Shown here: one piece after another, positions 1 to 64,000 of the stretch
Position numbering within the stretch: the first letter of the stretch is position 1
Layout of the letters: every line of letters begins with the position of its first letter
Assembly (NCBI RefSeq): GCF_027271155.1
Contig: NZ_CP114542.1
Location: 558,001-622,000, forward strand
DNA length: 64,000 bases
Reading direction: 5' to 3'
Origin: Brevundimonas subvibrioides
GTDB lineage: Bacteria > Pseudomonadota > Alphaproteobacteria > Caulobacterales > Caulobacteraceae
Position numbers and translations under genes: made by a program
Notes under the pieces: generated by a model
Told to the model about the DNA's origin: nothing
What the model saw: the letters and a program-made list of their open reading frames with translations, nothing else
Databases searched by the model: none

Positions 1-143
1 TTGGTGAAGGTCCCGGTGATCCGGGTGCCGAGCGCAGTGACCGCGCCGATGATGGCGACGGCGATCAGAGCAGCGATCAGGCCGTATTCGATGGCCGTGG
101 CGCCCGATTCGTCTTGAGCGAACTTGGTGATGAACTTGGTCAT
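1..143 (-). CDS. Flp family type IVb pilin (3' end cut by window edge)
   Basis: This is the major subunit type of Flp/Tad pili, made as a prepilin and polymerised through its hydrophobic N-terminal helix. The 47 visible codons start MTKFITKFAQDESGATAIEY. The processing motif is G|ATAIEY, with the Glu five and Tyr six residues after the cleavage Gly, as in Flp pilins, followed by the hydrophobic stretch GLIAALIAVAIIGAV. The ATG at 141-143 is preceded by an AGGAAAG ribosome site. The remaining few codons lie outside the window. The divergent genes to the right encode other Tad-locus proteins, which supports the call. Confidence 0.93.
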   Translation of the reverse strand, partial: MTKFITKFAQDESGATAIEYGLIAALIAVAIIGAVTALGTRITGTFT

Positions 144-495
144 GATAGTCTTTCCTTTTGCAAAATCTGTTAAGCGAGCGGTACTGGCTGGAGGCTCCGG
201 TCGCCCGCTTAACCCCCAAACACAGGAGCATAATGCCCCCCACCGGTTAAGGGCTGGTCAGAAGGCGTGGTTACGCGAATGTTTACTGTAAAAAATACGC
301 CGGGAGACATCAGGAGCCGGTTTCTGGCGTTTTCTACTATATAGTATCGGTCTCGATGCCTTTGAGTTCTTTACGTATGTTAACCAATATGACTCAAGTC
401 CTGACAAAGAAGATCGGTTTCAGACTTTCTTGAGATTTTCAGGCCATCGTGCGTCCGCGACGCCCCTGCTCGCGTCGATCTTCGGAGTGCCGTCC
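144..495. promoter_or_regulatory. Divergent intergenic region between pilin and Tad genes
   Basis: No gene is seen in these 352 bases. The pilin leader has an inverted repeat (169-180 GTTAAGCGAGCG against 202-213 CGCCCGCTTAAC, one mismatch) that could fold in the mRNA. TTAACC-type hexamers at 247-252 (minus strand), 209-214 and 380-385 resemble CtrA half-sites, but no full TTAA-N7-TTAA site is present. Around 290-420 the DNA is clearly AT-richer than the flanking genes, as expected for promoter DNA. Cell-cycle control by CtrA is known for the Caulobacter pilin; here it is only inferred. Confidence 0.45.
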
Positions 496-954
496 ATGGC
501 AGGTCGTCCAGTTTTCCCCGCCCTACGCCCGGCTGCTGTGGTCGCCGGCGTCATGTGCCTGTTCGCTGCGGGTGTTGCCCACGCGCAGTCCCTGAATGTC
601 GAGATCGACCGATCGGCGCGCGTGGCGCTGCGCGGGTCGGCGTCCTCTGTCATCGTCGGCAACCCCGAGATCGCAGATGTGACGGTGGTCGACGCCAACA
701 CCCTGTTCGTGACGGGCAAGGGCTATGGCGTGACCGAGGTCGTCGCCGTCGATGGGCTGGGCCGCACGATCTATCAGGGCGAGGTCGTGGTCACGGGCGG
801 CTCGACCGGATCGATTCGCGTCTGGCGCGGGGCACAGGCGACGGAGATGGCCTGCGCCGCCTCCTGTTCGGCCAGCATTCGCAACGCCGCCGCCCCGGCC
901 ACCGGCGCTTCGGCCAACACGGCTGCGCCTGCCGTTCCCCCGATCACCCCCTGA
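496..954 (+). CDS. Secreted pilus assembly protein, CpaC/RcpA N-terminal domain only
   Basis: The protein is about 152 residues. An N-terminal signal peptide ends near AGVAHAQ and is followed by a domain like the N-terminal domain of CpaC/RcpA secretins (SLNVEIDRSARVALRG, then VVGNPEIADVTVVD-like and LFVTGKGYGVTEVVAVD). The C-terminal 35 residues are Ala/Pro/Thr-rich. A full CpaC secretin is far longer, so this is a stand-alone periplasmic domain, probably an accessory of the Tad outer-membrane channel. ATG 496 was chosen because GGAG lies eight bases upstream and a clean signal peptide follows. The longer frame from 430 needs a TTG start and adds 22 atypical residues. Confidence 0.82.
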   Translation: MAGRPVFPALRPAAVVAGVMCLFAAGVAHAQSLNVEIDRSARVALRGSASSVIVGNPEIADVTVVDANTLFVTGKGYGVTEVVAVDGLGRTIYQGEVVVTGGSTGSIRVWRGAQATEMACAASCSASIRNAAAPATGASANTAAPAVPPITP

Positions 955-959
955 CGGCC

Positions 960-1496
960 ATGCGGCTCTGCTCGCTGACATCTGTGCGAAGGACCGACGG
1001 TCGGCGCCCTCCGCGTTCGGGGGCAGCGGCGGTCGAGTTCGCCATGGTTGCCCTGCCGTTCTTCTTCCTGATCTTTGCCGTGATGCAACTGGGTCTGCTG
1101 TTCGTCATTGATGCCATGCTCGAAAACGCGACGCTTCAGGCCGGCCGTCTGATCCGGACGGGACAGGCCACGACCCGAAATCTCAGCCCTGCACAGTTCA
1201 AGACCGAGCTGTGTTCGAAGATGAGCGTGTTCTCGAGCGACTGTGCGGACAACGCCACGGTCGAGGTCCGGGAAATCGCCCAATTCCGCAACCAGACGCT
1301 GCCCGACCCGGTCGTCAACGGCCAACTGCCCTCGGCACCGCCCTATACCAACGGCAGGACCAGCAGCCTGATCCTGATCCGCGTCTGGTACAAACAGCCC
1401 CTGATCGCGCCCACGATGTTCCAGGCCATGTCGAGGCTGTCGTCCGGCGAGACCATACTGTCGGCCACCACGGCCTTCCGCAGCGAGCCCTACTGA
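960..1496 (+). CDS. TadE-like pseudopilin
   Basis: This 178-residue protein has the TadE signature: a short basic leader, then GAAAVEFAMVALPFFFLIFAVMQ, where a small residue, Glu and a hydrophobic helix form a prepilin-peptidase motif. The rest is a predicted periplasmic domain with two cysteines (ELCSKMS, SSDCADN) that could form a disulfide. TadE proteins are minor pilins or assembly factors of Flp pili. It begins five bases after the previous stop and its TGA shares a base with the next ATG (TGATG at 1494-1498), so the three genes should be co-translated. Confidence 0.88.
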   Translation: MRLCSLTSVRRTDGRRPPRSGAAAVEFAMVALPFFFLIFAVMQLGLLFVIDAMLENATLQAGRLIRTGQATTRNLSPAQFKTELCSKMSVFSSDCADNATVEVREIAQFRNQTLPDPVVNGQLPSAPPYTNGRTSSLILIRVWYKQPLIAPTMFQAMSRLSSGETILSATTAFRSEPY

Positions 1497-2038
1497 TGCC
1501 CGCATTGAAGATGTTTATCGGCAGGTTCTGGCACGACCAGAGGGGCGTGTCGGCGGTCGAGTTCGCCCTGATCGCGCCGGTCATGATCACCCTCTATTTC
1601 GGCAGCGCGGAGTTCTGTCAGGGCTATATGGCGCAGCGGCGCATGGACCATGCGACCTCCCAGGTGGCCGACATCACCTCCCAGGGCGGCGTGATCACCC
1701 GGGACGAACTCGACGACACCTTTGCCCTCGCTCATCTGATCATGTCACCCTTTCCGACGGCACCGCTGAAGATGCGGGTGTCCGGCGTGACCCGAAATTC
1801 CAACGGGGTGGCCAAGGTCGACTGGAGCCGGGGGTCCGGCATGGGCGCTCGGGGCACAGGCGCGGTCGTCACCGTCCCGGCCGGTATGATCGCCAATGGT
1901 GAAAGCGTGATCCTGAGCGAGGCGACCTACGACTATGCATCGCCGCTCGGCTATCTGCTGCCCGACGCGGTCCGGTTCCGCCGGACCTTCTACCTGCGGC
2001 CCCGTCTGGTGGACACGGTAACCTGCAGCAACTGCTGA
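1496..2038 (+). CDS. TadE/TadG-like pseudopilin
   Basis: This second TadE-type protein has 180 residues. The N-terminal motif is RGVSAVEFALIAPVMITLYFG, again with the Glu of a prepilin-like helix, and a periplasmic region of about 140 residues ends in VDTVTCSNC with two cysteines. ATG 1496 overlaps the previous stop by one base; upstream codons in this frame are a shadow of the first tadE gene. It probably works with that gene in Flp pilus biogenesis. TadG proteins are usually longer, so the short TadE/TadF type is more likely. Confidence 0.85.
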   Translation: MPALKMFIGRFWHDQRGVSAVEFALIAPVMITLYFGSAEFCQGYMAQRRMDHATSQVADITSQGGVITRDELDDTFALAHLIMSPFPTAPLKMRVSGVTRNSNGVAKVDWSRGSGMGARGTGAVVTVPAGMIANGESVILSEATYDYASPLGYLLPDAVRFRRTFYLRPRLVDTVTCSNC

Positions 2039-2042
2039 TCGG

Positions 2043-3338
2043 TCAGGGGCCGATCAGAGCGCGTCGGATCGCCAGGATCTTGGTGTCCGTTTCGGCACAT
2101 TCCGCATCGGGATCGCTGTCCGCGACGATCCCGGCACCGGCCAGGGTCCGGAACCGCCAACCCTCCGCGTCCCGCCAGAACGATGCGGTCCGGATCAGCA
2201 CCGAGGCCGTCATCCGGGCCCGGTCGTCGAGCAGGAACAGGGATCCGCACCAGGGACCGCGAGGCGGTTCGTGGTCGGCGATAACCTTCATCGCCTGATG
2301 TTTCGGTGCGCCCGTGATCGACCCGGGGGGGAAGGTGGCCTCCAGAATGTTGGCCGGGCCGACGCCGTCGGAGGCCGTCGACACGACGGTCGAGACGAGG
2401 TGGTGCACGGTCGCGAAGCTCTCCAGCATCAGCAATCGCTCCACGACGACCGAGCCGGGCTCGGAGACCCGCGCCAGATCGTTGCGCATCAGATCGACGA
2501 TCATCAGGTTCTCGGCCCGGTCCTTGGCGCTGGCCACCAGGTCGGCCGCGTTGGTGGCATCCTGATCGGGATCAACGTCCCGCGCCCGTGTTCCCTTGAT
2601 GGGTCGGGTTTCGAGGCGACGGTCTGCGGGATCGAAGGTCAGGAACAGCTCCGGCGAGTTGGAGACCAGGACCCGATCCCCCAGCCGCCAGAAGGCCCCG
2701 TACGGTGCGGCCCCTTGCGCCAGCCGCAGGAAGACGTCGAAGGGATCGGCGTCGTCACGCAAACGGCCGCCCCAGGCGCGCGCGATATTGGCCTGGAACA
2801 TTTCTCCGGCCGCGATCCGGGCCACGACGTCGGTGACGGCAGACGTATAGGCTGCCTCCGACGTCTCGCCGTTGAATTGCACGGCCGGCGCTGAAGGTCG
2901 CGTGGCGGCCTTGCTCCGGGCGATCCACCCGGCCGCGCGCCTTGCCTGGGCTTCCGCGTCGGGGCCCGTGCCGATGGCCTGGATGGTCAGGCTGGGATGA
3001 TGAAACCGGAGCAGGGCCGGATAGCGGGCCAGCATCAGGTCGGGCCAGTCTCCGGCCGCTGCCGCCCGGGGGCCTGTCGCAGGCCGGGCACCGGCATCGT
3101 AGGCGGCCAGGCCAACGACCTGGCGTTCAAGGCCGGCCTGCCGAAGCGCGATAAACGGGTCGCGGGGGTCGACCGGGCCGACCTGGATGACATCGGGGTC
3201 CGCACCTACCCACGATACGCGCCCGTTCGGCCCGCCGTCCGACAGCAGACACAGGGCCCCCTCCTGCCCGGCGATCCCGGCCGCGACCTCCAGCGGGGGT
3301 GTCCACGGCAGGGCCAGGGTGACGCGGTCCGGGCTCAC
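2043..3338 (-). CDS. pabB: Aminodeoxychorismate synthase component I
   Basis: The enzyme adds ammonia to chorismate to make 4-amino-4-deoxychorismate in p-aminobenzoate/folate synthesis. The 431 residues carry the chorismate-binding domain from about residue 160 onward. RPIKGTRAR contains the Lys that forms the covalent intermediate in PabB (anthranilate synthase has Ala there). Other marks are ENLMIVDLMRND, GSITGAPK and GAGIVADSDP. The N-terminal third is a divergent PabB N-domain. The start overlaps the stop of the upstream phosphatase by four bases (ATGA), so they form an operon. The glutaminase subunit PabA is not in this window. Confidence 0.93.
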   Translation of the reverse strand: MSPDRVTLALPWTPPLEVAAGIAGQEGALCLLSDGGPNGRVSWVGADPDVIQVGPVDPRDPFIALRQAGLERQVVGLAAYDAGARPATGPRAAAAGDWPDLMLARYPALLRFHHPSLTIQAIGTGPDAEAQARRAAGWIARSKAATRPSAPAVQFNGETSEAAYTSAVTDVVARIAAGEMFQANIARAWGGRLRDDADPFDVFLRLAQGAAPYGAFWRLGDRVLVSNSPELFLTFDPADRRLETRPIKGTRARDVDPDQDATNAADLVASAKDRAENLMIVDLMRNDLARVSEPGSVVVERLLMLESFATVHHLVSTVVSTASDGVGPANILEATFPPGSITGAPKHQAMKVIADHEPPRGPWCGSLFLLDDRARMTASVLIRTASFWRDAEGWRFRTLAGAGIVADSDPDAECAETDTKILAIRRALIGP

Positions 3339-4114
3339 GCCGCCAGCCGTTCCTGAATCCGGGCCCGCAAACTGTCGTCCACGCCCAGCGCCTGTTCGAG
3401 ATAGGCGTCGATCGAGCCATGACGCGCCTTGATCGACCCGATCGCAGCATCCAGATAGGCCTCTTCCACCCCCATGAAGGCTACCACGGCGTCGTGCGAG
3501 GCCGTGCGGCCGGTGAAGCCCTTCAGCTGTTCCGCGATGGCCGGGGCGCGACCGGCAAGGTCCACGGCCACATTGGTCAGCAGATAGTCCTCGATCAGGT
3601 CGTCGCGGCTGACGCCCAGCAGGTGGTGGGTCAGGGCGGCCAGCATGCCCGTCCGATCCTTGCCGGCGGCACAGTGGATCAGGACCGGCCGATCCGACTC
3701 GCCCAGAGCGCGGAAATAGCGGGCGAACAGGTCGATGTGGGCGGGAGCGAAGGGCAGTTCGCGATAGGTCTCCGTCATGAACCGACGGCCCGACTCGGGC
3801 GTCAGGTCGGCGGTCTTCAGGAAGGTGATGTGCGGTGCCTCCCCCGCCTCGTCCAGATCGCTCTCGAACACCTGACCCGAGAAGCCCGCCGGGCGTCTGG
3901 AGGGCTGGCGCCGCCGTTCGACCGGCCGGCGCAGATCCACCACCGTGCCGATGTCCAGAGCCGCGAGCCGCGCCAGATCCGCCTCCGAGACCGAGGCCTG
4001 GTGCGCCGAGCGAAACAATTGCCCGGTCTTCAGTGTCCGGCCCGCGGCGGTGTCATAGCCGCCGTAGTCGCGGAAGTTGTCGAGCGCGTCAAAGACATGA
4101 ATGCGGGAGGTCAT
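3335..4114 (-). CDS. Tyrosine-protein phosphatase (Y_phosphatase3 family)
   Basis: This 259-residue cytosolic protein belongs to the bacterial dual-specificity/lipid-type phosphatases related to Mycobacterium PtpB. The signature loop HCAAGKDRTG holds the nucleophilic Cys and the phosphate-binding Arg (CX5R), and LDNFRDYGGY near the N terminus is the typical family opening. TVVDLRRPVERR matches the DLR segment before the catalytic core. It may dephosphorylate protein tyrosine or phosphoinositides; its substrate here is unknown. It is translationally coupled to pabB by a four-base overlap. Confidence 0.88.
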   Translation of the reverse strand: MTSRIHVFDALDNFRDYGGYDTAAGRTLKTGQLFRSAHQASVSEADLARLAALDIGTVVDLRRPVERRRQPSRRPAGFSGQVFESDLDEAGEAPHITFLKTADLTPESGRRFMTETYRELPFAPAHIDLFARYFRALGESDRPVLIHCAAGKDRTGMLAALTHHLLGVSRDDLIEDYLLTNVAVDLAGRAPAIAEQLKGFTGRTASHDAVVAFMGVEEAYLDAAIGSIKARHGSIDAYLEQALGVDDSLRARIQERLAA

Positions 4115-4156
4115 GGCCTCCCTATAGAACGGGCGCGGGCGCGTGCGACAGGGGGC

Positions 4157-4462
4157 CTAACCGCGCGGTGTCACCAGGCCGGCCATGGCATCCAGATAGG
4201 CGACGAAGGCCTTTCGCCCGTCCTCGGTCATCGCGGCTTCGGTCAGGGGCTTTCGTCCAACGAACCGCTTTGTCACCAGGACGAAGCCGGCTTCCTCGAG
4301 CTTGCGCAAATGGACCGACAGATTGCCGTCCGTGGTCTGGAGGCGGGCCTTGAGCGTGCCGAAGTCGGCGCTCTCGACACCGGACAGGGCCGCCATGATG
4401 CCGAGGCGGACCCGTCCGTGGATAACGTCGTCGATCCGGCCGATGTCGAAATCGTCCGCCAT
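4157..4462 (-). CDS. Winged-helix transcriptional regulator (MarR/ArsR-like)
   Basis: This 101-residue protein is a single winged-helix domain: GRVRLGIMAALSG, then FGTLKARLQTTDGNLSVHLRKLEEAGFVLVTKRFVGRKP, a recognition helix plus wing. Proteins of this kind are dimeric repressors that respond to an effector. ATG 4462 was chosen because the longer frame runs into the coding DNA of the upstream membrane protein. It starts two bases after the stop of that protein, so both are one operon. A 17-bp palindrome overlapping the predicted promoter at 5128-5144 is the likely autoregulatory operator. Confidence 0.88.
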   Translation of the reverse strand: MADDFDIGRIDDVIHGRVRLGIMAALSGVESADFGTLKARLQTTDGNLSVHLRKLEEAGFVLVTKRFVGRKPLTEAAMTEDGRKAFVAYLDAMAGLVTPRG

Positions 4463-4464
4463 GC

Positions 4465-5088
4465 TCAGGACCGGTTCGCGGCGCGCATCAGGATGAAGCC
4501 GGGCAGGGCCATCAGGCCGAACAGGCAGGCAGAATAGGCGAGGTATTGTGCCGACATTCCGGCCATGAGCGCCAGAACGGGAGCGGCGACAAAGCAGGCG
4601 ATGGTCAGGACCATCAGCGGACGGGACTTCTGCAGTGTTGCCGTCACCGCCCAGCCCAGGCCGTAGAAGGCCATGATGGCAGACGGAATGATGCTCAGCA
4701 GCATGTCGATCCCGCCGTTCTCCATGCGCGACCCTATGACGGCCAGAGATGTGAACAGGGCGAAGATGCCCCAGCCCACGGCGCTCCAGACAGCATTGGC
4801 ACCCCGGCTGGCCGTCGTGCGGACCCCCCCGATACCGCGTAACCGAAGGGAAACGACCGTGACGACAATCAGGAACAGCGCCGTGGCACCCAGCCAGAGG
4901 ACATTGAAGATCGTCGGCGCGACACTCAAAAGGCCGCTGGCGACGGACCAGTGCAGCAGGCTGGCGGTGCCATAGATCAGGCCTGCCGCCATCAGGATCG
5001 CAGCGCCCTTCATGGGGCCACGTCCACCCTCTTCGGCCAGCTGGCGCATCCAGGCGATATCGGCGGTGTCGTCGCGTGTGTCGGTCAT
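4465..5088 (-). CDS. Integral membrane protein paired with winged-helix regulator
   Basis: This 207-residue protein has about six hydrophobic segments (for example GAAILMAAGLIYGTASLL, ALFLIVVTVVSL, AVGWGIFALFTSLAVIG, LMVLTIACFVAAPVLALMAG). No catalytic motif is recognised. Membrane protein plus small winged-helix regulator in one operon is a recurrent arrangement in Caulobacterales, where the membrane protein may be the sensor or the regulated product. The start at 5088 lies 20 bases after a predicted -10 box. Confidence 0.75.
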   Translation of the reverse strand: MTDTRDDTADIAWMRQLAEEGGRGPMKGAAILMAAGLIYGTASLLHWSVASGLLSVAPTIFNVLWLGATALFLIVVTVVSLRLRGIGGVRTTASRGANAVWSAVGWGIFALFTSLAVIGSRMENGGIDMLLSIIPSAIMAFYGLGWAVTATLQKSRPLMVLTIACFVAAPVLALMAGMSAQYLAYSACLFGLMALPGFILMRAANRS

Positions 5089-5107
5089 CGGTCGGCTCCA
5101 ATCTGTG

Positions 5108-5144
5108 GAGATACCAATGCCTCATAGACTTTGCAATGTAAAGT
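5108..5144 (-). promoter_or_regulatory. Predicted promoter with palindromic operator
   Basis: Reading the minus strand, TTGCAA (5136-5131), a 17-base spacer and TATCTC (5113-5108) form a plausible sigma-70-type promoter for the membrane protein/regulator operon. The -35 box sits in the centre of ACTTTGCAATGTAAAGT (5128-5144), a 17-bp inverted repeat with only two unpaired positions besides the centre. Such a site over the -35 box is what a winged-helix repressor dimer would bind to block RNA polymerase. Confidence 0.65.
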
Positions 5145-5195
5145 GCTTTTCCAGAAGCGACTTCACACGGGCTGCGGGATGGCTAAACCGGAAGG

Positions 5196-5945
5196 ATGAT
5201 CCCGACCTATCATCGCATCGCCTACGAGGGTTTCGCGGTCGCAAACCCGGTCGAGCTGGACCGCGTCCTGGCCCTTCTGGCGCAGGCCAGGCTGCCGTCG
5301 GGGGCCGTAGCGCTCGATATCGGCGCGGGTGCGGGCGGGGTCTCGGTGGCCATGGCGACCGCCCATGATCTGACGGTTCATGCCATCGAGCGTGATCCGG
5401 CCATGGCGCGCATGATCGCGGACCGCGTCGCGGCCGCCAGTCTGGCGGACCGGGTGCAGGTCGTCGTCGAGAATTCCGCGACCTCTCTGGACCGACTGTC
5501 GCCGGTCGATCTGATCGTCGCGCTGGGCACGACCGAGGCCGCGGGCCAGGGCGTGCGCGATCCCCGGGGAATTCTCTCCGGTCTGACCCGCCATCTGCGC
5601 ACGCCGGGATACATCCTGTGGGGCGACCTGTTCTGGAAGGGCGACCCGCCTGCGCCCTTGCGTCAGATCATCGGCCTGATCGGCGACTATGCCACCGACG
5701 AGGGATGGCGCGCGGCGGGCCGGGACGCCGGCCTGGACTGTGTCGCCAGCGAGGTCTCGTCAGACGCGGCCTGGGACGCCTTCTTTGGCGGAGCGGATTC
5801 GAAGGTCCGCGCCTGGTTGGCGGCGCATCCTGAGGCCCCGGAAGTGGAAGGCATCCGCGCCCGCGCCGATCAGATACGGACGACCTTCGACTTCGGACGT
5901 CCGTATCTGGGCTTTGGCCTGTATCTGTTTCGCAAGGGTGACTGA
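5196..5945 (+). CDS. Class I SAM-dependent methyltransferase
   Basis: The 249 residues include the SAM-binding motif ALDIGAGAGGVSVAMA (motif I), HAIERDP (acidic end of strand 2) and VDLIVALGTTEA. A downstream lid region has GYILWGDLFWKGDPPAP. The substrate is unknown; it is a free-standing small-molecule methyltransferase. The start ATG 5196 is odd: GGAAGG directly touches it, and a six-codon frame (ATG 5179, MAKPEG, stop) ends in ATGA overlap with it, suggesting translational coupling. It is transcribed away from the winged-helix operon, so the operator at 5128-5144 could affect it too. Confidence 0.85.
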   Translation: MIPTYHRIAYEGFAVANPVELDRVLALLAQARLPSGAVALDIGAGAGGVSVAMATAHDLTVHAIERDPAMARMIADRVAAASLADRVQVVVENSATSLDRLSPVDLIVALGTTEAAGQGVRDPRGILSGLTRHLRTPGYILWGDLFWKGDPPAPLRQIIGLIGDYATDEGWRAAGRDAGLDCVASEVSSDAAWDAFFGGADSKVRAWLAAHPEAPEVEGIRARADQIRTTFDFGRPYLGFGLYLFRKGD

Positions 5946-5993
5946 CAGGCTCACCGGCACCGAGGGCGCGACGGGCCGATCGCCAGCGCCGCC

Positions 5994-7448
5994 TTAACGG
6001 AAGGGCGGCTCGTCAAAGGCGCGAAGCTTGCGGGAATGCAGGCTGGAGCCTTCCTTGCGCAGCAGGTCGATGGCCTGAATGCCGATCTGCAGGTGCTCGG
6101 AGATCGACCCTTCATAGAACCGGTTCGCCTGACCCGGCAGCTTGATCTCGCCGTGCAGGGGCTTGTCGGAGACGCACAGCAGCGTGCCGTAGGGAACGCG
6201 GAACCGGTACCCCTGGGCGGCGATCGTGGCGCTTTCCATATCGATGGCCACAGCGCGCGACTGGTTGAAGCGCCGCGCGGACTTGGAATAGCGCAATTCC
6301 CAGTTCCGGTCGTCGGTGGTCACCACCGTGCCCGTCCGCAGGCGGCGCTTGACCTCTTCGCCCGGCGCGCCCGAGACCAGCTTGGCGGCGTCATACAGGG
6401 CGCGCTGGACCTCGGCGATCGAGGGGATCGGAATGTCCGGCGGCAGCACCGCGTCCAGCACATGGTCGTCCCGCAGATAGGCGTGGGCCAGGACATAGTC
6501 GCCGATGGTCTGCGAGGGTCGCAGGCCGCCGCAGTGTCCGATCATCATCCAGGCATGGGGTCGGGTGACGGCCAGGTGATCGCAGATCGTCTTGGCGTTG
6601 GATGGGCCGACCCCGATGTTGACCAGGGTGATTCCCTCGTGGCCCGGCGCGGTCAGGTGATAGGCGGGCATCTGGTGCTTCTTCCAGGCCGCGTCCATCA
6701 CCGCCTCGGCGTCCGCCGTTTCGCGCGTGACCACCACGCCGCCGGCGCAGGACAGGGTCTCATAGATACTGCCGGGGTCCTTCAGCTGGTCGCAGGCCCA
6801 GCGGACGAAATCGTCGACATAGCGATTGTAGTTGGTGAACAGCACATAGGACTGGACATGCTCGACCGGCGTGCCGGTGTAGTGCCTCAACCGCGCCAGC
6901 GAGAAGTCGGTCCGCAGTCCGTCGAACTGCGACAGGGGAAAGTCCTGGTCCAGGGCAAACAGGCCGTCGGAAATCTCATCACCGATATGGGCGAGATCGG
7001 TGGTCGGGAAGTAGCGCGCGATCGCCGCCGTCTGCGACGGGTCCAGCACGACGTCCGAGCCGTCCAGCACATAGGGGAAGGGGATTTCCTGCTCCGACGG
7101 ACCGACCTCGAACGTGGCCTCATAGTCCTCCTGCAGCAGGGTCAGCTGCTCCATCAGATAGGGGCGGAACAGGTCCGGCCGGGTGACGGTGGTGGAATAG
7201 ATGCCCTGTCGCGACATCCGGGCATAGGACCGGATCGGCAGATGGCTCGGGCGGTCGCCGAACCAGCTGACCTTCAGCGAAGGATAGGAAAACAGGCCCC
7301 TGGCGCGGGCTTCGGGGTCCGCGCGCTCGCCCGTGGCGAGGAAAGTCCGCACGGCCTCGCGCAGCGCAGTGACGGATCGGGAGTAGAGGGTTTCGAGGCG
7401 ATCCAGCGCCTCGGGCGCCGAAAGCGCCCCGGTCATATGTTCTGTCAT
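5994..7448 (-). CDS. amn: AMP nucleosidase
   Basis: The enzyme cleaves AMP to adenine and ribose 5-phosphate, helping to balance adenylate pools. At 484 residues it equals the usual length of Escherichia coli Amn. The N-terminal domain (about 1-170) is the Amn-specific regulatory domain. The C-terminal part is a nucleoside-phosphorylase fold with LVNIGVGPSNAKT, MMIGHCGGLRPSQ and AVAIDMESATIAAQGYRFRVP, where the Glu of the DMES-type motif binds ribose. It converges on the methyltransferase gene with a 48-base gap and is probably monocistronic. Confidence 0.96.
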   Translation of the reverse strand: MTEHMTGALSAPEALDRLETLYSRSVTALREAVRTFLATGERADPEARARGLFSYPSLKVSWFGDRPSHLPIRSYARMSRQGIYSTTVTRPDLFRPYLMEQLTLLQEDYEATFEVGPSEQEIPFPYVLDGSDVVLDPSQTAAIARYFPTTDLAHIGDEISDGLFALDQDFPLSQFDGLRTDFSLARLRHYTGTPVEHVQSYVLFTNYNRYVDDFVRWACDQLKDPGSIYETLSCAGGVVVTRETADAEAVMDAAWKKHQMPAYHLTAPGHEGITLVNIGVGPSNAKTICDHLAVTRPHAWMMIGHCGGLRPSQTIGDYVLAHAYLRDDHVLDAVLPPDIPIPSIAEVQRALYDAAKLVSGAPGEEVKRRLRTGTVVTTDDRNWELRYSKSARRFNQSRAVAIDMESATIAAQGYRFRVPYGTLLCVSDKPLHGEIKLPGQANRFYEGSISEHLQIGIQAIDLLRKEGSSLHSRKLRAFDEPPFR

Positions 7449-7498
7449 GACCTCCTCTAGCGGACGATCGTGGCGTTGGCGAGACAGCTGAGCTTGAA

Positions 7499-7598
7499 GG
7501 GGGCTACCGCTCGCGACGCGGTCGCTCGCTGCTTGAGCCCGGCCTGTGGGGGGCTACCGCTCGGCTCACGGAGCCTCGCTGCTTGAGCCCGGCTTGCG
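7499..7598 (+). repeat. Tandem pair of 50-bp hairpin repeats (copies A and B)
   Basis: Two 50-bp units (7499-7548 and 7549-7598) share GGGGGCTACCGCTC at the left and TCGCTGCTTGAGCCCGGC at the right. Between them lies a 13-base hairpin that differs but keeps pairing: GCGAC-GCG-GTCGC in copy A and GGCTC-ACG-GAGCC in copy B. GGCT at the left can also pair with AGCC at the right. A third copy lies at 14764-14811 on the other strand. The pair sits between amn and the esterase gene. Function is unknown; REP-like selfish or RNA-structural roles are possible. Confidence 0.85.
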
Positions 7599-7604
7599 AC
7601 CGGA

Positions 7605-8474
7605 TCAGCCGAGCTCGCGATGGAAGAACGCGCTGACGTCGGCCAGGACAGGGGCCTTCCTGCGAAACAGCGGTGCGAAGGTCGCGATCAGGTCGGCGTG
7701 GTTCAGGCCGGGATAGAGTTTCGCCTCGCTGCGTCCGCCCAGCTGGCGCATCCTCGCATCCAGCAGGATGGTGTCCTCGTCATGCACGACGACGTCGGCC
7801 GTCCCGTGACCCAGCCAGAGCGGCGGCGCGTCCGCGCGGGCATAGGTCAGGGGCTGGGTCTGACGCGGGTCGGGCCACTGGCCGAAGGCGTTGATCGATG
7901 CGGGCACGTCGAACGGCAGGAAGTCATAGGGCCCCGCCAGCCCGGCCGCGGCCTTGATCAGATCCGGCCGGCCGATTTCCGCCAGATAGCGGGCATCCAG
8001 CGTGATCATCATCGCCAGATGCGCCCCCGCCGAATGGCCCAGCACGCCCAGGCGGGCCGGGTCGCCGCCCCAGGTCGCCGCCACGTCCGCGACTTTCGCG
8101 GTCGCGGCGGCCGCGTCCTCGACGAAGGTCGGAAAATGGACCTGGGGCACCAGTCTGTAGTCGGGCAGGGCCACGACAAAACCTTGGGCCGCCAGGGCCT
8201 GGGCCGCCCAGCCATAGACCTCCTTCGATCCCGAATCCCATCCGCCACCATAGAACAGGACCAGGACGGGCAGCCGCTCGCCGGTCGAAGCCGTCGGCGC
8301 AAAGACGTCGAACGTCTGGCGCGGGTCCTCTCCATAGGCGACATCGCGGGCGACGCGACGCACGCCGGGATCGCGGGGGGCCACCGCGTTCAATACCGCC
8401 AGCGGGCTGCAGGCCGCGGCCACGGAGGCAAGGAGTGCACCGAGCGCGGGAACGAGAAGGCCTCTGCGGGTCAT
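7605..8474 (-). CDS. Alpha/beta hydrolase, esterase-type lipoprotein
   Basis: The 289 residues begin with a lipoprotein signal (MTRRGLLVPALGALL..AAAC, lipidation at Cys22), so the enzyme should be anchored in the periplasmic face of an envelope membrane. The catalytic triad is visible: nucleophile in GHSAGAH, Asp in HGTADVVV and His in LNHADL. The oxyanion region is FYGGGW, a variant of HGGGW seen in BD-FAE/carboxylesterase-type enzymes. The substrate is probably a short-chain ester; this is inferred only from the fold. Confidence 0.86.
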   Translation of the reverse strand: MTRRGLLVPALGALLASVAAACSPLAVLNAVAPRDPGVRRVARDVAYGEDPRQTFDVFAPTASTGERLPVLVLFYGGGWDSGSKEVYGWAAQALAAQGFVVALPDYRLVPQVHFPTFVEDAAAATAKVADVAATWGGDPARLGVLGHSAGAHLAMMITLDARYLAEIGRPDLIKAAAGLAGPYDFLPFDVPASINAFGQWPDPRQTQPLTYARADAPPLWLGHGTADVVVHDEDTILLDARMRQLGGRSEAKLYPGLNHADLIATFAPLFRRKAPVLADVSAFFHRELG

Positions 8475-8555
8475 GGGTCTCTGCGGTTCGGGAAAGCGTT
8501 GCCTTCAGATACGCGCAAACGCGGGATTTGGCTCATTGAAGCGGCTACAACCGGA

Positions 8556-8723
8556 TCAGCGTGCGTTGGCGATCAGGGAGCCCCAGTTCGCGTCCCCTGC
8601 CAGACCAGGATCGACGAAGGCGAACAGGGCCTCTACCAGAGCCACGACCGCGCCCGGCAGCGCCGTCGTCGGGTTCGTCCGTTTCAGGATCCCGGCTCCG
8701 GCGGCCGTCTTCGGTCGCGCCAT
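8556..8723 (-). CDS. Small hypothetical protein, 55 aa, possible membrane helix
   Basis: An open frame of 55 codons begins MARPKTAAGAG and has a basic N terminus, then a hydrophobic stretch (LPGAVVALVEALFAFVDPG) and ends IANAR. Codon third positions are mostly G/C, as in real genes here. It occupies the 385-base gap between the esterase start and ccmB, in the ccmAB direction. No strong ribosome site is seen before ATG 8723. Nothing recognisable as ccmC or ccmD is present. It may be a real short gene; the evidence is codon pattern and location only. Confidence 0.42.
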   Translation of the reverse strand: MARPKTAAGAGILKRTNPTTALPGAVVALVEALFAFVDPGLAGDANWGSLIANAR

Positions 8724-8859
8724 TGCCCGATTCGCACGCCGGCCGGCGGCAGCGCGCGCACGCGGACGTCCTGCCAGATTGCCGGCAAATTCAGGGGTCT
8801 GGTCAAAACGGGCGCTCCACGCTCGTGCTCAACGCACACATGCGCGAGAGGGCCCCAAC

Positions 8860-9525
8860 CTATCCCTGGGCGCTCCGGATGGCCGCGGCCCCGGCGGGCG
8901 GCGCGATCACCACGGCGAACAGGACATAGGCGGTCAGAAGCGCGAGCGCCGCCATCGGGCTGACGCCCGCCGCCGCCCGGTCCAGCGCACCGGACCCGAA
9001 TACGACCGGCGGGATGAAAAGCGGCAGGACGACGACCGCGATCAGCAACCCTCCCCGTCTGGCCCCAAGCGCGAGGGCGGCCCCGAGCGCGCCGGTGAAG
9101 GCGAATCCCAGACCCCCGATCAGAGCCGACACGGCCGTCAGCGGTGCCAGTTCGATCGACTGGCCCAGGGCCAGGGCGGCGATGGGCGCGGTCAGGGCCA
9201 GCGGCAGCCCCGTGGCCAGCCACTGGCTGAGCGCCTTGACCGCGAATACGACCTCCAGCGGCACCGGCCCGGTCGCCAGGAGGTCCAGCGCCCCGTCATC
9301 CAGATCGCGCTCGAACAGCCGTTCGAGCGACAGCAGGCTCGAGAGGGCCAATGCCAGCCAGGCGATGCCCGCCGCGACCGGCCTCAGCACCGCCGGATCG
9401 CCGCCCGCCGCGAGGGGGACGACCGTCGTCAGACAGGCGAAGAAGCCACAGGCCAGCAAGGGCCCGCCGCCACCGCCCCAGGCCAGGGCGAGCTCGCGCC
9501 GGAACAGGACGCCGACGGCCTTCAC
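8860..9525 (-). CDS. ccmB: Haem exporter permease CcmB
   Basis: CcmB is the permease of the CcmABC(D) complex that supplies haem to CcmE during cytochrome c maturation. The 221 residues contain six hydrophobic segments, an RELALAW N terminus and the family stretch [21 protein letters not shown] 9525 is the start: it overlaps the ccmA stop by four bases (GTGA), and the longer frame upstream only mirrors ccmA. In many proteobacteria ccmC follows ccmB; here the next sequence is a non-homologous gap. Confidence 0.93.
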
Positions 9526-10145
9526 GCCCGAGCCCCCAGATCGAAGCCCCGCGTCGGGATCGGCAGGGGGTCGTGCACCGCCGCGACGATCAGACCGCCG
9601 CCCGCCAGATGCCGGGCCATCATCGCACCGACGACCTCGCGCCATCCGGCATCCAGCGGCGACAGCGGCTCGTCCAGAAGCCAGAGCGCTCGGGGCGATC
9701 CGATCAGGCGGGCCAGAGCCAGCCGGCGCCGCTGGCCTGCAGACAGCTTGCGCACCTCCAGATCCAGCAGGGGCTTCAGCCTCAGGGTTTCGATGGCGTC
9801 GTCGATGCCGTCGTGGCTGCGACCCAGCCATCGAGACTGGAACATCAGTTCATCGCGAGCGACGCGGCCGCTCTTCAGCCCGTCGAGGTGGCCCAGCATG
9901 TGGACCTCGTGCGCCCGGGCCTCGGAGGCTTCGATCGCGTTGGCATCGGCATCGGAAAAGGCGATCGTGCCCGCTTCCGGTCTTATGAATCCCGCGATGG
10001 CCCGCAGCAGGCTCGTCTTGCCCGCCCCGTTCGCACCCGTGAGGGCGATCGCGTCGCCTGCCTTCAGGCCCAGGTCCAGGCCCCTGAACAGGGTCCGTTC
10101 GCCGCGCGTCAGGGTCAGGCCGGAAATTGTCAGGCCCGCGATCAT
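9522..10145 (-). CDS. ccmA: Haem exporter ATP-binding protein CcmA
   Basis: This is the ATPase of the CcmAB haem-chaperone release system. The 207 residues contain Walker [12 protein letters not shown], the ABC signature [14 protein letters not shown] and Walker [14 protein letters not shown]. The order is ccmA then ccmB with a four-base overlap, so it is one operon. It is divergent from acnA, with about 200 bases between the starts, a neighbourhood recalled for Caulobacter-type genomes. Start ATG 10145. Confidence 0.94.
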
Positions 10146-10342
10146 TGGGCAGCTCTCTTGCGATCCGTTCTCAATGTCCCTTCGGCCATCGTGGATACAT
10201 GGACGAGTTCGCCGGCCACGTTTATAGCCAGCGTCGCCGCAGCAGGCTGTCGCCGCGCGCGCCGGGGACCTGTGCGCCCCGTCGTTTGCCGCGAGACGGC
10301 GCGACCGAATCTTCGGGCGGCTTTGACCAGAGGAAAACTCCC

Positions 10343-13036
<2,694 letters not shown>

Positions 13037-13054
13037 TCTCCCGACAACCGGAAC

Positions 13055-13087
13055 AAGGGTCGGCTGCGCAAGCGCCGGCCCCTTTTT
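13055..13087 (+). terminator. Rho-independent terminator after acnA
   Basis: GGGTCGGC, a nine-base loop and GCCGGCCC form an eight-pair stem with one T-G wobble, followed by C and TTTTT. It lies 19 bases after the aconitase stop. The convergent LysR gene ends eight bases beyond, so it may also limit read-through from that side. Confidence 0.8.
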
Positions 13088-13094
13088 CTTGTCC

Positions 13095-13982
13095 TCAGGC
13101 CAGCCGCATGGCCTCGGCCAGCAACCGCGCCTCTGCGGCACGACTGGACCCCGAGCGCCAGGCCACGACGATCTCGCGCCGGGGGGCCTCGGCGGCGAAG
13201 TGACGGGTCACGACCCCCTTATCGTCCGCAAGCCCCGCCCGCACGGCCATGGCCGGCAGGAAGGACACCCCAAGTCCCGACGACACCATCTGTACCAGGG
13301 TATGAAGCGAGGTCGCGGCGAAGACGTCCTCGCCTCTGGGAGCCTCCATATCGATTCCGGCCAAGGCCTGGTCGCGCAGGCAATGTCCGTCCTCCAGCAG
13401 GATCAGATCTTCCGACCTCAGCGCCCCGGGCTCGATGTCCCCGGGCCGGGCGAGCGGATGCCCGACCGGTGCGACGGCCAGGATTTCGTCATCGCCGATC
13501 CGGGCGTGCTCGATGCCGGGCGCGTCATAGGGCAGGGCGATGACAGCGCAATCCAGCTGCCCCGCCTTCAGCCCCGCGATCAATCGTGGCGTCAGATCCT
13601 CGCGGATGAACAGGCGCAAGCCCGGATAGTCGGCCTTCAGACCGGGCAGGGTGGCCGGCAGCAGGAAGGGCGCGACGGTGGGAATGATTCCCATGCGTAG
13701 CCGGCCCGACAGGGGACGTCCGGCATTGCGCGCGGCCTCGACCAGGTCTTCGGTGCGGGCCAGGACGTCTTCGGCCCGCCGACAGGCCTCGGCCCCGACC
13801 GCCGTCAGCTGGACATTGCCCCGGGTCCGTTCGACGACCGGCGCGCCGAGCACTCGTTCCAGCTCCTGCACGCCGGACGACAGGGCCGGCTGGCTGACGC
13901 GGGCCGCCTCCGCCGCGCGACTGAACGATCCGTGCTCGGACAGGAGCTTCAGATACTGCAGCTGGCGCAGGGTAGGGAGCAT
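13095..13982 (-). CDS. oxyR: LysR-family peroxide regulator, OxyR-like
   Basis: The 295 residues have the LysR winged helix at 1-60 (FSRAAEAARVSQPALSSGVQELE) and a ligand domain with the OxyR signature LLEDGHCLRDQA, where Cys201 equals the peroxide-sensing Cys199 of Escherichia coli OxyR. The partner Cys208 is replaced by Ile210 and no cysteine is near, so the classical disulfide cannot form. It is divergent from ahpC, and the gap holds an OxyR-type ATAG-N7-CTAT site, so it probably controls ahpC and itself. Confidence 0.88.
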   Translation of the reverse strand: MLPTLRQLQYLKLLSEHGSFSRAAEAARVSQPALSSGVQELERVLGAPVVERTRGNVQLTAVGAEACRRAEDVLARTEDLVEAARNAGRPLSGRLRMGIIPTVAPFLLPATLPGLKADYPGLRLFIREDLTPRLIAGLKAGQLDCAVIALPYDAPGIEHARIGDDEILAVAPVGHPLARPGDIEPGALRSEDLILLEDGHCLRDQALAGIDMEAPRGEDVFAATSLHTLVQMVSSGLGVSFLPAMAVRAGLADDKGVVTRHFAAEAPRREIVVAWRSGSSRAAEARLLAEAMRLA

Positions 13983-14000
13983 AGGCGCGACCTCTCTGTG

Positions 14001-14067
14001 TCATAGATATTATCTATGATCAGTCGGCCTTCTATCCATTGACTTTGTGCAGCGCAACAGCCATTTC
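14001..14067 (+). promoter_or_regulatory. OxyR-type binding site and ahpC promoter
   Basis: TCATAGATATTATCTATGA (14001-14019) is a perfect 19-bp palindrome around one central base. It contains ATAGATATTATCTAT (14003-14017), which fits the OxyR half-site ATAGNTNNNANCTAT at every fixed position. Seven bases on, 14025-14039 is a weaker second half-site (T, A, C and AT retained). It abuts a -35-like TTGACT (14039-14044), with CATTTC 17 bases later as a weak -10. Activator binding next to a -35 box suits peroxide induction of ahpC. Confidence 0.78.
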
Positions 14068-14135
14068 GCACCTGCGGTCAGTCCTCCCCGGCGACCGCCT
14101 CACGACATTCGATTTCATCCGGAAGGGATACAACC

Positions 14136-14690
14136 ATGCTCGGCGTCGGCGAACATCTGCCTGAATTCAAGGTCATCGGCGTAAAGCCCGGCTTCAACAG
14201 CCATGAAGAAAACGGCGTCTCGGCCTTCGAGCCCGTCACCAACGCCTCGTTCGAGGGCAAGTGGAAGGTCATCTTCTTCTATCCGAAGGACTTCACCTTC
14301 GTCTGCCCGACGGAAATCGCCGAGTTCGCCTCGCTGGCGCGCGACTTCGAGGATCGCGACACCGTCGTCCTCGGTGGCTCGACCGACAATGAATTCGTCA
14401 AGCTGGCCTGGCGCCGTGACCACGCCGACCTGTCGAAGCTGCCGATCTGGCAGTTCGCCGACAATGGCGGCAAGCTGGCGCGCGCCCTGGGCATCCTGGA
14501 CGAGGTCGAGGGCGTCGCGCTGCGCGCCACCTTCGTGGTCGATCCGCACAATGTGATCCAGCACGTCTATGTCACCAACCTGAACGTGGGCCGCGCGCCG
14601 GCCGACACCCTGCGGGTCGTCGATGCGCTGCAGACCGACGAGCTGTGCGCCTGCAACCGCCCCGTCGGCGGCGAGACGCTCGCGGCGTAA
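14136..14690 (+). CDS. ahpC: Peroxiredoxin AhpC, AhpD-linked type
   Basis: AhpC reduces hydrogen peroxide, organic peroxides and peroxynitrite. The 184 residues have the peroxidatic Cys57 (DFTFVCPTE) and a C-terminal pair Cys171/Cys173 (DELCACNRP). This three-cysteine arrangement is that of Mycobacterium tuberculosis AhpC (Cys61, 174, 176), whose electron donor is AhpD, rather than the enteric AhpF-dependent form. ahpD is the next gene. A strong terminator lies between them, so ahpD may get partial read-through or its own promoter. Confidence 0.95.
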   Translation: MLGVGEHLPEFKVIGVKPGFNSHEENGVSAFEPVTNASFEGKWKVIFFYPKDFTFVCPTEIAEFASLARDFEDRDTVVLGGSTDNEFVKLAWRRDHADLSKLPIWQFADNGGKLARALGILDEVEGVALRATFVVDPHNVIQHVYVTNLNVGRAPADTLRVVDALQTDELCACNRPVGGETLAA

Positions 14691-14713
14691 GCTGTCGCGG
14701 CCGAGACGCAACC

Positions 14714-14747
14714 AAGGGCGGCGGCGGTGATCCGCCGCCGCCCTTTT
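14714..14747 (+). terminator. Strong rho-independent terminator after ahpC
   Basis: The stem GGGCGGCGGCGG pairs perfectly with CCGCCGCCGCCC across a TGAT loop. It is flanked by AA on the left and TTTTCTTT on the right. It lies 24 bases after the ahpC stop and should reduce transcription into ahpD. Confidence 0.92.
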
Positions 14748-14763
14748 CTTTCCGCTTTCCGTG

Positions 14764-14811
14764 ATCCGGCTCAAGCAGCGAGCGCCCGCGGCGCGAGCGA
14801 TAGCCGTCGCT
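14764..14811 (-). repeat. Third copy (C) of the hairpin repeat
   Basis: Read on the minus strand, GGCTATCGCTC, then GCGCC-GCG-GGCGC, then TCGCTGCTTGAGCC matches copies A and B at 7499-7598 in both flanks, while its five-pair stem has a third sequence. The copy fills the gap between the ahpC terminator and the ahpD ribosome site. GGCT/AGCC can also pair as an outer stem. Confidence 0.85.
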
Positions 14812-14829
14812 TTCCGAAGGAAAAACACA

Positions 14830-15363
14830 ATGTCGATCGACGCCCTGCGCGACCTGATGCCCGCCTATGCCAGGGACATCTCGCTGAACCTTTCGTCGCT
14901 GGCCTCCGAAACCGTGCTGAACGACCAGCAGAAGTGGGGCTGCTTCCTGGCCTCGGCCCATGCGGTGGGCGTCGCTCCGGTCGTCCGCGCCATCGAGGCC
15001 GCCGCCGCCGAAAAGCTGTCGCCCGAAGCCATCAGCGCGGCCAAGGCGGCCGCCGCCATCATGGGCATGAACAACATCTACTACCGTTCGCTGCACCTGA
15101 TGAAGAACCAGGAGTACACGACGCTGCCGGCCCGGCTGCGGATGAACATCCTGGCCAATCCAGGCGTGGAGAAGATGGATTTCGAACTGTGGTCGACGGC
15201 CGTCAGCGCCATCAACGGCTGCGGGGCCTGCCTGGACGCCCATGAGAGCGAACTGCGCAAGCATGGTGTGCCGGCCCAACAGGTCCAGACGGCGCTCCGC
15301 ATCGGCGCGGTCGTCCATGCCGCCAGCCGGATCGCGGCTTCGGAGACCGCGCTTCAGGGCTGA
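14830..15363 (+). CDS. ahpD: Alkyl hydroperoxide reductase AhpD
   Basis: AhpD is a small carboxymuconolactone-decarboxylase-fold thiol protein that re-reduces AhpC. The 177 residues carry Cys131-Gly-Ala-Cys134 and His138 (NGCGACLDAHE), matching Cys130, Cys133 and His137 of the M. tuberculosis protein. An upstream Glu-rich helix region is also typical. ATG 14830 has GAAGGA as ribosome site; the longer frame would read through the repeat. Its 3' end overlaps the convergent SRPBCC gene by ten bases. Confidence 0.94.
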   Translation: MSIDALRDLMPAYARDISLNLSSLASETVLNDQQKWGCFLASAHAVGVAPVVRAIEAAAAEKLSPEAISAAKAAAAIMGMNNIYYRSLHLMKNQEYTTLPARLRMNILANPGVEKMDFELWSTAVSAINGCGACLDAHESELRKHGVPAQQVQTALRIGAVVHAASRIAASETALQG

Positions 15364-15881
15364 GGCGGCGCGCCGTATTCGATCTGATGGATCAGGCGGG
15401 CGAACGCCTGGTCCATCACGGCGTTCACGTCATCGGCCATCGCGCCGAGGCCGGGTCCCTCGACCACGAAGTCGATGCTGACCTGGCGGCCGCTGTTTCC
15501 GGGCTCCGAGCCAAAGGTCAGCTCGGCCTTCGTCGCTTTCCCGTGCAGGGGACCGAGCGGGGCGTTCATGACGACCCTTTCGGCCGCGATGTCCGTCACG
15601 ACGGCATGCTGGAACACCGTGCCGTCAGCCAGTTGCTCGCACCAGCAGCCGCCATCCTTGAACGTCAAGGACAGGTTGGTGCCCTGCCCGCTGTAGGTGT
15701 GCGCCGGGTCCCACCACGCCGGCAGGTTCGAGACGGCGATCACCACCTCCTCCGGTGTTGTCTCCACGCCGACGGCGAAGCGCAGGGTAAAGGAATCAGC
15801 GGAGCGTGAGATCACCTCGGCGGAGGCTGGCGTGGCCAGGGCCATGGCAACCGAGGCCATAAGGGCGGTCATGCGGATCAT
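15354..15881 (-). CDS. Exported SRPBCC (START-like) domain protein
   Basis: This protein of about 175 residues has a signal peptide (MIRMTALMASVAMALATPASA) and a helix-grip/SRPBCC-like domain: FAVGVETTPEEVVIAVSNLPAWWDP and a C-terminal helix DQAFARLIHQIEY. Such domains bind hydrophobic ligands; no ligand can be proposed. A GG-CWC motif (GGCWCEQL) may form a disulfide or bind metal after export. ATG 15881 was chosen for its GGGAGGA ribosome site; an upstream start adds a basic tail that spoils the signal peptide. Confidence 0.72.
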   Translation of the reverse strand: MIRMTALMASVAMALATPASAEVISRSADSFTLRFAVGVETTPEEVVIAVSNLPAWWDPAHTYSGQGTNLSLTFKDGGCWCEQLADGTVFQHAVVTDIAAERVVMNAPLGPLHGKATKAELTFGSEPGNSGRQVSIDFVVEGPGLGAMADDVNAVMDQAFARLIHQIEYGAPPQP

Positions 15882-15930
15882 CGGGCGTCCTCCCGATCCC
15901 ATCCGGCGACGGGAACGCCGATCCGTCAAG

Positions 15931-16782
15931 TCAGGCCGCCTCGAAACTCAGCGGTGCACCCCAGAACTGGCTGACGCGGTCCGACTGCGGGCCGGTCTTG
16001 CCGGTGGTCAGGAAGGTGCGTCGCCCGCCGTCGCCGAGGGCGTATTCGGGGTGGCGATCAAAATACCGCTCCAGCGCATCGGCGACCGCACTGGGCTGGT
16101 GGATCAATGTCGTGGTGTCGGGCAGGGCGGCGGCAAACAGGTCGGCCACGATCTCGTAGTGGGTACACCCCAGGATGGCCGTATCGGGGTGGCGACCGAT
16201 CCGGCGACGCAGGGCGTCGACATGGTCGGCCACCACGACGCGCAGCTCCTCGGTCGGGGCCCCCAGTTCGATCAGCCCGGCCAGGCCGGGGCAGGGTTCG
16301 GAGAAGACGGCCAGGTCCTCGCGCCGCTTGTCGATCTCGATCTCGTAGACACGGCTGATAGCGGTGGCGGCCGTGCAGAAGACGCCGGTGATGTCGATGG
16401 CCTCGACCTTGTCCCCGAGACGTTCCGCCTCATAGGTCCAGGGCAGGCCGGTCGCCGCCTCGATCGTGGGTACGATGATGCCCAGCACATTGACCGGACG
16501 CCGGTGCCGTCTGGCGGCCTCGCCCACCCAGGTCTGCTGCAGGCGACGCAGGGCGACGGCCGATGCCGTATTGCAGGCCAGGACGACGACGCTGGCCCCG
16601 GCCTCGAACAGGCGCTCGCAGCCGCTGCGGGTGATCTCGACGATCTCCTCGCCGCTTCTGGATCCGATCGGCGCATTGGCCTGATCCGCCAGATAGACGA
16701 GGTCGCGCCCGGGAAAACGCCGGGTCAGTTCCCTGTGGACGGTCAGACCGCCCACACCGCTGTCGAATACGCCTATAGCCAT
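15931..16782 (-). CDS. murI: Glutamate racemase
   Basis: MurI makes D-glutamate for peptidoglycan. The 283 residues start MAIGVFDSGVGGLTV with the catalytic-site Asp-Ser, and the two catalytic cysteines are in VVLACNTASAVALR and AILGCTHYEIV. Loop YLADQANAPIGSRS matches the usual YxGDxxxxPYG region with changes. The gene lies 49 bases upstream of the SRPBCC gene on the same strand, so the two may be co-transcribed. It is divergent from the M3 peptidase. Confidence 0.95.
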   Translation of the reverse strand: MAIGVFDSGVGGLTVHRELTRRFPGRDLVYLADQANAPIGSRSGEEIVEITRSGCERLFEAGASVVVLACNTASAVALRRLQQTWVGEAARRHRRPVNVLGIIVPTIEAATGLPWTYEAERLGDKVEAIDITGVFCTAATAISRVYEIEIDKRREDLAVFSEPCPGLAGLIELGAPTEELRVVVADHVDALRRRIGRHPDTAILGCTHYEIVADLFAAALPDTTTLIHQPSAVADALERYFDRHPEYALGDGGRRTFLTTGKTGPQSDRVSQFWGAPLSFEAA

Positions 16783-16905
16783 GGGAGCGGCGTTTAAACC
16801 GCGCTTGCCTTGTCGTCCAACGCGATTACAGCCTGTTCAGGTGACGGTCAGGTGGCCAGAGCCTAGACTGTGATCCACGCCGGCAACGATGAACAGGAAA
16901 TCCGC

Positions 16906-19071
16906 ATGCACAGACGCCAGGTACTTATCGGAGGCGCGAGCCTGATGGCCCTTTCCGGATGCGCCACCGCAGGGTCGGGCGCGGGCGAAGCCGGCGCCAT
17001 GACCCCCGCGCAGGAGGCCGAGATCGCCCGCGCCATCCTGCCCGCCCAGACTCCGCGCGCCGAACTGTTGCAGCCGTGGACGGGCCGCTATGACGGCACA
17101 CCGCCGTGGGACAAGGTCACGCCCGCCGGGCTGCGCGAGGCGATCCTTGAGGGCATCGAGCTTCAGCGCGCCGATATCGCGGCGATCGCGAACAATTCCG
17201 ATCCGGCCGGCTTCTACAATGTGATCGTTCCCTTGGAACTGACGGGCGAACCGCTGGACCGGGCGACCAACCTCTATGGCGTGATGACCTCCAATATCGG
17301 CGGCGAGGCGTGGGATGCGCTCGACACCGAGATCTCGCCGATGCTGTCGGCCGCCTATGACGAGATCACCTTCAACGACGCCCTGTTCCAGCGGATCAAG
17401 GCCGTCGCCGACAATCCCGAAGGTCTGAGCCCGCAGCAGCGCCGGCTCGCCGAACGCCGCCGCGATGCCTTCATCCGCTCCGGAGCCAATCTGGACGCGG
17501 CCGGCAAGGCCGAACTGGGCCGGATCAACACCGCCCTGTCCGGGGCCTTCACCCGCTTTGGCCAGAAGGTCGTGGCCGACGAGAATGCCTGGACGGTGAT
17601 CCCGACCGCAGCCGGGGTCGCGGGCCTGCCCGAATCGAACAAGGCCGCCGCCGCCTCGGCGGCCCGCGCCCGGAACATCGACGGCTGGATCATCATGAAC
17701 ACGCGGTCCAGCGTGGACCCGTTCCTGACCTTCGCCGACGACCGGGCCGCGCGCGAGCAGGTCTGGAAGAGGTTCGTCAATCGCGGCGACAACGGCGACG
17801 CCAACGACACCAATGCCACGATCGCCGAGATCGTTCGCCTGCGCGACCAGCGGGCCAGGCTCCTGGGCTACCGCAACCACGCGGAATGGCGGATGCAGGA
17901 CACCATGGCCCGGACCCCGGCCGCCGCCAAGAACCTGATGGACCGTGTCTGGGCCCCGGCCAGGGCACGGGTGGCCGAAGAGGTCGCCGACATGCGCGCC
18001 ATCGCGGGCTTCGACATCGAGCCGTGGGACTATCTGTATTTCGCCGAGAAGGTGCGGAAGGCCAAATACGATCTCGATCAGAACGAGCTGAAGCCTTATT
18101 TCGAACTGAACGCGGTCCGCGCCGGATCCTTTTACATGGCCGAGCGCCTCTATGGCTTCACCTTCACCAGACTGCCCAAGGGCCCGGTGCCGATCTTCGA
18201 GCCGGACGTCGTCACCTACGAGGTGCACGACAAGGCCTCGGGCCGTCTGATCGGCCTGTACTACACCGACGACTATGCCCGCGCGGGCAAGCGGTCGGGG
18301 GCCTGGATGACGACCTATCGGTCGTTCTCGCAGCTCACGGGATCGAAGGTCATCCTGGCCTCGAACAACAACAACTTCACCAAACCCGAGCCGGGCGAGC
18401 CGGTGCTGCTGTCGCTCGACGACGCGGAGACGATGTTCCACGAGTTCGGCCATGCCCTGCACTATCTGTCGTCGGTGGTGACCTATCCGTCCTACGGCGA
18501 GACGCCCCGCGACTTCGTCGAGTATCCGTCACAGGTGCACGAGCACTGGGTGCTCAGCCGACCGATCCTGGACGGCTATCTGAAGCACTACCAGACGGGC
18601 GCGGCCATGCCCCAGGCCCTGGTCGACAAGATCCAGGCCGCGGCCACCTTCAACCAGGGCTATGCCACCGTCAGCTATCTGTCGTCGGCCATCGTCGACA
18701 TGGACCTGCATACGCAGGCGACGCCGCCGACCGACATCGATGCGTTCGAAAAGGCCTCGCTGGCCCGGATCGGCATGCCGAAGGAGATCGTGATGCGGCA
18801 CCGCCTGCCGCAGTTCAATCACCTGTTCACGTCGGATGCCTATTCGGCCGGCTACTACAGCTACCTGTGGTCCGAGACGATGGACGCCGACACCTGGGCC
18901 TATTTCGAGGACTCCGGCGACGTGTTCAACCCGGATATCGCCGGACGCTTCAAGTCGATCATGCTGGCGCCCGGCAACACGAGCGACCGCGCCGACGCCT
19001 ATCGCCAGTTCCGCGGCCGCGACGTCGATGTGACCGCCCTGCTGAAGGTGCGGGGCTTCCCGGTCAGCTGA
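16906..19071 (+). CDS. M3-family zinc oligopeptidase, lipoprotein
   Basis: The 721-residue protein belongs to the thimet oligopeptidase/dipeptidyl carboxypeptidase (Dcp) family. The zinc site HEFGH is in DDAETMFHEFGHALHYLSS. The start at 16906 gives a lipoprotein signal (VLIGGASLMALSGCATAG, Cys lipidated), so it works in the periplasm on short peptides, like Dcp enzymes recycling peptides. AGGAAA precedes the start by about seven bases. The frame upstream to 16870 lacks a signal and was not used. Confidence 0.92.
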   Translation: MHRRQVLIGGASLMALSGCATAGSGAGEAGAMTPAQEAEIARAILPAQTPRAELLQPWTGRYDGTPPWDKVTPAGLREAILEGIELQRADIAAIANNSDPAGFYNVIVPLELTGEPLDRATNLYGVMTSNIGGEAWDALDTEISPMLSAAYDEITFNDALFQRIKAVADNPEGLSPQQRRLAERRRDAFIRSGANLDAAGKAELGRINTALSGAFTRFGQKVVADENAWTVIPTAAGVAGLPESNKAAAASAARARNIDGWIIMNTRSSVDPFLTFADDRAAREQVWKRFVNRGDNGDANDTNATIAEIVRLRDQRARLLGYRNHAEWRMQDTMARTPAAAKNLMDRVWAPARARVAEEVADMRAIAGFDIEPWDYLYFAEKVRKAKYDLDQNELKPYFELNAVRAGSFYMAERLYGFTFTRLPKGPVPIFEPDVVTYEVHDKASGRLIGLYYTDDYARAGKRSGAWMTTYRSFSQLTGSKVILASNNNNFTKPEPGEPVLLSLDDAETMFHEFGHALHYLSSVVTYPSYGETPRDFVEYPSQVHEHWVLSRPILDGYLKHYQTGAAMPQALVDKIQAAATFNQGYATVSYLSSAIVDMDLHTQATPPTDIDAFEKASLARIGMPKEIVMRHRLPQFNHLFTSDAYSAGYYSYLWSETMDADTWAYFEDSGDVFNPDIAGRFKSIMLAPGNTSDRADAYRQFRGRDVDVTALLKVRGFPVS

Positions 19072-19131
19072 AGCATGATCGCGTGAGCCGGAACCGCGAG
19101 CCGGTTCCGGCCCGATGCCGGCCGGCGCGGT

Positions 19132-21105
19132 TCAGGCCGCGTCGGCCGCTTCGGTGGCGACGGTGCAGGGACGTGCGTGCTCGACCAGGGCCGCCATCAG
19201 GGCTCGGGGATCGACAGGTTTTGCAACGTGGCCCTGCATGCCGGCGTCCCGGCATTGCCGGATCTGTTCGGGCAGGACGTTGGCGGTCAGGGCGACGATC
19301 GGCGTATCGTGCCCCGCCCGCCCGGAGGCGCGGATGGCGCGGCTCGCGGTGGGGCCGTCCATGACGGGCATCTGCATGTCCATCAGGATCAGATCGTAGG
19401 GGCGGGCCGCCGCGGCCGCCACGGCTTCCTCGCCGTTTTCCACCATGTCCAGCGACACGTCGAAGGACGACAGAAGCGCCTTGATCAGGGTGCGGTTGGC
19501 GGCATTGTCCTCGGCCAGAAGAATTCGCAGCGGGCGGTCAAGGTCGCCCTCATCCGCCTCGGTCATGGCTGTCATCCCGGCTGAAGCGAAGGGGAAAGCC
19601 GCTCGGAACCAGAAGGTCGAGCCCGTCTTCCCGTCGCTGCGCGCGCCGATTTCACCGCCCATGATCTCCATCAGGCGACGCGAGATCGCCAGGCCCAGAC
19701 CCGTACCGCCGAACCGGCGCGACACCGACCCGTCCGCCTGGGTGAAGCGCTCGAACATCTGCTCGATCTGGTCCGGTGCCAGACCCAGCCCGGTGTCCGC
19801 CACCGAGGCCGACAGCACGGCCGTGCCCTCGTCATCCGTCTCGATGGACAGGATCAGCCGGACGCTGCCCTTTTCCGTGAACTTCACGGCGTTGCTCAGA
19901 AGGTTCAGCAGAACCTGCCGCAATCGGGTCACATCGCCCACCAGCCGGGCGTCCCCCGCCACACCGTCGCACAGGGTTTCGCAGGTCAGGACCAGTCCCT
20001 TGGCCTCGGCCTGGCCGCGCAGCAGGGCCGTCGCGCCTTCCGCAAGGGCCGCCGCCGAGAACGGCGCCAGATCCAGCGTCAGCGCACCGGCTTCCAGCTT
20101 GGAGAAATCCAGAATGTCGTTCACGACCGTCAGCAGGGTCTCGCCCGCACTGCGGATCAGATCCAGATAGCCCCGATCGCTCGCCGACAGATCGCCGCTC
20201 GCGCCGATGAGGCGCGAGAACCCCAGGATGCTGGTCAGGGGCGTGCGCAGTTCGTGGCTCATGTTGGCCAGGAACTCGCTTTTCGCCTGGGAGGCGGCTT
20301 CGGCCTCGGCCTGCGCCGCCCGCAGCGCGGCCTCGGTTTCCTTGCGTGCCCCGATGTCGCGAACGACGTCGACGATCTCGGTCAGTTCGCCCGCACCGTT
20401 CAGAACCAGACGGGGGTTGGCCTCGAGCCAGACCAGACGGCCGTCCTTGTGGCGAGCCTGGTATTCATAGCCTTCCGGGCTGATCAGTTCCTGACGCCGT
20501 ATCCGGTCCTGCAGCAGGCTGCGGATTCGCACGACATGGTCCCTCGGCACGAGGTCCGAAGGGGCCATGCCGACCATTTCCGCCGGTGAGTAGCCCAGAA
20601 CGGCGCGGGATGCAGGCGAGGCATAGGTGATGCCGGACTTCAGTCCGGTGCGGACCACCATGTCCGATGTGTGCTCGGCCACGAAGCGGAAGGCCCGCTC
20701 GGCATCGAACAGCGCCGCGTCGTCGACCTGATCGGTGATGTCGGTGACCATGCCGACCACCCAGCGTTGACCGGCCTCGTCGGGCGGCTGGCGTTGGGCC
20801 CAGTTGACGACGTGCCTGCATTCACCGGTCGGCCGGATGATGCGATAGCGCATGCGGAACGGCTCATCCGAGCTGAACATCTTGGGCCAGCTGCGGGCCA
20901 CGATATTCGTGTCGTCGGGATGATAGCGGTGGAAGATTTCCTGGGGCTTGGGCACCCCGAGGGCGGGGTCCAGACCGAAGATGTCGAACATCGACGGGGA
21001 CCACCAGGTCGTTCTGGCGTCCAGCACCCGCCACCAGCCGACACCCGACCGCTTCAGCGCCGTCAGCCCGATCGCGTTTGCCTCGATGTCCGGATCGTCG
21101 TGCAT
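19132..21105 (-). CDS. Hybrid sensor histidine kinase/response regulator with two PAS domains
   Basis: The roughly 657-residue soluble protein has PAS-like domain 1 (about 15-125, WWRVLDARTTWWSPSMFDIFG), PAS 2 with PAC (about 140-265, EHTSDMVVRTG, EYQARHKDGRLVWLE), a short coiled coil, HisKA with His in NMSHELRTPLTS (near 300), HATPase (N box LLSNAVKFTEKG, G boxes DTGLGLAPD and GGTGLGLAIS) and a receiver with the phospho-Asp in LILMDMQMPVMDG. There is no membrane segment, so the signal is cytosolic. An output regulator or Hpt is not nearby. The frame begins TTG then ATG; ATG 21105 is preferred. Confidence 0.93.
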   Translation of the reverse strand: MHDDPDIEANAIGLTALKRSGVGWWRVLDARTTWWSPSMFDIFGLDPALGVPKPQEIFHRYHPDDTNIVARSWPKMFSSDEPFRMRYRIIRPTGECRHVVNWAQRQPPDEAGQRWVVGMVTDITDQVDDAALFDAERAFRFVAEHTSDMVVRTGLKSGITYASPASRAVLGYSPAEMVGMAPSDLVPRDHVVRIRSLLQDRIRRQELISPEGYEYQARHKDGRLVWLEANPRLVLNGAGELTEIVDVVRDIGARKETEAALRAAQAEAEAASQAKSEFLANMSHELRTPLTSILGFSRLIGASGDLSASDRGYLDLIRSAGETLLTVVNDILDFSKLEAGALTLDLAPFSAAALAEGATALLRGQAEAKGLVLTCETLCDGVAGDARLVGDVTRLRQVLLNLLSNAVKFTEKGSVRLILSIETDDEGTAVLSASVADTGLGLAPDQIEQMFERFTQADGSVSRRFGGTGLGLAISRRLMEIMGGEIGARSDGKTGSTFWFRAAFPFASAGMTAMTEADEGDLDRPLRILLAEDNAANRTLIKALLSSFDVSLDMVENGEEAVAAAAARPYDLILMDMQMPVMDGPTASRAIRASGRAGHDTPIVALTANVLPEQIRQCRDAGMQGHVAKPVDPRALMAALVEHARPCTVATEAADAA

Positions 21106-21241
21106 CAATGTTTACCGTAGCCAAGGTGTTCACCATACCCACGAAGGCCTTCCAATGGATGAACGGCGGTCGACGGGCGCGTTTGACAGGTCATTCGTCG
21201 GCAGGCTTTTCCGGACTGGCGACTCCGGCTAGGAACGGAGC

Positions 21242-22465
21242 ATGAACATGCTTGCTCTCGGACTGACGACCCTTTGTGTCGTGCTCGCCGCCGGAATGAT
21301 GTGGGCCTGGCTTGGCTGGCAGAAGGCGAAGGGCGCGCTGACAATGGCGGTCGAGCGGGCGGAGCTGATCGACAAGAGCCGCGAGACGATGGGCGATCTG
21401 CTACGCGCCCAGGCGGCGCAGTCGGCCCAGACGATCGCGGACCAGATGGTGACCCGCGCCACCGAAACCTTTCAGGCCCAGGACCGGGTCGCCCGGGAAC
21501 GGATGGAGGCGCAGCTCAAGCCGGTGGCCGAGACCCTGGCCAAATTCGAGACCCAGGTCGCCGCGTTGGAAAAGGCCCGGGCCGAGGAGACCGGCACGCT
21601 GAAGGAACAGCTTTCGGCCCTGATGATCGCCTCTACCGCCACCCGCGACGAGGCGAAACGCCTGACCGAGGTTCTGCGCGGCAACACCGGCCGTCGCGGC
21701 CGATGGGGCGAACAGACCTGCCGCAATGTGCTGGAAGCGGCGGGCATGGCGGGTCGCTTCGACTTCGACGAACAGTCGTCCAGCGCCAATGACGAGGGTC
21801 GCCAGATGCGGCCGGACTTCCTTGTGCGACTGCCCGGCGGGGGATTGTTCGTCATCGACGCCAAGGTCCCCCTGGCCTTTCCCGATGCGTCCGAGCCGGA
21901 CGACGAGGCGCGCGACGCGGCCATGTCGGCGCGCAATGCGGCCAGCATCAAGAGCCATGTGCGCGATCTGGCGGCCAAGGCCTATCAGGACCAGTTCAAA
22001 CCCAGCCCCGACTTCGTCGCCCTGTTCGTGCCGTCCGACGCCTTCCTGTCGGCGGCCCTGGACCGGGAGCCCGAGCTGATGACCGATGCGATGGCGCGCC
22101 GCGTCATCATCGTCACGCCCTCGACCCTGTTCGCCCTGTGCAAGGCCGTCGCCTATGGCTGGCGGGCCGAGGAACAGTCGAAGAACGCCGACGAGGTCGC
22201 GAAACTGGGCAAGGACCTCTACAAGCGGCTGTCGGTCATGGGCGGCCACGTCTTCGGGATGGGGCGGGCGCTTGAGCAGGCGGTCGGCAAATACAACCAG
22301 TTCGTCGGCTCGCTGGAGAGCCAGGTCATGGTCTCGGCCAAGCGGTTCGAGGACCTGCAGGTCGACCACGAGGGCAAGGACCTGCCCGCTCTGACCGCGA
22401 TCGATCATTCGCCGCGCCCGGTGACCCGGCCCGAACTGGTCCATGAAAGGTCCAGCCCGGACTGA
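21242..22465 (+). CDS. rmuC: DNA recombination protein RmuC homologue
   Basis: RmuC limits DNA rearrangement at inverted repeats and stalled ends. The 407 residues show an N-terminal membrane helix (LGLTTLCVVLAAGMMWAWLGW), a long coiled coil (about 30-140) and the RmuC nuclease-like domain: GRRGRWGEQTCRNVLEAAGM, QMRPDFLVRLPGGGLFVIDAKVP and VIIVTPSTLFALCKAVAYGWRAEEQ. This is the canonical domain order. ATG 21242 follows GGAACGGAGC. It probably forms its own unit, ending 30 bases before the next promoter. Confidence 0.94.
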   Translation: MNMLALGLTTLCVVLAAGMMWAWLGWQKAKGALTMAVERAELIDKSRETMGDLLRAQAAQSAQTIADQMVTRATETFQAQDRVARERMEAQLKPVAETLAKFETQVAALEKARAEETGTLKEQLSALMIASTATRDEAKRLTEVLRGNTGRRGRWGEQTCRNVLEAAGMAGRFDFDEQSSSANDEGRQMRPDFLVRLPGGGLFVIDAKVPLAFPDASEPDDEARDAAMSARNAASIKSHVRDLAAKAYQDQFKPSPDFVALFVPSDAFLSAALDREPELMTDAMARRVIIVTPSTLFALCKAVAYGWRAEEQSKNADEVAKLGKDLYKRLSVMGGHVFGMGRALEQAVGKYNQFVGSLESQVMVSAKRFEDLQVDHEGKDLPALTAIDHSPRPVTRPELVHERSSPD

Positions 22466-22497
22466 TTGACGCGCCGCCGGCTTGCTGACAAGGTCGC

Positions 22498-22536
22498 TTG
22501 ACAACACCGGATGATGGTGTAAAACACCCTTGTCAA
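22498..22536 (+). promoter_or_regulatory. Promoter with nested palindromes before XRE operon
   Basis: TTGACA (22498-22503) is a consensus -35. It opens a nest of inverted repeats: ACACC-N7-GGTGT (22504-22520), GGTGT-AAA-ACACC (22516-22528), and TTGACA against TTGTCAA (22530-22536). A precise -10 is not clear; TGTAAA or AAAACA are candidates. The layout suggests an operator for the small XRE regulator two genes downstream. Confidence 0.6.
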
Positions 22537-22555
22537 AAAGACGGGGTTGATTGTC

Positions 22556-22984
22556 ATGTCAATGGAGATGCGGGTGTCGGAACATCCCTTGCGCCGGTAC
22601 GGCGCGCTCATGGCCACCTGCATGGTCGCTGGCGGGATCGCGGGCGGCGTATCCGCCGTGTTCGGCGATCGGTCGAGTGCGGGGCCCGTCATCGTGGCTG
22701 CCTCGGTCGGCCTGGCGATGGCCGCCGTGCTCTGGATCTGCGCCCGGTGGTGGCGTGGTCTGGATGAGGCGGCCCAGGAAGCGCACAAATGGGCCTGGTG
22801 GTGGGGCTCCACCTTCGGTCTGGCCATCGGCACGGTGGCGTTGTTCACCCTGGCCTACGGGACGCCGGATGCGCTGACGGCGGCACCCGACGACCTGCTG
22901 CTCGGCGGGGCGGCCCTGATCGGCCTCACCCAGACGCTCGGCTACGGCATCGCCTGGGCCGTCTGGTGGCTTCGGCGGCGGTGA
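22556..22984 (+). CDS. Four-helix membrane protein in XRE operon
   Basis: The 142-residue protein has about four membrane segments (YGALMATCMVAGGIAGGVSAVFG, VIVAASVGLAMAAVLWICARWW, GSTFGLAIGTVALFTLAYG, LLLGGAALIGLTQTLGYGIAWAVWW). No family function is recognised. It is four bases upstream of the XRE gene and shares its promoter, suggesting a regulated or sensing membrane protein. ATG 22556 with ACGGGG upstream was preferred over TTG 22547. Confidence 0.75.
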   Translation: MSMEMRVSEHPLRRYGALMATCMVAGGIAGGVSAVFGDRSSAGPVIVAASVGLAMAAVLWICARWWRGLDEAAQEAHKWAWWWGSTFGLAIGTVALFTLAYGTPDALTAAPDDLLLGGAALIGLTQTLGYGIAWAVWWLRRR

Positions 22985-22988
22985 TCCG

Positions 22989-23192
22989 ATGAACAATCGT
23001 CTCAAGGTTCTGCGCGCCGAGCGAAACTGGAGCCAGGCCGATCTGGCCGCGGCCCTCGGTGTCTCGCGCCAGACCGTCAATGCGCTGGAGACCGGTCGCT
23101 ATGACCCCTCCCTGCCGCTCGCCTTCAGGATCGCCCGGGTTTTTGAACAACCCATTGAATCCATCTTTTCGGACGCAGGAGCCTCGACATGA
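22989..23192 (+). CDS. Small XRE-family helix-turn-helix regulator
   Basis: The 67-residue protein is almost only a helix-turn-helix: LKVLRAERNWSQADLAAALGVSRQTVNALETGRYDPSLPLAFRIARVF. This matches the YozG-like minimal XRE proteins that usually sit beside small membrane proteins. It probably dimerises on the palindromic site at 22498-22536 and represses its operon. It overlaps the next gene by four bases (ATGA). Confidence 0.92.
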   Translation: MNNRLKVLRAERNWSQADLAAALGVSRQTVNALETGRYDPSLPLAFRIARVFEQPIESIFSDAGAST

Positions 23193-23779
23193 TGTCCCGT
23201 TCTGAAGCCACCAATCAGCCGATGGTCGTCAGGATCCTCGGCATCCTGGCCCTCGGTGCCATCGGCGCCCTGACCGGGTTCGGTTTTGCCAGTATCGTCG
23301 AGGTCGAGCAGGGGGCGTCCTGGGCCGACAGCCTGGCGCTGGCCATGGCCGTCGCCCTGCTGGCCATCGCCGTCCTGAGCTCCCTGACCCTGATACTGCG
23401 GCCATCGACCGTCCCCAAGGGCTGCGGCATCCTTCAGATCATCGTCTTCCTGCTGGCCGGTGTGATGTTCCTTGCGCCCATCTATGGGCCGACCTGGATG
23501 AAGGCCGATGTCGTCTTCGGGGGTATCGTCGTGCTCCTGGTGGTCCAGAGCGTCGCCAATCTGATGCTGTGGCGTGCGGCCGACGAGATGCTGCGTCAGA
23601 TCATGGCCGAAACCAGCGCCATGGCCTTCTGGGCCCTGCAGACCGCCCTGTTCCTCTATGCGGCCGCCGAGCGTCTCGGTCTGGTGGATACCATCAGCGG
23701 CTGGGGCCTGACCGGCATCCTGATGGCGGTCTATCTGGTCGCCTCGATCGTGGCCGCTGCCCGTCGCGGCATCCACTGA
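23189..23779 (+). CDS. Multi-helix membrane protein in XRE operon
   Basis: The 196-residue protein has about six hydrophobic segments (VVRILGILALGAIGALTGFGFAS, LALAMAVALLAIAVLSSLTLIL, IIVFLLAGVMFLAPIY, VVLLVVQSVANLMLW and two more). No active-site motif is seen. It is third in the operon after a four-helix membrane protein and the XRE regulator; both membrane proteins may make one envelope unit. Two adjacent ATGs (23189, 23192) are possible starts. Confidence 0.77.
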   Translation: MMSRSEATNQPMVVRILGILALGAIGALTGFGFASIVEVEQGASWADSLALAMAVALLAIAVLSSLTLILRPSTVPKGCGILQIIVFLLAGVMFLAPIYGPTWMKADVVFGGIVVLLVVQSVANLMLWRAADEMLRQIMAETSAMAFWALQTALFLYAAAERLGLVDTISGWGLTGILMAVYLVASIVAAARRGIH

Positions 23780-23838
23780 GCCGCACGCCCGCCTTCGCTG
23801 CCTTCCCCTGTCTCCACCCTGATCGAAAGGATCGGACC

Positions 23839-24807
23839 ATGACGCTCGCCTCCCACATCAAGACCGCCATCGGCCGGATCGCCCGCCTGGCGACCGGCAC
23901 GGCCCTGGGCCTCGGCCTGACCGCCAGCCTGCTCGGATCGCCCGGCCAGGCGTTTGCGCAAGCCGCGGCCCCCGCCGCCCAAGCCACCGTTGCTCCAGCC
24001 TCCGGACAGGGTCCGGCGCTGTGGGTGGTCCGCGACGCGGATTCCACCCTCTATCTGTTCGGCACGGTCCACGTCCTGCGGCCGGAAACCCCGTGGGGCA
24101 CAGCGAGGGTCGACGCGGCCTTCGACAGCGCCGATCGCGTCATTCTTGAGATCTCCAATCCCGACGACCAGACGGCGATCCAGCCCCTGATCCAGCAGTA
24201 TGGCCTCTCGCCCGCCCGGCCCCTGTCCAGCCTGCTGACCCCCGCCGAGATCGCCCAACTGGATGCGGCGGCCGGGACCATCGGGGCGACGGCGGCCCAG
24301 CTCGACCCCCTGCGGCCCTGGCTGGTCGGTCTCACCCTGTCGGTGGCCCCCTTGGTCAAGGCCGGCTACGATCCCCAGTCGGGCGTCGAGCTGATCCTGA
24401 AGGCGCGCGCCGAGGCCGCGGGCAAGCCGGTGTCCGGCTTCGAGACCATCGACAGGCAGATCTCCATCCTGGCCGGCCTGTCGGAGGAGACCCAGCTGGC
24501 CTTCCTGCGCGCCACTCTGGAGGAAGTCGAGAACGCCACGGCCGAGCTGGACGCCCTGGTCGGTGCCTGGTCGGTCGGGGACGTGGCCTCGATCGAGCGC
24601 CTGGGTGTCACCGAGATGCGCGACCAGTCCGAGGAAATCTACCAGGCCCTGCTGGTGCAGCGGAACACCGACTGGGCCGGTCAGATCCAGACCCTGCTCG
24701 AAGGGTCCGGCACGGTCTTCATCGCGGTCGGCAGCGCCCACCTGGCGGGCGACGACAGCGTCCAGTCCATCCTGGAACAGCGCGGCGTGGAAGTGACCCG
24801 CGAATAG
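23839..24807 (+). CDS. Exported TraB/GumN family protein
   Basis: The 322 residues begin with a signal peptide (about 1-41, ending AFAQA), then the TraB/GumN domain. The conserved N-terminal motif is TLYLFGTVHVLRP and the C-terminal one is FIAVGSAHLAGDDSVQSIL, both with the His and Glu positions proposed to bind metal in this protease-like fold. The role in bacteria is unknown. ATG 23839 has AAAGGATCGG upstream; the longer frame overlaps the previous gene. Confidence 0.89.
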   Translation: MTLASHIKTAIGRIARLATGTALGLGLTASLLGSPGQAFAQAAAPAAQATVAPASGQGPALWVVRDADSTLYLFGTVHVLRPETPWGTARVDAAFDSADRVILEISNPDDQTAIQPLIQQYGLSPARPLSSLLTPAEIAQLDAAAGTIGATAAQLDPLRPWLVGLTLSVAPLVKAGYDPQSGVELILKARAEAAGKPVSGFETIDRQISILAGLSEETQLAFLRATLEEVENATAELDALVGAWSVGDVASIERLGVTEMRDQSEEIYQALLVQRNTDWAGQIQTLLEGSGTVFIAVGSAHLAGDDSVQSILEQRGVEVTRE

Positions 24808-24833
24808 GTCGCATCCATCCAGCCCACATCGAC

Positions 24834-24863
24834 GAAGGCCCGGCCACCGCGCCGGGCCTTTTC
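24834..24863 (+). terminator. Terminator after TraB/GumN gene
   Basis: AAGGCCCGGC pairs perfectly with GCCGGGCCTT across the six-base loop CACCGC and runs into TTC. It lies 28 bases after the stop codon. Confidence 0.88.
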
Positions 24864-24954
24864 GTGCGGGTTGCGTTCAACGGTTGAGCCCACCACCCAT
24901 TGCTGACATTCAGCCTGAACCCTATCGTCGCCCCACAGTGCAGGCGAGGCTGGA

Positions 24955-25509
24955 ATGACTGAGGGCGGACCATTTACCGGCAGGCTTCTCCCCGGCGAGC
25001 ACATCGTGTGGTCGGGCCGTCCGGCAACTGGACTTCTGTTTACGCCGCGAGATGCGTTTCTGGTCCCGTTCAGCCTGCTCTGGTGCGGGTTCGTGATTTT
25101 TTGGATCATCGGTGTGCTGGCCAGCGGAGGAGGCCCATTCGCGCTCGTCGGGGTGGCGTTCCTTGCGTTCGGGCTGTTCTTCTCCGCGGGTCGTTTCGCG
25201 CTCGACGCGACCTTAAGAGGCAACACCACATATGCCCTGACCGACAGGCGCATTCTGATCTCGCGCACAGGTCCATTTTCCAGTTTCAAGGCCCTCACCC
25301 TGGACCGTCTTCCCGAAGCGGAAATCAGTGAACGCTCCGATGGACGTGGCACTGTGAGATTTGGCCAGCAACAAAGCTTGATGGGTTTTGGGCAGCCGGG
25401 CCTTTCGATCTGGACACCCGCACTGGATCCAACACCGCAGTTCCTTGCCATTGCCGATGCGAGGAAGGTTTTCGATCTTGTCCAGCAGGCCGTGGGGCGC
25501 GACCGCTAA
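24955..25509 (+). CDS. Membrane protein with PH-like domain
   Basis: The 184-residue protein starts GRLLPGEHIVWSGRPATG, the short motif typical before bacterial PH (YdbS/YdbT-like) domains, then two membrane helices (FLVPFSLLWCGFVIFWIIGVLA and GGPFALVGVAFLAFGLFFS), and a PH-like segment TTYALTDRRILISRTGPFSSFKALTLDRLPE. Function unknown. TGGA precedes ATG 24955. The gene is AT-richer in parts than its neighbours. Confidence 0.78.
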   Translation: MTEGGPFTGRLLPGEHIVWSGRPATGLLFTPRDAFLVPFSLLWCGFVIFWIIGVLASGGGPFALVGVAFLAFGLFFSAGRFALDATLRGNTTYALTDRRILISRTGPFSSFKALTLDRLPEAEISERSDGRGTVRFGQQQSLMGFGQPGLSIWTPALDPTPQFLAIADARKVFDLVQQAVGRDR

Positions 25510-25558
25510 CCATCCAAAGGCAGTTGGCCGTTCTGGACCCGCAGCCATCGTTGATGCT

Positions 25559-25849
25559 TCAAGCTGTCGTGAACGTAGCCTCGTCGCAAAAGATGCGGAC
25601 CACCAGGCCGTTGACGAAGCGGACGTCCAAACCCAGCGGCTTCTGCACCCGGGCCAGCTCCGCCGACAAAATGCACAGCCAATCACACTCCTCATCGAAG
25701 TAGGCGATTTCGATGCCCTCGTCGTTGAGAGGTGCAGCGATGGCGTTGAGGTCATTGAAAGCGAGCTTCACGTTGCCCGTGCAGGCGAGCATCACTCTTG
25801 ACGGCAGGGTGTCGGGGCGGATCGCGTGTTTGTTCTGGGTGAAAGTCAG
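25559..25849 (-). CDS. Hypothetical protein, start codon uncertain
   Basis: No family is recognised. The frame encodes a compact protein (for example LAFNDLNAIAAPLNDEG and EIAYFDEECDWLCILSAELARV) with coding-like third positions. The start is unclear: a perfect AAGGAGG lies five bases before CTG 25849; GTG 25795 and ATG 25792 have weak ribosome sites; anything upstream runs into the tRNA gene. A protein of 77 to 96 residues is likely. It converges on the PH-domain gene. Confidence 0.55.
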   Translation of the reverse strand: MTFTQNKHAIRPDTLPSRVMLACTGNVKLAFNDLNAIAAPLNDEGIEIAYFDEECDWLCILSAELARVQKPLGLDVRFVNGLVVRIFCDEATFTTA

Positions 25850-25948
25850 CTTGACCTCCTTCCCGCCAGGATCAGTACCAAAGTTTTCGAGACTCCAGTC
25901 CAAGCAAACCAGCCTGGATAAGCCCAACGTCCTGGAAAACAGATCAGG

Positions 25949-26022
25949 TGGAGCGGGCGGCGGGAATCGAACCCGCACGAAAAGCTTGGGAAGCTTTCAG
26001 GCTACCACTACATCACGCCCGC
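25949..26022 (-). tRNA. tRNA-Gly (anticodon CCC)
   Basis: The minus strand folds as a cloverleaf: acceptor GCGGGCG/CGCCCGC, D arm with AGTGGTA, anticodon stem AAAGC/GCTTT around the loop TTCCCAA (anticodon CCC), T loop GGTTCGATTCC, discriminator T, and an encoded CCA (25951-25949). It decodes GGG. Confidence 0.95.
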
Positions 26023-26106
26023 GGAAGCCGGGGCAAACTAGCGCAATACGTCCGGCGCTCAAGCCGAAAGGCGATCGCTGTGTCCTGGCCAGCCCGCCTG
26101 AATGAC

Positions 26107-26136
26107 AAAAGGACCGCTCCCTTTCGGAAGCGGCCC
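26107..26136 (-). terminator. Terminator of the TonB-dependent receptor gene
   Basis: On the minus strand AGGGCCGCTTCC and GGGAGCGGTCCT pair over a GAAA tetraloop with two wobbles and run into TTTTGTC. It lies about 27 bases after the receptor stop codon. Confidence 0.9.
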
Positions 26137-26162
26137 TCTCGTTTCAGCGAAAGGTACCGGAC

Positions 26163-28685
26163 CTAGAAGCGCAGCGAAGCCTCGATGCCGAAGGTGCGCG
26201 GCGCGTTGAAGTTGCCGTAGTCGCCCATGACATTGCCGATGTTGCCGTTGGTCAGGCTGGTGGTCGGCGCCGCAGGCAGGCTGTTCGAAGGATCGCGGCG
26301 GTACACGTACTGTTCGTTGAACAGGTTGCGACCCCACAGAGCGACCGTCAGGCCCTCGGTTTCACCGACCTGGATGTCGGCGAGGGCGATGCGGCCGTTG
26401 AAGATCAGCGATTCATCGGCCTTGGTGCCGAACTGGTCGAACGCCTGGGTGGCCTCCGCGTAGTTGCCGTCGAAGTGAAGACGCAGGTTCGCGGCACCGT
26501 TGAACACCGGCTTTTCGTAGTCGATCGAGGCGCTGCCGGCGTTGCGCGGCGTGAACACGATGTAGAACTGTTGATTGACCGGCGCGGCGCAGGTGGTCAC
26601 GGGCGGCGTGCCCGCGGTGACGCAGTTGGTGATCGGAACCAGCGGGATCTCCGTGTCCGTATAGGCATAGGAGGCGTTGAGCGTCAGACCGTCGATCGGG
26701 CGCAGGGTGAACTCTGCTTCCAGACCGCGAATGGTCGTGGTTCCGGGCGCGTTGATCGTGACCAGGTTGTTGAAGCTGCCGGTCGCGGTGAACTGGATCG
26801 ACGAAATGTCGACCTGGCTGTCCTCGCGGTCCATGGCGTAGGCCGCCACGTTCAGGCGGGCGCGGTGATCCAGGAAGTCGCCCTTGAAGCCGGCTTCGTA
26901 GGAAACCACGTCCTCGGGGCCGAAGGCCTGGTAGTTGGCCGTCCGCGAGCTGGCACCGCCCGAGCGATAGCCGGTGGCGTATTTGGCGTAGACGTGGACG
27001 TCTTCGCTCAGGTCATAGGCGACGGTCGCGGTGGGGTTGAAGCGCTCCCAGGTCTCGTCCAGCGGCTTGTAGCCATTGGCCGTCGCGGCTGCCGTGTTGG
27101 TGGCGTAGTTGATGTTGCGCGAGAACGTCAGCGCGCCTTCCTTGGTGTCCCGGGTAAAGCGTCCGCCGGCGGTCAGGTGCAGGGCGTCCGACACGTTCCA
27201 GGTGACCTGGCCGTAGGCGGCGTAGCTGGTCGATTCGACTTCCGAGGCGCGGTCGATCGAGCGGCAGCCGGGCTGCGAGCCGAAACCACCCGAGCCGATG
27301 CACGAGTCCAGAACGACGTAGGAGTAGCCCGAGGTCTGACCCGCCGTGGTGTAGCCGGTGATGGCCATGGAGTTCGGCGTCGCCGCATCGTCGTTGACGT
27401 TTTCCTTGAAGTAGAACAGGCCGGCCACGAAATCGAACGAACCGGCGCTGCCGACGGCCTGGAACTCCTGGCTGAACTGGGTCTGGTGCAGGTTGGCCAG
27501 GCTGTAGCGGCTGAAGTTACAACCCGTGCCCGTGCAGCCGGGCACGACGACAGGCGGACGGTGCGCACCGCCAGCGTTGTCCCACTGGGTCGCATCGACG
27601 CCACGGTAGGCCGTGATCGAACGCAGCTGGACTTCGTCGGTGATGTCGAAGCGCAGGGTGTTGGTATAGCCGAACGTCACATCCCTGCTGGGCTGCTGCG
27701 GCACACCGATATCCGCGATCTTCATGCGGCTGTTGCCGTTGACGATGACGCCTGGCAGCAGCGGACGGACGGTGCCCGTCAGCGTGGTGTAGGCCGTGCC
27801 CGGCAGAGAACAGGCGGGTTGCGAGGCCTGGGTGCCGGCGACGCAGCCGTTCGGATTGTAGTTGAGCAGCTGGCTGTAGAACGGCGTGTTCTCGTCGGTC
27901 GCGGTGTCATAGGCGAAGATGTTGGTCACCCGGTCGGTCGGGGTCCACCGCAGGGCGGCGCGGAGGCCCTGACGATTGAACTGACCCCATCCAGCCTGCC
28001 CGGCGAGCGGGTTTCTGGTGACCGCGTCCTGGTTCTGGACGATGCCGTCGATCTTGAAGGCCAGGTTGTTGTATTCCGGCAGGTCCAGATGGATTTCCTG
28101 GCTGTAGGAGCCGTAGTTGCCCACGCCGCCGCCGATGCGGCCCTCGAACTCGCCCGACGGTTCGCGCGTCACGATGTTCAGGGCGCCGCCCTCGGTGTTG
28201 CGGCCGAACAGGGTGCCCTGGGGTCCGCGCAGGACCTCGATCCGCTCGACGTCGAACAGGCCGGCGTTCAGGCCATGCTGGCGGGCCAGATAGACGCCAT
28301 CGATATAGATGCCGACGCCCTGTTCACGGGCGGGCTGGTTGGCGTCCAGCGGAACGATGCCGCGGATGCCGACGGTCAGCGCCGACTGGCGGGCTTCGAA
28401 GGTGGCGACGCGCAGCGAGGGGACGGCACCGTCAGCCAGGTCGTACAGGCTCTGGACGTGGCGCTGCTCCAGCGCCTCTGCATTGACGACGTTGATCGAG
28501 ATCGGCGTGTCCTGCAGGTTGGTTTCGCGGCGGGTCGCGGTCACGACGATATCGCCGAGCTGGGACGTGTCTTCCTGCGGCTGCTCGAGCGGCGCGGGGG
28601 CCGTCTGGGCCAGGGCCGGCGTGGAGATGGCGAGCGCGGCACAGCCGAGCAGCAGGCGGGTACGCGTCGTACGGAAGTCGATCAT
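26163..28685 (-). CDS. TonB-dependent outer-membrane receptor
   Basis: The 840-residue precursor has a signal peptide (LLLGCAALAISTPALA), a TonB-box-like DIVVTATRRE, a plug domain (about 45-170, ISINVVNAEALEQ, VERIEVLRGPQGTLFGRNTEGGALNIVTREP) and a 22-strand-type barrel ending GIEASLRF with a terminal aromatic. It takes up a large ligand such as a siderophore or glycan; cysteines in loops (GCVAGTQASQPACS, GCTGTGCN) are notable. ATG 28685 has GGGGGAT upstream. Nearby exported amidohydrolase and M1 peptidase might act on its ligand, but this is a guess. Confidence 0.93.
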   Translation of the reverse strand: MIDFRTTRTRLLLGCAALAISTPALAQTAPAPLEQPQEDTSQLGDIVVTATRRETNLQDTPISINVVNAEALEQRHVQSLYDLADGAVPSLRVATFEARQSALTVGIRGIVPLDANQPAREQGVGIYIDGVYLARQHGLNAGLFDVERIEVLRGPQGTLFGRNTEGGALNIVTREPSGEFEGRIGGGVGNYGSYSQEIHLDLPEYNNLAFKIDGIVQNQDAVTRNPLAGQAGWGQFNRQGLRAALRWTPTDRVTNIFAYDTATDENTPFYSQLLNYNPNGCVAGTQASQPACSLPGTAYTTLTGTVRPLLPGVIVNGNSRMKIADIGVPQQPSRDVTFGYTNTLRFDITDEVQLRSITAYRGVDATQWDNAGGAHRPPVVVPGCTGTGCNFSRYSLANLHQTQFSQEFQAVGSAGSFDFVAGLFYFKENVNDDAATPNSMAITGYTTAGQTSGYSYVVLDSCIGSGGFGSQPGCRSIDRASEVESTSYAAYGQVTWNVSDALHLTAGGRFTRDTKEGALTFSRNINYATNTAAATANGYKPLDETWERFNPTATVAYDLSEDVHVYAKYATGYRSGGASSRTANYQAFGPEDVVSYEAGFKGDFLDHRARLNVAAYAMDREDSQVDISSIQFTATGSFNNLVTINAPGTTTIRGLEAEFTLRPIDGLTLNASYAYTDTEIPLVPITNCVTAGTPPVTTCAAPVNQQFYIVFTPRNAGSASIDYEKPVFNGAANLRLHFDGNYAEATQAFDQFGTKADESLIFNGRIALADIQVGETEGLTVALWGRNLFNEQYVYRRDPSNSLPAAPTTSLTNGNIGNVMGDYGNFNAPRTFGIEASLRF

Positions 28686-28829
28686 TGGATCCCCCATGAA
28701 TGGTGGGGCGGTCCGTAGGACATCACGATTGCAGTGGCGCGACGGAACCAAGACGGTGCGCGTCACCGACCTGTTCCCCAACTGTCATACCGTCCACGGA
28801 CGAAAGTATTTGCAACTGACGCCCCGTCG

Positions 28830-30497
28830 TCAGGGTCGCTGGTAGACCACGCTTCCGTCAACGACCGTCAGGGTCGCGTGACCGTGCGGGATGTCCGCTT
28901 CCGGCACCGTCATGAGATCGATGTCGAAGGCGGTGAAGTCCGCGCGCTTGCCCACCTCGATCGTGCCGAGCTCGTTTTCCCGGAAACTGGCGTAGGCGGG
29001 CCACAGGGTGAACATCTTCAGCGCCGTGGCGCGATCCACCGCCTCGGCCGGCCGCCAGTCCGGGCCCTGCACGCCGTCCAGATCGCGCCGGGCGACGGCG
29101 GCGTAGAATTCGATCAGCGGATCGCCCCGCTCGACCGGCGCGTCCGAACCGCCGACGACGATGACGCCCAGATCGACCAGACTGTGCCAGGCATAGGCCC
29201 CGTCCAGCCGGGCGTCGCCCAGCCGCGCAGGGGCGAAATGGAAGTCTCCGATTGCGTGGCTGGGCTGCATCGAGGCGATGATCGGCAGATCCCTGAACCA
29301 GTGATAGTCGGAGGGCCGGACGATCTGTGCGTGCTCGATCCGCAGCCGCACGTCGGCGCCGTTCGGACGCTCGGCGGCCGGTACGGCCTCCAGCGCGGTC
29401 GCATACCATTCCGCCACCGAGGCATTGCCGCGATCACCGATGGCGTGGGTCGCGAGCTGGATGCCGGAGCGCAGCGCCTGTTCATAAAGCGGTACGATCT
29501 GGTCCGTCGTGATCTGCATCAGGCCCGTCGTCTCCGGTGCGTCCGAATAGGGGGCGAACAGGGCGGCCCCGCGCGACCCCAGCGCCCCGTCGGCATAATA
29601 CTTGACCGCCCGGGTGATGATCCGGCCGTCCGGCGTCTGGCGCGGGCCAGAGGCGAACAGGGCCTGGGCCCCGTCGGGCGTGACGCTGTTGTAGATCCGC
29701 AAGGGGGCCTCGCCCGCCTCGGCCATGGCTTCCAGCAGGGGGATGTCGCGCCAGGGGGCGCTCATGAAATGCACGCCGGTCCAGCCATAGGCGGCCTCGA
29801 CGCGGAATCCGGCGCGATAGGCCCGGCGCGTCTGCTCCGGATCGGCCTGGGGCATCAGCGGGGCCAGCAGCTGCTCGGCCGCATCGACAAACAGGCCGGT
29901 CGGCTTGCCATCCGGACCTTTCAGAATCTCGCCGCCAAAGGGCGCCGCGGTCCGGGCCGTGATGCCCAGCCGCTCCAGGGCGGGGGTGGAGGCGACCGAG
30001 GCATGACCGTCGGCCCTCTGCAGCAGGACGATGCGGCCGGGGGCGGCCGCATCGAGATCGGCGGCGGTCAGGAAGCGGGCTCCGTTGGCGCTTTCGGGCC
30101 AGCGTGTCTCGATCCAGCCGCGCCCGACGATGACGCCCTCCGGATGGGCTTCCGCCCAGGCCGTCAGGCGCGCCATGGCGTCCACGACCGAGGTGGAGCC
30201 TTCCAGATTCAGAGTCAGCTCGCGCCAGCCGATGCCGTCCAGATGGGCGTGGCCGTCGGTGAAGCCGGGGAACAGGGTCGCGCCCTTCAGGTCGATGACC
30301 GGCAGGCCGTCGGTCGAGGGCGCGCCGGCCGCCGGTCCGGCATAGACGATGCGGCCGGCCCGCGCGATGACGACCTCCGCCGTGGGCGAGGCCTCCACGC
30401 CGGTGTGGATCGTGCCGCCCCGGATGACCAGATCCTGGGCGCTGGCCGGCAGGGCGAGGGCGGCGAAGGCGGCGGCGGTCAGGATCGGTCGAAGCAT
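28830..30497 (-). CDS. Exported amidohydrolase, YtcJ-like (Amidohydro_3)
   Basis: The 555 residues start with a signal peptide (MLRPILTAAAFAALALPASA). The metal-dependent hydrolase motifs are GFTDGHAHLDG (HxH), QLATHAIGDRGN, RIEHAQIVRPSD and GSDAPVERGDP (catalytic Asp). Members hydrolyse amides or cyclic amides, but the substrate is unknown. It sits after a TonB-dependent receptor in the same direction. The frame upstream of 30497 is not protein-like. Confidence 0.9.
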   Translation of the reverse strand: MLRPILTAAAFAALALPASAQDLVIRGGTIHTGVEASPTAEVVIARAGRIVYAGPAAGAPSTDGLPVIDLKGATLFPGFTDGHAHLDGIGWRELTLNLEGSTSVVDAMARLTAWAEAHPEGVIVGRGWIETRWPESANGARFLTAADLDAAAPGRIVLLQRADGHASVASTPALERLGITARTAAPFGGEILKGPDGKPTGLFVDAAEQLLAPLMPQADPEQTRRAYRAGFRVEAAYGWTGVHFMSAPWRDIPLLEAMAEAGEAPLRIYNSVTPDGAQALFASGPRQTPDGRIITRAVKYYADGALGSRGAALFAPYSDAPETTGLMQITTDQIVPLYEQALRSGIQLATHAIGDRGNASVAEWYATALEAVPAAERPNGADVRLRIEHAQIVRPSDYHWFRDLPIIASMQPSHAIGDFHFAPARLGDARLDGAYAWHSLVDLGVIVVGGSDAPVERGDPLIEFYAAVARRDLDGVQGPDWRPAEAVDRATALKMFTLWPAYASFRENELGTIEVGKRADFTAFDIDLMTVPEADIPHGHATLTVVDGSVVYQRP

Positions 30498-30558
30498 GGG
30501 GCACCGGATGCGGGTGGAATGATATTCTGCCTCCCCGTTATGGGGCGGCAGACAGCAC

Positions 30559-32529
30559 TCAGCCAGCCGGAACGCCGACCACATCATCCACCGATCCGGT
30601 CGTGACCGGGTGATAGCCCGGCCGGGCCTCGGCATAGATGCGGGTGGCGATGGGGCGGCCCCAGTCGCCTTCGGCCCACAGGGCGGTGAACAGGGGCAGG
30701 ACGAATTTGCGGCGTCCCTGCGAGGTCAGGAACCGCTCCAGAGTGGGGACGGCGGGCTGATAGCGGTGGGCTACCGCAATCTGAAGCCAGCTGAACAGCA
30801 CCTCGGCATTGCCCTCGCTGCGCAGGTTCAGGGTCGATTCCATGGCGGCCAGCTGGGCGGGGGTCAGCCAGTCCCGACCGGCGGCCAGGCCCTCCGGCCG
30901 CCAGTTCAGGAAATGCTGGCGCTCCTGCGTCGACCACCTGGCCCACGGGATGGCCGAGGCCGGACCCTTGTCGGCGAAGAAGGCCTTGGCCGCGCCATCC
31001 ACGGCCGTAAGGGCGGTCGAGACCGGGGCCTGGGCATTCGACGGCAGGCCGGGCTGATAGACCCAGGCGTCCAGCTGCAGCTGCTGTTCCAGACCGGCGT
31101 CTCCCTTGACCAGATTGGCGCGGATGTCGGCGAGGAATCCCGCCGCGGTCATCGGCTGGAAGGCGTGACGTTCGAAATAGCCCTTCAGCCAGGCGTCGAA
31201 GGTCTCGCGGCCCACGATACGCTCGATGGTGCGCAGGAAGGCGGCTCCCTTCTCGTAGGGAATGTCATTGAGCCCGGCGTCCGGATCGCGGCCGGTCAGA
31301 TCGACGTGCAGCCGGGTGTCGGCGGCGGGCATCTCCGCCAGCGCCGCCTGCAGGTCCGCCCAGCCCAGCACCTGAAGCATCAGGGCGCGGTCGCGGCCGT
31401 AGATCGCCTCCATGATGCGGTTCTCGAAATAGGTGGTCGTGCCCTCGTTCAGCCAGATGTCGGCCCAGGTGGCATTGGTCACCAGATTGCCCGACCAGCT
31501 GTGCGCCAGCTCGTGCGCCACCAGGCTGACCAGAGACTTGTCGCCGGCCACGACGGTGGGGGTGGCGAAGGTCAGGCGCGGGTTCTCCATCCCGCCGAAG
31601 GGGAAGGAGGGCGGCAGGATCAGCAGGTCGTAGCGACCCCAGCGATAGGGGCCGTACAGGGCCTCGGCCGCATCGACGAACTGGCCCATCTCGGCGAACT
31701 CGGCCCTGGCGGCGTCCAGACGGCCAGGCTCGGTCCAGACCCCGACGCGGTCGCCTTCGCCGGCGAAGCCCAGGTCCCCGACCGCCAGGGCGATCAGATA
31801 GGGCGGGACCGGATTGGTCATGCGGAAGCGCCAGCTGTGCGACCCCGCCGGTGCGCCGTCGCCCGCCTTCTCGCCCTCGGGGGTCAGCAATTCGGCCGAC
31901 ATCACCGCCTTCAGCGCCTCGGGCACGGTGATGCGGGCGGACCAGGTCTGGCGGATGCCGGGGCTGTCCTGGGTCGGCACCCAGGTGCGGGTCAGGATCG
32001 CCTGGCCCTGCGAAAACAGGAAGGGTTGTTGCCCGCCCGCCGTCTGGGCCGGGGTCAGCCATTGCAGGGCGGCCGCGTCGGGGCGGGTGGTATAGCCGAC
32101 GACGATCTTCTGGACCTTGCCGTCCTCGAAGGCGGGCACGGTGACGGTCAGGGACTGGCCCAGGATGGGGTCTTCGGCCCCGATCGTGAACTGCAGCGGC
32201 GTGCCCTTGTCGTCCGCGACCGAGCGGATCTCCAGGTTGCGGATGTCGAGGATGACCTGGGTCGCGCCCGTCTGGCCGGTGACGTCCAGGGTGGCCGTGC
32301 CGCTCAGCGTCTTCGTCTCGAAGTCGGCGGTCAGGTCCAGGGCGACATGCTTGACCCGCGCGATCCGGGGCTGGGCATAGGAATGGATGTCTTGCTCATA
32401 GGTCACGGGCGCGGTCGCTGTGGCGGGCAGGGGCGGCATGTCCGACTTCGGGTCGTTTCCGGCGCAGGCGGAAAGGGCGGTGGCGACGGCGAGCATGGAA
32501 ACCATGCCGATCAGGCGGGCGCGGGACAT
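30559..32529 (-). CDS. M1-family metallopeptidase, lipoprotein
   Basis: The 656-residue enzyme is related to aminopeptidase N/leukotriene A4 hydrolase. The exopeptidase motif is PFGGMENPRL and the zinc motif HELAHSW with its third ligand Glu in WLNEG. The final domain (about 500-650) is an ARM-like helical repeat. The lipoprotein signal MSRARLIGMVSMLAVATALSAC places it in the envelope. It follows the efflux transporter and may belong to a minus-strand unit with the amidohydrolase, 61 bases downstream. Confidence 0.92.
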   Translation of the reverse strand: MSRARLIGMVSMLAVATALSACAGNDPKSDMPPLPATATAPVTYEQDIHSYAQPRIARVKHVALDLTADFETKTLSGTATLDVTGQTGATQVILDIRNLEIRSVADDKGTPLQFTIGAEDPILGQSLTVTVPAFEDGKVQKIVVGYTTRPDAAALQWLTPAQTAGGQQPFLFSQGQAILTRTWVPTQDSPGIRQTWSARITVPEALKAVMSAELLTPEGEKAGDGAPAGSHSWRFRMTNPVPPYLIALAVGDLGFAGEGDRVGVWTEPGRLDAARAEFAEMGQFVDAAEALYGPYRWGRYDLLILPPSFPFGGMENPRLTFATPTVVAGDKSLVSLVAHELAHSWSGNLVTNATWADIWLNEGTTTYFENRIMEAIYGRDRALMLQVLGWADLQAALAEMPAADTRLHVDLTGRDPDAGLNDIPYEKGAAFLRTIERIVGRETFDAWLKGYFERHAFQPMTAAGFLADIRANLVKGDAGLEQQLQLDAWVYQPGLPSNAQAPVSTALTAVDGAAKAFFADKGPASAIPWARWSTQERQHFLNWRPEGLAAGRDWLTPAQLAAMESTLNLRSEGNAEVLFSWLQIAVAHRYQPAVPTLERFLTSQGRRKFVLPLFTALWAEGDWGRPIATRIYAEARPGYHPVTTGSVDDVVGVPAG

Positions 32530-32583
32530 CAGGCGAACTCCGGGACTTGGGGTGGCGAAGGGAGCCCCCAAAGCCGGGAAAGA

Positions 32584-33834
32584 TCAAGAGGCTGCGGGGA
32601 CCGGCACCGGGTTGCGTGCGACGAACAGTCGGCCCCGCTCGGCATAGAGCACGCACAGCAGGGCGGCGATCCCGCAGGTCGTGATGCCGACCGTCATCGG
32701 CACGACGCTGCCGTCGAACTGCTGACCGATCAGGAACCCCGTCAGGGAGCCGATGATGGTCGAGATGAAGCCCTGGGCCGAGGAGGCGGTGCCCGCGATA
32801 TGGCCCATCGCTTCCATGGCCATCGCCCCGAAGTTTCCCGCCAGCAGCCCGAAGCAGAACATGGTGCAGGCCTGCAGGATGCCGAAGGTCCAGATCGTCT
32901 CGTGGCCGCTCAGCGTCACCGCCATGTGGAGGGCGCCGAAGGTGATGAAGCCCAGCAGCGCCGTATGGCCGATCATGCGCGACCCCAGCCGCTCGACCAG
33001 TTTCGCATTGACGAGGGAGGCGATGGCGATGCCGCCGGCGATACAGGCGAAGACGGTGGTGAACAGGCCCGGCGCGTGGAAGACGTCGAAGAAGATCTGC
33101 TGGGACGAGTTGATGAAGCCGAACAGCGCCCCGGTGATCGCCGTCATGGCCAGGGTGTAGCCGATGGAGATGCGATTGGTCAGCGCCTCCCGGAACGCGC
33201 CCGCAATGCGCGCTGCCTCGATCGGCTGGCGATCGGCGGGGTGCAGGGTCTCGGGCAGGCGCAGACCCGTCCACAGCATCAGGGCGATGCCGGCGAAGGC
33301 GAGGACGCCGAAGATCGCCTCCCACGGCGCGACCAGCAGGATCGCCTGACCCAGCGACGGCGCGATGATCGGCACGCCCAGGAAGACGAGCAGGCTCAGG
33401 CTCATGACCCGCGCCATGGTCCGGCCGGAATAGCGATCCCGCACGATGGAGACGGCCAGCACCCGCGTCGCGGCCGACCCCAGACCCTGACCGATGCGGG
33501 CCAGGATCAGGGTCTCGAAGGTCGGGGCCAGCATGGCCACCACGCTGAACAGGACGTAGATGCCCACGCCCACCATGATGATCGGCTTGCGGCCATAGCG
33601 GTCGGCCAGGGGTCCGTAGACGATCTGCAGGGCACCGAAGCCGAGCAGATAGGCGGTGATGACCCACTGGCGGGTGTTGGCATCGGCGACGCCGAGCGCA
33701 TCGCCGATCTGGGGCAAGGCGGGCAGCATGGAATCGATCGCCAGCGCGTTGAGCGCCATCATCAGGGCGATCATGCAGACGAACTCGGGAAAACCCGGCC
33801 CCTTCGCGGGCGATACGGCATCAGGCTGGGTCAT
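32584..33834 (-). CDS. MFS drug efflux transporter, Bcr/CflA family
   Basis: The 416 residues contain 12 predicted helices. Family marks are DSMLPALPQIGDALG in helix 1, the loop motif YGPLADRYGRKP (motif A) and RIGQGLGSAATRVLAVSIVRD with the Bcr-type RD. It exports drugs or metabolites by proton antiport. ATG 33834 is used; upstream codons lack a ribosome site. A perfect 7-2-7 palindrome at 33888-33903 may be its operator. Confidence 0.91.
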   Translation of the reverse strand: MTQPDAVSPAKGPGFPEFVCMIALMMALNALAIDSMLPALPQIGDALGVADANTRQWVITAYLLGFGALQIVYGPLADRYGRKPIIMVGVGIYVLFSVVAMLAPTFETLILARIGQGLGSAATRVLAVSIVRDRYSGRTMARVMSLSLLVFLGVPIIAPSLGQAILLVAPWEAIFGVLAFAGIALMLWTGLRLPETLHPADRQPIEAARIAGAFREALTNRISIGYTLAMTAITGALFGFINSSQQIFFDVFHAPGLFTTVFACIAGGIAIASLVNAKLVERLGSRMIGHTALLGFITFGALHMAVTLSGHETIWTFGILQACTMFCFGLLAGNFGAMAMEAMGHIAGTASSAQGFISTIIGSLTGFLIGQQFDGSVVPMTVGITTCGIAALLCVLYAERGRLFVARNPVPVPAAS

Positions 33835-33887
33835 CGGCCACCAGATGCGGCCGGGATGAGACCGTCGCAACCCTCGACGCGCTCACT

Positions 33888-33903
33888 TTTCGCAACTGCG
33901 AAA
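33888..33903. promoter_or_regulatory. 7-2-7 palindrome upstream of efflux gene
   Basis: TTTCGCA-AC-TGCGAAA is a perfect inverted repeat. It sits 54 bases before the start of the Bcr/CflA gene and after the end of the next gene upstream. The size and symmetry fit a dimeric repressor operator; the repressor is not in the window. Confidence 0.5.
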
Positions 33904-33917
33904 TGATGCCCCGGGTA

Positions 33918-34229
33918 TCAGGGGGTGAACTGGATCGTGCGGGCGAACTGCAGGTCGCGGGGGCCGGGGGCCACTTCGCTGCCGTTCATCAGGGCGACGG
34001 CCGCCGCCCCGAACCCGAGACCGGGATGGGTCTCGCCCAGCACCATACAGCCATCGACCCGGCCGTTGGTGTGGGCCGTGCATTCGACCGTCACGGCGAC
34101 ACCCTCCAGCACCGGCGCGGGCTCGACCACCCTCGACACCGGCTGGACGCGCGGATGGATCAGGGCGTCGCCGGGTCTGGCGACGCCGGGGTTGGCGGAC
34201 AAGGTAAGGGCGATGACGAGGGCGATCAT
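33918..34229 (-). CDS. Small secreted protein with TonB C-terminal-like domain
   Basis: The 103-residue protein has a short N-terminal signal-like stretch (MIALVIALTLSANPGVA), then a region resembling a TonB C-terminal domain: VTVECTAHTNGRVDGCMVLGETHPGLGFGAAAVALM and a final FARTIQFTP strand. The two cysteines might be disulfide bonded. Caulobacterales encode several such short TonB-C-like proteins; a role in energy transduction is unproven. Confidence 0.72.
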   Translation of the reverse strand: MIALVIALTLSANPGVARPGDALIHPRVQPVSRVVEPAPVLEGVAVTVECTAHTNGRVDGCMVLGETHPGLGFGAAAVALMNGSEVAPGPRDLQFARTIQFTP

Positions 34230-34312
34230 GGGACGAACCTTTTCACTGGCTCATCAATGTTTCGGAAAGGACTGCGTTCCCCGACCCGCGTCGTCGTCGC
34301 CGTTCGATCGCG

Positions 34313-34397
34313 TGGTGCCCCCGGTCGGACTCGAACCGACACTCCTCTCGGAACCGGATTTTGAGTCCGGCGCGTCTACCAATTCCACCACAGGGGC
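34313..34397 (-). tRNA. tRNA-Leu (anticodon CAA)
   Basis: The 85-base minus-strand cloverleaf has acceptor GCCCC(TG)/(CG)GGGGC, the anticodon arm CCGGA-CTCAAAA-TCCGG (anticodon CAA), a long class II variable arm (TTCCGAGAGGAGTGT), T loop GGTTCGAGTCC and an encoded CCA. It decodes UUG. Confidence 0.95.
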
Positions 34398-34500
34398 CTG
34401 AGCCACATTCCATAAAGGGCGGCAGCGCGCTGCGCTACGTGGACGGCGAAATTTTGTGCCGCCCTTGCGTTCCAGCGTGGTGTAACGCATCTGGCCGTGC

Positions 34501-35439
34501 ATGAGTGATACGCTTCCCGACCTGGCCATCGTCTATGAGCATCCGGAGTGGTTCGAGCCGCTGTTCGCGGCGCTGGATCGCCACGGCGTGACCTATGTGA
34601 AGGTGCCGCTGGCGGGCCACACCTTTGATCCGGCCGCCAGCCCCGCGCCCGCGACCGTGGTGTTCAGCCGTGTGGCGATGTCGTCTTTCCTGCGCGATCC
34701 GGAGCACCCGATCTTCTATGCCCAGAGCCTGTTCGAGCATTGGCAGGGGCAGGGGACGCGGGTGGTCAATGCCTCGGCGCTGAACATCGACACCTCCAAG
34801 GCGCGGCAGATGTCGCTGATCGCGCGGCTGGGTCTGAAGGGTCCGGCGACGCGGGTGGCCCACCGTCAGGCGGACATTCCGGCGGCCGCCGAGGGGCTGC
34901 GGTTCCCGGTGCTGGTCAAGGCCGACATCGGCGGGGCCGGGGCGGGGATCACCCGCTACGAGACGCCGGAGACACTCGCCGAGGCCGCGGGCGAGGCATG
35001 GTGTCCGGCGGGCGTCAACGGCCTCTCCCTGATCCAGGAATATGCGCCGCGCCGGGATGGCAGGATCACCCGCGTCGAGACGTTGAACGGCAGATACCTC
35101 TATGCCATCGACATCGAGAGCCCCGGCGACGCCTTCGACCTGTGCCCGGCCGACGCCTGTCTGGTAAGGCCCGGTGCCCCGACCCTGACGATGACGAAGA
35201 CCACTCCGCCGGACGAGATCATCGCGGCGGTCGAGCGACTGGCCGTCGCGGCCGGGCTGGAGGTCGGGGGCATCGAATATCTGATCGACGACCGCGACGG
35301 CAGCGTCCGCATTTACGACATCAACGGGCTGTCGAATTTTGTGGCCAAACCGGTCGAGGTTCTGGGCTTCGACCCGCACGACGATCTGGTCGACTGGCTC
35401 AAGGGTATCGTGGCCGAGGAGAAGGGCAGGCGGGCATGA
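34501..35439 (+). CDS. ATP-grasp (RimK-like) ligase
   Basis: The 312 residues resemble RimK/glutathione-synthase ligases that join a carboxylate to an amine using ATP. The N-terminal part (1-100) is a preATP-grasp domain; FPVLVKADIGGAGAGI is the ATP-binding Lys strand and glycine-rich loop, YLYAIDIES follows, and IEYLIDDRDGSVRIYDINGLSNF has the Mg-binding Asp/Asn. The substrate is unknown. It overlaps the flavin monooxygenase gene by four bases (ATGA), so the pair probably acts in one pathway. No clear ribosome site precedes ATG 34501. Confidence 0.85.
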   Translation: MSDTLPDLAIVYEHPEWFEPLFAALDRHGVTYVKVPLAGHTFDPAASPAPATVVFSRVAMSSFLRDPEHPIFYAQSLFEHWQGQGTRVVNASALNIDTSKARQMSLIARLGLKGPATRVAHRQADIPAAAEGLRFPVLVKADIGGAGAGITRYETPETLAEAAGEAWCPAGVNGLSLIQEYAPRRDGRITRVETLNGRYLYAIDIESPGDAFDLCPADACLVRPGAPTLTMTKTTPPDEIIAAVERLAVAAGLEVGGIEYLIDDRDGSVRIYDINGLSNFVAKPVEVLGFDPHDDLVDWLKGIVAEEKGRRA

Positions 35440-36479
35440 GGTACGGCTACTGGGCTCCGGTCTTCGGCGGCTGGCTGCGGAACGTCGAGGACGAACGCGA
35501 GGCCTCGTGGGAGAACGCCTCGCGGCTGGTCAGGCGATCGGAGGCCCTGGGCTACGACCTGACCCTGATCGCAGAGCTGAACCTGAACGACATCAAGGGG
35601 ATCGAGGCCCCGGCCCTGGACGCCTGGTCGACCGCGGCGGCCCTGGCGGCGGTCACCGCGACGATCGAGCTGATGGTGGCGGTGCGGCCGAACTTCCACC
35701 AGCCGGCCTTGTTCGCCAAGAAGGCCGCCAACATCGACCGGATCTCGAACGGGCGGCTGGCCCTGAACGTCGTCTCGTCCTGGTGGGCGAAGGAGGCCGA
35801 GAGCTATGGCCTGCAGTTCGACCAGCACGACGACCGCTATGCGCGCACGACCGAATGGCTGCAGGTTCTGGACCGGCTGTGGCGCGAAAAGCGCGTCGAT
35901 TTTGAGGGCCGCTACTACACGCTGCGGGATGCCATCGTGGAGCCCAAGCCGACCTCGACGCCCGAACGCCCGCGGCCGGTCATCTATGCGGGCGGCGAAT
36001 CCGAAGCGGCCAAGACCCTTATCGCCCGGCACTGCGACGCCTATGTCATGCACGGCGACGAGCCGGAGCATATCGCCGCCAGGATCGCCGACATGAAGGC
36101 TCGGCGCGAGGCCTTCGGTCTGCCGCCCATGCGGTACGGCATGGCCGGCTATGCGATCGTCAGGGACAGCCAGGCCGAAGCCGACCGCGAGCTGGAGCGG
36201 ATCACGACCATCCCGGGCCTTGCCGAGGGATCACCGCCCGCCGGTTTCGCCAATTTCGACCAGTGGCTGAGCGGCACCGAGCTGGAGCGGGAGCTGAAGA
36301 TCCGCGAATACAGCGTCTCCAACCGCGGCCTTCGCCCCGGCTTCGTCGGCACGCCCGAGACCGTCCGGGAACGGATGGAGGAATTCGAGGCCGCCGGACT
36401 GGACCTGGTCCTGCTGCAAATGTCGCCGCAGGAGGAGGAGATGGAGCGGTTCTCGGCCCAGGTGATGCGGGCGAACTGA
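35436..36479 (+). CDS. LLM-class flavin-dependent monooxygenase
   Basis: The 347-residue bacterial-luciferase-fold enzyme resembles alkanesulfonate and dimethylsulfone monooxygenases (SsuD/SfnG): MRYGYWAPVFGGWLRNVEDE, AKKAANIDRISNGRLALNVVSSWWAKEAESYG and RPVIYAGGESEAAKTLIARHCDAYVMHGD. It uses reduced flavin from a separate reductase. A ribosome site AAGGAG lies about 15 bases upstream, inside the ligase gene. No sulfonate transporter or flavin reductase is nearby, so a tailoring oxidation linked to the ATP-grasp ligase is at least as likely as sulfonate use. Confidence 0.88.
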   Translation: MRYGYWAPVFGGWLRNVEDEREASWENASRLVRRSEALGYDLTLIAELNLNDIKGIEAPALDAWSTAAALAAVTATIELMVAVRPNFHQPALFAKKAANIDRISNGRLALNVVSSWWAKEAESYGLQFDQHDDRYARTTEWLQVLDRLWREKRVDFEGRYYTLRDAIVEPKPTSTPERPRPVIYAGGESEAAKTLIARHCDAYVMHGDEPEHIAARIADMKARREAFGLPPMRYGMAGYAIVRDSQAEADRELERITTIPGLAEGSPPAGFANFDQWLSGTELERELKIREYSVSNRGLRPGFVGTPETVRERMEEFEAAGLDLVLLQMSPQEEEMERFSAQVMRAN

Positions 36480-36603
36480 GCACCCCGGCTTTGCCGTCGC
36501 GGCCTATCGGTGGTCGGCCATCTGGAAATTCGTGCGGAAAACGATCCTGCGAACCGGCAGGGAGCGACTACGCATGCACTTGCTCTTTGCGTCCAGACGA
36601 CAA

Positions 36604-37146
36604 TCAGACCGCGGGTGCCGCTTCCACATGGTCGTCGGGTCTTCCGGCCTGGATGCGGCGGGCGCGGATGAACATCTCGACGCGCTGCACGATGACCATG
36701 GCCGCTGCGAACACCAGGAAGGCATCCTGGATGGCCAGGGCGTTCAGATGCCAGTCGCTGGCGTGAGTCTCCAGCCAGGGCCGCAGCATTGACCGGGTGG
36801 CGATCAGGGCGAGGATCAGGATGATCCCGAGCCGCGAGGCCTGGGCCAGAAGGGTGCCGTCGGGCGCGCGCTCGATCGTCGTCATTCGCCCGCGCTGATA
36901 ACCCGCCGCCGCTCCCAGGATCAGGCCCCCGGCCAGGATGGCCCAGGCGTCGATGCCGAAGGGGGCGTGGCTGGCTCCCGGCGCCATCGACATGCCCCAG
37001 AGACCGAAACCGATGCCGAGCGCGACCAGCAACGGGACGATCCACATGGACTGGACGCGCAGGGGGCGGGGCTTCTGGTTGCGCAGAAGAATGACGACCA
37101 GGGCGATGCCGATCCCGATCAGGGGGCCGTATTGTTGCGGTGTCAT
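36604..37146 (-). CDS. CcdC-like membrane protein (DUF1453)
   Basis: The 180-residue protein has about five membrane helices (GPLIGIGIALVVILL, WIVPLLVALGIGFGLWG, IDAWAILAGGLILGAAAGYQRGR, LGIILILALIATRSML and a last). GLILGAAAGYQRGRMTTIE is the segment typical of CcdC/DUF1453. The family name comes from a cytochrome c biogenesis locus in Bacillus, but its role is unclear. It ends 125 bases from the convergent monooxygenase gene. Confidence 0.78.
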   Translation of the reverse strand: MTPQQYGPLIGIGIALVVILLRNQKPRPLRVQSMWIVPLLVALGIGFGLWGMSMAPGASHAPFGIDAWAILAGGLILGAAAGYQRGRMTTIERAPDGTLLAQASRLGIILILALIATRSMLRPWLETHASDWHLNALAIQDAFLVFAAAMVIVQRVEMFIRARRIQAGRPDDHVEAAPAV

Positions 37147-37214
37147 CGAAGGCCTCCCGTTACCCTACCGACGCTAGCACGACCGCAGCGTGCGGCAAGC
37201 GTCGCCGGAGACAC

Positions 37215-38222
37215 TCAGACCGGTTCGACGACCTGCTCGATGGCCCCGAAGATCGAATGGTGGCGCGCATCCAGCATCTCGATCCGGACCGTGTCGCCAT
37301 GTTTCAGAAAGGGCGTGACCGGGGCACCGGTGGCGATCGTCTCGACGGTGCGGACCTCGGCGATGCAGGAATAGCCCAGCCCGCCCTGTGACACCGGCTG
37401 GCCGGGGCCGCCGTTGGCCCCCCGGTTGGACACGGTGCCCGAGCCGATGAGGGTGCCCGCGACCAGCGAGCGGGTCTTCGCCAGGTGGGCGATCAGGACG
37501 CCGAAATCGAAGGTCATGTCGATGCCGGCGTCGGCGCGGCCGAATTCGGCTCCGTTCAACTGGACCGACAGGGCGCCATGCAGCTTGCCGTCCTGCCAGC
37601 GGTCGCCGAGGGCGTCGGGCGTGACGAAGACGGGCGACAGGGCGCTGGCGGGCTTGGACTGGACGAAGCCGAACCCCTTGGCCAGTTCGCCGGGGATCAG
37701 GTTGCGCAGGGAGATATCGTTGACCAGGCCGACCAGTCGGATGAGATCGCGGGCCTGATCGGGCGTCGTCCCTTGCGGTACGTCGCCGGTGACGACCACG
37801 ATCTCGGCCTCCAGATCGCAGCCCCAGCTTTCGTCGGCCAGGGGGATGGGATCGCGCGCGCCCAGAAAGCCATCGGAGCCGCCCTGATACATCAGCGGGT
37901 CGGTCCAGAAGCTGGCGGGCATCTCGGCCCCGCGCGCCCTGCGCACCAGTTCGACATGGTTCACATAGGCCGAACCGTCCGCCCATTGATAGGCGCGGGG
38001 CAGGGGGGCAGCGGCGTCGCGTTCGTGGAACCGGCCGCGCGGCACGGCGCCGTGCTCCAGGCTTTCGGCCAGGGCCCTCAGCAGGGGCTCGCAGCGCGCC
38101 CAGTTGTCCAGCGCCGCCTGCAGCGTCGGGGCGATCAGGAAGGCATCGGTGAACCAGGCGAGATCGTTGGAGACGATGACCAGGCGACCGTCGCGGCCAT
38201 GCTTCAGGGATGCGAGTTTCAT
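37215..38222 (-). CDS. Fumarylacetoacetate hydrolase family protein
   Basis: The 335-residue enzyme hydrolyses a 2,4-diketone acid or related compound, most likely 4-fumarylacetoacetate from tyrosine. The metal-binding core is CDLEAEIVVVTGDVP, LVNDISLRNLI, GFVQSKPASALSPVFVTPD, and GTLIGSGTVSNRG. The N terminus MKLASLKHGRDGRLVIVS is typical of the group. A 4-hydroxyphenylpyruvate dioxygenase gene lies 2.5 kb away on the same strand, which supports tyrosine degradation. No homogentisate dioxygenase is in the window. ATG 38222 was preferred to GTG 38228. Confidence 0.9.
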   Translation of the reverse strand: MKLASLKHGRDGRLVIVSNDLAWFTDAFLIAPTLQAALDNWARCEPLLRALAESLEHGAVPRGRFHERDAAAPLPRAYQWADGSAYVNHVELVRRARGAEMPASFWTDPLMYQGGSDGFLGARDPIPLADESWGCDLEAEIVVVTGDVPQGTTPDQARDLIRLVGLVNDISLRNLIPGELAKGFGFVQSKPASALSPVFVTPDALGDRWQDGKLHGALSVQLNGAEFGRADAGIDMTFDFGVLIAHLAKTRSLVAGTLIGSGTVSNRGANGGPGQPVSQGGLGYSCIAEVRTVETIATGAPVTPFLKHGDTVRIEMLDARHHSIFGAIEQVVEPV

Positions 38223-38267
38223 GGACACCGGTCTAGGGGGTTTTCACCCTGGGCGAAACCGCCGACG

Positions 38268-38957
38268 TCACCGGCGGGGGGCCGACAGCTCCCGGTGGGC
38301 GGCCTCGATCTCGGCGATACGAGCCTCCTTCAACCGCCAGTGATCGTTCAGGTCGGACACGGCCTGGCGGATGGCATGGCGGCGTTCGGCCTCGGTGGGA
38401 GCGGGTCTGGGCTTGTCGTGACCGGGCTTGGGCGTGGCTGCCGGCGTCGGCGCATGGATGACCACATGCCGGGCCCGCTCGATCACGACGGTCGAGCCCG
38501 AGGCATCCACATCATGCCCATCGTGGTCGTCGTCATGGCCGCCGCCGTGGTCAGGGGCATGATGCTGGTCGTGGGCCCCGGCGTGAGCGTCGTCCTGCGG
38601 AGCCTCGTCGAGGGCCGCGTCGAGCGCTTCCAGGCCCGTCAGCCCGCCGGTCAGTGTCAGCGTCCGTCCCAGGCGGGTCTCGATCGTCCGGGTCAGGTCG
38701 CGGGCCTTGTCGCGCAGGGAATCGGAATGGGCCGTCATGGCCGCGCGGATGGCCTCGTCGATGTCCTTCCAGATGGCCGCGGCGGCGCTGGCCGAGGTCG
38801 GCTGACGGCGCTGCGCCAGCCACCAGCCCGCGTATCCGGCCAGAAGAAGCAGCAGCAGGCCGATCCCCAGGACCAGCGGTGGCACGTCCAGGATCAGGCC
38901 GCCGGACGACGGGGCATAGACGGCGTCGGCGGGTGGGAAGTCCTGCGAATAGCTCAT
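38268..38957 (-). CDS. Single-pass membrane protein with His/Asp-rich linker
   Basis: The 229 residues have one membrane helix (VLGIGLLLLLLAGYAGWWLAQRR), a helical region (about 60-110), and a linker with many His and Asp (DDAHAGAHDQHHAPDHGGGH and on), then a Pro-rich stretch and a C-terminal helix. The His/Asp segment could bind divalent metal. No family is recognised. Confidence 0.7.
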   Translation of the reverse strand: MSYSQDFPPADAVYAPSSGGLILDVPPLVLGIGLLLLLLAGYAGWWLAQRRQPTSASAAAAIWKDIDEAIRAAMTAHSDSLRDKARDLTRTIETRLGRTLTLTGGLTGLEALDAALDEAPQDDAHAGAHDQHHAPDHGGGHDDDHDGHDVDASGSTVVIERARHVVIHAPTPAATPKPGHDKPRPAPTEAERRHAIRQAVSDLNDHWRLKEARIAEIEAAHRELSAPRR

Positions 38958-39047
38958 CTGGCCCTCCGTGCGGTGTCGTGGCCGATCATGGATCAGCGAC
39001 CGACCTCCCGCCAGTGAAAGGTTAATGGCAAAGGCAGATGCCCTGGC

Positions 39048-39326
39048 TCAGCCCGGCGCGTGCAGGATGGCACGGGCTTCGACGCCGGTTTTGGCCGAGG
39101 CGTCGCGCACCTCGACCTCGACCACAATGGCCCCGGCCGGATCGACCGCCCACAGATAGCGACGCTCGACCTCGACCGTGCGGCCGGACGGCGCGAAGCC
39201 TTCGAAACTGTCGCCCCAGGGCGTGATCCGCTTCAGCTCGGGCCAGGTCATCGAACAGGCGGCGTTCAGCTCCTCGGTCGCCATGGCGGTCAGCTCATCG
39301 CTGGAATCCCGGGCGGCGTCCGTCAT
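39048..39326 (-). CDS. Hypothetical protein, 92 aa
   Basis: No known domain is recognised. It begins MTDAARDSSDELTAMATEEL and contains TWPELKRITPWGDSFEGFAPSGRTVEVERRYLW, suggesting a small alpha/beta protein. Its start overlaps the stop of the asparaginase-type gene by four bases (ATGA), so both are in one operon. Confidence 0.7.
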   Translation of the reverse strand: MTDAARDSSDELTAMATEELNAACSMTWPELKRITPWGDSFEGFAPSGRTVEVERRYLWAVDPAGAIVVEVEVRDASAKTGVEARAILHAPG

Positions 39327-40387
39327 TGTTCGTCGGCATAGATGGCCACGGCCGCGGGGCTGTCGGGACCGATCCGGCCGCGATACATGCCCGAAGTGGT
39401 CATGGCGAAGGCGGGGATCCCTTGCGCATCCATGACGATGACGCCGCCATAGCCGCCCAGCGACAGGGCGTCCTCGACCTCGGCCCGGGCCGCAGCCTGC
39501 CCGCTCGCACCGTCCGCGATGCGGGCGCAGATGTCCCGGGCGACCGAGGCGCGGATGTAGTATTCGCCGTCGCCCGTCGCCGAGACCGCGCAGCCGTCGC
39601 GGTTGGATGCATAGGTGCCCGCGCCCAGCACCGGCACGTCGCCGACCCGGCCCCAGCGCTTGCCGGTCGTGCCGCCGGTCGAGGTCCCCGCCGCCAGATG
39701 GCCCGCGCTGTCGAGGGCGACGGCACCGACGGTGCCGAACTTGCGCTCGTTCAGTGGCGGCATGCCGGGATCGGTGGCCGCCAGAACGCCGACCGGCGCG
39801 GCGGGCGCACCCGCGGGCCTGTCGGGAATCGGCAGATTGTTCTGACGCAGATAGCTCTCCAGCCCCTGCCAGCGCCGCTCGGTGAAGAAGAAGGACGGAT
39901 CGACCTGTTCCAGCCCGACCGAGGCGGCGAAGGTGTCCGCCCCCTCGCCGATCAGCATGACGTGAGGGCTCTGTTCCATCACCGCGCGGGCCGCCGCGAT
40001 CGGGTGGCGGGTGGTGGTCAGGCCTGCGACCGCCCCGGCCGTCAGGTCCGCGCCGTTCATGACTGCGGCGTCCAGCTCGTTCCTGCCCGCGGCCGTGAAT
40101 ACCGCGCCGCGCCCGGCGTTGAACAGGGGATCGTCCTCCATCCGCTGGATCGCGGCCTCGACCGCATCCAGCGCCGCGCCGCCATTGCGCAGAACCTCGG
40201 CGCCTGCCTCCAGCGCCCGGGCCAGCGACGCGCGGTAGGCGGCGTCCTGCTCGGGCGACAGATTGGCCCGTTCGATCACACCGGCCCCGCCGTGAATGGC
40301 GAAGGACCAGACTGGCCGATCCTGGGCGGCGGCCGAAGTGCCGAGGGCGAGGGCTGCCAGGAATGCGGCAAGGGCGCGGGTGATCAT
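39323..40387 (-). CDS. Exported isoaspartyl peptidase/L-asparaginase (Ntn hydrolase)
   Basis: The 354-residue precursor has a signal peptide (MITRALAAFLAALALGTSAAA) and the plant-type asparaginase fold. The enzyme self-cleaves before the Thr in KFGTVGAVALD, giving alpha and beta chains. Other family marks are FAIHGGAGVIER, LFNAGRGAVFTAAG and GTSTGGTTGKRWGRVGDVPVLGAGTYA. It probably hydrolyses beta-aspartyl peptides in the periplasm; cytosolic forms are more usual, so the signal peptide is notable. The upstream longer frame was rejected. Confidence 0.93.
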   Translation of the reverse strand: MITRALAAFLAALALGTSAAAQDRPVWSFAIHGGAGVIERANLSPEQDAAYRASLARALEAGAEVLRNGGAALDAVEAAIQRMEDDPLFNAGRGAVFTAAGRNELDAAVMNGADLTAGAVAGLTTTRHPIAAARAVMEQSPHVMLIGEGADTFAASVGLEQVDPSFFFTERRWQGLESYLRQNNLPIPDRPAGAPAAPVGVLAATDPGMPPLNERKFGTVGAVALDSAGHLAAGTSTGGTTGKRWGRVGDVPVLGAGTYASNRDGCAVSATGDGEYYIRASVARDICARIADGASGQAAARAEVEDALSLGGYGGVIVMDAQGIPAFAMTTSGMYRGRIGPDSPAAVAIYADEQ

Positions 40388-40470
40388 GAGGGCGATCCTG
40401 ACTTGAGGGCTGGCGTCATCCTGCGGCACGGTGGCCGACCGGTCCAGCCGACGCACCGTCTGAAAAACAC

Positions 40471-40498
40471 CGTCCGACCCGTCCGACCCGTCCGACCC
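40471..40498. repeat. 9-bp tandem repeat (CGTCCGACC, three copies)
   Basis: The unit CGTCCGACC occurs three times in a row at 40471-40497 and then fades (CGTTCGGGC). It lies about 85 bases upstream of the asparaginase-type start codon in a 176-base gap. Confidence 0.8.
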
Positions 40499-40563
40499 GT
40501 TCGGGCGGATCGGCCCGGGAACCCACGTTCTGGCATCGGCCCACGTCAGTTCCGGTCGCAGGC

Positions 40564-40731
40564 TCAGGGCTCGCGCCTGTGGTGCGACCATTTCCAGACG
40601 CGGTAGCCGACGATCGGCGCGAAGCCGCCGACCAGGGCGCAGCCCAGGACCATCCAGAATCCCCCGCCCAGGCCGAATTCGCCCACCAGCCCGCCCACGA
40701 CCGCCGCCGCGACGGGGCCGAGGAAGGGCAT
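40564..40731 (-). CDS. Small membrane protein, 55 aa, downstream of hpd
   Basis: The 55 codons start MPFLGPVAAAVVGGLVGEFG and encode two hydrophobic segments (LGPVAAAVVGGLVGEFGLGG and GFWMVLGCALVGGFAPIVGY), ending in a basic tail VWKWSHHRREP. Third positions are G/C-rich. It begins 20 bases after the hpd stop, so it may be co-transcribed with hpd. There is no strong ribosome site. Confidence 0.6.
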   Translation of the reverse strand: MPFLGPVAAAVVGGLVGEFGLGGGFWMVLGCALVGGFAPIVGYRVWKWSHHRREP

Positions 40732-40750
40732 CCAATGAGGCGGGGCGACC

Positions 40751-41863
40751 TTAATGAGCGTCGACCTTGATGACGCCGCGGCGGATCTGGTCCAGCTCGA
40801 TGGAATCGAACAGGGCCTGGAAGTTGCCGTTGCCGAAGCCCTCGTTGCCCTTCCTCTGGATGATCTCGAAGAAGATCGGGCCGAAGGTGTCCTGGGTGAA
40901 GATCTGCAGCAGCAGGCCCTCCTCGTCCGACCCGTCGATCAGGATGCGATTCCGGCGCATGCGTTCCACGTCGTGCCCGTGGTTCGGCAGGCGTTTGTCG
41001 ATCAGCTCGAAATAGGTCTCGATCGTATCCTGGAACCGGACGCCGCGCTCGCGCATCGCCTCGACGGTGGCGAAGATGTCGTCGGTCGCCAGGGCGATGT
41101 GCTGGATGCCTTCGCCGTTGTAGCGCTTCAGGAACTCCTCGATCTGGGAGTTGTCGTCCTGGCTCTCGTTCAGGGGGATGCGGATGGCACGGTCGGGCGC
41201 GATCATGGCCTGCGAGAACAGGCCTGTCGCCTTGCCCTTGATGTCGAAATATTTCTGCTCCTCGAAGGCGAAAACGTCGCCGTAGAAGCCGGACCAGGTC
41301 CGCATCTGGCCGCGTTTCACATTGTGGGTCAGATGGTCGAGCAGGTGCAGGCCGACGTTGTTCCGGCGTTCCGCCTCTTCCCAGCCCTCGATCTCGTCCC
41401 AGCTGTCATAGAGGGAGCCGCCCTCGCCATAGGCGTCGATGATGTACAGCAGGGACCCGCCGATGCCGCGCAGGACATAGGCACCCTCGCCGAGGGCACC
41501 GCCATTCTGGGCGTCGGCCGGGTGAGCCCCGCGCGACACCGCCGCGTCATAGGCGGCCCGGGCATCGTTGACACGGAAGGCCATACCGTTGGCGGACGGG
41601 CCGTGGTCGCGGGCAAACTCGCCGGCGTGCCCCTCCGGTTTCGTGTGGACCAGGAAGGTGATGTCGCCCTGCTTCATGCGGACGACGCCGTTCCTCGGGT
41701 TCACATGGGTCTGGACGAAGCCCATGATCTCGATCTGCCGGATCATGGCCTGCGGGTCGGGGCCGGTGAACTCCACGAACTCGAAGCCGTCCACGCCCAG
41801 CGGATTCTCGAGAGCGGGAATCGTGGCGTCCGGCGTCGCGGTATGCGCGGTCAGGTCGTCCAT
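40751..41863 (-). CDS. hpd: 4-Hydroxyphenylpyruvate dioxygenase
   Basis: HPPD converts 4-hydroxyphenylpyruvate to homogentisate in tyrosine breakdown. The 370 residues have two VOC domains. The iron ligands are in LHLLDHLTHNV (His), GIQHIALATDDI (His) and GPIFFEIIQRKGNEGFG (Glu). The N-terminal VOC domain (NPLGVDGFEFVEFTGPDPQ) is degenerate as usual. ATG 41863 has AGGAG upstream. The FAH-family enzyme at 37215 may be a later step. Confidence 0.96.
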   Translation of the reverse strand: MDDLTAHTATPDATIPALENPLGVDGFEFVEFTGPDPQAMIRQIEIMGFVQTHVNPRNGVVRMKQGDITFLVHTKPEGHAGEFARDHGPSANGMAFRVNDARAAYDAAVSRGAHPADAQNGGALGEGAYVLRGIGGSLLYIIDAYGEGGSLYDSWDEIEGWEEAERRNNVGLHLLDHLTHNVKRGQMRTWSGFYGDVFAFEEQKYFDIKGKATGLFSQAMIAPDRAIRIPLNESQDDNSQIEEFLKRYNGEGIQHIALATDDIFATVEAMRERGVRFQDTIETYFELIDKRLPNHGHDVERMRRNRILIDGSDEEGLLLQIFTQDTFGPIFFEIIQRKGNEGFGNGNFQALFDSIELDQIRRGVIKVDAH

Positions 41864-42021
41864 CGTGCGTCTCCTGATATCGTTTATTGGCCGGGCACCC
41901 CGGCCTGTTGGCGCGGAACCTAGTGTCGCAAGCGCCACAAGCCAAGCCGGGCCGTTCGCACCGCGTCGTGCGTCACATCTTCAGGTCGCGGCAGGCCCCG
42001 TCGCCTGCTAGAGCGGAGGCC

Positions 42022-42597
42022 ATGCTGAGAAAGATGTACGACTGGGTCTTCACCCTGGCCCGCAGCCCCCATGCCGAAAAGGCGCTGGCCGCCGTGTCGG
42101 TCGCCGAGGCGTCGATCTTTCCCATTCCCATCGAGGTCATGCTGGCTCCGATGATCCTGTCGCGGCCGGAGCGGGCCTACCGGTTCGCGGCGATCGCCTC
42201 GATCGGCTCGGTGATCGGCGGCGTGCTGGGCTATCTGATCGGCTTCTACCTGACCGACCTGGGACAGGGACTGATGCGGCTGCTGGGTCACGCCGACGGC
42301 CTGGCGGAGTTCCAGCACTGGTACGACCGGTTCGGCGTCTGGGTCATTCTGATCAAGGGTCTGACGCCCATCCCCTACAAGCTGGTGACCATCGCCTCGG
42401 GCCTCGCCCATTTCAACTTCGGCATCTTCGTTCTGGCCTCGGTCGTGACGCGAAGCGCGCGATTCTTCATGGAGGCCTGGGTGCTGAAAACCTGGGGGCC
42501 AGCCATGCTGGAGGTCGTCGAGCGTCGCCTGGCGCTGTGGAGCGTGGTCGGCCTGGTCGTCTTCATCGGCGGTTTTGCGGCGCTGAAGCTGCTCTGA
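42022..42597 (+). CDS. YqaA-family membrane protein (DedA/SNARE-associated)
   Basis: The 191-residue protein contains the VTT/DedA-like fold: AEASIFPIPIEVMLAPMIL, IGSVIGGVLGYLIGFYL, LIKGLTPIPYKLVTIASG and a final helix VVGLVVFIGGFAALKLL. The re-entrant loop with Pro residues is typical. DedA-like proteins move or scramble lipids; YqaA proteins are less known. GCGGAGGC precedes ATG 42022. Confidence 0.87.
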   Translation: MLRKMYDWVFTLARSPHAEKALAAVSVAEASIFPIPIEVMLAPMILSRPERAYRFAAIASIGSVIGGVLGYLIGFYLTDLGQGLMRLLGHADGLAEFQHWYDRFGVWVILIKGLTPIPYKLVTIASGLAHFNFGIFVLASVVTRSARFFMEAWVLKTWGPAMLEVVERRLALWSVVGLVVFIGGFAALKLL

Positions 42598-42722
42598 AGG
42601 CCCGCTGCCAGCGACCCGGCAGTGCAGACCCCAGGGACGCATCTCACGGCACGGGCTGAGCCTCCTCTGGCATCGATGCCCAAAGGCCGGTAAGCACCGC
42701 GAGTCTGACTGAAGTGGGTCCC

Positions 42723-43871
42723 ATGAAACGCTCCGTGCTTGCCGTGCTGATTCTCGCCACCCTGGGCGGATGCTCCACCGTGCCGCGCGACGGTCCGTCG
42801 GGACGGGCCATCGAGCGCGGCGCAGAGGCCGGCGCCAACGGAGCCTCCTATGCCATCGTGCCACTGGACTATGCCGTGGCCGAAAGGATCAAGGCGACGG
42901 CCGCCCCCTATGGGGGTTCCCTCGCCGCTGCCGCCAGCACCCGGCCGATCGACGTCATTGGCGAGGGCGATCAGCTGATCGTTTCGGTCTTCGAGCCAGG
43001 CGGAGCCCTGTTCGGCGGCGGTTCGTCCAGCACCAATGTTCGTTCGGGAGGGCAGGCCCTGCCTGCGGCGACGGTCGATCGGGCCGGTGCGGTCAGTGTC
43101 CCCTATGCCGGCTCGGTTCATGTGGCCGGACTGACCACCACCGAGGCGGCCGCGGCCATCCGGCGCGCGCTCGTCGGCAAGGTCGGCAACCCCCAGGTCA
43201 GTGTCGCGCTGGCCGAGAACGCCTCCAACACCGTGACGGTCCTGGGCGAGGTCCGCTCGCCGGGTCGCAAGCCGCTGTCTGTCAACTCCAACACCATTCT
43301 GGATGTCATCGCCGCGGCCGGCGGTTCGGCGCGTCCGACGCAGGACGTCCGGGTCGATGTCCGACGCGGTGACCAGACCTATTCGGCACCCCTGACCTCC
43401 GTCTCTTCCGAATTCGCCGAGAACATCCGGCTCCAGGCCGGCGATCTGGTCAGCCTGTCCTACGTCCCCCGCCGCTACAGCACCTTCGGTGCCCTGGGCG
43501 CGATCACCCAGGTGGACATGCCTGCGGGCGAGACCACCCTGGCCGGGGCGCTCAGCCGGGTCGGCGGTCTGAACGACGGTGCCGCCAATGCGCGTTCGGT
43601 CATGGTGTTCCGGTTCGAGCGCCCCGAGGTGGCCCAGGCCCTGGGGATCACCCAGCCCGCGACGATCCGGGGTGTACCGGTCATCTATCGCCTGAATCTG
43701 GAAGAGGGCGAAGGCCTGTTCACGGCCGGGAGCTTCCTGATCCAGCCGGAGGACATCATCTATGCGCCGCGCGCCCTGTCGGCCGAGGTCAGCAAGTTCT
43801 TCGGCCTGATCCAGCAGGTGACCCGCGTCGTCTACGACCTGTCGGTGACGAGCACCCTGACCAACAACTAG
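42723..43871 (+). CDS. Polysaccharide export lipoprotein (OPX, Wza-like)
   Basis: The 382-residue precursor has a lipoprotein signal (MKRSVLAVLILATLGGC). The export domain runs from STRPIDVIGEGDQLIVSVFE to VSVALAENASN, followed by SLBB-type segments VTVLGEVRSPGRKPLSV and FGALGAITQVDMPAGETTLAGALSRVGGL. A final helix lies near the C terminus. The protein would form the outer-membrane exit for a capsule or exopolysaccharide. It is four kilobases from the glycan island, but its partner Wzc-type polymerisation kinase is not in the window. Confidence 0.93.
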   Translation: MKRSVLAVLILATLGGCSTVPRDGPSGRAIERGAEAGANGASYAIVPLDYAVAERIKATAAPYGGSLAAAASTRPIDVIGEGDQLIVSVFEPGGALFGGGSSSTNVRSGGQALPAATVDRAGAVSVPYAGSVHVAGLTTTEAAAAIRRALVGKVGNPQVSVALAENASNTVTVLGEVRSPGRKPLSVNSNTILDVIAAAGGSARPTQDVRVDVRRGDQTYSAPLTSVSSEFAENIRLQAGDLVSLSYVPRRYSTFGALGAITQVDMPAGETTLAGALSRVGGLNDGAANARSVMVFRFERPEVAQALGITQPATIRGVPVIYRLNLEEGEGLFTAGSFLIQPEDIIYAPRALSAEVSKFFGLIQQVTRVVYDLSVTSTLTNN

Positions 43872-43881
43872 GACCACAGGC

Positions 43882-44502
43882 ATGTGGCGCGACCTGCTCG
43901 GCCGCCTGGGTGCCCGCCACGGTCGCGATCGGTCCGGGATCGACGCGCCGGCCGGGATCGACCCGTGGGAGGCGGTGGTGCGGGTTCAGCCGCCGGGGTC
44001 CGAACTGCTGGACGGGATCGAACGGACCGCGCTGGAGATCTATGCCCGCCACGGTCTGCCGACGGCTCCGGGGCATTATCGCCAGGGATCCGGCGCGCGT
44101 TCCTGGTCGTTTCTGGGCGAGCATCTGACGCCGGAAGCCCGCTGGACCCTGATGATGGAGCGGCCGCCGGAAAAGGGCTGGCGCTACGGCACCCTGGCGG
44201 ACATCGGCCGTTCGGGTCCCCCCGAGGTCAGAGCCGCGTCCGCCCTGCTCGCCGAATGTGTCCGGCTGCGAAACGGCGCAGGGGCCGCGGGCGGCCAGGA
44301 TTTGCTGGACATCGTCGATGCCGCGATTCGTCTGGGGGCAGACTGGCGGGTGCTGGAAAGCGGTCGCCTGAAGGCGGGTGGCACCCGGCTTCGCCTGACG
44401 GCCCCGGACGACGTCATCGCCATGGAAGCCACAGCCACGATCGTGCCGCCGAAGCCCGGCCCCGCCCGCGCCTCTCGCCGAAAGGCTCCGCGCCAGGGCT
44501 AA
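43882..44502 (+). CDS. Hypothetical protein, 206 aa, after OPX gene
   Basis: No known domain. It begins ten bases after the OPX stop, so both are probably one transcript. The protein has no signal or membrane helix and has residues such as LDGIERTALEIYARHGLPTAPGHYRQG and GKGWRYG-like PEKGWRYGTLADIG. It ends in a basic tail (ASRRKAPRQG). The family may be restricted to Caulobacterales. Confidence 0.72.
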   Translation: MWRDLLGRLGARHGRDRSGIDAPAGIDPWEAVVRVQPPGSELLDGIERTALEIYARHGLPTAPGHYRQGSGARSWSFLGEHLTPEARWTLMMERPPEKGWRYGTLADIGRSGPPEVRAASALLAECVRLRNGAGAAGGQDLLDIVDAAIRLGADWRVLESGRLKAGGTRLRLTAPDDVIAMEATATIVPPKPGPARASRRKAPRQG

Positions 44503-44526
44503 CCTGCGACGGGGACGTCCCGGGCT

Positions 44527-45384
44527 TCAGTCCCGCAGCAGGTCGTTGATCGCCGTCTTGGCGCGGGTCTGTGCGTCCACGCGCTTGACGATCACGGCGC
44601 AGTAAAGCGACGGCCCGCCGTTGGGGTCGGGCAGGGCGCCCGGCACCACGACCGAATAGGCCGGAACCTCGCCGCGCAGGACCTCTCCGGTCGCCCGGTC
44701 CACGATCCTGGTCGAGGACGAGATATAGACGCCCATGGCCAGGACCGCGCCTTCGCGCACGATCACGCCCTCGACGACCTCGGAGCGCGCGCCGATGAAG
44801 CAGTTGTCCTCGATGATGGTCGGATTGGCCTGGAGCGGCTCCAGCACCCCGCCGATCCCGACGCCACCCGACAGGTGCACATTCTTGCCGATCTGGGCGC
44901 AGGACCCGACCGTGGCCCAGCCGTCGACCATCGACCCGTCGTCGACATAGGCCCCGATGTTCACGAAGCTGGGCATCAGGACGACGTTCCTGCCGATGAA
45001 GGCACCCTTCCTCACGATGGAGCCCGGCACGGCGCGGAAACCCGCTTCCCTGAAGTCATTGCCGGTCCAGTCGCCGAACTTGTTGGGCACCTTGTCATAC
45101 CAGGGACCGACGCCCGGCGCGGGCGAGGACAGACCGCGGTCGCCGCCGCGCATGATCTCGTTGTCGTTCAGCCGGAAGGACAGCAGCACCGCCTTCTTCA
45201 GCCACTGATGCGTCGTCCAGACGCCGTCCTCGCCACGCGAGGCCACGCGGGCCTGCCCCGAGTCCAGCAGGGCGATGGCGGTCTCGACCGCCTTGCGGGT
45301 CTCGCCGCCGGTCGCGGGCGTCAGCTCGGCCCGCGCGTCCCAGGCGGATTCGATCACGGCTTCCAGAGCGGTGTGGTCGGTCAT
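44527..45384 (-). CDS. dapD: Tetrahydrodipicolinate N-succinyltransferase
   Basis: DapD succinylates tetrahydrodipicolinate in lysine and diaminopimelate synthesis. The 285 residues contain a left-handed beta-helix of hexapeptide repeats ([56 protein letters not shown]). The catalytic-site region [13 protein letters not shown] is typical. It is coupled to the HAD gene by a four-base overlap. In many alphaproteobacteria dapE follows; here it does not. Confidence 0.97.
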
Positions 45385-46043
45385 GCGGCGTCCTTCATCG
45401 ACAGGGGGTGCAGGAAGTCGAGCAGATCGGGCGCGCGGGCATCGACCCAGTCGCCGATCTCGTGGCCATGGCCGTCGCCGATCAGGACGGTGGCCATGCC
45501 CAGTGCCTTGGCGGGGGCCAGATTGCGCGGCGTGTCCTCGAAGAAGACGGCGCGGTGCGGCGTGATCCGGAACCGCTCCACGAAATGGCGATAGGTCGAT
45601 GGCGCGGGCTTGGGGGTCAGGTCCATGTCCTCGATGGCGAAGACGCCGTCGAACCGGTCGGTGATCCCGATCCGCTCCAGCACGCGCGCCGCATGGAATC
45701 GCGCGCCGTTGGTCAGGACGTATTTCCGGCCCGGCAGACCGTCCAGGACCGCGTCCAGCCGGGGGTTCGGCTCCAGCGTGTCCAGCGGCACGTCGTGGAC
45801 CTCGCGCAGGAATTTTTCCGGATCGATCGCATAGTTGGCCATCAGCCCGGCCAGGGTCGTGCCGTGTTCGTTCAGGAACTGCTTCTGAAGCACCTTCGCC
45901 TCGTCGGCGGGCAGGCCCACGGCATCGACCATGAAGGCGTTGATCCGCCCCTGGACCAGACCCATCACCCCCTGCTCGCGCGGATACAGGGTGTCGTCCA
46001 GGTCGAAGACCCAGGTGTCGACATGGCTTAGATCGACACTCAC
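45381..46043 (-). CDS. HAD pyrimidine 5'-nucleotidase
   Basis: This 220-residue HAD hydrolase of the SDT1-like group probably dephosphorylates UMP/CMP. Motif I is [13 protein letters not shown], motif [10 protein letters not shown], motif III Lys in [13 protein letters not shown], and motif [19 protein letters not shown]. It lies between argB and dapD with four-base overlaps on both sides, an order common in alphaproteobacteria. Confidence 0.93.
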
Positions 46044-46966
46044 GCCTTCACCAGCGTCCCCGCGCCGTATTCGGTGAACAGTTCGACCAGCATGGCGTGG
46101 GGCCGCCGCCCGTCCAGGATGACCACAGCCTCCACGCCGGCCCGCACCGCGTCCATGGCGGTCTGCAGCTTGGGGATCATGCCGCCGGACGCCGTGCCGT
46201 CGTCGATCAGACCCTGTGCCTCGGCCAGGGTCATCTGGCGGATGATGTCGCCCTTCTTGTCCAGCACGCCCTTGACGTCCGTCAGCAGCAGCATCCGCTT
46301 GGCGTTCAGCGACCCGGCCACGGCACCGGCCACAGTGTCCGCATTGACGTTGTAGGTCTGGCCGTCCTCAGCCACGCCGATCGGCGCGATCACGGGCACC
46401 CAGTCGTCGGTCTCCGAGGCGATCAGTCCAGCGATCAGCTTGGGATCGACTTTCGTGGGTTCGCCCACGAAGCCCAGGTCGACCTCGTGCTCGATCAGGC
46501 TGTCGGGGTCGCGTTTGGTGCGGGTGGTCTTCTCGACCGTCAGCAGGCCGGCATCCTTGCCCGACAGGCCGATGCCGCGCACGTCGGCCTCCCTGCCGGC
46601 GACACTGATCCAGTGAGCGATCTCCTTGTTGACCGCGCCCGACAGGACCATTTCCGCGACCGCCATGGTGTCGCGATCGGTGACCCGCAGGCCGTCGACG
46701 AAGTTCGACTTCACCCCCGCCTTGTCCAGCATGGCGCTGATCTGCGGCCCGCCGCCGTGCACTACGACCGGATTCACGCCCATCAGCTTCAGCAGCACGA
46801 CGTCAGCTGCGAACTGCCGGGCGACGGCCGTCTCGCCCATGGCATGGCCGCCGTATTTGATGACCACGGTCTCGCGGTCATAGATCTGGATATAGGGCAG
46901 AGCCTCGGCCAGCGTCTTCGCCGTGGCCCAGCCCCGCTCCTCGGATTGGCGTTCGAGTTCGTCCAT
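46040..46966 (-). CDS. argB: Acetylglutamate kinase
   Basis: ArgB phosphorylates N-acetylglutamate in arginine synthesis. The 308 residues show [11 protein letters not shown] (ATP-binding Lys/Gly), [13 protein letters not shown] (substrate loop), [32 protein letters not shown] and [27 protein letters not shown]. It is first of the argB-HAD-dapD operon. In many alphaproteobacteria the gene upstream is yihA/engB; that is absent here, and the glycan island begins instead. Confidence 0.97.
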
Positions 46967-46994
46967 GGGCGCGAGATAGCGGGGGGCGAAGGCG

Positions 46995-47147
46995 GTGTCA
47001 CGGATTAAGGCATCGGCGACGACGCGCTACGATCCTTCCGGTGATCTTGAGGAGATCTGCGCCGTCCTGCGGGATAATCGCTCCGGGAGCCCCGATGTCG
47101 GTGATCAGAATGCGGCGCTGAAGACCGACGTCTGGGTCATCGGGTGA
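46995..47147 (+). CDS. Possible small protein, 50 aa
   Basis: A GTG-started frame divergent from argB encodes about 50 residues ([27 protein letters not shown] and on) with coding-like codons and a GAAGG ribosome site near the start. The protein is polar and has no known domain. It could also be the remnant of an older gene at the island edge. The remaining sequence to 47253 holds no gene. Confidence 0.35.
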
Positions 47148-47253
47148 CCCACGCCCACGCAAATCCCTCCGCCCCGGCAGCCCTTGTCAGCGTTCGCACC
47201 CCCGGCCGATATCCAGGCGAAGCTCCATGGTGATCCGTGGTTTTGCAACCTCT

Positions 47254-48440
47254 TCAAAGGCCGGGAACGGCAGACGCGCCCTGCCGCGCCGGCGGGCCAG
47301 CGAAATCGGCTCCGGCGTTTCGGATGATCATCCCGATGCTGGTCGCCGTGAATTGGTACAGTCCGATTTTCAGATGTGGAGGCGCGTGCGGCGGATAATC
47401 GATGTGGGCGTCGCGCTCGCCATTGGCCCCGGGCCAGAAGTTCCAGTCGCTCACGCTGTGTCCCAGGCCGACGAGATCCCGCGTCAGGGCCTCGAGGTCC
47501 GTCTTTCGAAAGATGCACGTGGGCCAGCCATCAATGGTGGCCGTGTTTGAGGACAGGTTGAACTCGGTCGTATGCACTGCAATGCCGCCCGGTTTCAGCA
47601 TCCGCATGGCATTTTTGACGAAGTCGCCGGCGATTTCGATGCCGCCCAGATGTTCGATGGAACAGGACGACCACAAAAAGTCGAAGCCGCCTATGTCGTC
47701 AGGCAGGTCCAGCATGTCGATGGTTCGCGTTTCGACATGGCACCTCATGTCGTCGAGCGAGCAGATGCCCGGCTTGTAGAGCGCCTCGACGGTGTCCGAA
47801 TGCTCGCCAGCGGAGGCCCACATGTCCTTGGCGTCCTGCGGCCCGTCAGACGCCAGGATATCGCAACCCCGCGCGACGAACATGGCGGGCAGAGGCTCGG
47901 TCCCGACGGCGAAAACAAGGCCACGCGCACCCCTTCCGAACAATCCCGCGTCCTCGATGACGCGATAGATGAAACTCCACTCCCAGTATTTGCGGTGCAG
48001 CTCATCAGGCGGAAATCCGGCTGTTTCGCAGAACCTGCGATAGTGCTCCTCGTCGGCCTGGCTGGCCGTGCACATCTGGGAAGAGGGTGACTCGAGGGTC
48101 GGTTCGAAGATTTCTATCCGCCCGTCGATCGCTTCCGGAATGAGAAAGATCGGAATGGCATAGGGTTGGGCGTGGAGCGTGGTGAACTCCCCGGTATTGG
48201 TCAGGGATCGCCTCAAGGCATCCATGTCGGGATTGGTTCGCTGAAGGTCGATCGTGCTCTGCGATTCCGGTTCGCGCGACAGCAGGACACGATAGGCCCA
48301 GCGGACATCTTCCGCGGACAGCCCCGTGAAAGAGGCGAGGCATCCTGCCCGGTGACCGGGGGCAGGGCGTCAGCAGACCCGGCCTCCCCGTCCGTCACCA
48401 CGGCCTCCCTGGCAGAGATGGAATGCAGAGGATCTGGCAT
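47254..48440 (-). pseudogene. DUF4214-like + class I methyltransferase, frameshifted
   Basis: The frame from 48225 downward encodes a methyltransferase domain (GARGLVFAVGTEPLPAMF, DFLWSSCSIEHLGG, MRMLKPGGIAVHTTEF). Upstream of 48225 the same frame stays open with a DUF4214-like module (VRWAYRVLLSREPES ... LRRSLTNTGEF) but has no start codon before a stop. The start (ATG 48440, MPDPLHSISARE) is in another frame. Joining them needs one more T in the TTT at 48331-48329, giving SPLFTGLSAED and a 395-residue protein. So the gene is broken, phase-variable or mis-sequenced. A short product from ATG 48225 would lack the module. Confidence 0.8.
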
Positions 48441-48617
48441 ATTGGCCTGACGGGTGCCGGAGGCTCACGAGGCGAAAGCCAGGGCCGACACTCTGGACGA
48501 CCTGTTCGCCCGCCCTCTTCCGGAGCGCACCCGACCGCCTTCGGTTGCATGTCCCGCTTGGGCGCTGCTGAAGTTCCCCTGCCCCTCGTCGAGGGAGAGA
48601 CGTCTACGAAGGGCCGC

Positions 48618-49265
48618 TCAGCTCTGACGGCTCATCCGGACATAGACCTCGTTCGGGACGATGGTGTCCCAGAGCCTGTAGCCGCGCTCCACCATATAGT
48701 CCCGATAAGCGGGGTCATCGAACAGATTCTCGAGAATCACGACGCGGGGGGCAAAGCGCTCCAGATCGAAGCCGCGCATGACATCCAGCTCCCAGCCTTC
48801 CACGTCGATCGCGAGCAGATCGATGCCGGTCACGTCCGGTGCGAACTCTGCCATCAGGCGATCCAGGCGACGGACCAGAACCGGGATCTGGAATGTCCGG
48901 GTTTCGACCGTCCCGTGCAGCTCGGCGAACTTGTCCCGCAGGCCCAGAGACGAAAACGATTCAAACGTTACGTTGACGCCATGGTAGATCGAGTCCCGGC
49001 TCTCGACGACGGTGAAGCTCGCATCATCGCTATCGTGGTCGCTGCAGGCAAACTGCAGCACGTCATAGCCCCTTTTGCGATGTTCCTCGCAGAAGACCGG
49101 GTTGGGCTCGACCGCCACGATCCGCCAGCCCATGTCGCGAAAACGGCGGCTGATGGACAGGTCGTCCGGATGCGCAGCTCCGATCTCGACCATGACGCCG
49201 GGTGCCGACCCGATCGGAAAATGTGCTTCCTGGACGATCCGGTCGATATCCCCCTCGGCGGACAT
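48618..49265 (-). CDS. FkbM-family methyltransferase
   Basis: The 215 residues have VMVEIGAAHPDDLSISRRF (SAM loop), IVAVEPNPVFCEEHRKRGY (ribose-binding Glu) and LLAIDVEGWELDVMRGFDLERFAPRVVILEN, the IDxEGxE motif that defines FkbM enzymes. These O-methylate sugars of glycans or antibiotics. It is 178 bases from the frameshifted gene and divergent from the next methyltransferase. Confidence 0.88.
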   Translation of the reverse strand: MSAEGDIDRIVQEAHFPIGSAPGVMVEIGAAHPDDLSISRRFRDMGWRIVAVEPNPVFCEEHRKRGYDVLQFACSDHDSDDASFTVVESRDSIYHGVNVTFESFSSLGLRDKFAELHGTVETRTFQIPVLVRRLDRLMAEFAPDVTGIDLLAIDVEGWELDVMRGFDLERFAPRVVILENLFDDPAYRDYMVERGYRLWDTIVPNEVYVRMSRQS

Positions 49266-49419
49266 GGCAGGTCTCCAAGGCTGTCAGCGGCCGGAATCAG
49301 ACAACCCCTTCTAGTCGGCGCAGAGGAGGAAGCAAGCTGCCGCAGCGGGCCGACAGCGCGTGACATCCTCTCTTTTTGGTGTAGTGAGGCCCCCATCTCG
49401 GCTGAACGTAGGGTGGACC

Positions 49420-50529
49420 TTGTCTTTTGATCTGAGCCCCGTTCTGCACGCTGGCAGGACGGCCAACCTGGCCCGTACGCGCGCAGATGGAAAAGTCCTG
49501 GTCAGTATAGGTGCTGCCGGTCAATGGTATTTCGACTGGATCGATGCAACCTGTGGCGCGCCGGCGCGTCATATTGGTGTCGAATACTATTCGGCACCTC
49601 CCGCGGTCCTGCCGGATAACGTGGAGTGGGTCGCCAATACCGCTGGATCGATGCCTGACGTCGAGAGCGGCGTCGCCGATCTGCTGGTGTCGGGCCAGAA
49701 TATCGAACACCTGTGGCAGGAGGAGGTCGCCGGCTTCCTGGCCGAGGCGCACCGGGTGCTCCGCCCCGGCGGCCGCATGATCATCGATAGCCCGAACCGG
49801 GCGATCACACAGATCTACGGCGGCGCCCATCCCGAGCACATGGTCGAACTGACGGTCGACGAGGCCGAGGCGCTGGTGACGGCGGCCGGTTTCGACGTGC
49901 AGCGGGTCGCCGGCATCCTGCTGTGTCGCGACGGGGCGACGGGCGAGGTTTTGCCGATCGATGGCCTGGCGGACATCTCCCCGCCCACCCTGGTCTTCCG
50001 ATCCGTCGCGGCCATCGACGATGCCGAAAACTCCTATCTCTGGTGGATCGAGGCGGTCCGGGCCGACCGGGAGCCCGACATGGCCAGGGTGCAGGAGATC
50101 ATCGCCCGGTACTGGGCGACCGGCTGGCCGGAACGGATGGACCGACTGGTGACCACGATCGGAAAGCCGGAGACCCTGGCCGATGGACGGTTGGCGTGGC
50201 AGTCCGGGATTGGCGATAACGGCCCGTTGTCCTTCGGGCCGTATGCGCCGATCAAGGCGGGGCGGTATCGCACCACATTGAATGTGATGCGCACCACCGA
50301 CATCAAGCCCGGCCAGATCCTGGGCCATGTCGATGTAATTTTCGACGACGGCTCCATCATTGAGTGCCGCACGGAACTGACCGGCAAGATGCTGCCGAAA
50401 GGTGAATGGAAACCGATCACGCTCGAGTTCGAACTCGCGGACATGCGGTTCGGTTTCCAGAACAGGCTCTTCAGCTACGGCGTCGCGGGTCTTCGGGTGG
50501 AGCGGCGTCTGACGTTCACGGCGCCTTGA
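49420..50529 (+). CDS. Methyltransferase with C-terminal beta-sandwich-like module
   Basis: About 369 residues. The N-terminal class I domain is recognisable but divergent: VLVSIGAAGQWYFDWID, VADLLVSGQNIEHLW, HRVLRPGGRMIIDSPNRAI. The C-terminal 110 residues (GPLSFGPYAPIKAGRYRTTLNV ... LPKGEWKPITLEFELADM) resemble the ends of the proteins at 50516 and 56759. TTG 49420 was chosen for the GGGTGG six bases upstream; GTG 49360 has no ribosome site. It overlaps the convergent gene by 14 bases. Confidence 0.82.
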   Translation: MSFDLSPVLHAGRTANLARTRADGKVLVSIGAAGQWYFDWIDATCGAPARHIGVEYYSAPPAVLPDNVEWVANTAGSMPDVESGVADLLVSGQNIEHLWQEEVAGFLAEAHRVLRPGGRMIIDSPNRAITQIYGGAHPEHMVELTVDEAEALVTAAGFDVQRVAGILLCRDGATGEVLPIDGLADISPPTLVFRSVAAIDDAENSYLWWIEAVRADREPDMARVQEIIARYWATGWPERMDRLVTTIGKPETLADGRLAWQSGIGDNGPLSFGPYAPIKAGRYRTTLNVMRTTDIKPGQILGHVDVIFDDGSIIECRTELTGKMLPKGEWKPITLEFELADMRFGFQNRLFSYGVAGLRVERRLTFTAP

Positions 50530-52156
50530 TGATGCGGGCCGCGGCCCGTCGGGGAGCCGTAGACCCCGCCTTGTCCTTGACGGGGCCCACCGGTTCCAGC
50601 CAACGCTCCATCAGCGCGATGCCGCGGACCGCCACATTGCTGGCGGAGTCAGTGATCACCCTGAACTCGGCATTGGTAATGGGCTCGTCCAGGTCGAATT
50701 GAAGGACGATCGGTCGGGGCTCGGCCGAGCGTTTCGGCAAGGTCGTCACGGCCACTGTCTCCTCGACGACCGTCCTTGCCCCGAAGTTTTCAATGACCGC
50801 GCATTCGAGCGTGCCTCTGGCCCTGTCCAGCACAAAGACATCGATCTCGACGCGATAGCGACCGCGCGGCAAGCTGATATAGGGTCCGTAGCAGAGGACG
50901 CCCTTGCGACCGCCCGATATCATGACGGGGTCGGCGTCCTGGCCGATCACCGTGCTGATCGCAGGACCCGCCCATCGACCCGCCTCGACCCAGGAGAAGC
51001 CCTTGTAGCCCGCGTCGCGGAGCCGGGCGGCCAGGTCCCCGCTGGCAGGCCCGTTCAGGACGCCGTCGAGGATCTGCTGCAAGGCGGCCCGCCTCTGGTC
51101 ATAGGCGCTCATCGTGGCATTGGCGGCCGACAGTTGTTTGATTTCCGCGTTCTTGCGGCCGACCTCGTCGTCGTCACGGCCGTAGGCATCTTTCCACATG
51201 TGAATCTGGCGGGAGAGCGCGCCGGATGCGGCGATCGCCTGCTGCTCGACCGCTTTCGAGAACCGCGCGCTGATCGGTGCGGTCCGGGACTTCGGCGTCG
51301 CGGCGGCGAGGGGTTTGCGAAGGGCCAGGTGTATCGGGCAGAACAGAAATCCCTCGTGGAAGATGACGAGGTTGGGAAAGACGTTTTTCTTCTGGTCGAC
51401 GGTCCGGGGTGAACGGACGGTGGATCCGAAATCCTTCAGGACAGCCCGGGCGTCATAGGTCTGGCGAGACAGTTCGAACGTCGGCGCGTCCAGCAACTCC
51501 AGTCCGGATGGCTCCACGATGTATCGCTGGATCATGTCGGGCGTGAGAAGCAGGAAGTCCTCATCAAAGCCGGTCGCCCCGTTCGGGCCTTCCAGCAGGA
51601 ACTCTGCGACGACAGAGGCAACCCCGCCTGGCTTCAGCACACGCCCGATCTCTTCCATCGCGGCGGTCAGGCTGCCGGCCGAGCCCAGTCGGCTGACCTC
51701 GGAGCTGGCGAACACGCCGTCGAAATGGCTGTCGGGTAGCCCGAGGGCGCGGGGGTCCGAGTGAACCGGGATGACGCTGCCACGGGCGAGGGCTCGACGC
51801 GTATACTGCTGCGGCCGCACCATCATGGCCGCCGGCGTCACGTCGGACCGCGGCGTGACCTCGAGATACCGGTCCGCAGCGAACACCATACATCCGCGCT
51901 CGGCGACGGCGAAGGTGGTCGGGCCCGCGCCTGCACCCACACCGCAGATCATGCTGCCGGTCTTCAGAAGACCAGCACCATCGAGCGTCCGGAGCGCCAT
52001 GGCGGTTTCCCAGAGCTTGCAGTCCGGGGTTACGGCTTCGGCGTCGAAGCCGAACTCTAGAGTGTCCTCGAAGGCTGCGGCTTCCAGGTAAGGGCTGAGC
52101 TCAGCGTTCGCAAAATCCTCGATACCGATAATCTTGCTGCGGGGAAGCGTGTCCAT
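50516..52156 (-). CDS. Class I methyltransferase with coiled coil and beta-sandwich-like module
   Basis: The 546 residues have a methyltransferase domain (about 35-240: GSMICGVGAGAGPTTFAVAERG, DSHFDGVFASSEVSRLG, GRVLKPGGVASVVAEF), a helical/coiled-coil region (about 320-380, AEIKQLSAANATMSAYDQRRAA) and a C-terminal module (LCYGPYISLPRGRYRVEIDV ... PRPIVLQFDLDEP) like those at 49420 and 56759. The target is probably a surface glycan. It overlaps the upstream glycosyltransferase by 100 bases in another frame. Confidence 0.85.
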   Translation of the reverse strand: MDTLPRSKIIGIEDFANAELSPYLEAAAFEDTLEFGFDAEAVTPDCKLWETAMALRTLDGAGLLKTGSMICGVGAGAGPTTFAVAERGCMVFAADRYLEVTPRSDVTPAAMMVRPQQYTRRALARGSVIPVHSDPRALGLPDSHFDGVFASSEVSRLGSAGSLTAAMEEIGRVLKPGGVASVVAEFLLEGPNGATGFDEDFLLLTPDMIQRYIVEPSGLELLDAPTFELSRQTYDARAVLKDFGSTVRSPRTVDQKKNVFPNLVIFHEGFLFCPIHLALRKPLAAATPKSRTAPISARFSKAVEQQAIAASGALSRQIHMWKDAYGRDDDEVGRKNAEIKQLSAANATMSAYDQRRAALQQILDGVLNGPASGDLAARLRDAGYKGFSWVEAGRWAGPAISTVIGQDADPVMISGGRKGVLCYGPYISLPRGRYRVEIDVFVLDRARGTLECAVIENFGARTVVEETVAVTTLPKRSAEPRPIVLQFDLDEPITNAEFRVITDSASNVAVRGIALMERWLEPVGPVKDKAGSTAPRRAAARIIKAP

Positions 52157-54573
52157 GGCCTCTTCTTTTTCAGTATGCGTTGCAGGCTGCGATCGCCTCT
52201 ATGGTGTCTCTGGTACTGGGCGTAGGATATGCGCCGCAGCTCGGCAGCGATGTCACGATTGCAGATCGTCTGCAGGACGCCCTGCAGGCCGACCTCGAGC
52301 GACCTGTCCTGAACGACAAGTCGGGGATCGTAGGCATAGCCGCTGTCCTCGTTCACGATCACTGGCCGTCCCATCGACAGGGCGCGGACGAAGATGTGCG
52401 ACAGCTGCCCCCTGATCTGCTTGCGGAAGCAGAAGACCGCGTCGCACATGGCGATCTCGGCATCGAAGTCATCCTCCAGCACGGGATTGGAGTGAATCAG
52501 GCGCGATGCAATGCCCAGTCGAGCGAACTGGGCCCTCGCGTCGTCGAACAACTTCTGGTCGATAATCTTGCCCGAAAGGACGAAGAAAAGTCTGCGCGCC
52601 TCGCCTTCGGCCTTTTTCCGGGCGATGAATCGGGCCGTGACGTCGATGATCTCGGCCAGGCGCTTGATGTCATTCAGGATCAATCCAAAATGTCCCAGCA
52701 CGATGTCGTCCGCCTGGACGCCGTGGCGACGCCGCGCGGCCTGCGCAGCCCTGGCTACGGCCGGCCCTCCGCGGGGATCAATCCCCAGCGGCACGAAGGC
52801 GAACGATCCCTCGAGTTCGTCCAGGTCGTTCTGAAGTTCGCTGTCGGCCTGTCGGGCCTCATGCATCTTTGCCAGGACAGGCTTGGGCAGGTGCGAGACC
52901 ATGGTGATGGGCCTGGCGACCAACCAGTCCGGCGAAAGCGCGGGCCGGCTCTTCTCGGCCGTCTCCCGCTTGTTGACCAGGTGCGACAGGGCCAGATCGG
53001 TCGCCGCAGCCGAGGTGGCCCGCTCAGAGCTGCGGGGCAAGCTGAGCGCCAGGTCGTCGAGCTCGCCCTTCTGCGCCTTGAAGTGCCAGAGCCCGGGCAC
53101 ATAGGCCCGCTCGTGAATCAGCAGGACGTCGCTCGCCTGGGCATGGGCTTGCAGTAGCTCGATGCCCGGATAGAGGGCCTGGGAGAAGGCCAGGTTGAAC
53201 AGTCCCGGCACGCCGGGATGCCGTTTCTGGAAATTCTCGTATTCGCCGTGCGCCGCCAGCCTGACGTTCGGTGTATGCGAAACCGTCTTCTGGTCTCCCT
53301 CGGAGAAAAACAGGACGACGTTGGAGGGTGTGCTGCGGACATAGCAGAGTGAGTAGTCGGCCACGCCGCAGAAGCTGCCCGGGATCGAGGAAAAGATCTT
53401 GAACTGAACATCCGAGAACCAGCGGGCGCTGGCATCGACTGCCGACTGAAGGGCACGATCCGCCACGGTGGCGGAGTCCCGCCAATGCCCGAGATAGTAG
53501 GACCGCACGTCGTCGAAATAGCCGGGATCGGGGTCCATCTGCAGGAACGCCGAGAACGTCTCGATCGGCAGCACCTGGTTGTCGGCGTCCAGCCAGAACA
53601 CCGCACCGGCGTCGCTCCGGTCGCTCTTGCCAAGGATCTCCCGGTTCATCGGAATATCGAGCACGATGACCTTGCGCCGCAGGAAGATGGCCTCGAGCAG
53701 CGGAATACCGAATCCTTCCTCCAGCGACAGGTGAGAGATGACGTGCGCGCGGGACTGGAGTTCCAGCTTCTCGACCTCGGTGACCGAATAGGTCGCCTCG
53801 ATGCCCTTCAGCAGCCCGGCATCCTTGAGGTGTTCGAACTGGTCCTTCGTCGGCGCGTTCACCCGGACAGCGGCCACGCCGGCATCGACGATGTCGCGAT
53901 ACATGCGAATGGCGACGTCGGGGTTCTTGGACCTGTGCCCCCCCACCATTCCGAACAGATAGGGCGCATCTTCCTCCCCGTCGTTCGTATCGGTCCACGT
54001 CTCGTAGATCGAATCCAGGCGGGGAGAAATGACGCTGATGGCCTCCGGGGCCAGCCCCAGGAACTGCGCAGCCTCGAGGGCCACTGTTTCCGAGATCGAG
54101 ATGACGTGGTCCGCCTTCAGAACCCGCGACAGGCCGTTGTAGTAGATTTCAACGACGACCTCGTTGGTGATGTAGTCGTGGAGCAGCTTCAGCGGAATGA
54201 AGTCGTAACAGATCGTGACGACCGGACAGGCCAGCAGGTCGAACCGCATCGGTGACAGAAAGGGAGTGGCATCGACGTAGAGGTCGAAGCCGTCGAGGGC
54301 GACCAGCTTCGAAAGGAAGGTGGTGAAGTTGTGGGCGTCGCGGTATCGCAGGTCCGTCGTCGGCGCCAGGGTTTCCACATTGTAGTTGGCATACCTGATG
54401 CCGCAGGCCTGCAGCAGGGGCGACGATCGTTCCAGATGGCAGTCCTGAAACAGAAGCACGCAGACCTCATGGCCCTTGCTCTGCAGCAGATCGATGACGT
54501 GATCGACATAGCGGCCCATACCGCGATCATAGGCGCCCGAAGAATAGACGCGGCCGTCGACCAGAACCTTCAT
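52057..54573 (-). CDS. Tandem-domain glycosyltransferase (GT4-like)
   Basis: The 838-residue protein has two glycosyltransferase-like halves. Half 1 (about 1-370) starts KVLVDGRVYSSGAYDRGMGRYVDHVIDLL and has the EX7E motif in LSLEEGFGIPLLEAIFL. Half 2 (about 385-790) starts SSIPGSFCGVADYS and ends near VRALSMGRPVIVNEDSGY. Such enzymes add two sugars in repeat synthesis. The last 33 residues are encoded inside the next gene and look unlike GT sequence. An A-run at 52170-52166 marks where a one-base shift would fuse both genes. Confidence 0.87.
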   Translation of the reverse strand: MKVLVDGRVYSSGAYDRGMGRYVDHVIDLLQSKGHEVCVLLFQDCHLERSSPLLQACGIRYANYNVETLAPTTDLRYRDAHNFTTFLSKLVALDGFDLYVDATPFLSPMRFDLLACPVVTICYDFIPLKLLHDYITNEVVVEIYYNGLSRVLKADHVISISETVALEAAQFLGLAPEAISVISPRLDSIYETWTDTNDGEEDAPYLFGMVGGHRSKNPDVAIRMYRDIVDAGVAAVRVNAPTKDQFEHLKDAGLLKGIEATYSVTEVEKLELQSRAHVISHLSLEEGFGIPLLEAIFLRRKVIVLDIPMNREILGKSDRSDAGAVFWLDADNQVLPIETFSAFLQMDPDPGYFDDVRSYYLGHWRDSATVADRALQSAVDASARWFSDVQFKIFSSIPGSFCGVADYSLCYVRSTPSNVVLFFSEGDQKTVSHTPNVRLAAHGEYENFQKRHPGVPGLFNLAFSQALYPGIELLQAHAQASDVLLIHERAYVPGLWHFKAQKGELDDLALSLPRSSERATSAAATDLALSHLVNKRETAEKSRPALSPDWLVARPITMVSHLPKPVLAKMHEARQADSELQNDLDELEGSFAFVPLGIDPRGGPAVARAAQAARRRHGVQADDIVLGHFGLILNDIKRLAEIIDVTARFIARKKAEGEARRLFFVLSGKIIDQKLFDDARAQFARLGIASRLIHSNPVLEDDFDAEIAMCDAVFCFRKQIRGQLSHIFVRALSMGRPVIVNEDSGYAYDPRLVVQDRSLEVGLQGVLQTICNRDIAAELRRISYAQYQRHHRGDRSLQRILKKKRPWTRFPAARLSVSRILRTLSSALTWKPQPSRTL

Positions 54574-55451
54574 GGCCGGGGCCCCGCCGTCGTATCGCCC
54601 TTACCCAGGTCCGGCGGGCCGAGGGTTTCCGACAAACGTTCGAAAGCGGATTGCGCGATACCGAGCGCCTCGGTCCGGATCAGGTCCATCTGACTGCGCT
54701 GGAGCGTGATCAGGTCGTTCTGATGATGGAAGGCGCCCGTCAGTTCGTCGATCCGCATCTGCAGGGCGACGACGGCGCACGGCGTGAAATTATCGAACAG
54801 GCAGGGTGGCAGGGCGAATGCCGCCAGTCGGTCGGCATCCTCGTCGCGGACGTAGTAGCGGTTCAGTCCGTCGAAATAGGCAAACAGATAGTCGGCCGCG
54901 AGGATGAGCGGCTCCACGGTTGACCAGGCGGCGCGTTGACTGAACGGCTCCGTCGCTTCCAGGACAATGATCCGCGGACGGTAGACCTTGAAATCGGTAC
55001 TGGCGACGATCAGGTGCTCGGCACCCTCGGCGTCGATCTTCAGAAAATCGACACAGGCATCGCCGACGAATTCGTTCCAGATGGAATCAAGCCGCCGCGT
55101 CTCGACGCTGATGTCTCGTCGGGGTGCCGGATTGAGGGCGATCACCTCCGGTTCATGGTCGGCGAGATGTGACAGACCGGTCCCTTCCACGACGTGGAAG
55201 ACAGCGCTGGCGTCCGCGTCGCTGACGGCGCAGGCAAGGGTAATGTCGCGCGGCCGCGCAGCGACAAGCCTTTCGGCGAACTCCGGGTTGGGCTCGATGT
55301 TGATGCCGCGCCAGCCCATTGCGTAGAAAGCGTTTGTCACGGACAGCTCGACCGGGTCCCACGCCCCGATGTCGATGTAGAAACCGGTGTCGATATCCTG
55401 GAGGGCGCGTCTCAGCATGACGTCCTCGAAATTCTGGGCGTATGTCACCAT
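54570..55451 (-). CDS. FkbM-family methyltransferase
   Basis: The 293 residues begin MVTYAQNFEDVMLRRAL, a start typical of one FkbM branch, then GFYIDIGAWDPVELSVTNAF, GINIEPNPEFAERL and VDFLKIDAEGAEHLIVAS (the IDxEGxE motif). The C-terminal 50 residues (MRIDELTGAFHHQNDLITLQ) are a probable coiled coil. Its stop overlaps the start of the big glycosyltransferase by four bases, so FkbM, GT and methyltransferase are one operon. The longer frame to 55514 was rejected. Confidence 0.9.
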   Translation of the reverse strand: MVTYAQNFEDVMLRRALQDIDTGFYIDIGAWDPVELSVTNAFYAMGWRGINIEPNPEFAERLVAARPRDITLACAVSDADASAVFHVVEGTGLSHLADHEPEVIALNPAPRRDISVETRRLDSIWNEFVGDACVDFLKIDAEGAEHLIVASTDFKVYRPRIIVLEATEPFSQRAAWSTVEPLILAADYLFAYFDGLNRYYVRDEDADRLAAFALPPCLFDNFTPCAVVALQMRIDELTGAFHHQNDLITLQRSQMDLIRTEALGIAQSAFERLSETLGPPDLGKGDTTAGPRP

Positions 55452-55818
55452 GGCCGGAAGATAGCCGCCGCCTGGCGTGACCAACGGCTCCAGCTCAGCC
55501 GTCGTTTGCCTCACTGCCCCGCACCCGCGAGGCCGGTGCGCAGCGAGCCTCCTGTCTTGCTCGTCCTGGGAGTCACGGAAGTCCCCTCGCCACGGCCCCT
55601 GCCTGAGAAAGGCGTCCTACAGCCCTTGCCCGCGTCGTCAAGAAAGGTTTTTTCCGGCAGCCGACGCGACCGGGGAATGCAGGACCGCGCGTTGCACGCA
55701 AGGCCTGCATCAGATCGGCAGAACGACAAAAAATCGGACTTTCGGACACCCTTGGCTTGAGATAGGTCGAGTGCTCGGCACACGGCTCCGGACGGGGTCG
55801 GCGAGAGGGCAGGCGGTA
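55452..55818. promoter_or_regulatory. Divergent promoter region between two FkbM genes
   Basis: No convincing gene is found in these 367 bases. A locally AT-rich part near 55640-55750 (including a TTTTTT at 55648-55653 and AAAAAA at 55729-55734) probably holds promoters for both directions. Small frames here have poor codon bias. Confidence 0.4.
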
Positions 55819-56724
55819 ATGAATCTCAAGGCCTACAGGCAGTACGTCCACACTTTGAGGTCGCTGTATCGCCAGTACGGCGTTGCGGATGAGGAAACGC
55901 GCGCAACCATCCCTGCGGTTGCAACCCTGACGGCGGCGTCTGACCAGAAGCGTCTGGAACTGCTCGCCGAATCGACGCGGACTCGTATCGCGCGCCTGAG
56001 TCCCAATCTGGCTGGCCAGTTGCTGGCGGAGCCCTCGATTCGCCACCTGACCTTCGGCGACATCGCCTTTTCGGTGCCGATCATCAACGAACAGGGCGTC
56101 GAATGGTACGGGTCGGCACCACCCGAGAATTTCGACTTCACGATCGAGCGCAGCATCGGCCTTCTGGATGACGCCAAGGTCATCTACGACTTTGGCGGCC
56201 ATCATGGGGTCTGGGCCGCCTATTATGCGCGGATCGTGGGCGATGGCGGCTTCGTCTATTCGTTCGAGCCGTCGATGATCAACGTCGAGGTGTCGGCGCT
56301 TCTGTTCCTGCTGAATGGCATCTCCAATGTGGTGAACATCGGCGCGGCCGTGGGGACGATGACCGATCACGACGGTGCCGAGGGCAGCAGCGCCGGCATG
56401 TTGGTCGATTTCGTCGAGCAAATGCGGGTGATCGACGTCCGGTCGCTGGCCTGGCGCTACGGCGATTTCATGAAAATGGACATCGAGGGGTTCGAGTACG
56501 ATTTGCTGACCCGATTCCCCTGGCTGTTCGATCTGGCCACCCATATTCATCTGGAACTGCACATTCCGCATCTGGAGCGGCGCGGCCTCGATTACCGCGA
56601 TGTGACGGCCCTTCTGCCGTTCGAGCAGTTCGAGATCCACAACTCCGAGGGGGGCGTGCTGCAGCTCGTGACACGGGATACGCCGTTGTCGGGCTACTGC
56701 AGCCTCATGATGCGGCGGCTCTGA
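55819..56724 (+). CDS. FkbM-family methyltransferase
   Basis: The 301 residues include KVIYDFGGHHGVWAAYYARI, FVYSFEPSMINVEVSALLFL, GDFMKMDIEGFEYDLLTRFPWLF (the MDxEGxE motif) and CSLMMRRL at the end. The N terminus (1-100) is a helical extension beginning MNLKAYRQYVHTLRSLYRQYG. It starts the rightward half of the island and is 34 bases from the next gene. Confidence 0.88.
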   Translation: MNLKAYRQYVHTLRSLYRQYGVADEETRATIPAVATLTAASDQKRLELLAESTRTRIARLSPNLAGQLLAEPSIRHLTFGDIAFSVPIINEQGVEWYGSAPPENFDFTIERSIGLLDDAKVIYDFGGHHGVWAAYYARIVGDGGFVYSFEPSMINVEVSALLFLLNGISNVVNIGAAVGTMTDHDGAEGSSAGMLVDFVEQMRVIDVRSLAWRYGDFMKMDIEGFEYDLLTRFPWLFDLATHIHLELHIPHLERRGLDYRDVTALLPFEQFEIHNSEGGVLQLVTRDTPLSGYCSLMMRRL

Positions 56725-56758
56725 CCCCCTCCATTTCGCCGGGCCCCGGGAGAATTCG

Positions 56759-57826
56759 TTGCTGATCGAGTCGAGCGAGATTCTGACGACCTGCATGGCC
56801 GCGCTGCTCCGCAGACTGAAGGTCGCGGGTCGGACCGTCCTGCATCTCGAGTCCGCGGGCGATATCGGATCCACCGCCTTCAATCGGCAGGCCGACGATC
56901 GGGCCCGTCATCTGGACGTCCGGGAGGACGACAGCAAACGCGCTGACGAGGGCTGGATTGGACGCGATCGCGACGGCCGGTTTGACGCGCAGGCGAGCAC
57001 GATCGACATCCTCTGGGTCGGCCATTGGCTCGAACGTCTATGGCCCGAGCAGATCATCGTCTTCCTTTCGGAAGCCAGACGGCTCCTTCGCCCCGGGGGA
57101 GTGATGATTCTGGCGGGCACCAACCGGCAGGTTGCGGGCACCTTGGCACGGCCGGCGCGACCGGTTGAACTGACCTGGGCCGAAGCCGTGGCGTTGATCC
57201 AGAGTGCAGGCTTCGACATCACGCGTCCCAAGGGTTTGCTGCTGGCGCGCGGCCCGGACGGGGAGCCTCTTGAGCCATGCCATGAGTCTTCGGCTGCGGT
57301 CTTCGACATGGTCACCCGGGCTGTGGCGGGCGCCGACGCACCGGAACGCTCGCTGGCCTGGTGGGCCGAAGTCCGGCCCTCCGAACGCCCCGCCGATGTG
57401 GAGCGCATGGACGTGCTGTTGCAGCGCGCCGGAGCCGCAACGGCCAGCAACAATCTCGCCCTGCCCGACAGGGGCGTGGCCGGCTTGCCCGCTGGCACAA
57501 TGCGGGTCGGACGCAGCCTGCCCCTTCGGGCCGGGCGCTACCGCGCAACCGTTCAGGTCCAGAGGGTCGGCAAGGCGAACGATCCGTCCGCAGGCGTGAT
57601 CGAGGCGTGTATCGGGGGCGACGACGTCGTAGCCCGCACGTCAATCGATGGGGCCCGTCTGGCGAACCGGGCGTGGGTGCCGATCGATCTCGAGTTCGAA
57701 CTGGCGCGCCCGGTAGACGAGTTCGATGTTCGATTCACGCTGGCCGGTCAGGGGGAGATTCGTGTCCGTCCGGAGCTGACCGTGGCCTCGATCTTCTGGA
57801 AGCCCATGCAGGGCGCCAGGGCATGA
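56759..57826 (+). CDS. Degenerate methyltransferase with beta-sandwich-like module
   Basis: The 355-residue protein has a poorly conserved class I domain (ILWVGHWLERLWPEQIIVFLSEARRLLRPGGVMILAG, then LIQSAGFDITRPKG); the SAM glycine loop is degraded (LHLESAGDIG). The C-terminal module (LPLRAGRYRATVQVQ, WVPIDLEFELARP) matches the ends of the proteins at 49420 and 50516. TTG 56759 is supported by CGGGAGA upstream. Activity is uncertain; it may be a partner or glycan-binding subunit. Confidence 0.75.
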   Translation: MLIESSEILTTCMAALLRRLKVAGRTVLHLESAGDIGSTAFNRQADDRARHLDVREDDSKRADEGWIGRDRDGRFDAQASTIDILWVGHWLERLWPEQIIVFLSEARRLLRPGGVMILAGTNRQVAGTLARPARPVELTWAEAVALIQSAGFDITRPKGLLLARGPDGEPLEPCHESSAAVFDMVTRAVAGADAPERSLAWWAEVRPSERPADVERMDVLLQRAGAATASNNLALPDRGVAGLPAGTMRVGRSLPLRAGRYRATVQVQRVGKANDPSAGVIEACIGGDDVVARTSIDGARLANRAWVPIDLEFELARPVDEFDVRFTLAGQGEIRVRPELTVASIFWKPMQGARA

Positions 57827-57877
57827 GCCGATGCGTCTCCGCCATGCGCTGATCGCCCGTGGATACGGCGTCTGTGG

Positions 57878-57906
57878 TTGACGCTGCACAGGCGACGGCA
57901 TAGAGG
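57878..57906 (+). promoter_or_regulatory. Predicted promoter of the C-methyltransferase gene
   Basis: TTGACG (57878-57883), a 17-base spacer and TAGAGG (57901-57906) resemble a sigma-70-type promoter, 37 bases before ATG 57943. AAGGA at 57931-57935 is the ribosome site. Confidence 0.5.
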
Positions 57907-57942
57907 CTAACTGAAAAAATCCAGACAGCGTCCAAGGAATAT

Positions 57943-59181
57943 ATGATGAGAGGCAGCTATACTCGCCTTGAGGCTTGCCGTGTGAGTGGGAGTCGCAATC
58001 TCATTCCAGTACTCCACCTCGGTGAACAAGAATTGACGGGTGTGTTTCCTCGCCCGGGTGATGCAGTGACGTCGGGTCCTCTTGAACTTGTCTGGTGCCC
58101 CGACAGTGGTCTTCTGCAACTGGGTCACAGCTTCGATCCAGGCGAAATGTATGGCGAGAACTATGGATATCGTTCTGGCCTGAACGCCTCGATGGTCCGT
58201 CACCTTACTCAGAAGATCGGATTTCTTGAGAAGCTGGTCGATCTCAAGCCTGGCGATACTGTTCTGGATATCGGCTCAAACGATGCCACGTCTTTGAAGG
58301 CTTACTCTACGTCTGGGCTGACCCGCATCGGGATCGACCCGACGGGGGCCAAATTCAAGGAATATTATCCGGACGACATCCGGTTGATTCCGGATTTCTT
58401 CTCGGCCGAGAATTTCCGCAAGGCTGGCGGAGACCGGGCCCAGATCGTGACGTCGATCGCGATGTTCTATGATCTGGACAATCCGATCGCCTTCGCCCGG
58501 GACATCGCCTCCGTGCTCGCGCCTGATGGTGTCTGGCATTTCGAGCAGAGCTACATGCCTGCCATGCTGCGGACCGTGTCCTATGACACCATCTGCCATG
58601 AGCATCTCGAATACTACTCGCTGGGCGTCGTGCAGAAGATCCTGGATGCAGCCGGGCTGCGCCTGATCGATGTCCAGATGAACAGTGTCAACGGCGGCAG
58701 TTTCGCCGTCACCGCCGGTCACAAGGCGTCCCGGCGACGCGCCAACGACGCCGTGATCGATTGGCTGCTCGGACAGGAAGACCGGATGGGCCTCAACACG
58801 GTGCGTCCGTTCCGCGAATTCGAGGATCGGGTGTTCCGTCACAAGGCCGATCTGGTGCGGTTGCTCCAGGCGCTGGCCGCCGATGGCAAGAAGGTCCTGG
58901 GGTATGGAGCGTCGACCAAGGGCAATGTGACCCTTCAGTTCTGCGGGATCACAGAAAAGGAAGTCCCAGCCATCGCGGAGGTGAATCCCGAGAAGTTCGG
59001 ACGCGTCACGCCGGGCACGCGCATTCCGATCATCTCCGAGGCAGAGGCCAGAGCCATGAATCCGGATTACTATCTGGTCCTGCCGTGGCACTTCAAGGAA
59101 GGTATCCTCCAGCGGGAGCAGGAGTATATCGCCAAGGGCGGCAAGTTCATCTTCCCCTTCCCGGAGATCGAGATCGTCTGA
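57943..59181 (+). CDS. Deoxysugar C-methyltransferase (TylCIII/NovU-like)
   Basis: The 412 residues have the three-part structure of NDP-hexose C-methyltransferases. The N-terminal zinc-binding-type region here has few cysteines (EACR, VWCPDSG); the SAM domain has DTVLDIGSNDATSLKAYS, HFEQSYMPAMLRTVSYDTICHEHLEYYSL and the C-terminal domain GYGASTKGNVTLQFCGI. The CHEHLEYYS motif holds the catalytic His/Glu. It makes C-branched methyl sugars. The first 130 codons have a much weaker G/C third-position bias than the rest, a mosaic pattern. Confidence 0.92.
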   Translation: MMRGSYTRLEACRVSGSRNLIPVLHLGEQELTGVFPRPGDAVTSGPLELVWCPDSGLLQLGHSFDPGEMYGENYGYRSGLNASMVRHLTQKIGFLEKLVDLKPGDTVLDIGSNDATSLKAYSTSGLTRIGIDPTGAKFKEYYPDDIRLIPDFFSAENFRKAGGDRAQIVTSIAMFYDLDNPIAFARDIASVLAPDGVWHFEQSYMPAMLRTVSYDTICHEHLEYYSLGVVQKILDAAGLRLIDVQMNSVNGGSFAVTAGHKASRRRANDAVIDWLLGQEDRMGLNTVRPFREFEDRVFRHKADLVRLLQALAADGKKVLGYGASTKGNVTLQFCGITEKEVPAIAEVNPEKFGRVTPGTRIPIISEAEARAMNPDYYLVLPWHFKEGILQREQEYIAKGGKFIFPFPEIEIV

Positions 59182-59272
59182 CCGGGACGGGCCGCCCTGC
59201 CCATCCGCCCGTCGTCCAGCCGGGACGCCGGGCCGCGGCCCGGAGGCGTAGTCGTTTCTCATCGGACAGGAC

Positions 59273-61657
59273 ATGATGGCCAGTCGACAGCCCCAGATCC
59301 TATACGTTGACGCCCGCGCCCTGCAGGACGACAATTATCGTTTCCGGGGCGTGGGTCAGCATTCCGCGGCCATCCTGCAGGCGATCCGGCGGTTTGCCTG
59401 GCCAGGGGGCCGTCCCAGGATCGTGGGCGTCATCGATCCCCTCCTGCCGCTGCTGCATCCTGTTCACGATCTGCTTTTTGACGAGATCACGACCCTGAAG
59501 CGGGCGCGGAAGGGAGACGGACCCGGCTGGTTCGTCAGTCTTTCGCCCCTGACTCACGATCCGATGAAGATCAGCGGCTTCCTGCTGGATCCCGATCTGT
59601 ACCGCATCTGTCTCTTCTATGACCTCATTCCGCTCGATTTCCCCGAGCGCTATCTGATGGATCCGGCCGCGCGTTCGGACTACCTCATCGCCCTTGCGTG
59701 GCTACGCCGCTTCGATTTGTTCGCGTCGATCTCCGACTTCAGCGCCCGGGCCCTCATCGCCCGGACCGGCGTGGACCCGGCACGGGTGTTCGTGTCGAAC
59801 GTCGCCGTCCGGAGTGCGCTGTTGCCGCGCGAGGACGATCCATTCATTCCCCATGAGAAGCGCGGGCACATCGTCGTCGCCGGCGGTGGTGATCCGCGCA
59901 AGAATCCGGAATGCGGGCTGGTGGCCCATGCCTCGTCGGCCCTGCTAAGGCGCCACGGTGTCTCCATCTCGGTCTTCGGCGCCTATCCCGAGCCTATGCG
60001 CGACGATCTGAGAACCCGCTACCGCCAGGCCGGTGGGCGTCCCCAGGACCTCACCTTCCACGCCCATCTGTCGGACGAGGCGCTGCGGGCCCTCTACCGA
60101 TCCAGCCTGGTGACCGTCGTGCCGTCGCGCGCGGAGGGCTTTTCGATCCCGATCGTCGAGAGCAGCGCGGCCGGAACGCCGGTTCTCGCCTCCGACGTCG
60201 GGGCCCACCCTGAGCTCGCGCGCGATCCCGACTGGCGGTTCGGTCCCGACGACGTGGACAGGCTGAGGGGGCAGCTCGAGCGGCTGGTCGAGGATCCGGA
60301 ATCCTGGGATGGTCTGCGTCGGGCCCAGACGGATCTGTGGCGGGCCTATACCGTGGAGGCGGTCGGCCAGCGGTTCATGGAGGGTGTTCTGGCGCGCGCG
60401 AGCGAGCGCGTCACGGATGCGACACGTCCCGGCAGCCCGGCGGTCCAGCGCGGGGCACGTCCCAGGATCGCCGTGCTCAGTCCCCTGCCACCGGCCCAGT
60501 CTGGCGTCGCTGACTACACGGCCTTGACGCTGGCTCCGCTCAAGGCCGTGGCCGACCTGCATATGTTCACCCCGACCGCAGATGCCCGCTGGGAAGAGGG
60601 TTGGGCGTCATTGCAGCCTGTTGCGGCGGCCGGGATCAGCCCGATCCGGTTCGACGCCACGATCAGCGTCATCGGCAACTCGGACCATCACGTCGAGATC
60701 CTGGACTTTCTCCTTGAGAACGGCGGCGGGTGCATCGCTCACGATGCCCGCATGATCAACTTCTACTATCTGCTGCGCGGCGTACCAGAGGCCGTGCAAC
60801 TCGCCTCCGACGAGATGGCCCGGCCGGTGGATCAGGCCGAGGTGACGCGGTGGCTGCACAACCAGCGCGACCTCCCGACCCTGTTCCTGTCCGAGGTGGC
60901 TCGGGCAAGCGAACCCCTGATGGTGCATTCGCAGACCACTGCGGCCGAGATCGCGCGGCTCTATGGAAAGACTCCGCGCCTGCTGCCCTTCGCCCAATAC
61001 CGCCCGTCCCTGTTGCACCGGCTGAAGCGCGCGGATCGGGACAGGGCCCGCAAGGCGCTGGGGATTCCGACGGATCGGGTCGTGCTGGTGACCTTCGGCA
61101 TCGTGAGCGAGGACAAGGCTCCTCTCGAACTGATCTGGGCGCTGAACATGCTGAGGAGCTGGGGCGTCGACGCGGAACTCGTGTTCTGCGGGCGCAATCA
61201 GCACATGAAGACCCAGGTGGGCACCCTTGCGAGCCAGCTGGGCCTTGCCCCCTTCATCCGGACGTTTGAGACGGCGATCGACGACGCGACCTACGACAGC
61301 TATCTGATCGCCGCCGATATCGGGGTGCAGCTGCGGACCTATCAGATGGGCGGCCTCTCGGGCGCGCTCAACGACTGCATTTCGGCGGCGCTGCCATCGA
61401 TCGCCAACGCCCACCTTGCCGAGGCGATGCAAGCCCCCGATTTCGTGAAGCGCGTGCCGGACGGCCTGTCGTCCCTGCTCATCGCCGAAGCGGCCCTGGC
61501 CATACTCTCGGAGACCAGAAGCGGTACTCGCCCGGTCGCCCAGGCCCGGGCGTTTGCGGAAACGCGTTCGCCCGTTGGCTACTGCCAGGCCCTGCTGGGA
61601 CATCTGGACATCGACATCGACGTCAAGGCGGCGATGGTGGCTGCCGGACAGGGCTGA
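59273..61657 (+). CDS. Tandem-domain glycosyltransferase (GT4-like)
   Basis: The 794-residue protein has two GT halves. Half 1 has FRGVGQHSAAILQAIRR, a donor-binding EX7E region SRAEGFSIPIVESSAAGTPVLAS. Half 2 starts VLSPLPPAQSGVADYTALTL and ends YQMGGLSGALNDCISAALPSI. Its plan and the SGVADY motif match the protein at 52057, so they are paralogues, one in each half of the island. ATG 59273 (or 59276) follows GGACAGGAC. A GC-rich palindrome (CCGGGCC-GC-GGCCCGG, 59228-59243) lies just upstream. Confidence 0.87.
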   Translation: MMASRQPQILYVDARALQDDNYRFRGVGQHSAAILQAIRRFAWPGGRPRIVGVIDPLLPLLHPVHDLLFDEITTLKRARKGDGPGWFVSLSPLTHDPMKISGFLLDPDLYRICLFYDLIPLDFPERYLMDPAARSDYLIALAWLRRFDLFASISDFSARALIARTGVDPARVFVSNVAVRSALLPREDDPFIPHEKRGHIVVAGGGDPRKNPECGLVAHASSALLRRHGVSISVFGAYPEPMRDDLRTRYRQAGGRPQDLTFHAHLSDEALRALYRSSLVTVVPSRAEGFSIPIVESSAAGTPVLASDVGAHPELARDPDWRFGPDDVDRLRGQLERLVEDPESWDGLRRAQTDLWRAYTVEAVGQRFMEGVLARASERVTDATRPGSPAVQRGARPRIAVLSPLPPAQSGVADYTALTLAPLKAVADLHMFTPTADARWEEGWASLQPVAAAGISPIRFDATISVIGNSDHHVEILDFLLENGGGCIAHDARMINFYYLLRGVPEAVQLASDEMARPVDQAEVTRWLHNQRDLPTLFLSEVARASEPLMVHSQTTAAEIARLYGKTPRLLPFAQYRPSLLHRLKRADRDRARKALGIPTDRVVLVTFGIVSEDKAPLELIWALNMLRSWGVDAELVFCGRNQHMKTQVGTLASQLGLAPFIRTFETAIDDATYDSYLIAADIGVQLRTYQMGGLSGALNDCISAALPSIANAHLAEAMQAPDFVKRVPDGLSSLLIAEAALAILSETRSGTRPVAQARAFAETRSPVGYCQALLGHLDIDIDVKAAMVAAGQG

Positions 61658-62781
61658 TGGGCTCGCTCCTGATCGACGTCACGGAGTTCGTCACCAACCC
61701 TATCCGGACCGGGATCCAGCGCGTCATCCGCGAGCTTCTGGGGCGGTGGCCGGCCGATATCCCGCGCCGGGTCGTCTGGTTCGACGAGCGGGCAGGTGGG
61801 CTTGTGCCAGTCCGCGACGCACTTCTCGCCTACCTGATCGACAGTCCCGGCGATCCGGTGCTGGACGGCGAACAGACGCGGCGCAAAAGCCTCGAGTTTC
61901 TGGCATCGGAGACCACGCCGCCCCTCGACCTGCGCCGCGAGGATCGCGTTCTGGTGCCTGAACTGTTCGCCTCGCGCGCCCGGGCCCTGTTCTACAGGCG
62001 CCTGAAGGGTCGAAACATCTCCATCCGCGCCATTGTCTACGACATCCTTGCGTGGACACAGCCGGATGCACTCAACATTACGACCGTCGGGCCGTTCAAC
62101 GATTATCTCGAGTTCCTGAAGGTGACGGACGCCCGCTGCCACATCTCCAGCGCGGTGCGGGATGCCTATACGCAGAGGGTCCTGCGACGCCCGGGCACGC
62201 CGGATACCGTCATCGTGCTCGGGGCCGATGCGCTCGGCCGCAGATCTGCCGACCTGCCGGTCCTCCCACAGCTGCTGTGCCCCGGGGCCCTGGACGGCCG
62301 CAAGGGACAGGACCGGATCTTCGCCGCCTATATGGCGATATCCGAAGACGCCCGGCTGCCGCTCATCATCGCCGGCCGCGTCCCTCCGGAGCCGCGCGAG
62401 TCCATCCGCCGCATCCTGGACTCGTCCTGCCCCACCGTATCGGTCATCGACGATCCCGACGACGCCCGCCTGTCACGGCTGATCGCATCCTCGCAGGGCT
62501 GCCTGTTTCCCAGCCAGTTCGAGGGGTTCGGCCTGCCGGCGCTGGAGAGCCTGTATCTGGGAACGCCGGTCGTCATCGACGCGAACCTGCCGGCCGTCTC
62601 CGGTCTGCCGGCTGCGGGCCAGATCCGACTGGAACGTCAGACCCACGACGACCTGGTACGGGCACTGCTGCAGATCAGCGATCCCGCATCGGCCAAAGTC
62701 TTGCGTCAGGCCGCCGCAACGCTGCAACTGCCCACCTGGGACGACTATGCCAGCCAGGTCGCCGTCTGGGCCAGCCAATGA
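61657..62781 (+). CDS. GT4 glycosyltransferase
   Basis: The 374-residue GT-B enzyme starts SLLIDVTEFVTNPIRTGIQRVIREL, the opening seen in one group of polysaccharide GTs, and has the donor motif FPSQFEGFGLPALESLYLGTPVV (EX7E). The ATG overlaps the upstream stop by one base (TGATG). It probably adds one sugar of the same glycan. Confidence 0.9.
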   Translation: MGSLLIDVTEFVTNPIRTGIQRVIRELLGRWPADIPRRVVWFDERAGGLVPVRDALLAYLIDSPGDPVLDGEQTRRKSLEFLASETTPPLDLRREDRVLVPELFASRARALFYRRLKGRNISIRAIVYDILAWTQPDALNITTVGPFNDYLEFLKVTDARCHISSAVRDAYTQRVLRRPGTPDTVIVLGADALGRRSADLPVLPQLLCPGALDGRKGQDRIFAAYMAISEDARLPLIIAGRVPPEPRESIRRILDSSCPTVSVIDDPDDARLSRLIASSQGCLFPSQFEGFGLPALESLYLGTPVVIDANLPAVSGLPAAGQIRLERQTHDDLVRALLQISDPASAKVLRQAAATLQLPTWDDYASQVAVWASQ

Positions 62782-62818
62782 CAGGCCGGGCCCAGACCAC
62801 ACCTTCGGGGGACGTACA

Positions 62819-63532
62819 ATGCTGAAGAAGCGCATCAAGAGGGCTCTGCGAGCCATCGGCCTGTTGAAGCCGCACCAGGGGGCGACGCCCGGAAAACGCG
62901 GTCGACCGAACCAGATGCAGGCGCAGTCCATCGTGGGCCAGCTCTATCAGGTCGTGCTCAAACGTGACCCGGGAACGGCGGAGCGGGACGGCTACGCCCG
63001 CGCGCTCGCATCCGGCGAATTGTCGGTCCCGCAGGTCGTCGAAGCGCTGATTGGGTCAGGCGAGTTCGGCAGCGCCTTCACCCGGCATGCGAATGTGGCC
63101 GAAGCCCTGGCCGCGGCGGTGCTCGGCACCCTCGCGCGGGTGACGGATGACGCAGCCATCCTGACCTATTCATCCGGGCTCATGGGCTCGATGCCGCTCA
63201 CCGACTTTTTGCGCGAGATTTGCGAGTCGCCGGATTTCCGCTCGACCTGGGGCGTCGGGGGGGCGGCGAGCGGCGGTGCGAGGGCCGTGACGTCAAAAGG
63301 GTTGGCATCCAGCGCGACGGTGACCGTGCCGGGCGGACTGGGCGAAATGGTGGAAGGTCTCATTGCTGCGCGGATGATCGGCCAGGGGACGGTCCTGGGC
63401 TTGCCGCCGATCCGCGATTTCGACCGTCCTCCGATCCCGCTCGGTCATCTGGTGGCGCTTATCCGCACGCTCGACATGCTGGGAGATGGAGAGGCGGCCA
63501 GACCCGCGTCTGGTGTGTCTCAGCCCGCGTGA
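62819..63532 (+). CDS. DUF4214-like domain protein
   Basis: The 237-residue protein begins MLKKRIKRALRAIGLL (basic helix). IVGQLYQVVLKRDPGTAERDGYARALASGELSVPQVVEALIGSGEF is a clear DUF4214-like module; a partial second repeat (LTDFLREICESPDFRSTW) follows. Function unknown; such modules are frequent in glycan loci and S-layer-type proteins. A similar module is in the broken gene at 47254. GGGGGA precedes ATG 62819. It overlaps the convergent epimerase by 13 bases. Confidence 0.8.
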   Translation: MLKKRIKRALRAIGLLKPHQGATPGKRGRPNQMQAQSIVGQLYQVVLKRDPGTAERDGYARALASGELSVPQVVEALIGSGEFGSAFTRHANVAEALAAAVLGTLARVTDDAAILTYSSGLMGSMPLTDFLREICESPDFRSTWGVGGAASGGARAVTSKGLASSATVTVPGGLGEMVEGLIAARMIGQGTVLGLPPIRDFDRPPIPLGHLVALIRTLDMLGDGEAARPASGVSQPA

Positions 63533-64000
63533 TGCCGGTCGCGCGCGTGCTGAAGCACGTCGCTCAGCATCGTGTCCATCGACCGCGTCGGTGCCCATCC
63601 GGTGAGGCTTCGCAGCCTTGCCGAGCTGATGCTGGCCACCGGAATGTCGGCGCTTCGGAACCGGTCCGGATCCACAACGACGCGCGCCTTGCTGCCTGCC
63701 AGTTCGATCATCCGGTCCAGTAACACGCCGACGCTTCGCGATTCGCCCGAGCAGACATTCAGGGTGGTCCGGTTGCCGAAGTGCGCCAGCTCGCTCAGCA
63801 CGGCGACATAGGCATCGACGACGTCGTCGACGTGGAGAAAATCCCGGCGAGCCTCCAGGTTTCCCACGCGAATTTCATCCTGGCCCGACATGATCTGTTC
63901 GGCGAAGGATGGCAGTGCGAACTTGACCTCCTGGCCCGCACCGCTGTGGTTGGAGGGTCGGCATACGATCAGCTGCGACGTGGCTGGAAGAACGTCGTTG
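63520..64000 (-). CDS. GDP-deoxyhexose epimerase/reductase (SDR), 5' end cut off
   Basis: The visible 160 codons are the C-terminal half of an extended SDR enzyme close to GDP-6-deoxy-D-lyxo-4-hexulose reductase (Rmd) or GDP-mannose 4,6-dehydratase. Marks are ICVCRPSNHSG-like VCRPSNHSGAGQEVKFALPSF, RVGNLEARRDFLHVDDVVDAYV and TLNVCSGESRSV. The frame is open through the window edge. A GDP-rhamnose or GDP-deoxytalose route would supply the sugar that the GTs and methyltransferases use. The N-terminal NAD motif lies outside. Confidence 0.88.
   Translation of the reverse strand, partial: NDVLPATSQLIVCRPSNHSGAGQEVKFALPSFAEQIMSGQDEIRVGNLEARRDFLHVDDVVDAYVAVLSELAHFGNRTTLNVCSGESRSVGVLLDRMIELAGSKARVVVDPDRFRSADIPVASISSARLRSLTGWAPTRSMDTMLSDVLQHARDRHHAG

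Follow-up and report, generated by a model that had tools for sequence, protein, structure and literature searches.

The window analyzed here is a 64,000-nucleotide stretch of Brevundimonas subvibrioides DNA, the last part of which (47254-64000) encodes three FkbM methyltransferases, one C-methyltransferase, four class I methyltransferase-like proteins, three glycosyltransferases (two of them long, the third a GT4), a DUF4214 protein and an SDR. An earlier note had described these genes as an island for a multiply methylated surface glycan, and its inventory is borne out by profile searches. All three FkbM proteins score above the curated cut-offs (PF05050/TIGR01444): FkbM1 (48618..49265, minus strand; PF05050 E 6.5e-22, TIGR01444), FkbM2 (54570..55514, minus strand; PF05050 E 2e-26) and FkbM3 (55819..56724, plus strand; PF05050 E 6e-7, TIGR01444 41.2 bits against a cut-off of 37.7). 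Among the four class I methyltransferases proposed, three are above the Pfam cut-off, namely MT1 (47254..48225, minus strand; VGTEPLP-type motif I; PF08241 22.6 bits, cut-off 21.2), MT2 (49420..50529, plus strand; PF08241 E 1.1e-7) and MT3 (50516..52156, minus strand; PF08241/PF13649), but MT4 (56759..57826, plus strand) scores only below it. The start of MT2 is probably a TTG at 49420; its Pfam search ran from 49360 (49360-50529, plus strand).

These methyltransferases are not in equal repair. MT1 is indeed frameshifted, as had been suspected: its N-terminal stretch is in frame in the sister genome G435 and has no in-frame start codon here, and its methyltransferase part is open. By eye that upstream stretch is DUF4214-like, a call that Pfam does not make. 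MT2 has an atypical motif I. MT3 has the GxGxG loop, as GVGAGAG. MT4, a paralogue of MT2, has the worn SAM loop that had been pointed out, its motif I region reading LHLESAGDIG here and LHLDSPVVSG in G435. The loop is lost in both species, yet the gene is constrained (its dN/dS, 0.245, is the highest computed), and MT4 is probably a conserved pseudo-methyltransferase.

Two tandem glycosyltransferases had also been proposed. GTt2 (59273..61657, plus strand; 794 aa) does have two Pfam GT1 stretches, both PF00534, but in GTt1 (52057..54573, minus strand; 838 aa) only the GT4-like first half is recognized (PF00534, PF13439), the second half matching no Pfam family. The GT4 glycosyltransferase (61657..62781, plus strand; PF00534, PF13692), the DUF4214 protein (62747..63532, plus strand; PF13946 26.0 bits, cut-off 23.2) and the SDR are as described. 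The SDR, putatively RMD-like, is present as its 3' part (63520..64000, minus strand; PF01370/PF16363), and the gene runs past the window end to about genome position C1:622482.

The limits first given to the island proved too narrow, as the locus extends from 42.7 kb in the window to genome position C1:627.4 kb. GMD and a second SDR gene adjoin the island, KpsM-, KpsE- and KpsT-like genes lie beyond the window, and upstream, separated from the island by the housekeeping genes dapD, HAD and argB, is the outer-membrane polysaccharide export gene OPX (42714..43871, plus strand; Poly_export and SLBB, PF02563 E 6e-17), one of two Poly_export matches in the genome. KpsE matches TIGR01010 at E 1e-78 (264.7 bits, below the NCBIfam cut-off of 437.5), KpsM scores E 2e-29 (103.4 bits, below the cut-off of 300), and the 223-aa KpsT-like ATPase was tested as ABC_tran only. 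Capsule_synth (PF05159) is found in one gene with the two-domain match pattern of KpsC and in two single-domain copies; Wzt_C (PF14524) has no match in the genome. On this gene content we read the island as the cassette that specifies the glycan in a capsule-type locus of Brevundimonas, an ABC-transporter locus of the KpsMTE plus OPX kind. The likeness to group 2-type capsule export includes KpsM-, KpsE- and KpsT-like proteins, OPX and a putative KpsC-like protein; the difference is an extra protein, XP, encoded directly downstream of kpsT, which to our knowledge is not part of the E. coli group 2 system.

With these export genes, GMD and the second SDR beside the island, there is good support from gene content for a surface polysaccharide bearing both C- and O-methyl groups as its predicted product. 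The idea of eight working enzymes fares less well, since MT4 is probably a pseudo-methyltransferase and the MT2 motif I is atypical. The methyltransferase richness of the island exceeds chance. In 125 genes from nine other KpsT loci, methyltransferase families are absent among the 25 commonest Pfam families listed, a list that goes down to three members, and Glyco_trans_1_4 is matched by 15 of the 125. Pfam counts were used because profiles derived from the island undercount methyltransferases in other loci. The comparison is rough, because the 125 genes were picked from 168 that a crude gene caller gave for 12 loci, those above 900 aa or holding N being left out.

The gene-content comparison that the earlier note had called for indicates that the genes are co-conserved: one sister species, represented by G435, keeps the island collinear with its genes open, and parts recur together in other bacterial orders. 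GTt1, MT3, FkbM2 and CMT recur together in rhizobia, and CMT, SDR, GTt2 and GT4 do so in Azospirillum. Near-full-length GTt1 homologues (44-46%) and homologues of the N-terminal part of MT3 (45-48%) are on two rhizobial plasmids; an MT1 homologue (41%) is in Phyllobacterium L204, a FkbM1 homologue (51%) in Rhizobium jaguaris L205, and FkbM2 homologues (44-45%) in both; GTt2 homologues (about 34%) are on two CMT-carrying Azospirillum plasmids. A search for MT3 in 61 relatives and 337 genomes of the class gave, besides itself, short or weak matches only, and a scan of genome contigs with GTt1 gave 71 stretches that fit the pattern, none of them confirmed by tblastn.

What sugar does the island make? 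CMT (57943..59181, plus strand; PF08484 E 3.5e-55), the deoxysugar C-methyltransferase of the earlier note, has the three-part architecture PF08421-PF13489-PF08484 of NDP-hexose C-methyltransferases. It matches the NDP-hexose 3-C-methyltransferases TylC3, MtmC and TcaB9 over nearly its full length, its best PDB match being the D-mycarose 3-C-methyltransferase MtmC (4rv9), with which it has an HEH stretch in common, and TcaB9 is also among the best. A four-cysteine zinc site is the hallmark of PF08421. Unlike those enzymes, CMT and its close homologues lack two of the four zinc cysteines, and CxxC, found twice in each of six genus relatives at about 30% identity, does not occur in CMT. Because the four-cysteine site is incomplete, CMT is best classed as a diverged relative of the NDP-hexose C-methyltransferases rather than a canonical member. 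Its neighborhood also sets it apart: a ManC, GMD or RMD-like gene is in the same stretch in four of the six loci read with CMT homologues of at least 70%, and no GDP-mannose genes were found near CMT in the other two (Rhodovastum and G247). A 51% relative in Streptomyces adjoins a dTDP-sugar epimerase gene, and a Sinorhizobium 3-C-methyltransferase has been listed with CDP-glucose genes (PMC4053727). Since CMT usually lies near GDP-mannose genes, its substrate sugar is probably GDP-linked. A GDP route to the virenose of Coxiella LPS and to D-evalose, which is 3-C-methyl-D-rhamnose, was proposed in silico, with a TDP alternative, as GMD, C3-methylation and a 4-ketoreductase such as RMD (PMC3539893). 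Here that order is matched at the level of genes: the most likely joint product of GMD, CMT and the putatively RMD-like SDR is a GDP-6-deoxy-3-C-methylhexose, evalose- or virenose-like. If so, the island would reveal genes through which alphaproteobacteria can make GDP-linked 3-C-methyl sugars.

MT2, MT3 and MT4 have in common a C-terminal domain of about 105 aa, which we call GPY and which has no Pfam match where searched. In MT3, where a linker precedes it, it spans 50597..50923 (minus strand), in MT2 50194..50510 (plus strand) and in MT4 57479..57790 (plus strand), where it is linked through MT2 and has no link to XP on its own. XP also carries GPY, as do GT4, sugar-binding-region GT and sulfotransferase proteins elsewhere; two rhizobial MT3 homologues lack it. 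A GPY profile built from XPs only finds MT3 at E 1e-5 among 721 sequences and 4e-4 among 29,452, a score reached by none of 1000 shuffles. The same profile finds the MT3 of G435 at only E 0.013 among 29,452 sequences, and neither MT2 nor MT4 stands out against it, 1 and 61 of 1000 shuffles, respectively, scoring as high. In the other direction, a methyltransferase-only profile ranks 12 XPs and two GTs ahead of the first reversed decoy, at E 0.22. Pair by pair the link is weak, the hhalign probability of our XP against the methyltransferase domains being at most 14%. A seven-row GPY profile has our genome alone among the matches listed in 337 genomes of the class; with 16 rows it matches at least four of 385, our own included. 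Three XPs matched no Pfam family, and sequence searches with XP and MT3 gave no match to a solved carbohydrate-binding module.

Of 101 genus genomes, 54 have an XP match, our own among them, and none was seen in the other 47. Every one of the 20 loci read, which are the 20 best of those 54 and include our own and G435, has KpsT and KpsE beside XP. Among 27 loci with KpsT at 62-81% identity, the XP profile matches in 22 and is missing in five. XP diverges far faster than the transporter: median identity to our proteins is 30.5% for XP (22 loci), against 70.8% for KpsT (27), 56.5% for KpsE (27) and 54.2% for KpsM (26). A component that tracks a variable glycan would be expected to diverge in this way. 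Three features go beyond the earlier note: the export genes, the domain common to MT2, MT3, MT4 and the KpsT neighbor, and the GDP-sugar context of CMT. A search of the available literature found no paper on this Brevundimonas locus, XP, being nameless, not being searchable by name, and in the text of PMC13001222 the terms methyl, perosamine, methyltransferase and wzt have no match.

Known chain terminators offer a comparison. In the WbdD-type systems of E. coli O9a and K. pneumoniae O3/O5, and with O7 ORF6, a SAM methyltransferase accompanies multi-module glycosyltransferases and an ABC exporter, as here, and the GxGxG loop of the N-terminal WbdD methyltransferase is present in MT3. No kinase family was matched in MT3, whereas WbdD of the O9a/O3 type has a kinase domain, and MT3 was rejected as a WbdD. 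An extended coiled-coil ruler is another mark of WbdD-type terminators. Nor does the genome hold a PF14524 match for a counterpart of Wzt, the WbdD partner with a C-terminal CBM; the domain shared here is borne by three methyltransferases and by XP, a protein of its own encoded next to KpsT. A CBM-like domain is predicted in the O7 ORF6 terminator itself (PMC11231755).

GPY most likely binds glycan, which would tie methylation to export. In the scheme that we favor, the chain would be built by GTt1, GTt2 and GT4 and O-methylated by the FkbM and class I enzymes, probably near its growing end; the GPY domains of MT2, MT3 and MT4 most likely hold the glycan, and XP, for its part, most likely recognizes the finished chain on behalf of a transporter ATPase which itself lacks a carbohydrate-binding domain. 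Taken whole, a capsule cassette with a GDP-C-methyl sugar, in which glycan recognition by GPY and XP couples methylation to export, seems to us about evenly poised between right and wrong. A bolder version, rather doubtful, is a write-and-read checkpoint: the GPY methyltransferases would cap the chain end with methyl, the worn MT4, catalytically dead, would serve as a holder, and XP, as a detached reader specific for the glycan and with the same domain, would let KpsMT export finished chains only. As far as the available part of a 2025 review goes, known KpsMT capsules are exported as glycolipid with no far-end reading described, and the length-control factor of ABC-dependent capsules is still unidentified (PMC12220298); the checkpoint, if true, would be a factor of that kind. 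If the favored scheme is right, capsule systems with a plain KpsT would gain a separate recognition subunit, and GPY would let glycan-modifying enzymes and the exporter recognize the same polymer.

A quite plausible alternative is an ordinary variable capsule cassette, whose methyltransferases decorate residues and whose GPY is a generic docking, oligomerization or membrane-contact domain that reads no chain end. The presence of GPY on several unrelated enzymes and its absence from the two rhizobial MT3 homologues fit this, as do the multi-methylated surface glycans known in rhizobia, such as the R. etli O antigen. Less easily accommodated are the lack of Pfam matches for the three XPs, the constant adjacency of XP to KpsT in the 20 best loci, and the pace of XP divergence, which a generic dock need not show. 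Even as a mere dock, GPY would be a domain, Pfam-unmatched where searched, on methyltransferases, glycosyltransferases and a sulfotransferase.

It is unlikely that the locus makes LPS O antigen, or a glycan linked to an S-layer or RTX protein, rather than a Kdo-linked capsule. Just past the transporter are two genes that by reading encode long RTX-type proteins, with type I secretion-like ABC genes, and in Caulobacter the S-layer binds to O antigen (PMC6978808), but the transporter genes are KpsM/E-like, a putative KpsC-like protein is encoded and Wzt_C was not found in the genome.

Decay of the island, in which MT1 with its broken N-terminus and MT4 with its worn loop would be drifting out of use, agrees with the MT1 frame break relative to G435 and with MT4 having the highest dN/dS, but is very improbable and was rejected, the genes being collinear and open in the sister genome and dN/dS against G435 being 0.024-0.245, hence at most 0.25, in all 11 island genes computed (FkbM3 left out) and 0.06-0.08 in the neighboring RMD-like and GMD genes. 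FkbM3 is 88.6% identical by tblastn, and in G435 its reading frame is likewise open from this ATG.

The glycan island at window positions 47254-64000 belongs to a coherent, constrained and export-linked locus, one with many methyltransferases and with a shared domain that goes unmatched by Pfam. Gene calling and domain searches bore out the gene list of the earlier note, which included four class I methyltransferase-like proteins (MT1-MT4), three FkbM methyltransferases (FkbM1-3), a sugar C-methyltransferase (CMT), the long glycosyltransferases GTt1 and GTt2, and a third, GT4. The source genome is a single contig (C1) of 2.97 Mb, on which the window spans C1:558001-622000 and the minus-strand genes continue past the window end in the order SDR, GMD, XP (C1:623859-624686, minus strand), KpsT, KpsE and KpsM, to C1:627408. 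KpsM is followed by genes for a pair of long RTX-type proteins, a gene resembling mannose-1-phosphate guanylyltransferase (ManC) and type I secretion-like ABC genes; the labels RTX, ManC, secretion and RMD were assigned by reading or inference. The outer-membrane polysaccharide export protein, OPX, is encoded at window 42714-43871, and directly after its gene lies a 206-residue open frame (43882-44502) with no Pfam match. A single-domain Capsule_synth gene occurs in two copies 2.2 Mb apart (C1:650037-650885 and 2897951-2898799), with identical scores and the same translation start.

Is the locus preserved in relatives? The earlier note had read these genes as one locus, and the comparison of gene content agrees, as the island genes are conserved together and collinear in the sister species genome, G435. 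The alignment to G435 runs in three long collinear pieces from before argB to past KpsM, and one 18.4 kb alignment (85.6% identity) covers the island itself. All island proteins have homologues in G435 that are nearly full length and lie in open reading frames: CMT (98% identity), GTt1 (94%), FkbM1 (93%), MT2 and GT4 (91% each), GTt2 and FkbM3 (89% each), MT1 and MT3 (88% each), FkbM2 (86%), the DUF4214 protein (80%) and MT4 (74%). For the 11 island genes computed, dN/dS ranges from 0.024 (CMT) to 0.245 (MT4). The island is rare within the genus: of 101 genomes, GTt1 matches 16 (E 1e-3) and CMT eight, with close matches for both only in the source genome and G435; the other six CMT matches are at 27-32%.

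MT2, MT3 and MT4 have in common a C-terminal region of some 105 residues with the consensus GPY..L..G.(Y/W), here called GPY (hhalign E-values of 5e-6 between MT3 and MT2 and of 3e-9 between MT2 and MT4), and XP, the protein encoded beside KpsT, also ends in a GPY stretch. The XP of the source genome alone matches the methyltransferase domains weakly (hhalign probability at most 14%). When 20 XP C-termini are combined into a profile, it picks up MT3 at E 1e-5 and its G435 copy at 3e-4 among 721 sequences, and at 4e-4 and 0.013 among 29,452 sequences, half of them reversed and repeated entries included. Shuffled sequences scored as high with this profile in 0 of 1000 cases for MT3, 1 of 1000 for MT2 and 61 of 1000 for MT4; by these comparisons MT2 and MT4 are joined to XP only through MT3. 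In the other direction, a GPY profile built from the methyltransferases alone places 12 XPs, two XP-like proteins and two glycosyltransferases ahead of the first reversed decoy (E 0.22). Three XPs and the MT3 domain matched no Pfam family at E up to 5, where filters drop most matches above 0.1.

XP has a match in 54 of 101 genus genomes, and among the best 20 of these loci KpsT and KpsE adjoin it in all 20. A sample taken from the KpsT side comprised 27 loci (KpsT at 62-81% identity, with records of the source or very near genomes possibly left out), 21 titled Brevundimonas and six from MAGs labelled more broadly or otherwise, in one case as Afipia. XP is encoded in 22 of the 27, on the opposite strand in L129 and in two pieces in L132, and none was seen in L122, L124, L126, L130 and L133. 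Median identity to the source proteins is 30.5% for XP versus 70.8% for KpsT. Because argB (8 of 27) and dapD (7 of 27) share the retrieved stretches with KpsT, many of which are short, capsule loci may have inserted repeatedly in this neighbourhood; L120, L119 and L127 are among the examples.

What might the shared domain do? We infer from sequence that GPY would bind glycan, that MT3 and MT2 would methylate while held on the chain, that MT4 would be a holder without catalysis, and that XP would present or check the chain at KpsMT. According to PMC11231755, in O-antigen systems with terminated chains the end is read by a carbohydrate-binding module (CBM) on the ABC ATPase, and one terminator, that of K. 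pneumoniae O7, has a CBM-like domain. The arrangement here differs, as the source genome yielded no Wzt_C domain, and XP, a separate protein, is therefore a natural candidate for the end-reading role. Length control in ABC-dependent capsules is called an open question in PMC12220298.

GPY also occurs on further proteins: a GT4-TPR protein from B. diminuta ATCC 11568 (L134); two Bombella glycosyltransferases with a sugar-binding region, bearing one and two copies (L186; family checked for the second); two short proteins, coiled-coil-looking by eye (L120, L127); a protein annotated as a sulfotransferase, with GPY at its end, in Azospirillum sp. TSH100 (L209:3051-4262); and XP-like proteins of Pannonibacter, Roseibium and Rhizobium deserti, of two Phyllobacterium plasmids, and of two further genomes of the class, near KpsM/E/T in L202 and near CMT in L203. 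The sulfotransferase, the GT4 protein, both Bombella glycosyltransferases and the two short proteins each score above 500 of 500 shuffles with all three profiles. The domain was seen in four of 53 other loci from the KpsT scan. In Bombella pluederhausensis the glycosyltransferase-like genes are neighbours (L186:10692-13581) beside a KpsT locus, and by eye the N-termini of the rhizobial XP-like proteins resemble degenerate relatives of the L209-type sulfotransferase.

CMT aligns across nearly its whole length with the sugar 3-C-methyltransferases MtmC and TcaB9. The second and fourth zinc cysteines are missing in CMT and in six homologues at 70-73%, that of R. jaguaris being without the third as well; both CxxC pairs are kept in all six genus relatives at about 30%. 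Since four of the six close CMT loci read carry a ManC, GMD or RMD-like gene in the same stretch, the predicted substrate here is likely GDP-4-keto-6-deoxymannose; none of the three was found within the stretch covered at the Rhodovastum and G247 loci. A Streptomyces relative (51%) adjoins a dTDP-4-dehydrorhamnose epimerase gene, so that TDP sugars may be the substrates of more distant members. For virenose, PMC3539893 proposes in silico a GDP route (GMD, C3-methylation, then RMD-type reduction) beside a TDP route, and D-evalose is 3-C-methyl-D-rhamnose (PMC12961483). In G247, of another alphaproteobacterial family, a GPY protein is encoded within 3 kb downstream of a 73% CMT homologue (L203:3464-8520), which connects the CMT and GPY families a second time.

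Where else do these genes occur? Of 72,556 plasmid records, GTt1 (E<1e-20) is in two, from Phyllobacterium zundukense and Rhizobium jaguaris, and both also encode MT3 (45-48%, N-terminal part), FkbM2 (44-45%), CMT (71-73%) and an ABC ATPase 31-34% identical to KpsT. The former plasmid adds MT1 (41%), and the latter FkbM1 (51%), GMD (72%) and SDR (33%). MT2 gave nothing among the plasmids beyond short partial matches. CMT at 70% or more is in five of the records searched. Azospirillum oryzae has the order ManC, CMT, RMD-like SDR (37%), GTt2 (34%) and GT4-like (25%). From these records the window looks like a rhizobial-type methylation module joined to a C-methyl-sugar module of the Azospirillum type. 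In Azospirillum TSH100 the SDR, GTt2 and GT4-like genes are likewise grouped, but lie 13 kb away from ManC and CMT.
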